Of a stretch of DNA of 31,139 nucleotides, positions 1-31,139 are shown piece after piece. The stretch comes from a virus: positions 1 to 31,139 of IMG/VR virus record IMGVR_UViG_3300044628_000125, one strand, 5' to 3'. The notes under the pieces are model-generated. The model ran no database searches. It had not been told where the DNA came from and saw only the letters and a program-made list of their open reading frames with translations. The translations under genes and the position numbers were made by a program. Within the stretch, counting starts at the first letter, position 1. Each line of letters begins with the position of its first letter.

Positions 1-105
1 GCGGTAGCGGTCTACACCTTCGGGTCGCAGACGGTAACGGCGGGTAACTTCATCCTGACCATGCCGACCAACGATGCGTCAACCGCGCTTCTGCGGATTG
101 CGTGA
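1..105 (+). CDS. C-terminal fragment of a small phage structural protein
   Basis: The reading frame is open from the first base and stops with TGA at 103-105, followed directly by a second in-frame TGA. It gives the last 34 residues (ending NDASTALLRIA), rich in Thr, Val and Gly and beta-strand-like. The start is outside the window. The fragment lies just before a repeat-rich structural gene and, on a circular map, just after portal, so a small head or connector protein is likely. I cannot assign a family from so little sequence. Confidence 0.6.
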   Translation, partial: AVAVYTFGSQTVTAGNFILTMPTNDASTALLRIA

Positions 106-111
106 TGAGTC

Positions 112-756
112 GTGGCAAAAGGGCCGTGGAATACAGGTACATGGGATGACGCGCAATGGGACAGCCTCCCGGTCACCAGCGTCACCGGAACAGGCGGCGT
201 TGGTAGCCTCGGCACCCAGCAAAGCGTCACGCTCACGGGCAACGCTGCAACGGGTGCGACGGGAAGCGTCGGAGCAAGCCTTGAGACGGGCCTTACGGGT
301 GTCAGCGCCGTTGGAGTCGTTGGAGATGAAACCGATTCGGTCGAGGTTGCCCTTTCCGGTGTGGGAGCATCTGGTCAAACAGGTGCTGTTAACCTTCAAG
401 GAGAGGTTGCACTTGCCGGTGTGGAAGCGACCGGAGCAACCGGCACCCTCACCGCCTCCGTCCAACCCATCATCGTCATCGGCGATTCCCACGAAGGCGA
501 TAAAAAGCGCAAAAAGCATTGGGAAGAAGAGCAAGAAAAACGCGAGAAGCGCAAGCAAGAGTTAATCTCGGTTTACGAGCAACTGCTTGAGGCACGCCCA
601 GAGATTGCCGAAACGATTGTAGAGCCGCATATAACTGTTAACATCGCACAACCAACAATTAACTGGGACTCCCTGTTAACTGACATTGATAGGGTTGAGC
701 GATTGATGCGAGAGCATCAGGAAATGGACGACGAAGAAGTATTGTTGCTGCTATGA
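112..756 (+). CDS. Gly/Ala/Thr-repeat structural protein with charged helical C-terminus
   Basis: 214 residues from a GTG start; two in-frame stops at 103-108 fix the upstream limit and no in-frame ATG occurs early. Residues about 20-115 are degenerate repeats of roughly 19 residues, of the type VTLTGNAATGATG, VALSGVGASGQTG and VALAGVEATGATG, which look like beta-strands with glycine turns. From about residue 125 the protein becomes highly charged (DKKRKKHWEEEQEKREKRK) and probably helical, ending in an acidic tail. Repeats like this occur in phage virion proteins; a head-surface or connector role is inferred from position only. The next gene starts inside its stop codon (ATGA). Confidence 0.65.
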   Translation: MAKGPWNTGTWDDAQWDSLPVTSVTGTGGVGSLGTQQSVTLTGNAATGATGSVGASLETGLTGVSAVGVVGDETDSVEVALSGVGASGQTGAVNLQGEVALAGVEATGATGTLTASVQPIIVIGDSHEGDKKRKKHWEEEQEKREKRKQELISVYEQLLEARPEIAETIVEPHITVNIAQPTINWDSLLTDIDRVERLMREHQEMDDEEVLLLL

Positions 757-1100
757 AACGAACTTATGTAATGGTTGACGGTGAGTTTGTCGAGCGCAAG
801 CGTGACGCAAGCGGTCGGCATCACTACATCATGCCGGACATTGCGCCGTACAAGTCGATGATTGACGGGCGCATGATTACCTCCCGTTCGCAGCATCGTC
901 TGCACCTGAAGGCTCACGGCTGCGTCGAGGTTGGCAACGAAGACCCGACAAAGTTCGTCAGCAAGCAAAAACCCAAGAACAATCGAGTGGATGTGCTGCG
1001 TCACCAGTTGTCGAGCATGACCCACTCGGATGCAAATAAATTGTTGTCGCGGTTGCGCGATGAAATCCGATTTACCCACGACCCCCACAGGAGACGGTAA
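753..1100 (+). CDS. Conserved phage protein of unknown function upstream of scaffold
   Basis: 115 residues, basic. The centre (about residues 27-62, MPDIAPYKSMIDGRMITSR followed by QHRLHLKAHGCVEVGNE) resembles short proteins that often lie between portal and scaffold genes in short-tailed phages, where they have no assigned function. It starts in an ATGA overlap with the upstream gene, and its TAA shares one base with the scaffold ATG, so the three genes are probably translationally coupled. No membrane segment or catalytic motif is visible. Confidence 0.7.
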   Translation: MKRTYVMVDGEFVERKRDASGRHHYIMPDIAPYKSMIDGRMITSRSQHRLHLKAHGCVEVGNEDPTKFVSKQKPKNNRVDVLRHQLSSMTHSDANKLLSRLRDEIRFTHDPHRRR

Positions 1101-2056
1101 TGGAACAGGCCCCACAGGCAGAGACGCTCGACCGCAAGGAGTTGCTCGAACAGCAGTTTGAGCAGAGCGATGAAACCCCTTCACAGGGGCGGGATGAACA
1201 GGGACGCTTTGCGGGAACGCAAGAGCAACCCGCAGAAGCCGCCGAAGAACCCCTGTGGCGCAAGCCGCCTGCCTCGTGGAAGAAGGAATATCACGAGCAT
1301 TGGGCAAAGGCTGACCCCAAGATTCAAGAATACGCTTGGCAACGCGAAGAACAGATGAAGCGCGGCGTAGAGCCGTTGCTCTCGAAGGCGCAATTTGCCG
1401 ATGCGATGAATCAGGCGCTGGAGCCGTACCTGCCGACCATTCAAGGGCTGGGTCTGAAGCCGGAGCAGGCGGTTGCCGCTCTCGCGCAGGCCGACTACAC
1501 GCTGCGTAACAGCCCCCCGGCGCAGAAGATGCAATACTTGACGCAATTGGCTGCGTCATACGGCATCAACCTTAACCAAGTCATGCAGGGTGGTCAGCAG
1601 ACCGCCCAACCCTCTATCGACCCGATGGTGTATCAGTTGCAAAACGAACTGAACACCGTCCGTGGCGAGGTCATGGGGTGGAAGCAACAGCAGGAAATGG
1701 CTGAAAACCAGACCCTGCTAAACGAAATCAACAGTTTCTCGATGACGGCTGAACACTTTGAGGAAGCGCGTCCGACGATGATTCAATTGCTCCAATCTGG
1801 GGTGGCTGAAACGCTGGACGATGCTTACGAAAAGGCAATTAGGCTTGATTCGGATTTGTTTGACAAAGTGCAATCGGCCCGACAGGCAGAGGTTTCACAG
1901 CGTCAGGCAACAGAGAAGAACCGTGCGGTAAAAATTGCACGGGCTGCTGCGGTCAGCGTCAGAGGTTCCACACCCGGAACTAACACGGCTCCCAAGGCGC
2001 ATAGTCGCCGCGCAATGTTGGAAGAAGCGTTTGAAGAATCCAACTCGCGGTTGTAA
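1100..2056 (+). CDS. Putative capsid scaffolding protein
   Basis: 318 residues, very rich in Gln and Glu and predicted mostly helical, with an unstructured acidic N-terminus (about residues 1-50). A motif around residues 51-75 (WRKPPASWKKEYHEHWAK) is typical of scaffold-like proteins next to capsid genes in this kind of phage. The C-terminus turns basic (about 265-318), as scaffolds do where they contact the shell. Position immediately before the major capsid gene supports the call. An ATG start follows the RBS-like ACAGGAG at 1086-1092. No protease domain is visible. Confidence 0.72.
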   Translation: MEQAPQAETLDRKELLEQQFEQSDETPSQGRDEQGRFAGTQEQPAEAAEEPLWRKPPASWKKEYHEHWAKADPKIQEYAWQREEQMKRGVEPLLSKAQFADAMNQALEPYLPTIQGLGLKPEQAVAALAQADYTLRNSPPAQKMQYLTQLAASYGINLNQVMQGGQQTAQPSIDPMVYQLQNELNTVRGEVMGWKQQQEMAENQTLLNEINSFSMTAEHFEEARPTMIQLLQSGVAETLDDAYEKAIRLDSDLFDKVQSARQAEVSQRQATEKNRAVKIARAAAVSVRGSTPGTNTAPKAHSRRAMLEEAFEESNSRL

Positions 2057-2079
2057 CCAACTGATATAGGAGCATTGAA

Positions 2080-3099
2080 ATGGCTTATGCCAATTCCAGT
2101 ATCAGCGACATTATCGCTACTAACATTCAGAGCCGTAGCGGTGAACTCGCTGACAACGTGACGAACAACAACGCGTTGCTTCGTCGTTTGAAGGAGCGCG
2201 GGAACGTCAAGACGTTCTCGGGCGGTAACGTGATTTTGCAAGAAATCATGTACAACGACACCACCACGAACAACACCAATTCGTACTCTGGGTACGAGGT
2301 GCTGAACGTTGGTCAGAACTCGCCCATCTCTGCGGCGCAGTTCAGCATCACGCAGTATGCGTCTGCTGTGTCCATCTCGGGTCTGGAGATGATTCAGAAC
2401 TCGGGTAAGGAAGCCATCATCGACCTGCTTGACGGTCGTATGGAGGTTGCCGAGGCGCAACTGGCGAACCGCATCAGCGGTGACCTGTACGGTGACGGAA
2501 CCGGCAACGCGGGTAAGAACCTCACGGGTCTTGCTGCCGCTGTGCCGGATAGCCCGTCAAGCGGCACCTACGGCGGCATCAACCGTGCGGCGTGGCCGTT
2601 CTGGCGTTCGGTTGCCTTCTCGGCGACTGGCGACGGCACGGGCGCTGTGACCAGCAGCAACATCCAAGGTTACATGGATGCGGTTGCGGTGCAGTTGATT
2701 CGCGGTACCGACAAGCCTGACCTCATCGTTGCCGACAACAACTACTACAAGTTCTACTTGCAGTCGTTGCAGGCTATCCAGCGCATCACGGACTCCGGTT
2801 CGGGCATGGCTGGTGCTGGCTTTGCCTCGCTGAAGTATTTCGGCGCTGGCATGGCCTCGGATGTGGTGCTCGATGGTGGTATTGGTTCGTCGTCGTATAA
2901 CGGCGGCGTTGGCAATGCCAACCACATGTGGTTCCTCAACACCAAGTACCTGATGTTCCGCCCCCACAAGGACAGAAACTTTGTCCCGATTGGCGGCGAC
3001 CGTCAGGCTGTCAACCAAGACGCTATCGTGAAACTGATTGGCTGGGCCGGTAACCTTACCTCGTCCGGCCCGCAGTTCTGCGGCGTGTTGATTAACTGA
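2080..3099 (+). CDS. Major capsid protein
   Basis: 339 residues, preceded by a TAGGAG ribosome-binding site. The sequence has the look of a compact HK97-fold coat protein: a helical N-terminal arm, GNVILQEIMY and SITQYASAVSISGLEM segments, a Gly-rich loop (about 140-170, DGTGNAGKNLTGLAAAVPDS) and a strand-rich second half ending SSGPQFCGVLIN. It follows the scaffold gene and precedes a small decoration-like gene, the standard order. It forms the icosahedral shell. Identification rests on family resemblance and context. Confidence 0.88.
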   Translation: MAYANSSISDIIATNIQSRSGELADNVTNNNALLRRLKERGNVKTFSGGNVILQEIMYNDTTTNNTNSYSGYEVLNVGQNSPISAAQFSITQYASAVSISGLEMIQNSGKEAIIDLLDGRMEVAEAQLANRISGDLYGDGTGNAGKNLTGLAAAVPDSPSSGTYGGINRAAWPFWRSVAFSATGDGTGAVTSSNIQGYMDAVAVQLIRGTDKPDLIVADNNYYKFYLQSLQAIQRITDSGSGMAGAGFASLKYFGAGMASDVVLDGGIGSSSYNGGVGNANHMWFLNTKYLMFRPHKDRNFVPIGGDRQAVNQDAIVKLIGWAGNLTSSGPQFCGVLIN

Positions 3100-3113
3100 T
3101 AGGGGATACGAAA

Positions 3114-3596
3114 ATGACTGTTATTGTTAACGGGTTTGCGTACCCTGCTCTCGGTAATACCGACTCGACCGCTGCCATTAATACCGGCACGGTCGTGACG
3201 CTCGATGATGGTGGTTTGGCGGTGTATGTGCAGGCGGCTTCGGCTATCTCGCAGTACAACGCTGTCTGCATCCCTGCATCCAATGTCGTAACCAACGCGA
3301 CGACGGCGCGTGTTGCTGATACCAAGCGTATCGGCTTCGCGCAGGTGTCGATTGCGTCCGGCTACTACGGCTGGGTGCAGTTGGGCGGCAAGGTGCGGGT
3401 GAATGTGTCGGCTTCCTGCCTCCCGGCGGTTGCCCTCTACACCACCAGCACCGAAGGCCGGTTGGATGATGCCACCGTGTCGGGCGCTCTGGTCGCTGGC
3501 GTGGTCACGGAAGTGACCGCCTCGGCTACCTCGGCTATGACTGCGGTTGCAGCGTTCACCATGGTTATCCCGGTTCCGTCTAACGCGACCCCGTAA
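3114..3596 (+). CDS. Probable head decoration (capsid cement-like) protein
   Basis: 160 residues, nearly all beta-strand and small residues (Ala, Thr, Val, Ser), with no charged helices. It lies 14 bp after the major capsid gene behind its own GGGGA-type ribosome-binding site. The pattern of a hydrophobic VNGFAYPALGNTDS start, a middle IGFAQVSIASGYYGWVQLGG and an Ala-rich end resembles DUF2190-like or other small cement proteins that bind the outside of capsids. Role inferred from composition, size and position. Confidence 0.6.
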   Translation: MTVIVNGFAYPALGNTDSTAAINTGTVVTLDDGGLAVYVQAASAISQYNAVCIPASNVVTNATTARVADTKRIGFAQVSIASGYYGWVQLGGKVRVNVSASCLPAVALYTTSTEGRLDDATVSGALVAGVVTEVTASATSAMTAVAAFTMVIPVPSNATP

Positions 3597-3598
3597 CC

Positions 3599-4372
3599 AT
3601 GCAAAAACTGGAACTCACGGTGCAGGCGGCTGGCAAACCGGAGGAACTCTGTTCCAACATCCGCTCGTCGCTTGCCCGTGGGTTGCCAGAGTTGGCCCCC
3701 GCTCTCTGCACCCACGATGGAACATTCGTGTGTGTAGCGAGTGGGTGGTCAATGCCTAGTTTCGTAGAGGACATTCGGGCGCAGCGACAGGCCGGTCGCC
3801 CGATTGTCGCTGTAAAGGCCGCACACGATTTTTTGTGCGAGAACGGCATAGAGCCTGACCTGTGGCTTAACCTCGACCCCCGTGACCGCACAAGCGGTAT
3901 ACAGCGCCATAACGCGCACACCACCTACCTCGTTGCCTCCCGCTGCCCCCCGGTCACCTTCGACACGCTGAAAGAGCGCAAAGTCGTCCTGTGGCACTCA
4001 TGGGCTGAAGGGCCGGAGATGAAGGCGCTGGGCGCTGGCAAGTTAGCGGTCGGCGGCGGCACCACCTCGGGGATGCGTGCCATCAACATCGGGTACCTGC
4101 TGGGCTTTCGCAACTTTGTTTTGTACGGATACGACAGTTGCAATCGGGCTGACGGCATCAAGCGGTTTACCGGCGAGATGACCGGCCCGACGATGGATGT
4201 GTATGTGGGCGCAGAAAAGCGCAAGTTCACCTGCAATGCTGCGATGGCGCAGCAGGCAAACGAGTTTCAGATGATTTATTCCGTGATGCCAGAAATCACG
4301 GTTGAGGCCAAGGGGCCGGGGTTGATTGCCGCCATCATCGAAGAGCGCCGCAAGATGGCGTTGGCTGCTTGA
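3599..4372 (+). CDS. DUF115 / MptE-like family protein
   Basis: 257 residues. The segment CTHDGTFVCVASGWSMPSF (about 37-55), then PIVAVKAAHDFLCENGIEPD (68-87) and later GTTSGMRAINIGYLLGF (about 144-162) and FVLYGYDS match the Rossmann-like core of DUF115 proteins. That family includes archaeal 6-hydroxymethylpterin diphosphokinase MptE and Maf-type glycosylation factors. Some phages carry a short version inside their head genes; its substrate is unknown. It starts 3 bp after the preceding stop without a clear ribosome-binding site. A nucleotide- or sugar-nucleotide-handling role is family inference only. Confidence 0.7.
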   Translation: MQKLELTVQAAGKPEELCSNIRSSLARGLPELAPALCTHDGTFVCVASGWSMPSFVEDIRAQRQAGRPIVAVKAAHDFLCENGIEPDLWLNLDPRDRTSGIQRHNAHTTYLVASRCPPVTFDTLKERKVVLWHSWAEGPEMKALGAGKLAVGGGTTSGMRAINIGYLLGFRNFVLYGYDSCNRADGIKRFTGEMTGPTMDVYVGAEKRKFTCNAAMAQQANEFQMIYSVMPEITVEAKGPGLIAAIIEERRKMALAA

Positions 4373-4373
4373 G

Positions 4374-5201
4374 ATGGCGATACCCTCACGGGTGCTGGGC
4401 GCAGGCGTAGACAGCCTCAAGACCGTCTCCATCTGCGGCGACGGCACCAGTACAGCGACCGCTGCTGGAACCTCGGCAGGCAATGCCCTGCAATTGACCT
4501 ATGTTTACACCAATGTAGATAGCGCGGCGGTTGGCACGGGCGTAAGGCTTCCCCCGACGGAAATGGGCGAAACCGTCATCGTCAAGAACAGCACCGCTAA
4601 CCCCATCACGGTGTACCCGTATGACGCGGGTAGCAGCATTGATAACGCAGGCTCTGGCACGATTAACGCTGACTGCTCGGCTATGTTCTTTGCCGTCAGC
4701 AACACGCTCTGGGAAGAGTTGCAGGGCTTTGGGCGGTCTGTTCCTATTCTGCATTACGGGGCGTTTTCCGACACCACCACGCAGGTTGCTGCGTCGATTG
4801 ATGTTGCCTACGGCATGGTGTTTAACACCACCGACAGCAGCAACGGGGTGTCTATCGGGTCGCCTACCTCACGGCTCGTTGTGGCTAATCAGGGTGTCTA
4901 CAATGTGCAATTCTCGGCGCAATTGGATAAGACCTCTGGCGGTACTGGCAACATCTACATTTGGCTTCGCAAGAACGGAACCAATGTCCCAAACACAGCA
5001 ACTACAATTGCTATTCAAGGCACCGCAGCCAGAACGGTAGCGGCGTGGAACTTCATAATTCAATTGGAATCCACGCACTATGTAGAATTGATGTGGGCAA
5101 CAGACGATACCAGCGTTAGAATCCTCGCAGCCAGCGCCACAAGTGTCTGGCCTGCAATTCCTTCGGTCATTGCGACCTTAACACAGGTCAACAACCTGTG
5201 A
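4374..5201 (+). CDS. Virion surface protein with C1q/TNF-like C-terminal domain
   Basis: 275 residues from the ATG at 4374, one base after the previous stop; an in-frame ATG at 4326 would overlap the upstream gene by 47 bp and is less likely. The N-terminal half (about 20-115) has repeated beta-strands of the kind seen in phage surface proteins (GETVIVKNSTANPITVYPY). The C-terminal half (about 125-272: GVYNVQFSAQLDKTSGG, IYIWLRKNGTNVP, VELMWATDD) has the strand order of a C1q/TNF-like jelly roll, which usually trimerises. Likely a head fibre or surface protein. Confidence 0.62.
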   Translation: MAIPSRVLGAGVDSLKTVSICGDGTSTATAAGTSAGNALQLTYVYTNVDSAAVGTGVRLPPTEMGETVIVKNSTANPITVYPYDAGSSIDNAGSGTINADCSAMFFAVSNTLWEELQGFGRSVPILHYGAFSDTTTQVAASIDVAYGMVFNTTDSSNGVSIGSPTSRLVVANQGVYNVQFSAQLDKTSGGTGNIYIWLRKNGTNVPNTATTIAIQGTAARTVAAWNFIIQLESTHYVELMWATDDTSVRILAASATSVWPAIPSVIATLTQVNNL

Positions 5202-5236
5202 TTTCTTCCCTCACCTCCCCACAGGAGTAAACGACG

Positions 5237-5785
5237 ATGCCTCTAGATAGCGACATTTTCAACGCGGACGAGCAACTCCAAGTCGAGTTTTACATCGCAA
5301 AGGATGTAGACCCGAAGTGGGACGGCAAGCCGTTTGTGCGTATCAACATTCCCGGCGACAAGACAACCATCATCGAACAGCCGATGAATGAAGACCACAA
5401 AAAGCGGTTCCCGCGTCAGTATCTCTATTTCCAGATGAAGCAAAACGAGCAGGATGCCCCCGCAATTGGCACCTCGCTTGATGTCTGGTTTACCGATGGC
5501 AACGGCGACATTACCCGTGGACACATTGAGGAACTTCGCATCTTGAAGTTCCAGACCGTAGAGCAGATTGCCAACGCATCCGATTCGCAGTTGCAGCGCA
5601 TTGGCATGGGTGGCCCCGGTTTGCGTGAGAAGGCAAAGGCGTTTCTTGCAAAGCGGAATCGCTCGGAAACCGAAAACCAATTGGACGACACCAAAAAACA
5701 ACTGGCAGAACTTCAGGCGCAGATGGCAGCGTTGATGACGCGCAAGGCTGGTCGCCCGAAGAAGGAACCCGTTGCGGAGAGTTAA
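5237..5785 (+). CDS. Conserved phage head-region protein with coiled-coil tail
   Basis: 182 residues, ATG preceded by CACAGGAG. Residues 1-105 form a compact domain (QVEFYIAKDVDPKWDGKPFV, RQYLYFQMKQ). Residues about 106-135 look like a helix-hairpin-helix-like segment (VEQIANASDSQLQRIGMGGPG), followed by a coiled coil (about 138-168) and a basic AGRPKK motif near the C-terminus. Proteins like this lie between capsid and adaptor genes in short-tailed phages and are usually unnamed. A role at the capsid-DNA interface is possible but inferred. Confidence 0.6.
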   Translation: MPLDSDIFNADEQLQVEFYIAKDVDPKWDGKPFVRINIPGDKTTIIEQPMNEDHKKRFPRQYLYFQMKQNEQDAPAIGTSLDVWFTDGNGDITRGHIEELRILKFQTVEQIANASDSQLQRIGMGGPGLREKAKAFLAKRNRSETENQLDDTKKQLAELQAQMAALMTRKAGRPKKEPVAES

Positions 5786-5788
5786 CGA

Positions 5789-6703
5789 ATGAGCACCACA
5801 ACCATGTTGGCGTTGGTTCAGCAGGTCACCGCTGAACTGGGTTTACCGATACCGGCTACTGTGGCGGGTAACCCCAATCAGGATGTGGTGCAGATTCTTG
5901 CCCTGATGAACGCCTCGGGGTACGAGTTGATGCGGCGTGCTGACTGGCGCGAACTGACCAAGCAGCACACCTTCTACACCGAGGCCATCAGCACCACGGG
6001 TACATGGACGACCTCGGCATATACCATTACCGGCATCCCCGATACCTCGCTCATCGACTCGACCTATCAGGTGCAGGGCGTTGGCATCCCCAATGCCACC
6101 TATGTGACGGGCGTGCTGTCTCCCTCGGCTGTCTCCATCAACTACGAGCCAACAGAGGCGCAGGTCAACGGCGGTCTGGTGTTCCAAAAGGTCAAGTACG
6201 GCCTGCCCTCGGACTACTACAGCAGCGTCAACCGCACGCATTGGGACAAGAGCAAGCGTTGGGAAATGCTCGGCCCAGAGTCGCCGCAACAATGGGAATG
6301 GCTGCTCTCGGGCTACATCTCGACCGGCCCCCGTATCCGTTACCGCTTGCTCGGCAAATACTTCCAGATTTGGCCCGGAATGAACGCTGGCGAGTTGCTT
6401 GGCTTTGAGTACCGCAGCAACGCATGGGCAGAAAGCGTTGCGGGTGCTGCCAAGACTTCGATGACGGCAGACAACGACACCTGCATCTATCCCGACCGTG
6501 TGATGGTGCTGTCTACCAAACTCAAGTATTTCGAGGCAAAGGGCTTTGATACGACCGCCATCTTCCGCGACTACCTCGCTGAACTTGAGACGGCTGTCGC
6601 ACAAGATACGGGTGCTGCCAACCTCTCGTTTGCCCCGCGTCCCGGTACGGTTCTTATCGGCTACGACAACATCCCTGACAGCGGCTACGGGTACGAAAAC
6701 TGA
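5789..6703 (+). CDS. Head-to-tail adaptor protein (SU10/T7 gp11-like)
   Basis: 304 residues. The helical N-terminus (LVQQVTAELGLPIP, ILALMNASGYELMRRADWREL, about 8-53), a strand-rich middle and the motif YGLPSDYYSSVNRTHWDKSKRWEMLGP (split here at about 135-162), followed by RYRLLGKYFQIWPGMN, match adaptor proteins of SU10-type short-tailed phages, functional counterparts of T7 gp11. The protein forms a ring joining portal to nozzle. Its stop overlaps the ATG of the nozzle gene by one base. Confidence 0.78.
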   Translation: MSTTTMLALVQQVTAELGLPIPATVAGNPNQDVVQILALMNASGYELMRRADWRELTKQHTFYTEAISTTGTWTTSAYTITGIPDTSLIDSTYQVQGVGIPNATYVTGVLSPSAVSINYEPTEAQVNGGLVFQKVKYGLPSDYYSSVNRTHWDKSKRWEMLGPESPQQWEWLLSGYISTGPRIRYRLLGKYFQIWPGMNAGELLGFEYRSNAWAESVAGAAKTSMTADNDTCIYPDRVMVLSTKLKYFEAKGFDTTAIFRDYLAELETAVAQDTGAANLSFAPRPGTVLIGYDNIPDSGYGYEN

Positions 6704-8265
6704 TGGCTGTTTCTCGTCGCCTTGTCCAACGCTCTGCGGCAAATGTCGCAAGCCTGCCGTCGCCCGTGGGCGGTTGGAACGCTCGGGATTCTCTCGCCAA
6801 CATGGCACCCACGGATGCCGTGCAGTTGGACAACTACTTCCCCGGCGTATCCAATGTTGTCTTGCGCGGCGGCTATGTTAAGCACGCCACGGGGTTTCCC
6901 GACGATGTAGAAACCCTGATGACCTACAGCGGGGGCACCTCTGACCAGTTGTGGGCGGTGTCGGATGGCAAGTTCTACAACGCTACATCTGCGGGTGCTA
7001 TTGGCGCGGCGGCGGTCAGCGGACTGACCAACTCCAAGTGGGAATACACCAATGTCACGACCGCAGGCGGCAACTACCTGTATGCCGCTAACGGTGTCAA
7101 CACGCCGTATCTTTACAACGGCACCACTTGGACAAGCATTACGGGTTCATCCTCGCCTGCCATTACGGGCGTTACGACCACTACGCTCAACTCTCCGACG
7201 CTTTTCAAGAACCGTGTGTGGTTCATCCAGAAGGACACGCTGAAGGCATGGTACCTGCCAACCTCTAGCGTTGGCGGCGCGGCACAGGTTCTCGACCTGT
7301 CATCCATTGCGCGTCTGGGCGGCGTGTTGGTGTCGATGGCCTCGTGGACAATTGACGCTGGTTACGGCGTGGATGACAACCTTGTATTTGTCACCGACAA
7401 GGGCGAGGTCATTGTCTACCGTGGCACCGACCCCTCATCTGCGTCCACATGGGCGCTGATTGGCGTGTGGATTATAGGTGCGCCTATCGGCACCCGCTCC
7501 CTGATGAAGTACGGCGGCGACCTTTTGGTGCTGACGCTTGACGGGTTGATTCCAATGGCCTCGGCGCTTCAATCCTCGCGGCTCGACCCCAACATCGCGC
7601 TATCGGACAAGATACAGGGTGCGTTTGCGGCGGCTGCTGCGGCATATAGAGACAACTTCGGGTGGTGCATGTTGTACAACCCGAAGAACAACGCCCTAAT
7701 CGTCAATGTCCCTGTGCGTGAAGGCGCACAAGAACAGTTTGTGATGAACAACATTACGAAGGCGTGGTGCAGGTTTACAAACTGGAACGCTTTTCACTTT
7801 GGGTTGCTTGACGACACTCCGTACTTTGGCGCTGCAACTTTCGTGGCAAAGGCTTGGACAACGGGTAGCACCGGCTACATTGATGACACAAGCAACATAA
7901 ACGGCAAGATTCTTCAAGCCTTTAACTACTTTGAGACTCGTGGCGTACAGAAGATTTTCACACGCGCACGGCCTAGCATTTTCAGCAACGGCACACCGTC
8001 TGTGCGGGTTGGCATCAATGTTGATTTCAACATTTCAGACAATGTGGCCCCAATATCGTTTTCTACTCCGTTGACTGCCCTTTGGGACAGCGCGTTGTGG
8101 GATACGGCTGTGTGGGGTTCTGACCTCGAGATTCAAAACAACTGGCAGGGCGTTACCGGCGTTGGCTACTGCGGGTCAGTACAGTTTCAGAGCAGCAGCA
8201 ACAAGTTAGCGATTCAATGGGCCTCAACTGATGTGGTGTATCAACTCGGATGGGCTGGCATATAA
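6703..8265 (+). CDS. Tail nozzle-like protein (T7 gp12 / SU10 nozzle type)
   Basis: 520 residues. It begins VASLPSPVGGWNARDSLANM, the usual opening of nozzle proteins, then shows repeated four-strand blades typical of a beta-propeller (SDQLWAVSDGKFYNA, GGNYLYAANGVNTPYLYNG, DNLVFVTDKGEVIVYRG, GDLLVLTLDGLIPM). It follows the adaptor gene directly, as in T7 and SU10. It would form the distal part of the short tail through which DNA leaves. Family resemblance plus context; no enzymatic motif seen. Confidence 0.75.
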   Translation: MAVSRRLVQRSAANVASLPSPVGGWNARDSLANMAPTDAVQLDNYFPGVSNVVLRGGYVKHATGFPDDVETLMTYSGGTSDQLWAVSDGKFYNATSAGAIGAAAVSGLTNSKWEYTNVTTAGGNYLYAANGVNTPYLYNGTTWTSITGSSSPAITGVTTTTLNSPTLFKNRVWFIQKDTLKAWYLPTSSVGGAAQVLDLSSIARLGGVLVSMASWTIDAGYGVDDNLVFVTDKGEVIVYRGTDPSSASTWALIGVWIIGAPIGTRSLMKYGGDLLVLTLDGLIPMASALQSSRLDPNIALSDKIQGAFAAAAAAYRDNFGWCMLYNPKNNALIVNVPVREGAQEQFVMNNITKAWCRFTNWNAFHFGLLDDTPYFGAATFVAKAWTTGSTGYIDDTSNINGKILQAFNYFETRGVQKIFTRARPSIFSNGTPSVRVGINVDFNISDNVAPISFSTPLTALWDSALWDTAVWGSDLEIQNNWQGVTGVGYCGSVQFQSSSNKLAIQWASTDVVYQLGWAGI

Positions 8266-8693
8266 CAAGCGGCCCCGAGGTGGGCGAATGGGTCTGTGGG
8301 CATACGGGCGGCGGGTATCACGCTGAACGCTCTAACGCCATCGGATTGCGCAAGGGAGAGAACATTGTCGGCGGCGTGGTTTACGAGAACTGGAACGGGC
8401 GCAGCGTGGTTTGCCACATCGCCATCTCTGACCGCTTAACCCCCGCTTACATTGCAGCCATGTTTGACTATCCTTTCAATGTCTGCGGGGTTGACAAAAT
8501 CATCGCCCCCGTGGGCAGTAAAAACGCGAAAGCCATCAGGCTTGTGCGTAAAATGGGTTTCACCGAGGAAGCGCGTCTAAAGGATGCCGACACCGACGGT
8601 GATATTGTTTTCCTGACCATGACACGCGAGGCGTGTCGTTATTTAGGACACCGTTATGGGAAAAAAATCACCGGCACCGCCGCCAGCGCCTGA
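8250..8693 (+). CDS. GNAT-family N-acetyltransferase-like protein
   Basis: 147 residues, starting inside the end of the nozzle gene (16-bp overlap) and ending inside the next gene (38-bp overlap). The order IVGGVVYENW (strand), VVCHIAISDR (strand), then a helix and IIAPVGSKNAKAIRLVRKMGFTEEARLKD (two pieces, about 90-118) is the acetyl-CoA-binding half of the GNAT fold, with the typical N-A-x-x-I-R-L-V-x-K-M-G-F end. Small GNAT proteins often sit between nozzle and ejection genes in such phages; whether they act on virion or host proteins is unknown. Confidence 0.72.
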   Translation: MGWHITSGPEVGEWVCGHTGGGYHAERSNAIGLRKGENIVGGVVYENWNGRSVVCHIAISDRLTPAYIAAMFDYPFNVCGVDKIIAPVGSKNAKAIRLVRKMGFTEEARLKDADTDGDIVFLTMTREACRYLGHRYGKKITGTAASA

Positions 8694-11007
8694 TTACGCA
8701 GGTGCAGCGCAACAACAGGGCATTGCCAACCTAGAGGCGGCACGCCTTACTGCGCGGCTTTCTAACCCTAATGTCATTACCCCGCTTGGTGGTCAGCGTG
8801 TGACCTACGGGCGACCGCAATTTAACCGCGCTGCGTATGACGCGGCGATGGCTAACTATCGTGCGCGTAACCCGCAGGCACCGGCTACCGGCGCACCGCA
8901 GGGCGCACCCTCAACCGTTGGCGTTGGTGGCGGTGCTGCCATGCCCACAACGGGCGGCGGTGGCGTGCAGATGGGCGGTGGCGGTATGTATGGCGGCGGC
9001 GTTGACCTCGGCGTTACGCCCGAACCTACGGCATCAAAGGCTGACGGTATGCCTGCTGCGCGGCGCGAGGCTCTGGGAATGGGCGATGACCGCGCATACA
9101 CGCAGGGCGGTCGAGCCGATTTCACCACGCTCCCTACCGGAGCGCAGGTTCCTACTGCGATGCTTATTGGCGGCGGTCGCTTTGATGCGTCCGGCATGGG
9201 GCCGGGACAGACGCAACGGTTTAATCAGGGCTACGGCGGCGGGGAGTATCTGGGCGATGTGATGCCCACCCGCGAGATGTTCACCGAAATGGTGGACTTG
9301 GACACCCCGACGATTGAGCAGTACCTGACCCCCGAGGCGCAGGCGACCCTCAAGGCGCAGCAGCGGGTGGAGTTGGCGCTTTCCGGCCTTGGTGAAAAGG
9401 CCATTGAGAATGTGCAAAAAATTTACGGCACGGATTTCACCCCGCAGGGGCTTCCGGCGCAGCAGTTCCAATTTGGCGGTTATGGCAACCTGCCGACCCT
9501 TCCCGAGTTGCAGGGTCGCGCACGCTCTGATGTGTCGGCGCTGCCGGTTAACTTCGGCCCCACGGCAGGACAGTACGGAATGGCTGCGGGTGGCCCACAA
9601 GGGTTAAACCTCGAAGGGTTCGACGCTTCTGGGTTGGGCATGGCAGCAGGTGGGCCAAGCGGGGGCGCGTTTGGTGCAGCGCAAGGCGGCGTAGGCGCTC
9701 CGTCGCTTCGAGGCCAATATGACCTGACAGGCGTGGGCGATGTTGCCCGAGCGCCGGGGGCTGCTGCGATGGCGCAGGGCGGGCCTATGGCTCCGGGGTT
9801 GCAAGGGCAGTTGGACACCTCGCAACTTGCCGCAATGCCGGTAAACGCTGGCATGACGGCGCAACAGGCCATCATGTCGCGCCTCGACCCGCAGTTGCAG
9901 CGCCAACGGTCGCAACTTGAGACACAGTTGGCGAATCAGGGCTTGGTGCGTGGCGGCGAGGCGTATGGCGCTGCCATCACCGAGCAACAACAGCAAGAAA
10001 ACGACCTGCGAACGCAGGCCGCGCTACAGGGCATTAGCCTTGATATGGCGGCACGCCAGCAGGGGTTAGGTGAGGCACAGACCCTTGGCGGCTTTGCCAA
10101 CCAAGCGGCTCTGGCGGGGTTTGGCGCGGGTCAACAGGCTACCGCAGCGCAAAACGCAGCAGCGCAGCAAAATTTCCAGAACGAATTGGCTAGGCAGGCT
10201 GCTGCAAACCAAGCGCAACAGCAAGCGTTTGGGCAACGGGCGCAGGCCGGTCAGTTTGGCAACGAGGCGCAATTGGCGGCGTTCCAAGCGGCGATGCAGA
10301 ATCAGGCTGCGGGTAATCAGGCCATCGGGCAAAACTTCGGTCAGGCGCAAGCCGCGCAGGCAATGGCAAATCAAGCGCAGCAGCAGAACTTCCAGCAGCG
10401 CATGGCGGCGGGTGAGTTTGGGCGGCAGGCTCAATTGTCGTCGTTCCAGACGCAGCAAGCGGCTCAAGACGCGGCTAACCGTGCCATCGCGCAGAACTTC
10501 CAACAGGGCTTGGGCGCGGCGGGTGCGTACAACGCTGCTGCCGGTCAGCAGTTTGGGCAGGAGATGGACATTGCTGGGTTGTATAACGCCTCGCTTGCCC
10601 AGAACCAACAGGCGGCATTGCAGCAAGCACAGGCACAAGCGGCGCTCCAAGCGCAGGGCTTCAACCAAGCGCAGGCGGCGGCAAACTTCCAGAACGCCCA
10701 GCGTCAGGCAGCGTTGCAAGAGCAGTTGGCGCTTCGGGCGCTCCCGCTTAACGAGGTCGCAGCCATCATGGGCGGCGCACAGGTGCAGATGCCGCAGTTC
10801 CAAGCCTATCAGGGCGCAGAGGTTGGGGCGGCTCCCATCTTCGGAGCGCAACAAGCGGCTGGTAACTTCGCGCAACAAAACTACCAGAATCAGATTGCAC
10901 GCCAAAACGCGCAGATGGGGCTGTACGGTAGCCTTGCTGGCATGGCTGGAACGGCTCTTGGTGGGCCGTTGGGTGGCGCAATTGGCAAGAGTATGTTTGG
11001 AGGTTAA
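8656..11007 (+). CDS. Gln/Ala-rich probable ejection (internal virion) protein
   Basis: 783 residues. The first 45 residues (starting GKKSPAPPPAPDYAGAAQQQG) are a Pro/Ala linker with Lys near the start; residues about 85-125 are Gly-rich. Residues about 415-700 are helical repeats dominated by Gln, Ala and Asn (NFQ, FGQ, QAAQ), roughly 40 residues per unit. The C-terminus (GLYGSLAGMAGTALGGPLGG) is Gly-rich and membrane-like. Long Gln/Ala helical proteins after the nozzle gene are usual for proteins injected with the DNA. The Gln demand is notable given the phage tRNA-Gln. Confidence 0.65.
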   Translation: MGKKSPAPPPAPDYAGAAQQQGIANLEAARLTARLSNPNVITPLGGQRVTYGRPQFNRAAYDAAMANYRARNPQAPATGAPQGAPSTVGVGGGAAMPTTGGGGVQMGGGGMYGGGVDLGVTPEPTASKADGMPAARREALGMGDDRAYTQGGRADFTTLPTGAQVPTAMLIGGGRFDASGMGPGQTQRFNQGYGGGEYLGDVMPTREMFTEMVDLDTPTIEQYLTPEAQATLKAQQRVELALSGLGEKAIENVQKIYGTDFTPQGLPAQQFQFGGYGNLPTLPELQGRARSDVSALPVNFGPTAGQYGMAAGGPQGLNLEGFDASGLGMAAGGPSGGAFGAAQGGVGAPSLRGQYDLTGVGDVARAPGAAAMAQGGPMAPGLQGQLDTSQLAAMPVNAGMTAQQAIMSRLDPQLQRQRSQLETQLANQGLVRGGEAYGAAITEQQQQENDLRTQAALQGISLDMAARQQGLGEAQTLGGFANQAALAGFGAGQQATAAQNAAAQQNFQNELARQAAANQAQQQAFGQRAQAGQFGNEAQLAAFQAAMQNQAAGNQAIGQNFGQAQAAQAMANQAQQQNFQQRMAAGEFGRQAQLSSFQTQQAAQDAANRAIAQNFQQGLGAAGAYNAAAGQQFGQEMDIAGLYNASLAQNQQAALQQAQAQAALQAQGFNQAQAAANFQNAQRQAALQEQLALRALPLNEVAAIMGGAQVQMPQFQAYQGAEVGAAPIFGAQQAAGNFAQQNYQNQIARQNAQMGLYGSLAGMAGTALGGPLGGAIGKSMFGG

Positions 11008-11010
11008 CCG

Positions 11011-11289
11011 ATGAGAACCCCATACCAGACCTTTAACGCTCCCCCCATGATGAACGGCGGTCGCGGTCAGCGCATGGCGCGTATGCTCCAGATGCAGGGC
11101 CAGAGCCAGCAGGTGAGCAACAACGCAGGGGCGCAGAGTGATATGCAATATTCGCCCCCGCAGAACGCTGCGGACATCAACCGTGCGCCGCGTCAGTTCC
11201 TGCGGCAGTATCCGAAAATGCCGAAGTCGCCGGGGATGACCAACCCGCAGGGTGGCCCTGACCGGGGAGGATTTGAATATGGCGGTTAA
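11011..11289 (+). CDS. Small basic Gln/Met/Pro-rich virion-associated protein
   Basis: 92 residues starting 4 bp after the previous stop; GGAGG lies about 10 bp upstream. It is low in hydrophobic residues and rich in Gln, Met, Pro, Arg and Gly, so probably unstructured. It overlaps the next gene by 11 bp and sits between two probable ejection proteins, which suggests a small internal virion component. I recognise no family. Confidence 0.55.
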   Translation: MRTPYQTFNAPPMMNGGRGQRMARMLQMQGQSQQVSNNAGAQSDMQYSPPQNAADINRAPRQFLRQYPKMPKSPGMTNPQGGPDRGGFEYGG

Positions 11290-12763
11290 AACAGTCTCAA
11301 CCTTTGCGCTCCCAGACGAATACCAGCGGCAAGCCTCCGAGGCACGCCGTCGTCGCCGTATGGCAGAGATGTTGGCGCAGCAGGCGTACCAGCCGGGGGA
11401 CATCCAGAACGCCCCCATTCCTCGCGGAGCGCCCTTGGTGCAGGGTTTACAGGCGTTCCTGACCGCCCGTGCAGCACGCAAGGCAGATGAGGCTGAAGAA
11501 GGCGCAATGAAGGCGCAAACCCGTGAGGCACGGGATTTCCTTCGTGCGTTGACCGAGCCTGCCAAAACGATGACGATTGGCGAAGCCGCAATGCAAGACA
11601 TTGCACAAGCGGGAACGCCGGAACTGGTAGACGGTCGGTTGGAATACCGCAAGACCGCTATGCCTGCCCCAACTCCCGAAATGGTTCCGCAAGCAGGCCC
11701 ACAAGTGCGCTTGGGGCGCAGACCGGAAGACGACCAAGTGTATATGCCAACCGCAACGGGTCGAGAAACTGACCCGCAACGCATGGCTGCAATGCTTGCC
11801 AATCCTCAATACAAGGCTGAATTTACGCCCGAACAAAAGCGTGCGCTTGCCCTTGAGGGCGTGTTGACCAGTCAAAACCCGCTTGTGCAGAAAATTGGGC
11901 AGATGCAGTACGCGGCGATGCAGCCGAAGCAACTTGAGGTTGGCGCAATTGACCCGGGCGATTACACGCCGGAAAGTTTTACGAATTATCTAAACACAGG
12001 CAACTTTGGCGTGTTGAAGATGCGCGACCAGCCAACTGCCGCTCCAAAAACCGCCGCGCAAGACACATTGCAATGGAATCCTAAAACGCAAAAATGGGAA
12101 GATATTCCGGGAGCAGTTTCTCGCATAAGAGACATTGCTGAAGCAAGGCGCATCGTAGTCAACACAGGCGGCGGCGCTAGTAACGAACCATTGGAAAGAG
12201 TTGAGGGGCCGGATGGAAAACCAGTCCTTGTAAGACGTTCTGAAGCGGTTGGTAAAACGCCAGCACCAGCACCAAGTGAAAAACCAAAAATGCCGGGAAG
12301 TGTTGCAACCAATATTGCAGCACTTCAAACCAAATCAAAACAATTTGCCGCAGGTGTTCAAAGGGCTAATTATTTCCGCAATCTTATTGAAAACGATAAT
12401 TTGCCATTAAATATTTCATCTGGCATTCAATATTCTATACAACGAGCAACAGACCCAGAAGGAATTGCAAGAGATTCAAAAGGCAACAAACCTCCTTATG
12501 TTCTGTATTCAGAACTCAACAGATTTGTCACGGAACAAGTCAATACAATTTTGCAACTTGCAAAAGGAACGCAAACGGAAGGCGATGCTCTTCGCGCTCA
12601 AAAACAAATTCTTGATAATCCAAACAACAAAGCGATTGTTTTGTCTGCTCTTGAAGATTTGCAACGCAGTTTTACCAATGCTCAACAATTTGCAAATGAA
12701 GAAGCAGAGTTTTTGTTAAATAGATATGAAGGTTCAGATAAAGTTGAAGAGGTTGACTACTAA
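11279..12763 (+). CDS. Probable internal virion protein, charged and helical
   Basis: 494 residues from ATG 11279, chosen because GGGGAGGA lies 7 bp upstream; a GTG at 11252 would add nine residues but lacks a site. The N-terminal 100 residues are Arg/Ala-rich and helical (EARRRRRMAEMLAQQ). The middle is Pro-rich and probably flexible; the C-terminal 165 residues are helical (FRNLIENDNLPLNISSGIQY, FVTEQVNTILQLAKG). From about 12270 the DNA becomes clearly AT-richer, with A/T-ending codons, a likely mosaic joint. No enzymatic motif found. Confidence 0.6.
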   Translation: MAVKTVSTFALPDEYQRQASEARRRRRMAEMLAQQAYQPGDIQNAPIPRGAPLVQGLQAFLTARAARKADEAEEGAMKAQTREARDFLRALTEPAKTMTIGEAAMQDIAQAGTPELVDGRLEYRKTAMPAPTPEMVPQAGPQVRLGRRPEDDQVYMPTATGRETDPQRMAAMLANPQYKAEFTPEQKRALALEGVLTSQNPLVQKIGQMQYAAMQPKQLEVGAIDPGDYTPESFTNYLNTGNFGVLKMRDQPTAAPKTAAQDTLQWNPKTQKWEDIPGAVSRIRDIAEARRIVVNTGGGASNEPLERVEGPDGKPVLVRRSEAVGKTPAPAPSEKPKMPGSVATNIAALQTKSKQFAAGVQRANYFRNLIENDNLPLNISSGIQYSIQRATDPEGIARDSKGNKPPYVLYSELNRFVTEQVNTILQLAKGTQTEGDALRAQKQILDNPNNKAIVLSALEDLQRSFTNAQQFANEEAEFLLNRYEGSDKVEEVDY

Positions 12764-14730
12764 TGCCGTACACAATTCGCACAAAAGACGGCATTGAAAT
12801 TCCTAATGTCCCAGACAATGTTGACAAAAATTCACCACAAGCCAGAGCATTAGTGCAGGCTGAACGGGTAAAAAGAGCGTCTGTTGTTGCTCCTGTTACA
12901 ACGCCTAGTACGCCGTCCGTAACACAACCTGAAGAGTCAGGGCTTGCGCGTGGGCTTGGCCTTGTTGGTCGCGCAGTTGCTCCGTATGCCGCCGCAGCCG
13001 GGGCAGGTGCTGCGGCAGGCGCTCCATTTGCCGGGGTTGGCGCAATCCCCGGCGCCATTGCTGGTGTTGGCGCATATGGCCTTGCTCAACTGGCTGATGC
13101 GTTGGCAATGGGCGGAGAAGGGCAGCAAGCGGTTGAACGCGGACTGACTGCGGTAGGGTTTCCCGAGCCGCAAACGGCTACTGAAAATATCGGTATCGCA
13201 GGCATTCGTGGTGCGCTTGGCGCGGGAGGCACAGCGGCAACTGCTGCGAATGTTTCGCGGGGTATGGAATTAGCGCGAATGTTGCAAGGAACTCCTGCAA
13301 CAACAACGCAGCGGGTAACGCAGGCGCTTGGCGCTCGTCCTGACGTGCAAGCAATTTCAGGCGGCACAGGCGCGGTTACCGCGCAAGGAGCGCGTGAACT
13401 AGGATTGCCTGAACCCGTAGCAATAACCGCCGGTGTTGTTGGTGGCATGGCTCCGTATACATCGGTTGGCGGGATGCAACGCTCGGCAGAAGATGTAGCA
13501 ACCGCTGCGCGCGATACGGCAACTGCGGTACGCAATAGGGGAACGCAACCCCAACGTCCCCGCGCTACGCCTACTGCGCCTACCGCTCCAATGCCGCCAA
13601 ACGAAATACGGCGTGGCAATGTTCAACGATTAGAGAATGAAGGCATACCAATTTCGCCGGGTCAACGGTCGGGTGCGCCGTTGACTCAAACGATGGAAAG
13701 CACAATGGCTTATCTGCCGGGGTCAACTGGGCAGACTGCTAGGTTTCAAGATTTGCAGCAACGCGCATATACAAGAGCATTGTTGCGCCGCGCTGGTATT
13801 GATAGCGATGTTGCTTCGCAAGAAGTGCTGCGCGAAGGAAGAAATCGTTTTAACCAAGCATATGATTACCTAGAACAGAACACTAGTTTGATGGGTGGAA
13901 GTGAACCGTTGTTCAACCGATTGGCGCAAGTTGAAAGTCAATATGGTCAAGGGTTCAGCGACCAGATGAAGCGCACTTTTCGAACAATGCGCGATGATTT
14001 GCTTAATTGGGCAGCAGGCACGCCTCGTCAGGGTCAAACTTACCAACGGATGCAAGAGGAATTAAGCAGCGAAATAAGCAAGGCTGGTCGTAGTGATGCC
14101 CCCGGTTCAGAGCGGTATCAACAAGCGTTGCTTGGTTTGCGTAGAGGGTTAACAGATTTGATGGAAGAAAACACGCCGCCTGAAATTGCACAGCAATGGC
14201 GTCGCGTTAACCGTGAGTACGCCATTTTCAAAACGATTGAAGAGGCAATGCTTGACCCCGCGCAAAGAACTATAAATTCTGGGTTTGTTAATCCTAGAGT
14301 AATTGCGCGAGAACAAAAATTGCAGTTGCCGGACGAGTGGACACGCGGCGACCCGGATGTAGACAGTTTTACTAATTTGGTCAAAGCGGGCGCGGGCATC
14401 ATTCCTGACCCCATTCCAAACAGCGGCACGGCGCAAAGGATGTTTGCACAGGACTTGCTTACGGGCGGTCGAGAAATGTTTGGTCTTGGCGGCGGTGACC
14501 CATTGCAGCGCGTATCGCAAGCCGTAAGAGGCGGCGTTGGCACAACGGCGTCGGTTGGATTTATGGACCCGGTGCTTGGCGTTGCAATTCCTAACATTGT
14601 GTCTCGTTCTTGGTTCAGGCAACCTCAACAACGTGGGCCGGTGGCAATTCCTGCCGCGACAGAATCGACAAAACAAAGGCAAAAATCGCGTAGAGAGCGG
14701 TTGGCTGAAATGATGCAAAGGAGCAATTAA
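12763..14730 (+). CDS. Probable DNA-ejection protein with Gly/Ala membrane-active region
   Basis: 655 residues; its ATG shares one base with the preceding TAA. Residues about 72-115 are a long Ala/Gly-rich hydrophobic stretch (PYAAAAGAGAAAGAPFAGVG and following) that could insert in a membrane. Residues about 270-500 are helical and charged (PISPGQRSGAPLTQTMEST; RAYTRALLRRAG). This layout, last of a group of long helical proteins before the tail fibre, is typical of podovirus ejection proteins that cross the cell envelope with the DNA. Function inferred from architecture and position. Confidence 0.62.
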   Translation: MPYTIRTKDGIEIPNVPDNVDKNSPQARALVQAERVKRASVVAPVTTPSTPSVTQPEESGLARGLGLVGRAVAPYAAAAGAGAAAGAPFAGVGAIPGAIAGVGAYGLAQLADALAMGGEGQQAVERGLTAVGFPEPQTATENIGIAGIRGALGAGGTAATAANVSRGMELARMLQGTPATTTQRVTQALGARPDVQAISGGTGAVTAQGARELGLPEPVAITAGVVGGMAPYTSVGGMQRSAEDVATAARDTATAVRNRGTQPQRPRATPTAPTAPMPPNEIRRGNVQRLENEGIPISPGQRSGAPLTQTMESTMAYLPGSTGQTARFQDLQQRAYTRALLRRAGIDSDVASQEVLREGRNRFNQAYDYLEQNTSLMGGSEPLFNRLAQVESQYGQGFSDQMKRTFRTMRDDLLNWAAGTPRQGQTYQRMQEELSSEISKAGRSDAPGSERYQQALLGLRRGLTDLMEENTPPEIAQQWRRVNREYAIFKTIEEAMLDPAQRTINSGFVNPRVIAREQKLQLPDEWTRGDPDVDSFTNLVKAGAGIIPDPIPNSGTAQRMFAQDLLTGGREMFGLGGGDPLQRVSQAVRGGVGTTASVGFMDPVLGVAIPNIVSRSWFRQPQQRGPVAIPAATESTKQRQKSRRERLAEMMQRSN

Positions 14731-14731
14731 C

Positions 14732-17008
14732 ATGTCTTTCAATGGCTCGGGTACATTCCTTATCAACACGGCAGGCCAGCCTGTAGTCGCTGGCACCGTC
14801 ATCTCGTCCACGGCGTTTAACGCCCTGACGGCTGACCTTGCCACCGGCCTTTCGACCGCCATCACGAAGGACGGTCAGACGACGGTCACCGCCAACATCC
14901 CGATGTCCACCTACAAGTTCACGGGGCTTGGGGTAGGCTCTGCCGCCACGGACTCTGCGAACTTGTCGCAGGTGCAATCTACGGTCACCAAACTGCTTAC
15001 GAGCGTCTCTGGGGCTGACACCATCACGGCTGTGGGTGCGCCTGTGGTTGCCGCCTACGCTGCCGGACAGATGTTCTATTTCGTCGCCACGGGCGATAAC
15101 ACGGGCGCGGTGACGCTTAACATCGACTCGCTGGGTGCAAAGGCTGTGACCCGTGACGGGTCTGTGGCCCTTGCTGCGGGTGACATCAAGAGCGGTGAGG
15201 TAGTGGTAGTCGTCTATGACGGCACGCGCTTCCAAGTCGTCTCGCAGTTGAACAGCGCCGGTAACGCGACCTTTGCCAATGTGTCCATCACCTCGGCGCT
15301 CAATGTCGGCGGCGTAGCCACCTTCTCGGCAGGCACTGCCGCAGCGCCGTCTATCACCACGACCGGCGACACCAACACCGGCATCTTCTTCCCCGCCGCA
15401 GACACGATTGCCTTCACGGAGGGCGGCGTTGAGGCGATGCGGATTGACTCGTCAGGTCAAGTTGGCATCGGGACGAGTTCGCCTGCGTACAAGTTGGATG
15501 TGCGTGGTTCAGGAAACATTATTTCTTGGTCAGATGGCACGACACCCGGCGTTCTTTATTCAGCCGCTAGTTATTTTGGATTAACAAACTCAGCACAAAC
15601 AAACGGGTTTTTTGTAAATCCATCTGGGGCTTTCTGCACTATTGCTACAGGCGGTTCAGAGCGCGCCCGTATCGACTCCTCCGGCAACCTCGGCATCGGG
15701 ACGAGTTCGCCTACAGAAAAACTCCATGTTGCAGGCGCATTGCGTGTTACAGGCGCACAGACAACAGCAGGAACTGGTGTTTACCTTGACCAGACTTCTG
15801 GCACGGGCGGCGTATCTGTCTACGGCCCTGATAACTCAACGCAAGGCACATTTCGTATCTATACGGCTACAGCCAACGGGGGTACTGGTAGCACAAAACT
15901 AACCCTTGACACCTCCGGCAACCTCGGTCTGGGCGTAACGCCGTCGGCGTGGAGTTCCAGTTTTGGAATTAAGGCTTTTGACATTTCAGGCGGGGCTGTT
16001 TACGGCTCAAGCAGTGATGTCAACATGGTGTGGAACGGCGTGTACAACACCAGCAATCAATGGGCATACAAAGCCAGCGCAACGGCGAATTTATATACCC
16101 AAGATGGCGCTCACAAGTGGTTTTCAGCAGCCTCCGGCACCGCAGGCAACGCCATCTCGTTCACGCAGGCGATGACGCTGGATGCGAGTGCGAATTTGTC
16201 TGTCGGAACTACCGCAGTAACGACTGCTGGGGCTGGCTACCAAGCGTTTACAATCAACGGAGCAAACGGTTCAAACATTGCTCTTAATGGCGGCGCTACA
16301 AACATTGGATTAATTTACGCTGCTACTGGAAACAGTAACTTATACATTGGAAACCAGACAGCAAGCGGCAACTTAATTTTTAACGCTGGCTCTGGCACCG
16401 AACGCGCCAGAATAACGGCGGCGGGTGATTTGCTGGTTGGGACGACAAGCACATTAAACAGTAACGTTGGTTTAAGTGTTCAGGGAAGCCAAACAAATGG
16501 AGGCGCTGGAGTTATAACTGCGTACAACTCCGCAGCAGCAAGCGCAGACAATTCTCCGCCTTTGGTTGTCATGAAGGCCATGACCACCACTACATCAGCG
16601 GCTCGCTTTGTTCAGTTTTATGCGAACGACACGGCTCAGGCAATGGGCGGAATCGTAGGCAATGGCGCGACCAACGTGCAGTTTGCAACCATTTCGGATT
16701 GTCGCAACAAGACAAACATAGAGGAAATTGCTGGGTCGCTAGATAAGGTTCTGGCTTTGAAGCCGGTGAGTTTTGATTGGGTAGCCAATGGGGAACACGT
16801 CAAGGCCGGTTTTGTTGCTCAAGATGTTGAAGAAATATTTCCAGAATTTGTTGTTGAAAACATGGCAGACGAAGGGGCAGAGGCGCGTAAAGGTCTGACC
16901 GGAGGAATGACAGGGGGAATCATTGCTCACTTGGTCAAAGCCATCCAAGAGCAGCAAGCAATGATTAAATCACTTGAGGCGAAAGTCGCCGCATTGGAGA
17001 GCAAATAA
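14732..17008 (+). CDS. Tail fibre with C-terminal S74 intramolecular chaperone domain
   Basis: 758 residues, ATG after AAAGGAGC. The N-terminal part (about 1-200) carries FNGSGTFLINTAGQPVVAG and later AAGQMFYFVATGDNTGAVTL, typical of fibre virion-attachment regions. The shaft has repeated IDSSGNLGIGTSS-type units. The last 105 residues hold the Peptidase_S74 domain: SDCRNKTNIEEI contains the Ser-Asp and Arg-x-Lys of the S-D-x-R-x-K site, then GFVAQDVEEIFPEFV and a final coiled coil. In the family this domain trimerises the fibre and cuts itself off. This is the best candidate receptor-binding protein. Confidence 0.88.
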   Translation: MSFNGSGTFLINTAGQPVVAGTVISSTAFNALTADLATGLSTAITKDGQTTVTANIPMSTYKFTGLGVGSAATDSANLSQVQSTVTKLLTSVSGADTITAVGAPVVAAYAAGQMFYFVATGDNTGAVTLNIDSLGAKAVTRDGSVALAAGDIKSGEVVVVVYDGTRFQVVSQLNSAGNATFANVSITSALNVGGVATFSAGTAAAPSITTTGDTNTGIFFPAADTIAFTEGGVEAMRIDSSGQVGIGTSSPAYKLDVRGSGNIISWSDGTTPGVLYSAASYFGLTNSAQTNGFFVNPSGAFCTIATGGSERARIDSSGNLGIGTSSPTEKLHVAGALRVTGAQTTAGTGVYLDQTSGTGGVSVYGPDNSTQGTFRIYTATANGGTGSTKLTLDTSGNLGLGVTPSAWSSSFGIKAFDISGGAVYGSSSDVNMVWNGVYNTSNQWAYKASATANLYTQDGAHKWFSAASGTAGNAISFTQAMTLDASANLSVGTTAVTTAGAGYQAFTINGANGSNIALNGGATNIGLIYAATGNSNLYIGNQTASGNLIFNAGSGTERARITAAGDLLVGTTSTLNSNVGLSVQGSQTNGGAGVITAYNSAAASADNSPPLVVMKAMTTTTSAARFVQFYANDTAQAMGGIVGNGATNVQFATISDCRNKTNIEEIAGSLDKVLALKPVSFDWVANGEHVKAGFVAQDVEEIFPEFVVENMADEGAEARKGLTGGMTGGIIAHLVKAIQEQQAMIKSLEAKVAALESK

Positions 17009-17335
17009 ATGTCTACTGTAATCACTTGGAACATCTCGCAACTCGACTGCCTCCCGCAGTCTGCTGAAGGCGCTGACTATGTAGTTAACGCCCATTGGCA
17101 ATGCACGGGCGTGGATGGCGCTTACACGGGGCAGGTCTACTCGACCACCTCGTTTGCCGTCGTAGAAGGCACCTCCTTCACCCCCTACGCTGACCTCACG
17201 CTCGACCAAGTGCTTGGCTGGGTCTGGGCCAACGGCGTGGACAAGGACGCTACAGAGGCTGCGGTGGAGGGGCAGATTGAGGCCCAGAAGAACCCGCCGG
17301 TCGTCTCGCCGCCGCTGCCGTGGGTGACTCCGTGA
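17009..17335 (+). CDS. DUF7936-like small phage protein
   Basis: 108 residues starting at the first base after the fibre stop. It has the pattern WNISQLDCLPQSAEGADYVV, then NAHWQCTG, SFTPYADLTLDQVLGWVWAN and a Glu-rich end with PPVVSPPLPW. This fits a small family (DUF7936 as I recall it) found after tail-fibre genes in many phages; function unknown. Position between fibre and lysis genes suggests a fibre-assembly or tail-tip role, which is inference. Confidence 0.6.
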   Translation: MSTVITWNISQLDCLPQSAEGADYVVNAHWQCTGVDGAYTGQVYSTTSFAVVEGTSFTPYADLTLDQVLGWVWANGVDKDATEAAVEGQIEAQKNPPVVSPPLPWVTP

Positions 17336-17478
17336 TTAACCTCACGCTGACCACGGAAGAGGTCAACGCCATCCTGCAAGTGCTGGGTCAACTGCCCACC
17401 TCTTCGGGTGCGTGGCCCCTTGTAGTCAAAATCAAGGAGCAGGCAGAGCCGCAGGTCGTGAAGGACGGGGAGCCGTGA
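17332..17478 (+). CDS. Conserved 48-residue phage protein of the lysis region
   Basis: A GTG start overlaps the previous stop (GTGA at 17332-17335) and the frame runs to TGA 17476-17478. The product begins VINLTLTTEEVNAILQVLGQ and continues with a LPTSSGAWPLVVKIKEQA segment. Short proteins of this pattern recur next to DUF7936 genes in phages, which supports real coding despite the length. Hydrophilic, probably two short helices, no membrane segment; function unknown. Confidence 0.68.
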   Translation: MINLTLTTEEVNAILQVLGQLPTSSGAWPLVVKIKEQAEPQVVKDGEP

Positions 17479-17666
17479 CCACAGTACAAGACCTTGAGGT
17501 GACTGTAACGAGTCACATCGATGTGTGCGCGGTGCGCTACGAAGCCATCCATGCGCGGCTAAAGCGTTTGGAGAGCCTGCTTATGCAGGTTGGCGGGGCG
17601 ATTATCGTCATTCTGCTGACCGCGTTTGGCACGGTGACGATGATGTGGCTGGAGTCCATTAAGTGA
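17475..17666 (+). CDS. Small coiled-coil/membrane protein of the lysis cassette (XhlA-like layout)
   Basis: 63 residues from GTG 17475, in GTGA overlap with the preceding stop; an upstream in-frame start at 17412 lies within that gene and is unlikely. Residues 1-37 are polar and helical (YEAIHARLKRLESLLMQ); residues about 38-58 are one membrane segment (VGGAIIVILLTAFGTVTMMW). A cytoplasmic coiled coil followed by one C-terminal membrane helix resembles XhlA-type lysis accessory proteins. It may help the following holin, or be a small holin itself. Confidence 0.62.
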   Translation: MTTVQDLEVTVTSHIDVCAVRYEAIHARLKRLESLLMQVGGAIIVILLTAFGTVTMMWLESIK

Positions 17667-18205
17667 TACCTGCCGCAATCCAAGCCATCCTAACGCCGCT
17701 TCTGGGCAACGGACTTAACCTTGTTGCTAACGCTGTGCTGGCAAAGGGCAAGGACTTCGTAGAGAAGAAATTGGGCGTGGAACTCAAGCCCGATATGTCC
17801 AGCGAGGATTTGGCGCGGGTGCAGATTGCCCAAATGGAGCATGAAGAGGAACTGCTTAAGTTGCGTCTGGAAGAAGACAAACTTGACCTTGCTGAACTTG
17901 AGATGCGCCTGAAGGACACCAACGATGCGCGGGTGCGCGAGACGCAGATTGTCACCTCCGACAAAACACCGCTGCTAAACAAACTCATCACGCCGATTCT
18001 GGCGCTTGGTTTGCTTGGCATCACCTTCACGCTCTTTGGCATCGTGCTGTTCCAAGCAAGTCCGATTGACCCTAGCCGCAAGGACATCCTCATCTACATC
18101 TTGGGCGTGCTGTCTGCGGTCGCTACGCAGGTTGTCTCGTACTACTTTGGTTCCAGCCAGTCGAGCAAGGACAAGACCGACGCACTTAAGGAGGCCATCA
18201 AGTGA
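17663..18205 (+). CDS. Holin, GTA/3TM-like family
   Basis: 180 residues, GTG start in GTGA overlap. An N-terminal amphipathic segment (PAAIQAILTPLLGNGLNLVA) precedes a charged coiled coil (about 48-90). Two clear membrane helices follow, about 105-130 (LITPILALGLLGITFTLFG) and 138-160 (ILIYILGVLSAVATQVVSYY), and the end YFGSSQSSKDK is typical of the holin family with three predicted membrane segments known from gene transfer agents. It would permeabilise the inner membrane at lysis and lies directly before the endolysin. Family assignment is good; the number of real membrane passes is uncertain. Confidence 0.7.
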   Translation: MIPAAIQAILTPLLGNGLNLVANAVLAKGKDFVEKKLGVELKPDMSSEDLARVQIAQMEHEEELLKLRLEEDKLDLAELEMRLKDTNDARVRETQIVTSDKTPLLNKLITPILALGLLGITFTLFGIVLFQASPIDPSRKDILIYILGVLSAVATQVVSYYFGSSQSSKDKTDALKEAIK

Positions 18206-18540
18206 GTCTCGTAGCAGAACAGGCGGCGTTCCTGCTGGATGTCGCCAAACTCGTTAACAAAGCGACTGAACTGGGCTTTGTCGTCACGGGTGGTGAACTT
18301 GCCCGTACCCCGGAACAGCAGGCCATCTATGTAAAGACTGGTCGCTCCAAGACGATGAACAGCATCCACCTCAAGCGGTGCGCCATCGACTTGAATTTCT
18401 TCCGCGACGGCAAGTTGACCTACGACATCCCGGCTCTTACGCCGGTTGGTGAGTATTGGCAGAGCCTTAACCCCAAGAACCAATGGGGCGGGTTCTGGAA
18501 GTCGTTCAAGGATGTCCCGCACTTCGAACGCAGGGTGTGA
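18202..18540 (+). CDS. Endolysin, M15-family peptidoglycan peptidase
   Basis: 112 residues, GTG start in GTGA overlap with the holin. The zinc-site motif S-x-H-x(6)-D is seen as SIHLKRCAIDL (His56, Asp63), and the last ligand as DVPHFE (His107, with Asp104 before it). This is the M15 (VanY / L-Ala-D-Glu peptidase) arrangement, close in size to compact single-domain phage endolysins. There is no signal peptide, so it needs the holin. No spanin gene is evident nearby. Its stop codon is followed immediately by a tRNA gene on the other strand. Confidence 0.86.
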   Translation: MSLVAEQAAFLLDVAKLVNKATELGFVVTGGELARTPEQQAIYVKTGRSKTMNSIHLKRCAIDLNFFRDGKLTYDIPALTPVGEYWQSLNPKNQWGGFWKSFKDVPHFERRV

Positions 18541-18610
18541 TGGCGAGGGTGGATTCGAACCACCGTTAGCGGAGTCAAAGTCCGCTGTCCTGCCGCTAGA
18601 CGACTCGCCA
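18541..18610 (-). tRNA. tRNA-Gln (anticodon UUG)
   Basis: Read on the minus strand, a 7-bp acceptor stem TGGCGAG/CTCGCCA encloses a D arm (GTCT...GGAC), a 5-bp anticodon stem GCGGA/TCCGC with loop CTTTGAC (anticodon TTG), a short variable loop and a 5-bp T stem with loop TTCGAAT. The U1-A72 pair is characteristic of tRNA-Gln. No CCA is encoded, and the discriminator would be T at 18540 rather than the usual G, which is odd. It is the last element of the leftward operon. Confidence 0.9.
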
Positions 18611-18615
18611 GCCGT

Positions 18616-18732
18616 TTACCAAGTATCCCGATAGCCTCGGCTGCACGCCCAGTTAGGTTTTGGCACGCGGCTCCATTCGTGGTGTCTGCGTGCCTTTAGG
18701 TTGCGGAACCAGTTGACGAACCATCTGACCAT
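18616..18732 (-). CDS. Small 38-residue basic/aromatic protein before the tRNA
   Basis: Read leftward, an ATG at 18732 follows a strong GGAGG site four bases upstream and the frame runs to TAA at 18618-18616. The product starts MVRWFVNWFRNLKARRHHEW and ends RGYRDTW; it is very rich in Trp and Arg, with two Cys-free aromatic clusters. It begins inside the preceding gene (37-bp overlap). I recognise no family. The perfect Shine-Dalgarno spacing and operon position support real coding. Confidence 0.55.
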   Translation of the reverse strand: MVRWFVNWFRNLKARRHHEWSRVPKPNWACSRGYRDTW

Positions 18733-19277
18733 AGTGCCTCCACGCTGTAGGACTGTGACGGTGATTTCCAATCTCGCGGCGGGTCGCCCGACAGGTGGCT
18801 CGGGTCAACCCAATGCAGTTTGTTGTTGGGGTAAGCGATGAGCGGCCCAGCCTCCAGCCGGACAATGTGGTGGTCTTTGCTCTGGTCGCTGACCTCCGAC
18901 CAGCCCCCGTTGTGCCAGAAGATGCTGAACAGGTAGACCCCCGGCCTCCACACTCCGTCCCTGCCTCTTGCGCGGACGCGGTGACCCCGCAGGAATTCCA
19001 TCTCCCGCACCTCGGCGTGGCGGCTAAAGGAGTCCCACCAGCAGGCGAGTTCTAAAGCCATTGGAGGGCATGGCTTCGACACAAGGGCATGGATAGGCAC
19101 CCTCGCCCATTGCGCCCCACAGGCCGCCATAACGCTAAACATGGGTACCCGTGCAGGTTCAGCGCGAAACCCGAAGATGGTGCAGGGGGTAAACTCCCCG
19201 CTGCCCGTCTGGTGGTCATATAGGAATTCGTTGCGGATGTACGCCGGGGTGTACGGCGTGTCTACCATGAAGGTCAC
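18696..19277 (-). CDS. Conserved hypothetical phage protein
   Basis: 193 residues. A GTG start at 19277 overlaps the preceding stop as GTGA; an ATG three codons later (19268) is an alternative. The sequence is rich in Trp, His, Pro and Arg (FSVMAACGAQWARVPIHALV; LACWWDSFSRH; VYLFSIFWHNGGWSEV), probably a compact mixed alpha/beta fold. I have no named family for it and no catalytic motif is evident. It belongs to the leftward recombination operon. Confidence 0.65.
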   Translation of the reverse strand: MTFMVDTPYTPAYIRNEFLYDHQTGSGEFTPCTIFGFRAEPARVPMFSVMAACGAQWARVPIHALVSKPCPPMALELACWWDSFSRHAEVREMEFLRGHRVRARGRDGVWRPGVYLFSIFWHNGGWSEVSDQSKDHHIVRLEAGPLIAYPNNKLHWVDPSHLSGDPPRDWKSPSQSYSVEALWSDGSSTGSAT

Positions 19278-19558
19278 AGTAGTCCCTCTCGGTTAAGTTG
19301 TGCGAGGGTTCGCGCCATGCCTTCGAGATGCAGCAGACGCACATAGTCCCGGTCAAGGTCGGTATGCGCTCGACGGTCGATAGCATCGTGGCACGCGCTA
19401 CAGGCCCATGCGCCAAGGATGTCGGGCGACTTCATGCCAATCCCAGATACCCCGGCAAGCCGGTAGTGCGCCAGCACGGTTGTCTCGGAGTTGTGGTTGC
19501 AGACCTCGGGGATACGCACCATGCAGCCTCGCCCTCGGGCTTCCTTACGCAGTTTCAT
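19274..19558 (-). CDS. YbcO / DUF1364-like putative nuclease
   Basis: 94 residues starting MKLRKEARGRGCMVRIPEVC and containing VLAHYR, then GAWACSACHDAIDRR. Cys12, Cys20, His31, Cys53, Cys56 and His57 form a likely metal-binding, HNH-like centre. This matches the DUF1364 family typified by prophage protein YbcO, a putative phage nuclease usually found near nin-region genes. Its start overlaps the ninB end by 14 bp. Activity is inferred from family and metal ligands. Confidence 0.8.
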   Translation of the reverse strand: MKLRKEARGRGCMVRIPEVCNHNSETTVLAHYRLAGVSGIGMKSPDILGAWACSACHDAIDRRAHTDLDRDYVRLLHLEGMARTLAQLNREGLL

Positions 19559-19955
19559 ACGACGGCTCCGGTATCACGATGCCCATATCAAGGCACTTTG
19601 TTTCAAGAAACAGCAAGTAATCGCTGAACTCTTGTTTGTCGAGCGCAGAGGAACGCTTGAGCGGTCGCAAACGCTTACGCCCAAACCCTTCCAGCGTCTC
19701 CCATCCAAAACACTCGCCCAGAAAGTAATCGTGCAGGTCATCGCGTGTCCATCCGCGCAACGCCTCGCCACCGCCGTCGATGATGGCGGGATACACCACG
19801 CCCCACAGGAACTTGTTTTGTTGGTTGGTGCGCGGCTTTTTCCACTCCGTAACCTCGACCGCCCATGTTTTGAGCGGGTCAAGGTTGGACACCATCCGCG
19901 CCACGACAGATGCCATAGCGTCCGGTCTGGTGCCTCGGGGGAATATGCGTTTCAT
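19545..19955 (-). CDS. ninB: NinB family recombination protein
   Basis: 136 residues from ATG 19955, which overlaps the previous stop as ATGA; an ATG farther upstream lies within that gene. KPRTNQQNKFLWGVVYPAI, GWTRDDLHDYFLGECFGWE, RPLKRSSALDKQEFSDYL and GIVIPEP match NinB (lambda Orf type), which binds single-stranded DNA and SSB and helps load recombination proteins. Lying in one operon with Erf, an SSB-like protein and a YbcO-like nuclease fits that role. Confidence 0.86.
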   Translation of the reverse strand: MKRIFPRGTRPDAMASVVARMVSNLDPLKTWAVEVTEWKKPRTNQQNKFLWGVVYPAIIDGGGEALRGWTRDDLHDYFLGECFGWETLEGFGRKRLRPLKRSSALDKQEFSDYLLFLETKCLDMGIVIPEPSYETA

Positions 19956-20629
19956 CGCTCGGATGCCCTCACCCGTCCAGCCCATTGCTTCCATTCGTAG
20001 GCGTATTCAACATTCTGGTATTCATCGAACCATGGGCCACCCTCGGTGAAATGCACGCAGGTCGGGTCAGGAACCTGCGCCCGTGTGTGCCAGCCCTCCA
20101 AGTAATTAAAGGTCGGCGGCAACGCACCAATGTGCCGGTCGTTTACCCACATAAATCTGTGCAGATACATCCCGGTTTCGCTGTTCACGATTTCGGGTGT
20201 CAGCCCACCCATTGACGGATGGCTGCAATTGAACCACATAAACGACGACCAGTTTTTGCGCGGGTATTGGCGTTGTACCTGCCCGTCCATCTTTGTCAGA
20301 GATGTGGGCTTGTAGTCGTGCTGCACACACCACACGGCAACATCAGGATTGTTGAAGTCGAGCAACGGTTTCAGGCTGTGCCGTACCAGAAAGTCACAGT
20401 CCATGAACAAGGCATTGCCCCTAAAGTTGCAGAGCGCAGGCACAAGGAACCGGCTAAAACTAAACTCCGTGGATGAGAACGGGTCTGGTTCGCGCCAGTA
20501 CATCCCCATTTCACGGAGGTCATCCAGTCGAAGCGCGACAACCTCTGCCTCCATGTGTTCCAGAATGGACGCACGAGCCACCTCGTATGCGATGTCCTCG
20601 CGGCTATCGTATCCGATGAAGATTTTCAA
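19952..20629 (-). CDS. GT-A fold glycosyltransferase-like protein
   Basis: 225 residues, read from a TTG start (20629) that overlaps the upstream stop as TTGA; the MKIFIGYDSREDIAYEVA opening is typical for the family, so this start is preferred over a later ATG. A DxD-type motif, NALFMDCDFLVR (Asp77, Asp79), should bind a metal and sugar nucleotide; the region EFSFSRFLVPAL precedes it as in small GT8-like enzymes. A late HFTEGGPWFDEY segment also fits. The acceptor is unknown and the location inside a recombination operon is unusual. Confidence 0.76.
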   Translation of the reverse strand: MKIFIGYDSREDIAYEVARASILEHMEAEVVALRLDDLREMGMYWREPDPFSSTEFSFSRFLVPALCNFRGNALFMDCDFLVRHSLKPLLDFNNPDVAVWCVQHDYKPTSLTKMDGQVQRQYPRKNWSSFMWFNCSHPSMGGLTPEIVNSETGMYLHRFMWVNDRHIGALPPTFNYLEGWHTRAQVPDPTCVHFTEGGPWFDEYQNVEYAYEWKQWAGRVRASER

Positions 20630-20886
20630 AACGGCAAATCCTCATCGTCGTTAAACTTCTCGGGGTTTTGCTCTGCCATCGTTTTAGGACGCGCAGCCTG
20701 CTTCGGCTCGAACTTGAGCGACATAAAAGCATCGCCGGTCTTACTGCTGCGCTTAATCCACGCGCTGATGTTGAGGTCGATATTGTCGATGACGGCAGAG
20801 CCACGGTAGTTAGGCGCTTTTTCGTTTCCTTTTTGGTCGTTCTTGAACAAAACGCCACGGTTGTTGTTGTCGTACTGTTTAACCAC
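20626..20886 (-). CDS. Small single-stranded-DNA-binding-like protein
   Basis: 86 residues. A strand-rich core (NYRGSAVIDNIDLNISAWIK, then AFMSLKFEP) could be a small OB-like fold, followed by a flexible linker and the acidic tip DDEDLPF. A Pro-Phe acidic tail is the hallmark by which SSB proteins recruit partners. It sits between Erf and NinB, as phage SSBs often do. Its start overlaps the Erf end by 8 bp. Function is inferred from tail and context, since the core is not a standard full-length SSB. Confidence 0.62.
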   Translation of the reverse strand: MVKQYDNNNRGVLFKNDQKGNEKAPNYRGSAVIDNIDLNISAWIKRSSKTGDAFMSLKFEPKQAARPKTMAEQNPEKFNDDEDLPF

Positions 20887-21523
20887 GGTTCTTCTCCTTT
20901 GCGATGGTGATGTATTTCTTGATTGCTCCCCGCTCCTTCGCGGTCAACTGGTCAGCGGCGGCAACATACAAGTCGTGGTTGCTGCTAATCCGCTCGTGGA
21001 TTCCAAGGACGGCATTGGCAATGTCGCTTTCGTCAGCGTCAAGATTGAACGCAGCACGGAACTCGGTTACAAGCGCATCCCGCGTTTTTGCGTCCACGCT
21101 TTGCCCAAGGTCACCCCGAGGGTTGTTCACAAAGCCTCGCGCCTGTGCTGCCTCTGCATCGTCATCAATCTGCGCCAGCCCGACGATGGCAGCGAGGGCA
21201 TAGCGTCGAGCGTAGGTGATGCCCGACCCCTGCGCCTGTGGGCCGTTGTCCTTTGTGACAACCGGGAGCGTGCCGCGCATCCATTCGCCGCTGCTGTGCG
21301 CGAGGGTAGTAACAAGCACGGTTCCGCCCTCAGTCACCTCGGTCGTCTGAATAACGGCGAGGTTGTTGGCGGCTAACTGCTTGCGGCAGGCATCCCAGCA
21401 TGATGCAAGGTCAGCGTACTTACTCTTGAAAAACGGATTGCTGCTGTCCTTAAGCGCACCCGTAATGTCGGCCTGCGCTTTGGAAAGGGCTGCGGCAAGA
21501 GCCGCGATGGATTCACTTTGCAT
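20879..21523 (-). CDS. erf: Erf-type single-strand annealing recombinase
   Basis: 214 residues from ATG 21523 with GAGGAAG about 9 bp upstream; a longer in-frame reading exists but has a non-coding-looking extension. PFFKSKYADLASCWDACR, then TVLVTTLAHSSGEWMRGTLP and GSGITYARRYALAAIVGL followed by DDDAEAA match the ERF family (P22 Erf), which anneals complementary strands in phage recombination and concatemer or circle formation. A C-terminal helical region (about 150-214) is less conserved. Confidence 0.88.
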   Translation of the reverse strand: MQSESIAALAAALSKAQADITGALKDSSNPFFKSKYADLASCWDACRKQLAANNLAVIQTTEVTEGGTVLVTTLAHSSGEWMRGTLPVVTKDNGPQAQGSGITYARRYALAAIVGLAQIDDDAEAAQARGFVNNPRGDLGQSVDAKTRDALVTEFRAAFNLDADESDIANAVLGIHERISSNHDLYVAAADQLTAKERGAIKKYITIAKEKNRG

Positions 21524-21620
21524 TTTGTTCTTCCTCAAATTGCTGTTGTTCAAGGTCTTGCTGATGCCACCAACTGTCATCGTCGTCCCACGGGGCATCT
21601 GACTGGTCAAAGTCGTCCAT
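21513..21620 (-). CDS. Tiny acidic ORF overlapping erf start
   Basis: 35 residues; ATG 21620 follows GAGGA about 8 bp upstream and shares one base with the previous TAA. The product begins MDDFDQSDAPWDDDDSWWHQ and continues Gln/Glu-rich; it is extremely acidic, with three Trp. Its end overlaps the erf start by 11 bp in another frame, suggesting translational coupling. The composition resembles DNA-mimic or partner-binding peptides, but no function can be assigned. Confidence 0.5.
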   Translation of the reverse strand: MDDFDQSDAPWDDDDSWWHQQDLEQQQFEEEQNAK

Positions 21621-21697
21621 TAGAAAGTCCTCACGGCAAGCCACACTAGAGCGGCAAACATGGCAAACGAGAACAGGTACAGGCTGATGGTTTTCAT
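21620..21697 (-). CDS. 25-residue single-membrane-helix peptide
   Basis: Read leftward, ATG 21697 overlaps the upstream stop as ATGA and the frame ends with TAA at 21622-21620, sharing its last A with the next ATG. The peptide is almost entirely one hydrophobic helix (SLYLFSFAMFAALVWLAV) with Lys near the start and Arg near the end. The tight overlaps on both sides argue for real translation. Small early phage membrane peptides can alter host envelope functions, but none can be named here. Confidence 0.5.
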   Translation of the reverse strand: MKTISLYLFSFAMFAALVWLAVRTF

Positions 21698-21927
21698 TCG
21701 GTCACCTTGATGAGCAGGTGTGCCAGCGATTGTTCGATGGTGGCGTATTCCTCGGCGCACAACGCCAGCCGCCAGAACATATATTCGCCATCCGTGTCGT
21801 CGGCAATTTCCTGCACCAGCACACAGTCGGCAGGGCTGCGGGTCTGAACCATCCGCGCCCATGCGGCACGAAGGGTCTTGTCGGTGATGCGGCTCTCAAG
21901 AGCGGCGAGTTCTTCCCAAATGTTCAC
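21694..21927 (-). CDS. Hypothetical helical protein of the early leftward operon
   Basis: 77 residues from GTG 21927, which overlaps the previous stop as GTGA and has GGAGGA 6 bp upstream. Begins MNIWEELAALESRITDKTLR; the rest is mostly amphipathic helix with one hydrophobic stretch (YMFWRLALCAEEYATIEQSL) that is too polar for a membrane helix. No family recognised. Conserved overlaps indicate coupling with both neighbours. Confidence 0.6.
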   Translation of the reverse strand: MNIWEELAALESRITDKTLRAAWARMVQTRSPADCVLVQEIADDTDGEYMFWRLALCAEEYATIEQSLAHLLIKVTE

Positions 21928-22190
21928 AGGTTGTCCTCCCACGAGCGGCGGCGGTCGAGCCGGTCTTCGGCGGCCCAATCAGCATCGCGCTCGGCTTTCT
22001 CGCGCTCGGCAAACTCCGAGAGTTTGTCGGTGTGAACAAAGATGGGGGCCGGGAGGGTCAGCCAAGTGCCGTCCGGCAGTTTGATGGAGGTGATGGCGGC
22101 TGAATCCATTGTGCCGTCGTTGCAGAACTCGAAGTCGAGTTCGCAATGCAACCCCTCGACCAGTTCGTATTCGCGTGTCATGTCAGTCAT
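21924..22190 (-). CDS. First gene of the leftward operon, hypothetical
   Basis: 88 residues from ATG 22190, with AGGAG 8 bp upstream; a longer frame exists toward 22238 but would run through the promoter region. YELVEGLHCELDFEFCNDG, then a strand-rich part (AITSIKLPDGTWLTLPAPI) and a charged helical C-terminus (FAEREKAERDADWAAEDRLD). No known family. It is the promoter-proximal gene of the recombination operon, so it is probably expressed early. Confidence 0.65.
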   Translation of the reverse strand: MTDMTREYELVEGLHCELDFEFCNDGTMDSAAITSIKLPDGTWLTLPAPIFVHTDKLSEFAEREKAERDADWAAEDRLDRRRSWEDNL

Positions 22191-22228
22191 GTCTGTTGCT
22201 CCTATCTGTGGATTGACTCGACAGGGAT

Positions 22229-22256
22229 AGGTTAACACAGGTTACGGGTATGTCAA
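22229..22256 (-). promoter_or_regulatory. Candidate leftward promoter
   Basis: On the minus strand a perfect -35 box TTGACA (22256-22251) is followed after 16 bp by TAACCT (22234-22229), a weak -10 that keeps the essential T, A and final T. Transcription would start near 22222, leaving about 30 bp of leader before the ATG at 22190. It fits the leftward recombination operon. Predicted by eye. Confidence 0.5.
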
Positions 22257-22259
22257 CAC
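22231..22259. promoter_or_regulatory. Pair of candidate operator half-sites
   Basis: On the minus strand GTGTTGAC (22259-22252) and GTGTTAAC (22238-22231) are direct repeats differing at one base, 21 bp apart, or two helical turns, so both face the same side of the DNA. They straddle the -35 and -10 of the leftward promoter. The adjacent Cro-like gene is the obvious candidate binder. Inference from spacing and position. Confidence 0.4.
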
Positions 22260-22264
22260 CCCCC

Positions 22265-22292
22265 TTGAAATATTTTTCACGCCCGTTAACTT
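22265..22292 (+). promoter_or_regulatory. Candidate rightward promoter for the Cro-like gene
   Basis: TTGAAA (22265-22270), a 16-bp spacer, then TAACTT (22287-22292). The expected start of transcription, 7-8 bases downstream, coincides with the ATG at 22300. No Shine-Dalgarno sequence lies before that ATG, so the mRNA may be leaderless. Both hexamers are only moderate matches. Confidence 0.4.
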
Positions 22293-22299
22293 ACCGCCC

Positions 22300-22491
22300 A
22301 TGGACATCCAAGCCGCCCTCGCAGTCGCAGGCTCTAAAGCCGCCCTCGCCCGCAAATTGGGAGTCAGCCGCCCTGCCGTCAGCAGGTGGGTCAAGGCAGG
22401 GAAACTGCCTGCTATGCGGGTCTGGCAATGGAAGGCGCTAGAAGCCGTCACCCCGCCGATTGCAGCCGATTCTACGCCTACCCCCGGCTGA
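22300..22491 (+). CDS. Cro-like helix-turn-helix regulator
   Basis: 63 residues. MDIQAALAVAGSKAALARKLG with VSRPAVSRWVKAGKLPAMRV gives a clear helix-turn-helix (about residues 12-34) of the Cro/YdaS type, followed by a short hydrophobic helix and a Pro-rich tail. It is transcribed divergently from the recombination operon across a 109-bp control region with likely operators. It probably represses one or both promoters and sets early-late timing. No separate CI-like repressor or integrase is visible, so nothing shows lysogeny. Confidence 0.78.
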   Translation: MDIQAALAVAGSKAALARKLGVSRPAVSRWVKAGKLPAMRVWQWKALEAVTPPIAADSTPTPG

Positions 22492-22549
22492 CCCCTACCC
22501 CTGCTGTAAAGCCGCTATAAGCGATTCTGCAACCCCCAGAAACGACAAA

Positions 22550-22568
22550 CCCCCGCACATGGCGGGGG
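22550..22568 (+). terminator. GC-rich hairpin after the Cro-like gene
   Basis: CCCCCGC and GCGGGGG form a perfect 7-bp stem with loop ACATG, 58 bp after the cro-like stop. It is placed like a terminator but is followed by CTTGACGGGG rather than a T-run, so intrinsic termination would be weak on the plus strand. It also marks the left edge of the structured RNA region. Confidence 0.35.
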
Positions 22569-22587
22569 CTTGACGGGGCGGGGGGAA

Positions 22588-22884
22588 TGCCCTTACGCTT
22601 CAGATGCGAAATGAGCGTGGGATGGACAGTACCGGACAACCCCGGACTAGTCAAGCCTACGCTGGACGCTCGGTGTAGGGAAAACTCCCATAGGCTCGTA
22701 GGGGAAGAACGCGGAGCCGCACTTAAATCCGTACAGAGGCCGCCGATTTACGGACACGCAGCGCAGAGTCGGGAAGCGTGTAGGCGAACGGGGAAACCCG
22801 TCAAAAGTTGCCGACAACGGATGGCTCCGTCAGTCATCTCCCGTGCGAGTGAACTAGGCCGAATTGCGCCTATTCACCGCACGG
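22588..22884 (+). ncRNA. Highly structured candidate non-coding RNA
   Basis: About 300 bases with many exact helices: CCC/ACGCU with AGCGU/GGG (22590-22621), CCGG/CCGG (22632-22645), CCTAC/GTAGG (22656-22678) or the competing AGCCTA/TAGGCT (22654-22696), TCCGTA/TACGGA (about 22728-22754), ACGGG-GAAA-CCCGT (22788-22801), ACGGA/TCCGT (22817-22830), and a 17-bp hairpin with two single-base bulges (22841-22884). A 127-codon reading frame (22587-22970) crosses it but shows no family or helix-sparing codon pattern. An ωRNA/HEARO-like element is my best guess, from remembered pattern only. Confidence 0.5.
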
Positions 22885-23014
22885 ATTCACCATCAGTCAT
22901 CGTGCTTTCAGAGACTCTTTCAAACCTCCTTGACCATCGAAAATCCTTGAATCCAAGAAGCCTGAACTAAAGTTGTTGCATTAACCTCCGTAAACAGTTA
23001 CGCTTGTCTTGTCT
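22885..23014. other. AT-richer spacer before the Mom-like cassette
   Basis: About 130 bp between the structured RNA and the first direct repeat, clearly richer in A and T than the RNA. It contains loose promoter-like pieces (TTGACC near 22930, TTGAAT near 22946) but no good -35/-10 pair at standard spacing, and no ORF with a ribosome-binding site. It probably carries the promoter of the Mom-like gene; I cannot place it. Confidence 0.4.
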
Positions 23015-23030
23015 AACCACAGAGAGGTTT
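23015..23030 (+). repeat. 16-bp direct repeat, left copy (hairpin with RBS)
   Basis: AACCACAGAGAGGTTT, identical to 23687-23702. It contains a small inverted repeat AACC/GGTT whose right arm overlaps the GAGAGG purine run. It ends 8 bp before the ATG of the Mom-like gene, so it may hold that gene's ribosome-binding site; another AACCACA follows at once (23031-23037). Confidence 0.8.
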
Positions 23031-23038
23031 AACCACAA

Positions 23039-23686
23039 ATGCTGTCAAATGCTCAACAAGCGTTAAATTTTTTTGAACAAAAAAATGAAGATAGCGAATA
23101 TGTGGTGAGAAAAATTGAAAATTCTAACACGAAGGAATTAATCCTAAATTTTCATTACGCTCGCCGTATGCCTTCAATTTCATTTGCATATGGATTGTTT
23201 TTGAATGGCGAATTAGAAGGAGTTGTTACTTTTGGACAACCTGCATCACCAAGAGTTTGCGATGGTATTGCAGGAAAAGAAAACGCTCGTTTGGTTTTGG
23301 AATTGAACAGATTGGTTTTGCGAAACAATCGTAAAAACGAAGCAAGTAGATTAGTTGGGCAAGCATTAAGAATGTTGCCTAAACCAAAAATTATTATTTC
23401 TTATGCAGATACGGCCCAAAAACATTTGGGAGTTGTATATCAAGCAACAAATTTCGACTATTACGGTTTGTCTGAAATTCGTACAGACAGGGTTTTTATA
23501 GATGGCACAAAACAAAAACATGGACGCCATGTGATTAGCACAGACATTGAAAATTTACACGAAAGAACAAAATTAGTTGAGCGCCCAAGAAAACATAGGT
23601 ATGTAAAAATAATTGCAAACAAAACAATTCAAAAACGATTAATGCAACAAATTAAATACGAAAAAAAGCGATACCCTAAAAATTGA
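23039..23686 (+). CDS. mom: Mom-like DNA adenine-modification protein
   Basis: 215 residues. NFHYARRMPSISFAYGLF (about 37-54), GVVTFGQPAS, LELNRLVLRNNRKNEASRLV (87-106), IIISYADTAQKHLGVVYQATN (about 118-138) and YYGLSEIRTD match the Mom family, GNAT-fold proteins typified by phage Mu Mom, which converts adenines in phage DNA to a carbamoylmethyl form that resists host restriction. The basic C-terminus suits DNA binding. The gene is far more AT-rich than its surroundings, and its 16-bp leader recurs just after its stop, so it looks like a recently acquired cassette. Confidence 0.8.
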   Translation: MLSNAQQALNFFEQKNEDSEYVVRKIENSNTKELILNFHYARRMPSISFAYGLFLNGELEGVVTFGQPASPRVCDGIAGKENARLVLELNRLVLRNNRKNEASRLVGQALRMLPKPKIIISYADTAQKHLGVVYQATNFDYYGLSEIRTDRVFIDGTKQKHGRHVISTDIENLHERTKLVERPRKHRYVKIIANKTIQKRLMQQIKYEKKRYPKN

Positions 23687-23702
23687 AACCACAGAGAGGT
23701 TT
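23687..23702 (+). repeat. 16-bp direct repeat, right copy
   Basis: Exact second copy of AACCACAGAGAGGTTT, starting immediately after the Mom-like stop and ending 2 bp before the ATG at 23705. Its GAGAGG is the probable ribosome-binding site of the next gene. Recombination between the two copies would remove exactly 672 bp and leave the downstream gene with an intact leader. Confidence 0.85.
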
Positions 23703-23704
23703 TT

Positions 23705-24229
23705 ATGCACGAACTAGACGAAGCCGCATGGGAGCGATGGGTTGCCTACCGCAAGGCCATTCGCAAGCCCATAAAGGAAGTCAGCGAACACGCGATGAAA
23801 CTTAAACTGTCGCGCTTTGGTGCTGACCAAGATGCCGTGGTCGAGCAGTCCATTGCTAACCAGTATCAGGGGTTGTTCGAGTTGAAGAAGGCCGCGCCCC
23901 GTCCGGGCGAGAAGGTCGAAAAGACCGACAAGCAACGCGCCGCAGATGTCGCCCGTCACGCTGAACAGGACGACTGGAACGCGAGACAATGGGGCAAGTT
24001 GGAACCGACCCCGCTGAACCGTCTCAAGTTGTGTGAGGCATATCTTGCTCGATTAACCATCAGCCCTGATGCGGATGCGATGGAGCGTCTGAAAGACTCA
24101 ACCGCCGCCGCGTTGCGGTCAGCGGATGCAGTAGAGGTGCTGGGTCACCCGCACCTGATGTCGATGGTTCGCCAACTGTTTGGTGAACGCGGTCTGAACA
24201 AACTCAAAAAGCGAGAGGTGCAATCGTGA
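23705..24229 (+). CDS. Putative replication-associated protein
   Basis: 174 residues. The N-terminal part WERWVAYRKAIRKPIKEVSE (about 9-28) followed by VVEQSIANQYQGLFELK (45-61) resembles the C-terminal region of phage replication initiators and helicase loaders, where this segment follows a DNA-binding domain that is missing here. The rest is charged and helical. GC content returns to the phage average. Its stop overlaps the next GTG. A role in replication is plausible but not shown. Confidence 0.55.
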   Translation: MHELDEAAWERWVAYRKAIRKPIKEVSEHAMKLKLSRFGADQDAVVEQSIANQYQGLFELKKAAPRPGEKVEKTDKQRAADVARHAEQDDWNARQWGKLEPTPLNRLKLCEAYLARLTISPDADAMERLKDSTAAALRSADAVEVLGHPHLMSMVRQLFGERGLNKLKKREVQS

Positions 24230-24591
24230 AGTTAACAACGAACGATATGTGGGATGCGTTGAAGGCGTACCAAGTACAGGCAAACGCCGACGGTCACGGC
24301 AGGTCGTGGCAAATAGCGTGCCAGACAAAAACCGTAGCCGACATGGACGCTGCAATCGAGGATTCGAGTGAACGGATGCAGGAAGCCGACCCCGATTACG
24401 AACGGATGCAGGAAACCGACACCGATTACGAGTTGTTTGGTGGTCGCCCGAACGACGATTACGAGCGGATATACACCGCAGGCGAGGCGATGATTAACGC
24501 GGTATATGTGATGCAATCGGATGTTTCGCAGCAGGAAAACATCACGATGGCGATTCGACTTATCGAAAAGGCGCAGGAGATAGGAACATGA
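24226..24591 (+). CDS. Hypothetical protein with internal 10-residue tandem repeat
   Basis: 121 residues, GTG start in GTGA overlap. A 10-residue unit of the form ERMQExDxDY occurs twice in a row (about residues 49-68) with a third partial DDYERIY copy after it. The flanks are helical and hydrophilic. No family recognised. It is part of a run of short overlapping accessory genes. Confidence 0.6.
   Translation: MKLTTNDMWDALKAYQVQANADGHGRSWQIACQTKTVADMDAAIEDSSERMQEADPDYERMQETDTDYELFGGRPNDDYERIYTAGEAMINAVYVMQSDVSQQENITMAIRLIEKAQEIGT
24370..24429 (+). repeat. Two tandem 30-bp repeats inside a coding gene
   Basis: Copies at 24370-24399 and 24400-24429 differ at two bases. The unit length is a multiple of three, so the gene stays in frame and copy number could vary without disrupting it. 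Confidence 0.9.
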
Positions 24592-24824
24592 GCATCAACG
24601 ACGGCGGCCCAGCGTTTCCGAGCACGATTCAGTATTTCCCCGACGACAAAAACGCGAACGAAGAGCAAGGCATGACCCTGCGCGACTGGTTCGCTACTCA
24701 CGCGACGGACGCTGACATCGCAGCAATTCAGACCCCGCCGCACGGCGCACAGAACATCACGCGGTACGAGGCGCGGTATATCCACGCCGACCAGATGCTC
24801 AAGGCGCGGGAGGTGAAGCCGTGA
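24588..24824 (+). CDS. Small conserved phage protein (INDGGPAFP / GMTLRDWFA type)
   Basis: 78 residues, ATGA overlap at the start. It has the common phage pattern INDGGPAFP near the N-terminus and GMTLRDWFATHA in the middle, with a helical C-terminus. Such proteins occur in the early regions of many phages and have no known function. Confidence 0.68.
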   Translation: MSINDGGPAFPSTIQYFPDDKNANEEQGMTLRDWFATHATDADIAAIQTPPHGAQNITRYEARYIHADQMLKAREVKP

Positions 24825-25084
24825 CACGCGAGGACATTATCCGATGGTCGCGGGAGGTCGAAGATTACGCCGACACTATCTACGAAAAAGGCGAATATCA
24901 CCCCGGATGGTTGGAAGTTCGTGACCAACGCTTCGCCGCCCTCGTCGCAGCAGCCGAGCGGGAGGCGTGTGCGAAGATTGCCGACAGCCAGATAAACAAC
25001 ACCGCCATCTTGTTGGTCAACCCCGGCAAATCTGCCGCAGCATGGGACATCGCTAACGCCATCCGTGCGAGGGGGAGCAAATGA
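24821..25084 (+). CDS. Small early protein with EREACAK / AIRARGSK motifs
   Basis: 87 residues from GTG 24821 in GTGA overlap. The C-terminal half AAAEREACAKIAD and ANAIRARGSK recurs in the next gene, with 24- and 28-base identical DNA stretches, so the two share a common module. Helical, hydrophilic; function unknown. Confidence 0.62.
   Translation: MTREDIIRWSREVEDYADTIYEKGEYHPGWLEVRDQRFAALVAAAEREACAKIADSQINNTAILLVNPGKSAAAWDIANAIRARGSK
24953..24976 (+). repeat. 24-bp repeat, first copy
   Basis: Identical to 25255-25278; encodes the shared AEREACAK stretch of two neighbouring genes. Copies are 302 bp apart. Confidence 0.9.
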
Positions 25085-25085
25085 C
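25058..25085 (+). repeat. 28-bp repeat, first copy
   Basis: Identical to 25363-25390; encodes the shared AIRARGSK end of one gene and the ATGA start of the next, so the repeat carries a complete gene junction with its GGGGGAG ribosome-binding site. Confidence 0.9.
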
Positions 25086-25389
25086 ACGCGACTACAACAT
25101 CAAGTGTGCCGTCAAGGACTGCGAAAATCACAGCAACGAAGGTCAGTTTGTTGGACTGTTGTGTTTACCCTGTCATAGATTTATAGCGGGAGACGGTGGA
25201 CTTTACTCACAAGCGTTTCGCAACAGTAGTGACATGATTAAACAAGCGGTCGAGGCCGAGCGGGAGGCGTGTGCGAAGGTATGCGAACAGCCTAGCGATG
25301 AAATCCAGATAACGGACGACATAAGTCAGCGTATTTACAAGGATGCGTTTGATTGCGCTGAAGCCATCCGTGCGAGGGGGAGCAAATGA
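25081..25389 (+). CDS. Small early protein with N-terminal Cys cluster
   Basis: 102 residues, ATGA overlap. Cys9, Cys14, Cys28, Cys31 and His32 (CAVKDC and CLPCH motifs) could form a zinc site. The C-terminal half, EREACAK then AIRARGSK, is shared with the upstream gene. This looks like a module swap in which a conserved tail carries different N-terminal domains. Function unknown. Confidence 0.6.
   Translation: MTRDYNIKCAVKDCENHSNEGQFVGLLCLPCHRFIAGDGGLYSQAFRNSSDMIKQAVEAEREACAKVCEQPSDEIQITDDISQRIYKDAFDCAEAIRARGSK
25255..25278 (+). repeat. 24-bp repeat, second copy
   Basis: Identical to 24953-24976, in the equivalent position of the neighbouring gene. Confidence 0.9.
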
Positions 25390-25390
25390 C
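25363..25390 (+). repeat. 28-bp repeat, second copy
   Basis: Identical to 25058-25085; covers the end of one gene and the start of the zinc-finger-like ORF, so the new gene inherits the same ribosome-binding site. Confidence 0.9.
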
Positions 25391-25562
25391 CCGCACCTGT
25401 AAGCAATGCGGTCAGAAGTTCTTCGGCGCGTCGAGCATTCTCCAGCATCGCAGCGGTGCTTGCGGTGGCGAGGAATTACTGAAGTCTCGCGGCTGGGTTA
25501 AGACCAAGGCAGGATGGGTATCACCACAACGCGCAGCGCACGACAAACGCCGTGGAGTTTGA
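25386..25562 (+). CDS. 58-residue C2HC zinc-finger-like protein
   Basis: ATG 25386 overlaps the previous stop as ATGA and has GGGGGAG close upstream; TGA at 25560-25562 lies inside the next gene. The N-terminus CKQCGQKFFGASSILQHRSG continues to a fourth Cys (Cys5, Cys8, His21, Cys26), a zinc-finger pattern. The rest is basic with two Trp. Probably a small DNA-binding or accessory protein for the nuclease downstream; function inferred. Confidence 0.65.
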   Translation: MTRTCKQCGQKFFGASSILQHRSGACGGEELLKSRGWVKTKAGWVSPQRAAHDKRRGV

Positions 25563-25932
25563 GCGGCTGATGAAGAACCGGGATGCGCCGCATATTGATT
25601 ACGGCGCATTCCTCGGGTTGCTGCCGAACAACCCTAAAGCCTGCCCGTGCAATATTGACGGCATCATCGAGCGAAAGGGAAAGTTCCTTGTACTCGAATG
25701 GAAGCGTCAGGGTGAGGGGATGTCCGAAGGGCTGCGCCGCACCTTGCAGGCACTTGCAGGGACTACGGGTTTTCAAGTTTGGGTGGTGCGCGGCGATACG
25801 GACAACGGGCTACGCATCGGACGGTTTTACTCGGTGCCACCTTTCGGCAAACCAAAGTTGTTAGGCGAAGGCGTGGATGAGTTCATTGCGGTGTACCGGC
25901 TGTGGTACGAGTACGCCGACGGGTCTTTCTGA
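25552..25932 (+). CDS. PD-(D/E)XK nuclease-like protein
   Basis: 126 residues from GTG 25552, overlapping the zinc-finger-like ORF by 11 bp. NIDGIIERKGKFLVLEWKRQ (Asp36; Glu49-x-Lys51) gives the core of a PD-(D/E)XK active site, followed by a helix (LRRTLQALAG) and a strand (FQVWVVRGD) as in Holliday-junction-resolvase-like folds. It directly precedes a VRR-NUC nuclease. Substrate unknown. Confidence 0.6.
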   Translation: MEFERLMKNRDAPHIDYGAFLGLLPNNPKACPCNIDGIIERKGKFLVLEWKRQGEGMSEGLRRTLQALAGTTGFQVWVVRGDTDNGLRIGRFYSVPPFGKPKLLGEGVDEFIAVYRLWYEYADGSF

Positions 25933-26228
25933 TGCGCTACGCCGCACGCCGGGATGCCAACGATGCCGCCATTACCGCAGCCGTAAGAGCGGCAGGGTTT
26001 ACGGTGTACGACCTCGGGCTGGCAGGGCAGGGCGTACCCGATAAACTGGTCACCGCCCCCGGCTTTGCTGCCTTCCTCGAAATCAAGACCCCAACGGGCA
26101 AACTGCGGAAAGGGCAGGAACGCTTCCAGATGGCGTTTGAGCCGCTTGGGATGTGGTACCTAGCCCGAGACCCTGCCGAAACGGTTGCGTGGCTTCAGGC
26201 GCGACTGACGACGACCCAGAAGCCTTGA
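25932..26228 (+). CDS. VRR-NUC domain nuclease
   Basis: 98 residues from ATG 25932, sharing one base with the previous TGA; an upstream ATG at 25902 lies within that gene. ARRDANDAAITAAVRAAGF, then GQGVPDKLV (Pro36-Asp37), FLEIKTPTGKL (Glu50-x-Lys52) and GQERF match stand-alone phage VRR-NUC proteins, restriction-fold nucleases thought to resolve branched DNA in replication and recombination. Its end overlaps the opposite-strand methyltransferase-like gene by 34 bp. Confidence 0.85.
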   Translation: MRYAARRDANDAAITAAVRAAGFTVYDLGLAGQGVPDKLVTAPGFAAFLEIKTPTGKLRKGQERFQMAFEPLGMWYLARDPAETVAWLQARLTTTQKP

Positions 26229-26719
26229 CCCATGAGTTGATGGTGCTGGAGGTGGTGAATGTGGAAGCGTTCGCAAAGCCGGGGAAGCCACCACCGCGCA
26301 GGCTCTTGGATAAGATGGGCGTTCCTGCCGTCGCTTAACACCTTGACCGCCGCCCCCGTGTGGACGCTGAAGAAACCCAACCGGGGCATGATACGGGCAA
26401 GGTCATCCAGCACAGCGTCGAGCCGGTCAGGTTCGATGTGTTCCAGCACATCAATGCAGCAGACCATATCAGCCTCTACGGGAGGCCCGTACTCTGGGAA
26501 GGCTGGGTCATAGGGTCGGTAGTCAATCGAGATACCCGCAGGCTCAAGGGCGCGTTGCAGGTTCTTCTTGCCAGCACCGTAGTCGGACAACGACTTGATG
26601 CCGTTATCCACGATTAACTTTGCAACGATGGGCGCAAAGGCGATGGAAGCCACGCCATAGGCGGGATTGGTGTGCAGTTCGACCTGCTGGGCGCGGTAGG
26701 CTTCGGAGATGGTAGTCAT
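26195..26719 (-). CDS. SAM-dependent methyltransferase-like protein
   Basis: 174 residues, ATG preceded by AAGGA. LSDYGAGKKNLQRAL (about 44-58) is a motif I-like SAM-binding loop, DYRPYDPAFPE and ADMVCCIDVLEHIEPDRLD (about 83-101) are the later strands and the D-V-L-E-H signature, and FFSVHTGAAVKVL follows. It matches short class I methyltransferase-like proteins common in phages, target unknown. It is the only leftward gene among the rightward genes from 22300 onward, so it may be an independently regulated insertion. Confidence 0.75.
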   Translation of the reverse strand: MTTISEAYRAQQVELHTNPAYGVASIAFAPIVAKLIVDNGIKSLSDYGAGKKNLQRALEPAGISIDYRPYDPAFPEYGPPVEADMVCCIDVLEHIEPDRLDAVLDDLARIMPRLGFFSVHTGAAVKVLSDGRNAHLIQEPARWWLPRLCERFHIHHLQHHQLMGQGFWVVVSRA

Positions 26720-26772
26720 GCTTGCATCCTTCCCTGTAGGGGTCTAGCATCATCGTACCATAGGGGAGAGTT
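26720..26772. promoter_or_regulatory. Short divergent control region
   Basis: A 53-bp gap between the leftward methyltransferase-like start and the rightward gene at 26773. It carries a ribosome-binding site for each side (AAGGA leftward, GGGGAGAG rightward) and a CCCTGTAGGG partial inverted repeat. No full -35/-10 pair is convincing, so the promoters may lie inside the flanking genes. Confidence 0.35.
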
Positions 26773-27141
26773 ATGGCTGCTCACGAAAAAAACGCGGCTT
26801 TGTTTGTCGGAACCATGTTCCACAGCGCGACCATTACGCACCTTCAGCACCTTGCTACGAAGTCCTTCGCGCAGCACATGGCGCTTGGGGAATACTACGA
26901 AGCCATCCCCGACCTTGTGGACAAGTACGCCGAGGCGTATCAGGGACGCTACGGCATCATCACGGGCTACGATGTCGAGTTCCACAAGAACAGCAACCCG
27001 AAGGCGTATGTGAAGTCGCTGCTGACCTTCCTCGACGAAATCAAAGGCTCACTCCCGAAGGACAGCGACCTTGTTAACCTGTTCGATGCGGTTGTGGATG
27101 CTGTGACGAGCCTCAAGTACAAACTCGAAAACCTCGAATAA
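26773..27141 (+). CDS. DUF5856-like helical phage protein
   Basis: 122 residues, ATG after GGGGAGAG. FVGTMFHSATITHLQHLATK, then FAQHMALGEYYEAIPDLVDK and YAEAYQGRYGIITGYD form a four-helix-like pattern with spaced His and Glu residues, as in DUF5856 proteins of phages. The layout recalls Dps/ferritin-like bundles, but iron binding is only a guess. Its TAA shares one base with the next gene's ATG. Confidence 0.6.
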   Translation: MAAHEKNAALFVGTMFHSATITHLQHLATKSFAQHMALGEYYEAIPDLVDKYAEAYQGRYGIITGYDVEFHKNSNPKAYVKSLLTFLDEIKGSLPKDSDLVNLFDAVVDAVTSLKYKLENLE

Positions 27142-28301
27142 TGGCGAAGAAAGCGGAACCGTCACGGGTTGCTGCCGCGCTGCAATACCTCCAGCAGATG
27201 CGCGACCGTGCCGCTGACTTCGGTGGCGGGGTAGTCGATACCCTCGCAGACCGCGCACGGGATGTCGGTGGACTTGCATACGAGGCCTTTACGAGCGACC
27301 CCAACATCGGGCGCATGACGACGGCAGAGTACGCCCAAGCCGCCGACCGCTCGACCCCTCGCCTAGACCAAGCCGCCCAAGACCTCGGTACCATCGGCAA
27401 GGCAATCGTTACGCAGCCGGTTCAGACGGGCAAGGCTCTCGTGCAGGGCGAGGTTGAACGCGCACGACAGGCGATGACCAGTCCCCGCGCTGCCGGTGAA
27501 TACGCAGGGTCGATGGTTGACCCTATGCGGTTGGCTGCTGCGCTACGCAAAACCGCCCCCATCGCTGAACTTGATGTCTACCACGGCACCCCGCATCGCT
27601 TTGAGCCGACCGAAGCCAACCCGTTAGGCGAGTTTGACGCAAGCAAGATTGGCACGGGTGAGGGAGCGCAGGCGTATGGGCATGGGATTTATTACGCTGA
27701 AAACATGGATGTGGCAAAAGGTTATCAACCGCGAGACACTAAAACCGAAGAAAAATTGATGAGGCTATACAAGCAAGCCGAGGCGCGACAAGACTATGAT
27801 TCTATGAATGTCTTGGAGTCGGCAATGCTGCATAAAACCGCAGGCGAATTGCAGGAAATGTACCCGCAGCACGGTAAATTGATTAATCAGATTGGCAAAA
27901 TCACGGCGCAATCAAAATCGTCCCTCTACAAAGCCGACCTCCCCGACGAGATGATAGACCGTATGCTCGATTGGGATAAGCCGTTAAGTGAGCAGCCGGA
28001 AAGTGTCCAGACAATTTTGAAAAATTTAGCCAAAAAAGACGCAGAAAAATACGGGGAAGGCGGTGGTCTTGATTACTACATGGGCGACCCAGATAGTTAC
28101 GATGGTGAGAGCGTTTACCGTTATCTTGCTGAACAGCAAGACAGTCAAGTTAACACATCTGAATACTTTAAAAATCTAGGCATCCCCGGCATCAAGTATT
28201 TAGACGCAGGCAGTCGCGGCGGTGACTCTGCAACCGGAACGCGTAACTTTGTCGTGTTCCCCGGTGAGGAAAAGAAGGTCAAGATACTTAAGCGGGATTA
28301 A
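27141..28301 (+). CDS. ADP-ribosyltransferase-like protein (ART-PolyVal type)
   Basis: 386 residues. Residues 1-135 are helical and Ala/Arg-rich, resembling virion-protein tails. The catalytic-looking part starts at about 145: LDVYHGTPHRF (His148), KIGTGEGAQAYGHGIYYAEN (169-188) and, near the end, GIPGIKYLD and RNFVVFPGEE. This is the H-Y type of ADP-ribosyltransferase fold seen in the polyvalent proteins of phages and plasmids. It may modify host proteins early in infection if packaged, as T4 Alt does, but that is inference. A central AT-richer patch (about 27700-28190) suggests mosaicism. Confidence 0.68.
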   Translation: MAKKAEPSRVAAALQYLQQMRDRAADFGGGVVDTLADRARDVGGLAYEAFTSDPNIGRMTTAEYAQAADRSTPRLDQAAQDLGTIGKAIVTQPVQTGKALVQGEVERARQAMTSPRAAGEYAGSMVDPMRLAAALRKTAPIAELDVYHGTPHRFEPTEANPLGEFDASKIGTGEGAQAYGHGIYYAENMDVAKGYQPRDTKTEEKLMRLYKQAEARQDYDSMNVLESAMLHKTAGELQEMYPQHGKLINQIGKITAQSKSSLYKADLPDEMIDRMLDWDKPLSEQPESVQTILKNLAKKDAEKYGEGGGLDYYMGDPDSYDGESVYRYLAEQQDSQVNTSEYFKNLGIPGIKYLDAGSRGGDSATGTRNFVVFPGEEKKVKILKRD

Positions 28302-28308
28302 CAGGTTG

Positions 28309-28343
28309 ATGCGGCACGGTAAACAGCAGTAAACTGTCCGCAT
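28309..28343. promoter_or_regulatory. Inverted repeat just upstream of the small terminase gene
   Basis: ATGCGG (28309-28314) and CCGCAT (28338-28343) form an exact 6-bp outer stem, and ACAG/CTGT (28323-28326, 28334-28337) a 4-bp inner stem; GTAAAC occurs twice inside. It is in the only real intergenic gap of this region. It may be a regulatory hairpin or part of a packaging recognition site. Confidence 0.35.
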
Positions 28344-28364
28344 GGCAGATTGTGAAGAAGTGCA

Positions 28365-28643
28365 ATGGCTAAAGGCGTAAAGACAGGCGGGGGCAGTCGA
28401 GCAGGCATCCCCAACAAGGCCACAGCCGCCGCAAGGGAGGCCATTTCTCGTTTCGTAGATGGCAACGCAGACCGCTTGCAGGGCTGGCTCGACGAGATAC
28501 ACCAAGAGAAGGGCGCAGAGGCGGCGTTTAAGTGCTTCAGCGATTTGCTTGAATACCATGTGCCTAAACTCGCACGCCACGAACACAGCGGCCCAGACGG
28601 CAGCAAGATTGAGATTGAGGCGACTTGGGGCAAACCCGAGTGA
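28365..28643 (+). CDS. Probable small terminase subunit
   Basis: 92 residues starting MAKGVKTGGGSRAGIPNKATA, then EAISRFVDGNADRLQGWLDE and LLEYHVPKLARHE. Small proteins with this pattern directly precede the large terminase in many phages; they are basic, helical and likely bind DNA. The GTG of the large terminase overlaps its stop. Assignment as small terminase is mainly by position. Confidence 0.65.
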   Translation: MAKGVKTGGGSRAGIPNKATAAAREAISRFVDGNADRLQGWLDEIHQEKGAEAAFKCFSDLLEYHVPKLARHEHSGPDGSKIEIEATWGKPE

Positions 28644-29974
28644 AGCAGCGGGTAGAACTCCCGTATCGCCCTAGACGGGCCTTCATGCCGTTCCACGACC
28701 GCACAAAGCGGTGGGCCTGCCTCGTCGCGCATCGGCGTGCTGGCAAGACTGTCGCAGCGGTTAACGACATCATCCGCGCAGCCTTCATGTACAAGGGGCC
28801 AAACGGCCTCTTCGGGTATGTCGCTCCATATCAGAACCAAGCACGCCGCATTGCGTGGGACTACTTCAAGCACTACGCCCAGCCGCTCATCAGCGACACC
28901 AACGAGCAGATGATGACCATCACGCTCGTTAACAACACGAAGGTCAGCCTATTCGGCGCAGACAACGCAGACGCAATGCGCGGCCTCGGGTTCAGCGGCG
29001 TGTACATGGACGAGTACGGCGACTTTAAGCCAAGCGTGTTTGGCAATGTCATCCGGCCTGCGCTCTCCGACAAACAAGGCTGGGCTGTGTTCGCCGGTAC
29101 GCCGAAGGGCAAGAACCAATTTTGGGACATCTACGAAACGGCACGGCGCATCCCAGATGAGTGGTTTGTCCTGCGCCTGCCTGCCAGCGATTCGGGCTTG
29201 CTGCCCCAGAGTGAACTCAACGCGGCAAAGGCGCAGTTGTCCGAAGACCAGTACCTCCAAGAGTACGAGTGCAGTTTCGAGGCGGCTATCCTCGGCGCGT
29301 TCTTCGGCACAGAGATGCGACAGGCAGAGTCGCGTATTAACGAGCGTGTAGTCTTTGAGCCGGGGTATCCGGTACACACCGCATGGGACTTGGGCTACCG
29401 CGACGACACGGCTATCTGGTGGTATCAGGTGGTGGGCGGCGAGGTGCGCGTTATCGACTTCTACGCAGTCTCGGGTGCAGACATCCGCGCCATCGCGGAG
29501 GTAGTCGTTAACAAAGGTTACACCTACGGCAAGCATTACCTGCCGCATGACGCACGCGCCAAGAGCCTACAGACGGGGCGCAGCATCGTAGAGCAGTTGG
29601 CTGACCACCTCGGCATCAACCATTTGTCCGTGGTGCCAAACATCGGCTTGCAGGATGGAATCCAAGCAATTCGCCAGATGTTGCCCCGAACTTGGTTCAA
29701 TTCCGTAAAATGTGGCGACGGAATAGAGGCTTTACGCCAGTATCAACGAGAGTATGATGAGGACAAGAAAGCGTTCAGGGCATCACCCCGACACGATTGG
29801 ACATCACACCCTGCCGACGCTTTCCGTATGTTAGCCGTTGCGTGGAGGGCTGAACCGTCCGCGCAGAGGCCGTTAGAGAGCAAGACCTTGATTGTTGGGC
29901 CACAGAATGAGGTCACGCTAAACGATATGTGGCAGGTTCACGAGCGTAGCGTCTCAAGGAGGGCGCGAATATGA
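28640..29974 (+). CDS. terL: Terminase large subunit (packaging ATPase-nuclease)
   Basis: 444 residues from GTG 28640, which overlaps the small-subunit stop as GTGA; a TTG at 28625 is less likely. Walker A-like VAHRRAGKT (about 29-37), Walker B GVYMDEYGDF (Asp124, Glu125), then a nuclease domain with TAWDLGYRDDTAIWW and a late HDWTSHPADAFRML supplying acidic ligands. It drives DNA into the procapsid through the portal and cuts concatemers. Length and motifs are complete, so the gene looks intact. Confidence 0.92.
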   Translation: MKQRVELPYRPRRAFMPFHDRTKRWACLVAHRRAGKTVAAVNDIIRAAFMYKGPNGLFGYVAPYQNQARRIAWDYFKHYAQPLISDTNEQMMTITLVNNTKVSLFGADNADAMRGLGFSGVYMDEYGDFKPSVFGNVIRPALSDKQGWAVFAGTPKGKNQFWDIYETARRIPDEWFVLRLPASDSGLLPQSELNAAKAQLSEDQYLQEYECSFEAAILGAFFGTEMRQAESRINERVVFEPGYPVHTAWDLGYRDDTAIWWYQVVGGEVRVIDFYAVSGADIRAIAEVVVNKGYTYGKHYLPHDARAKSLQTGRSIVEQLADHLGINHLSVVPNIGLQDGIQAIRQMLPRTWFNSVKCGDGIEALRQYQREYDEDKKAFRASPRHDWTSHPADAFRMLAVAWRAEPSAQRPLESKTLIVGPQNEVTLNDMWQVHERSVSRRARI

Positions 29975-30276
29975 GTGGCGTAAATCTTCCGTATCAATAC
30001 CCCTACGAGACGGTCGCCGTTTCGCAGACCGCGCAGGTGCTTGGCACCAACGGCGCAGCAAACGATTACCTGCATCGCATCGTGGTGACGGTATCAACGG
30101 CGCTGACTTCAACCGTCAGCATCATCGACGGCAGCACAACCATCCTTTCCATCCCAGCGAGTACGGCTGTTGGCGTGTATGTCGTGGAACTTGGCCTCAA
30201 CGCGGCTACCGGCCCGTGGAAGGTCACGACGGGTGCAGGCGCTGCCGTGCTGGCAGTTGGCTTGTTCAGCAAATGA
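29971..30276 (+). CDS. Small beta-rich structural protein
   Basis: 101 residues, ATGA overlap with terL. Strand-rich and short of charged residues (LHRIVVTVSTALTSTVSIID, VGVYVVELGLNAATGPW, AAVLAVGLFSK), like small head-surface or jelly-roll proteins near portal genes. Function unknown. Confidence 0.6.
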   Translation: MSGVNLPYQYPYETVAVSQTAQVLGTNGAANDYLHRIVVTVSTALTSTVSIIDGSTTILSIPASTAVGVYVVELGLNAATGPWKVTTGAGAAVLAVGLFSK

Positions 30277-30437
30277 ACCGTAAGCCCGGACTCTACGCCA
30301 ACATCCTAGCGAAGCAGGAGCGCATCAAGGCAGGCTCCGGCGAAAGGATGCGTAAGCCCGGAGAGGCTGGTGCGCCGACCGCAAAGGCGTTCCGCGAGTC
30401 TGCGAAGACGGCTAAACCAGAGAAAAAGGGTTACTGA
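30273..30437 (+). CDS. 54-residue basic phage protein
   Basis: ATG 30273 in ATGA overlap; in-frame sequence upstream lies inside the previous gene. Begins MNRKPGLYANILAKQERIKA and contains SGERMRKPGEAGAPTAKAF. Very basic and probably disordered. Similar small proteins recur between terminase and portal genes in phages. Function unknown; possibly DNA- or capsid-binding. Confidence 0.65.
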   Translation: MNRKPGLYANILAKQERIKAGSGERMRKPGEAGAPTAKAFRESAKTAKPEKKGY

Positions 30438-30730
30438 TGAGCGCAGCGTGGCAGCGTAAGGAAGGCAAGAACCCGAAGGGTGGCCTCAACGCCGCTGGTC
30501 GCGCATCGTACAAGCGTGAGACGGGCGGCACCCTTAAGCCCCCGGTGAAGGGCGGCGATAACCCACGCCGCGCTAGTTTCCTCGCACGCATGGGCAACAT
30601 GGCTGGGCCGATGGAGAAGAACGGCAAGCCGACCCGCCTCGCCCTCGCGCTGCGTGCTTGGGGTGCGTCGAGCAAGGAAGATGCGAAAGCAAAGGCTAGA
30701 GCCATCTCTGCGCGAAACAAGAAGGACTGA
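30437..30730 (+). CDS. DUF6321-like phage protein
   Basis: 97 residues; its ATG shares one base with the previous TGA. WQRKEGKNPKGGLNAAGRAS, then GTLKPPVKGG, RRASFLARMGNMAGPM and SLR-like ALALRAWGASS match the small basic family DUF6321 found in packaging regions of phages. Function unknown. Confidence 0.68.
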   Translation: MSAAWQRKEGKNPKGGLNAAGRASYKRETGGTLKPPVKGGDNPRRASFLARMGNMAGPMEKNGKPTRLALALRAWGASSKEDAKAKARAISARNKKD

Positions 30731-30733
30731 CAG

Positions 30734-31139
30734 ATGGACGAGCGCGTTAGCCAAGAACTTGAAAAGTACCTGCGGGTCATCGGCACCTACGAGAATGAGT
30801 TTGCCAAGTGGCAGGCGCGGGTAAAGAAACTCGTCAAGCGTTACCGCGACGACACCAGAGGCTCGGGCGGCAACGAAACCGCCAAGTTCAACATCCTTTG
30901 GAGCAATGTCCAGACGCTCATCCCTGCCGTCTACGCCAAACTGCCGAAGGCTGATGTAAGCAGACGCTTTGGCGATAACGACCCCGTTGGGCGTGTCGCT
31001 GCACAATTGGTCGAACGCGCCATCGACTTTGAGATTGAGCATTACCCCGATTTCCGCTCGACCATGAAATACGATGTCGAGGACAGGTTCCTCGGCGGTC
31101 GAGGCACGGCATGGGTGCGGTACGAGCCTCATGTTGCCC
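30734..31139 (+). CDS. Portal protein, N-terminal fragment (runs off the window)
   Basis: At least 135 residues, open to the end of the window. LRVIGTYENEFAKWQARVKK, FNILWSNVQTLIPAVYAKLP, PKADVSRRF and DRFLGGRGTAWVRYEP match the portal N-terminus of SU10/P22-like short-tailed phages; such portals are normally several times this length. It forms the dodecameric channel used by the terminase and adaptor. Its missing C-terminal part should continue toward the fragment at the start of the window if the map is circular. Confidence 0.82.
   Translation, partial: MDERVSQELEKYLRVIGTYENEFAKWQARVKKLVKRYRDDTRGSGGNETAKFNILWSNVQTLIPAVYAKLPKADVSRRFGDNDPVGRVAAQLVERAIDFEIEHYPDFRSTMKYDVEDRFLGGRGTAWVRYEPHVA

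Follow-up and report, generated by a model that had tools for sequence, protein, structure and literature searches.

The window, by which we mean the whole stretch of viral DNA analysed here, is 31,139 bases long without any N, and counts made in it are exact. Close to its start lies the gene for the major head protein (2080..3099, plus strand; PHROG phrog_9953, E 5e-106), which was used as the query for relatives and gave 80 loci. The gene for the terminase large subunit (28625..29974, plus strand; Pfam Terminase_6N/6C) was used to build the tree for mapping word loss. Between these two the window encodes a YbcO nuclease-like protein (19274-19558), an Erf-like single-strand annealing protein (20879..21610, minus strand; PF04404, E 3e-22), a Mom-like DNA-modification protein (23039..23686, plus strand; PF25680, E 2e-37; phrog_1384), a weak endonuclease match (25902-26228) and a methyltransferase-like protein (26195-26719). 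No integrase was found among the window proteins scanned, which represent part of the reading frames of a possibly incomplete record.

The word GATC, which is self-complementary so that one count covers both strands, does not occur in the window. Its expected number is 117 from base composition, 103 from a maximal-order Markov model and 91.6 from dinucleotides. As the strictest of the four null models we used synonymous-codon shuffles of 41 reading frames (28,833 bases), with each protein and each gene's codon counts held fixed; 300 shuffles gave 95.2±7.3 GATC sites and never fewer than 76. With 92-117 sites expected under the four models together, the absence of GATC claimed in the initial annotation is real and far beyond chance, and the exact count of zero leaves no trace of the handful of sites that the annotation had named as speaking against it.

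Other words are missing as well. AGCT is absent (95 expected; 104±8 under synonymous shuffles), as is CCWGG (65 expected; 75±7 under the shuffles), and ACGT is reduced to 12 copies vs. 110 expected. Under the synonymous model GGWCC occurs once vs. 47 and CTNAG three times vs. 60, CASTG has two copies in the window, and GCCGGC, CCGCGG, CTGCAG, ACCGGT, AGCGCT, GTCGAC, TCGCGA and AAGCTT each tested at zero. For six-base palindromes overall the observed/expected ratio is 0.23. When words with a ratio of at most 0.1 were called cleared and those with at least 10 expected copies testable, 25 of 68 testable palindromic words (4-, 5- and 6-base), which overlap and are not independent of each other, were cleared. 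GATC, AGCT and CCWGG are eliminated sites in the sense of PMC6286503 (observed/expected <0.1, >15 expected). Palindrome loss is not blanket, since TTAA, GTAC, TCGA, AATT and GCGC are not avoided, TGCA and GCWGC are not low under the synonymous model, and GGCC and CATG are moderately low only.

The annotation had taken the absence to be specific to GATC, a view that it would have given up if other palindromes proved to be avoided. Unrelated palindromes are not at normal numbers, and the comparison of palindrome counts with a Markov expectation that it suggested bears out the loss of GATC and not its exclusivity. The same words bear on its second explanation, a conflict with Dam-type methylation signals in mismatch repair, replication control or methyl-directed cleavage. 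GATC is the Dam word and it is wholly absent, yet such a conflict would leave AGCT, CCWGG, GGWCC, CTNAG and the six-base palindromes in place, and the counts of all these are as low as that of GATC or almost so. The loss of AGCT and further words outside the Dam system leads us to reject the Dam conflict as a full account and to consider it very unlikely.

Base composition, codon usage or protein content might also have produced the word losses as a side effect. The moderate shortage of GGCC and CATG could reflect composition; shuffles that keep proteins and codon counts, however, still give 95 GATC, 104 AGCT and 75 CCWGG, which rules out codon and protein content as the cause. Moreover, two sister contigs (L143 and L145) have the GC content of the window, 0.56, yet show normal word counts. 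The probability that we leave to this explanation is negligible.

For the kind of word lost we used a clade pool of 117,316 non-redundant bases, consisting of the window and those 65 of 80 terminase loci with at least 86% identity. Here the observed and expected numbers were 1 vs. 372 for AGCT, 1 vs. 360 for GATC, 2 vs. 227 for CCAGG and 7 vs. 211 for GGACC. After words holding the main cleared cores had been set aside, 25 of 42 palindromic 6-mers fell below 0.25 of expectation, vs. 13 of 1,901 non-palindromic ones. Five of these 13 (ACATGC, GAGCCC, GGGCAC, GAGCAC and GAGACC) match degenerate or type IIS sites. The remaining eight (AGTATA, GGCGGA, AGTGTA, ATTATA, ACTGTA, GCGAGC, CATGCA and CTAATA) could be assigned to no enzyme site, which counts against a restriction account. 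A scan of the pool for bipartite motifs returned only CCTN5AGG and GACN5GTC, both symmetric, and no type I motif stood out in it. The words lost are palindromic and of type II style, the pattern that orthodox type II enzymes would leave. A published survey describes site avoidance by phages for orthodox type II enzymes but not for those of type I or IIG (PMC6286503); the eliminations treated there, like those in the window, are complete or nearly complete losses of orthodox type II sites (compositional bias <0.1), with no sign of type I avoidance.

The 80 terminase loci, obtained from one search, comprise 65 near-clade and 15 other loci. Among the near-clade loci (562,901 bases, content overlapping) GATC is at zero in 64, AGCT in 62 and ACGT in 44. 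Among the other 15 the corresponding numbers are 0, 12 and 0. The terminase sequences of 84 loci were placed on a quick tree with a single kind of support value; the near clade has a support of 99, and GATC is cleared in 33/33 near-clade rows and in 0/51 others (50 normal, one partial). The GATC state requires one change on this tree, whereas each of 20 shuffles of the labels required 23 or more. ACGT also requires one (partial rows uncounted), AGCT seven and TCGA six, parsimony counts which alone do not separate gain from loss of words. TCGA is normal in 33/33 near-clade rows and cleared in 24/51 others, a pattern opposite to that of GATC, and thus the cleared sets differ between clades in both directions. 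CCWGG and GGWCC are cleared in most rows (74/84 and 76/84, respectively).

Three contigs, L143, L145 and L149, form a supported clade nested within the phage family. Their observed/expected ratio for six-base palindromes is 0.90 to 0.94, while 18 other family contigs range from 0.14 to 0.24 and L167 stands at 0.29; none of 57 testable words is cleared in L145 and none of 55 in L143. This clade has regained the cleared words and serves as a natural control. In L145 several words even exceed the synonymous expectation (CCWGG 74 vs. 40±5, TGCGCA 17 vs. 7±2, GATC 79 vs. 58±6, AGCT 66 vs. 46±5), and CTNAG is low (10 vs. 22±4). A lost restriction pressure explains the return to neutrality but not the excess of words in L145, which counts against a simple account. 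The sequences come from metagenomic assemblies whose library type is not known, and DNA cut at these sites before sequencing would give contigs without them. Such an assembly or library artefact would, however, have to remove dozens of words at once, along the phylogeny and across many separate contigs, while related contigs of the same collection carry the words in normal number; we give it practically no weight.

Five of the 12 remaining ACGT sites of the window lie at 2156..2309, towards the 5′ end of the capsid gene, and by exact count the other seven lie at 12235..16800. The same capsid segment holds all ACGT sites of the near-clade contigs L104 (5/5), L106 (4/4) and L056 (5/5). It is 92-93% identical to the ACGT-rich far relatives L110, L111, L113 and L114; for L110 and L111 identity drops to 83% over the 3′ part of the gene. 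Judged from these identities, recombination with a relative that tolerates ACGT probably brought the segment in, the alternative being a local sequence constraint that keeps ACGT in it. The Erf-like protein could promote mosaic exchange of this sort at the capsid gene.

Modification offers another route of protection, and the window carries a Mom-family gene, as do Mom-protected phages of the Mu type. The target motif of phage Mu Mom would span some AGCT and ACGT contexts and is not known to include GATC. Matches to Mom were found at 18 of the loci collected, and 13 loci (L082-L094) had been newly brought in by the Mom query itself; the only family contigs with a match are the window, L001, L082/L174 (one contig), L083, L023 and L191. 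As many of the near-clade loci are fragments that leave out the place of Mom, its absence is not established per locus. We examined Mom as the cause of word loss and rejected it, as few of the relatives collected carry the gene, against 64/65 near-clade loci that lack GATC. The window shares a Mom-family protein with Mu but differs in that words are cleared throughout its clade, where the gene is rare. The Mom-like gene looks like an addition to the clearing rather than its cause, and it may represent a second anti-restriction device of this phage. Nucleases of the phage itself might instead cut these words in host DNA, its own genome being cleared of them, and the YbcO-like gene and the weak endonuclease match are candidates for such a role. 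These candidates are too few for the number of cleared words, and PADLOC gave no defence-type match for the eight window proteins tested, which makes this explanation highly improbable.

Cleared words were also counted in a hand-picked, not random, panel of known phages. The cleared/testable numbers were 15/84 for N4 (first 50 kb), 12/67 for T7, 11/82 for Mwe-JY13, 9/75 for A-4L, 7/76 for EBPR podovirus 2, 6/70 for P26218, 5/60 for KHP30, 4/59 for Mvi-Yong1342-1 (25 kb part), 3/73 for BUCT555 and 1/87 for Ma-LMM01 (first 50 kb). The coliphages T7 and N4 resemble the window in that many palindromic words are cleared, but T7 clears about half as many although the window is shorter, and the six-base palindrome ratios of T7 (0.47) and N4 (0.46) are well above the 0.23 of the window. 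The Anabaena phage A-4L shares the clearing of GATC and GGWCC, whereas AGCT, CCWGG and CTNAG are absent from its cleared list. In the survey cited above, 7.5% of the pairs of phage and site show elimination (Rusinov et al. 2018, PMC6286503), more commonly in non-temperate phages, vs. 25/68 words in the single genome studied here; the survey drew on a link to the host, which is missing for the window. In the window family, moreover, cleared sets differ between clades. In a literature search, mostly without subscription papers, we found no described precedent from the phage family of the window.

Searches for a host gave few leads. Alignment of the terminase with genome contigs returned eight loci, among them MAGs of Nitrosomonadales (71%, the best) and Lysobacterales (66%) and one named Synechococcaceae (53%), matches for which binning errors are possible; the words are not cleared in these loci as they are in the window. 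DNA searches of 299 and of 399 genomes (cyanobacteria not among them) gave tRNA and gene matches only and no host, nor was a host found by the tRNA-Gln gene. The set of 299 was searched twice with nearly identical membership, so that G001 and G003 appear to belong to one phylum. Of three short matches checked as possible CRISPR spacers, L280 lies in ordinary sequence and L295 and L297 lack a repeat array. Homologues of the methyltransferase-like protein with 60-65% protein identity occur in genomes from the order of G001, a weak hint to that order as the host group. Neither a host nor cognate enzymes came out of these searches of contigs and of non-cyanobacterial genomes, which counts against the restriction account. 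The phage GC of 56% does not favour Microcystis as host. AGCT and GATC methylation have been reported together in a lake Thaumarchaeon (PMC6329791), which nothing connects to the window phage.

Taken together, we consider it very probable that substitutions removed the recognition sites of many orthodox type II restriction systems from the genome of the phage lineage, which thereby escaped them. Selection by restriction, which the annotation had proposed for GATC, is supported by the type II-like character of the words, their loss independently of protein and codon content and the clade-wise switching; a GATC-specific form of it is not, AGCT being equally absent. We infer that restriction enzymes were the selecting agent and that clearing probably proceeded mostly by synonymous change. 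Where a cell carries a type II enzyme, an incoming genome would be open to cleavage at its unprotected sites; variants with fewer sites would survive more often until no sites were left and the enzyme became powerless, and with repetition for many enzymes few targets would remain in the genome. The words lost early would be an old core (CCWGG, GGWCC, CTNAG, CASTG, RCATGY, GDGCHC and many six-base palindromes) that almost every relative has cleared; GATC and ACGT would have been cleared on the branch to the clade of the window, and AGCT would have switched state several times. Each cleared word would then represent an enzyme met often and long, whether the hosts were a single group rich in systems or followed one another in a chain.

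We give slightly less than an even chance to restriction having acted through a wide host range, with a large number of hosts that each carry few systems. The number of cleared words greatly exceeds the mean of ~2.5 restriction systems reported per genus (PMC8262939), but according to the same source some genera have many systems, with ~16 per genome in Microcystis, and the two host scenarios are not separable here.

Elimination of restriction sites is a known strategy, and the window is an extreme case of it with an unusually clear evolutionary record; the points of interest are its breadth (25/68 words vs. 12/67 in T7) and the clade-wise on/off pattern. The cleared words may form a heritable barcode in which each lineage records the restriction specificities that it has met. 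Such a barcode would consist of an old core and of individual words whose gain or loss can be placed on particular branches (GATC once), and one clade would have been released from it altogether when its host or defence presumably changed; we regard this reading as equally likely to hold or to fail. If cleared words mark the enzymes encountered, a single common phage family would yield, from its contigs, an ordered list of restriction specificities with the host unseen, and if the barcode reading is true, the restriction repertoire of uncultured hosts could be read from phage contigs alone. The single GATC branch together with the released clade would make the speed of site loss and return measurable. 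For the phage itself, the finding means that a natural phage can approach a restriction-proof genome mainly through sequence change.

A Mom-like DNA-modification gene is predicted at 23039-23686 of the window. Close copies of it are carried by three loci of relatives (L001, L082 and L083), and more distant copies were found in phages of 40% GC. A methyltransferase-like gene lies at 26195-26719. Genomes sampled in the order to which G001, a genome used in the host search, belongs encode homologues that share 60-65% of residues with its protein. The product of a short coding stretch of about 48 residues (30282-30425) gave a match of 79% in the 4.2-Mb chromosome G437 and of 69% in the genome G210; no further phage gene of the window was found in the fetched 17-19 kb surrounding these matches. 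Comparison of the tRNA-Gln (TTG) gene at 18539-18610, which is present in several relatives too, revealed no clear host match. A gene with an MptE-like domain (PF01973) is located amid the structural genes, at 3599-4372.

In the capsid gene, the 5′ segment (2100-2350) is more conserved across lineages than the 3′ part, and four or five ACGT sites are kept in this segment in phages that have no ACGT elsewhere. The hexamer GTTAAC is in excess in the window (19 sites vs. 5.6 expected) and in the 117,316-base pool of the window and its near-clade loci (95 observed vs. 22 expected), and its sites are mostly in-frame Val-Asn codons.

We also observed that the eliminated palindromic words are back again in a nested clade of relatives (L143, L144, L145 and L149). 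As determined by synonymous codon shuffling, the counts of CCWGG, TGCGCA, GATC and AGCT in L145 exceed the synonymous expectation.

Far relatives, including L185, L188, L190, L192, L214 and L248, showed a strong shortage of TCGA: when ten far-relative contigs were pooled, 79 sites were observed vs. an expectation of 384. This word is cleared in 24 of the 51 terminase-tree rows outside the near clade, whereas in the window's own clade it occurs at a normal level.

What the first reader, a model, noticed from the sequence alone, without database searches (positions are those of the whole stretch)
22588..22884. Dense structured RNA between the Cro-like and Mom-like genes
Seven or more exact helices, a GAAA tetraloop on a 5-bp stem, and a 17-bp bulged hairpin fill about 300 bp that no convincing protein explains. 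It is among the longest non-protein-coding stretches here. The pattern reminds me of HEARO/IscB-associated ωRNA, but no IscB-like ORF is present, so it might be a stand-alone or repurposed guide-RNA relative, or an unnamed phage RNA. The helices are seen in sequence; the family link is a memory-based guess.
Basis: partly seen in the sequence, partly recalled or inferred. Interest (0 to 1): 0.75.

Follow-up and report, generated by a model that had tools for sequence, protein, structure and literature searches.

The report
New structured RNA leading phage operon
The stretch encodes a previously unlisted, intricately folded RNA, shared by well over a hundred environmental phage contigs and apparently always placed at the head of the gene block that leads to replication and DNA packaging, where it probably steers transcription of that block.

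Summary
Fifty diverse homologues from IMG/VR support 31 base pairs in six helices, including two pseudoknots: 98.6% of cells paired, 244 compensatory cells against 67 in shuffles, slid controls at most 42%. G-U outnumbers A-C 17:2, so the + strand is the RNA. No Rfam family fits; HEARO gives no match even at E<=10, and no IscB is found. The reading frame is not conserved.

Each copy carries its own promoter (TTGACG-N17/18-TANNNT), a leftward-terminator-like hairpin before it, and a 3' module with two 11-nt repeats (R1, R2) that change together and compete for one pairing arm. One copy per phage, always upstream of TerL on the same strand, while terminase and capsid genes diverge or differ altogether.

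Best reading: a cis-acting leader RNA at the head of the replication/packaging operon, folding as it is made and probably modifying RNA polymerase, as HK022 put RNA does, without being a put homologue. The fold is strongly shown; the mechanism is inferred. HEARO is not supported; "unnamed phage RNA" is.

The parts
22300..22491 (+). Cro/YdaS-like HTH gene upstream (context)
   Evidence: Pfam YdaS_toxin 4.2e-9, P22_Cro 1.8e-6; similar small HTH genes precede the RNA in other contigs
22538..22549 (+). conserved box AGAAACGACAAA just before the hairpin
   Evidence: near-invariant in the 86-sequence alignment and
22550..22568 (+). G/C hairpin upstream of the promoter; read leftward it resembles an intrinsic terminator (22572-22546, minus strand)
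   Evidence: terminator scan; stem kept with changed letters in homologues
22570..22575 (+). -35 element TTGACG
   Evidence: TTGACG (rarely TTGCGT) in homologues
22576..22593 (+). promoter spacer (18 nt) holding an inverted repeat (GGGC...GCCC)
   Evidence: 40 distinct spacers: mean longest perfect stem 4.6 nt against 2.8 in shuffles (largest shuffled mean 3.1)
22594..22599 (+). -10 element TACGCT (TANNNT in the family)
   Evidence: 78 aligned promoters keep 17 or 18 nt spacing; inner letters vary (TACGCT, TACTCT, TATTTT, TATCCT, TAACCT). The sequences were selected with the pattern TTGACG/TTGCGT-N17/18-TANNNT
22600..22901 (+). the structured RNA; 5' end inferred at about 22606, 3' end of conservation 22901
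   Evidence: covariation; CM R2 matches 22721-22901 with 170 bits
22614..22663 (+). P1 domain: AGCGTGGG 22614-22621 with CCTACGCT 22656-22663; conserved GTCAA at 22650-22654
   Evidence: sequence; covariation of the matching columns 58-95 (canonical 0.97)
22728..22754 (+). P5 (22728-22733 with 22749-22754)
   Evidence: 6/6 pairs with double changes, 99.7% paired
22742..22786 (+). PK1 pseudoknot: loop of P5 (22742-22745) with 22783-22786 (register shifted by one base in the window lineage)
   Evidence: 3 of 4 pairs with double changes, 97.4% paired
22755..22780 (+). P6 (22755-22759 with 22776-22780)
   Evidence: 100% paired, 2 pairs with double changes
22768..22815 (+). P7 (22768-22772 with 22811-22815), H-type pseudoknot with P6
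   Evidence: 100% paired, 4 of 5 pairs with double changes
22788..22801 (+). variable hairpin with GAAA loop
   Evidence: 4 of 4 counted pairs with double changes; length varies in homologues
22817..22838 (+). unit A: S1 (ACGGA), arm A (GATGGCT), repeat R1 (CCGTCAGTCATC, 22827-22838); A and R1 form hairpin P8
   Evidence: P8 changes together in variants (GUG/CAC, GUGAG/CUCAC)
22841..22884 (+). P9, long terminal hairpin (S2 arm 22841-22847 with S3 arm 22878-22884)
   Evidence: 100% paired, 3 pairs with double changes
22890..22901 (+). repeat R2 (CCATCAGTCATC), end of the conserved RNA
   Evidence: R2 changes together with R1 in several types
23039..23686 (+). Mom-family gene, AT-rich, between the RNA and the operon; absent at this place in most relatives
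   Evidence: Pfam Mom 2.2e-37; L002 and L008 have the O-like gene next to the RNA
23705..24229 (+). O-like replication protein, the usual gene downstream of the RNA
   Evidence: phrog_678 replication initiation O-like 2e-14

Best explanation
A new family of structured phage RNA that acts in cis. Sigma-70 RNA polymerase starts at its dedicated promoter (22570-22599) and transcribes the RNA first. The nascent RNA folds into a double-pseudoknot core (P5, PK1, P6, P7) followed by a 3' module in which S1 or S3 can pair with S2, and R1 or R2 can pair with arm A. I infer that the core docks on RNA polymerase (or binds a factor) and that the order of strand exchange in the 3' module sets the complex as it enters the operon for replication, terminase and structural genes, most likely making it read through terminators or pauses, as HK022 put RNA does. 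Shown here: the fold, the strand, the promoter pattern, the matched repeats, the operon position. Inferred: the switch, the polymerase target, antitermination.
For: Fold and strand: (G-U 17, A-C 2). Own promoter at a fixed place before the RNA. No intrinsic terminator between the RNA and the first gene, so it is a leader rather than a closed small RNA. The first downstream gene varies (O-like, MGDE family, methylase, Mom, small ORF) while the RNA does not, so it serves the operon rather than one gene. In the 20 records (window included) with a recognisable TerL, TerL is on the same strand; in 19 of them it lies 2.3-5.7 kb downstream, worked out from the coordinates, and the twentieth (G021) has the RNA cut at the contig end. 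One copy per phage. Phage antitermination proteins Q and Antiterm reach their cut-offs in none of 26 records. Competing helices S1/S2/S3 and A/R1/R2 are the usual logic of an attenuator-type switch. Precedent: HK022 put RNAs act without a protein, and putR lies ~270 nt downstream of the PR start (PMC9378689).
Against: No + strand terminators beyond chance were seen in the 7.4 kb downstream (1 on +), so nothing obvious needs to be read through, though Rho-dependent sites cannot be seen. put RNAs are ~70 nt and come in two copies; this is ~300 nt and single. Two records (G028, G029) hold sub-threshold Q-like proteins. R1 and R2 also match in the loop part that arm A does not need, which a simple strand exchange does not explain. 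No expression data.
Confidence: 0.4

Rival explanations
1. A trans-acting RNA: cut out of the transcript and working as a free RNA or RNP (decoy of a host factor, scaffold, or homo-oligomer in which R2 of one molecule pairs with arm A of the next).
For: Large, highly conserved, pseudoknotted core with one copy per phage; the repeats S1=S3 and R1=R2 would allow domain-swapped pairing between copies. The ornate RNAs GOLLD, ROOL and OLE form homo-oligomers (abstract of PMC12286853).
Against: No terminator at the 3' end, constant placement directly before the operon on the same strand, no shared protein partner identified.
Confidence: 0.25
2. A ligand- or protein-sensing leader (riboswitch-like) controlling the first gene or the operon, with the P5-P7 core as the sensor and the 3' module as expression platform.
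For: Core with high sequence conservation followed by competing helices next to a coding region.
Against: First genes differ; no Rfam riboswitch matches; distance to the start codon varies from about 10 to 140 nt.
Confidence: 0.15
3. A replication-origin RNA: the transcript primes or opens the origin for the O-like protein encoded next to it.
For: The usual downstream gene matches only the C-terminal part of O-like initiators (positions 222-309 of 346 in phrog_678); matched direct repeats resemble iterons.
Against: GC skew shows no sharp switch here (weak test); no AT-rich unwinding stretch in relatives whose gene starts ~25 nt after R2; several relatives have another gene there; compensatory pairing shows the constraint is on RNA.
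Confidence: 0.1
4. A HEARO/omega-RNA or other transposon guide RNA that has lost its nuclease.
For: Sub-threshold Transposase-2 hits at one offset (19.1 bits, E 0.0035 per genome in G016).
Against: HEARO no match at E<=10; no IscB over cut-off (no positive control) and no IS110 recombinase (control positive); no variable guide segment: the 5' part varies but stays paired.
Confidence: 0.04
5. A DNA element (operator cluster or recombination site), not an RNA.
For: Promoter spacer dyads and direct repeats could be protein sites.
Against: Pseudoknotted compensatory pairs over 180 nt, G-U wobbles on one strand 17:2.
Confidence: 0.03

Closest known systems
HK022 put RNA (putL/putR)
   Same: A phage RNA near the start of an operon; putR lies after PR as this RNA lies after a Cro-like gene; a cis-acting structured RNA without a dedicated protein (PMC9378689)
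   Different: put is ~70 nt, two stem-loops, two copies per phage; this is ~300 nt, pseudoknotted, single copy, with its own promoter and matched repeats; no homology shown
HEARO / IscB omega-RNA (RF02033)
   Same: Large structured RNA with pseudoknot in mobile DNA
   Different: No match to the HEARO model; no IscB; placed before phage replication genes
Transposase-2 RNA (RF03015)
   Same: Shares the string GAAGCGCGAA before a short hairpin and an AGCGG string after it
   Different: 19.1 bits against a 42.7-bit gathering score; pairing partners differ; no transposase found nearby
GOLLD, ROOL, OLE
   Same: Large ornate RNAs, GOLLD also lake-derived
   Different: No Rfam match; different size and place
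lambda pR' leader / Q antitermination
   Same: A promoter and leader at the head of the operon that leads to terminase
   Different: Q is a protein; lambda-type Q and Antiterm families reach their cut-offs in none of these records

Membership tests
HEARO / omega-RNA | match to the RF02033 covariance model | tested here: not met
   no match at E<=10 in 14 records incl. the window
HEARO / omega-RNA | adjacent IscB/IsrB gene (RRXRR domain PF14239) | tested here: inconclusive
   over cut-off in 0 of 35 records, but the control genomes held no positive and IsrB/TnpB were not searched; no such gene among the window ORFs that were scanned
HEARO / omega-RNA | guide segment that varies freely | tested here: not met
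   5' part keeps paired columns, no free variable segment seen
Transposase-2 RF03015 | score at or above 42.7 bits | tested here: not met
   best 19.1 bits
put RNA | two-stem ~70-nt RNA, two copies per genome | tested here: not met
   ~300 nt, one copy per record
put RNA | antitermination through RNAP beta' zinc-binding domain | not testable with these tools
   needs transcription assays
Any Rfam 15 family incl. group I/II introns, tmRNA, riboswitches, GOLLD, ROOL, OLE | gathering score reached | tested here: not met
   only tRNA found in the window and in 14 other loci
IS110 bridge RNA | IS110 recombinase next to the RNA | tested here: not met
   PF01548 absent in 23 records, control positive
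Structured RNA family (as such) | compensatory base changes beyond chance | tested here: met
Protein-coding gene | conserved frame | tested here: not met
   no Pfam match

The most novel reading that the evidence does not exclude
A new class of phage RNA, ~300 nt with a double pseudoknot and two self-matching repeats, that by itself converts RNA polymerase (or sets the operon) for expression of replication, packaging and structural genes in many environmental phages, replacing the N/Q protein logic with RNA and using a built-in strand-exchange device.
Probability: 0.3. Interest if true: 0.9.

Novelty: categorically new. Interest (0 to 1): 0.75.

Why it matters
It is a widespread RNA family with strong covariation support that is in neither Rfam 15 nor, as far as the searched literature shows, in print, and it was not found by blastn in the 50,697 phage records or 72,556 plasmid records searched. 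It outlasts terminase and capsid genes, which points to a core job. If it acts on RNA polymerase it would be a second, much more elaborate RNA-only route to operon control in phages; whatever it does, the matched repeats and competing helices give direct, testable predictions. I rate it categorically new as an RNA family; if the put-like mechanism were proved, its function would be a new variant of a known kind.

Tried and rejected
Rfam at gathering and E-value thresholds: nothing above threshold for this RNA. blastn in phages and plasmids: no real relative. Genome contigs pattern scan: one hit, L141, a chance match inside what looks like coding sequence. Pattern was mistyped and found nothing; corrected. 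CM R1 had one helix off by a column and was replaced by R2. 'Guide in the 5' domain pairing with R1/R2' rejected: L151/L160 share their 5' part and core with CCGTCAGTCAT types (L047, L107) but carry another repeat. IscB, IS110 and tyrosine integrase searched for, none over cut-off. Foldseek of the O-like protein gave nothing usable (pTM 0.46). A long-range GATGG:CCATC pairing was considered and dropped, because variants such as L148 do not keep it.

Full report
WHAT WAS CHECKED. The stretch folds better than shuffles (z -4.24), and the minus strand also scores (z -3.43), so folding alone could not decide. Rfam gave nothing in the window except a tRNA far away, and only chance-level matches at E up to 10.

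HOMOLOGUES. A 19-base string from the GAAA hairpin found divergent relatives in IMG/VR (66-81% identical blocks). A few of these are chance hits in genes (visible). Blastn found no relative in the 50,697 phage records or 72,556 plasmid records.

STRUCTURE. A G-test with background correction on 54 non-redundant sequences showed clusters of covarying columns, including two pseudoknots. On a 50-sequence alignment I named 31 pairs: P5, PK1 (loop of P5 with a segment after P6), P6, P7 (H-type pseudoknot with P6), the GAAA hairpin, and P9. 98.6% of cells pair; 22 pairs have double changes; 244 double-change cells against 67 in shuffles, 0/500; sliding the partner by 1-3 columns drops pairing to 21-42%. 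The alignment was sequence-based (MAFFT), not fitted to the structure. G-U pairs outnumber A-C 17 to 2, so the + strand is the RNA. The reading frame is not conserved.

PROMOTER. Before the RNA lies TTGACG, 17-18 nt, TANNNT, with invariant T, A and T of the -10 hexamer and variable inner letters. The sequences were chosen with that pattern, so its universality is not an independent count; the listing, made without it, shows the same arrangement. The spacer holds an inverted repeat that changes from phage to phage (mean stem 4.6 nt against 2.8 shuffled). Upstream is a G/C hairpin that reads as a leftward terminator after a conserved AAACGACAAA box. The generic promoter scan did not list this promoter.

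3' MODULE. Variants show that the end of the RNA is a pair of units: S1 + arm A + R1, then hairpin P9 (S2/S3), then R2. R1 and R2 are near-identical and change together: CCGTCAGTCAT/CCATCAGTCAT, CCGAAGGTCAT/CCAAAGGTCAT, CCGACAGTCAT/CCAACAGTCAT, CCAACGGTCAT twice, CCAAAGGTCAC/CCAAAGGTCAT, CCGAAAGGCTC/CCGAAGGCTC. Arm A pairs with the 3' half of R (with a G-U kept in nearly all types). S1 resembles S3, and both can pair with S2. These are two linked three-strand exchanges. The loop half of R also matches between copies, and no intramolecular partner was found for it; that remains unexplained.

CONTEXT. The window is a 31-kb virus record. Many relatives have a Cro/YdaS-like gene upstream. Downstream, the first gene is an O-like replication protein, a shorter MGDE-type protein that looks like its C-terminal half, a methylase, a small ORF, or here a Mom gene. 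The RNA occurs once per record (34 of 35 records have it; a few carry a second, very weak hit). TerL relatives exist in 20 of 26 records (31-100% identical, window included), always on the RNA's strand; in 19 they lie 2.3-5.7 kb downstream by my arithmetic on the coordinates. The major head protein is recognisable in only 10 of 26. So the RNA is shared by phages whose virion genes differ. No tyrosine integrase over cut-off.

MECHANISM. The RNA is the first thing transcribed from its own promoter, has no terminator before the first gene, and always heads the same kind of operon; hence a cis-acting leader is the economical reading. Because the first gene varies, the target is more likely the polymerase than one start codon. 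The known precedent is HK022 put (PMC9378689, read). Against it: few visible + strand terminators downstream and two records with Q-like sub-threshold hits. I give the leader/antitermination reading 0.4, trans action 0.25, a sensor 0.15, an origin RNA 0.10.

MEMBERSHIP. HEARO: tested, not met. Transposase-2: recurrent sub-threshold hits at one place, not met. IS110 bridge RNA: no recombinase. put: works-like is possible, membership not met on size and copy number. The literature searches found no description of this RNA, but the library is incomplete and the 2017 survey of 224 candidate RNAs was not held.

CERTAINTY. That this is a conserved structured RNA: about 0.97. That it is absent from Rfam 15: shown. 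That it acts in cis: about 0.6. That it is an antiterminator: about 0.35.

Noticed in passing
window 23039-23686: The AT-rich Mom gene sits between the RNA and the O-like gene only in the window and its near-identical contigs (L003, L004, L006); other relatives lack it there, so it looks like a recent insertion.
   Followed up: partly
window 22570-22593 and relatives: The promoter spacer carries an inverted repeat with a G-rich middle whose sequence differs between phages; it could be an operator that tracks each phage's repressor, or an RNA hairpin in read-through transcripts.
   Followed up: partly
window 22594-22663: Inner letters of the -10 box covary with the P1 arms (columns 28-47, canonical 1.00), and the -35 TTGAC is complementary to the near-invariant GTCAA at 22650-22654; a transcript entering from upstream might misfold P1.
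   Followed up: no
L144 (MW202691) 8830-9190: A P22-like podovirus from Manatee Spring has a strongly folding gap (z -4.8) between a small upstream gene and its O-like gene, with P6/P7-like arms by eye, but no match to model R2.
   Followed up: partly
G028 19033-19338, G029 12139-12474: Sub-threshold Q-like antitermination proteins in two RNA-bearing records that lack a TerL relative of the window's type.
   Followed up: no
L136 2279-2488: A ~34-nt tandem duplication of the P5 hairpin inside one RNA copy; real or an assembly artefact.
   Followed up: no
window 18539-18610 (-): tRNA-Gln (TTG) between the lysis genes and the leftward gene block.
   Followed up: no
window 24226-26228: Several small unknown genes and a Holliday-junction-resolvase-like protein between the RNA and terminase; the MGDE family downstream of the RNA in relatives has no known fold.
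   Followed up: partly
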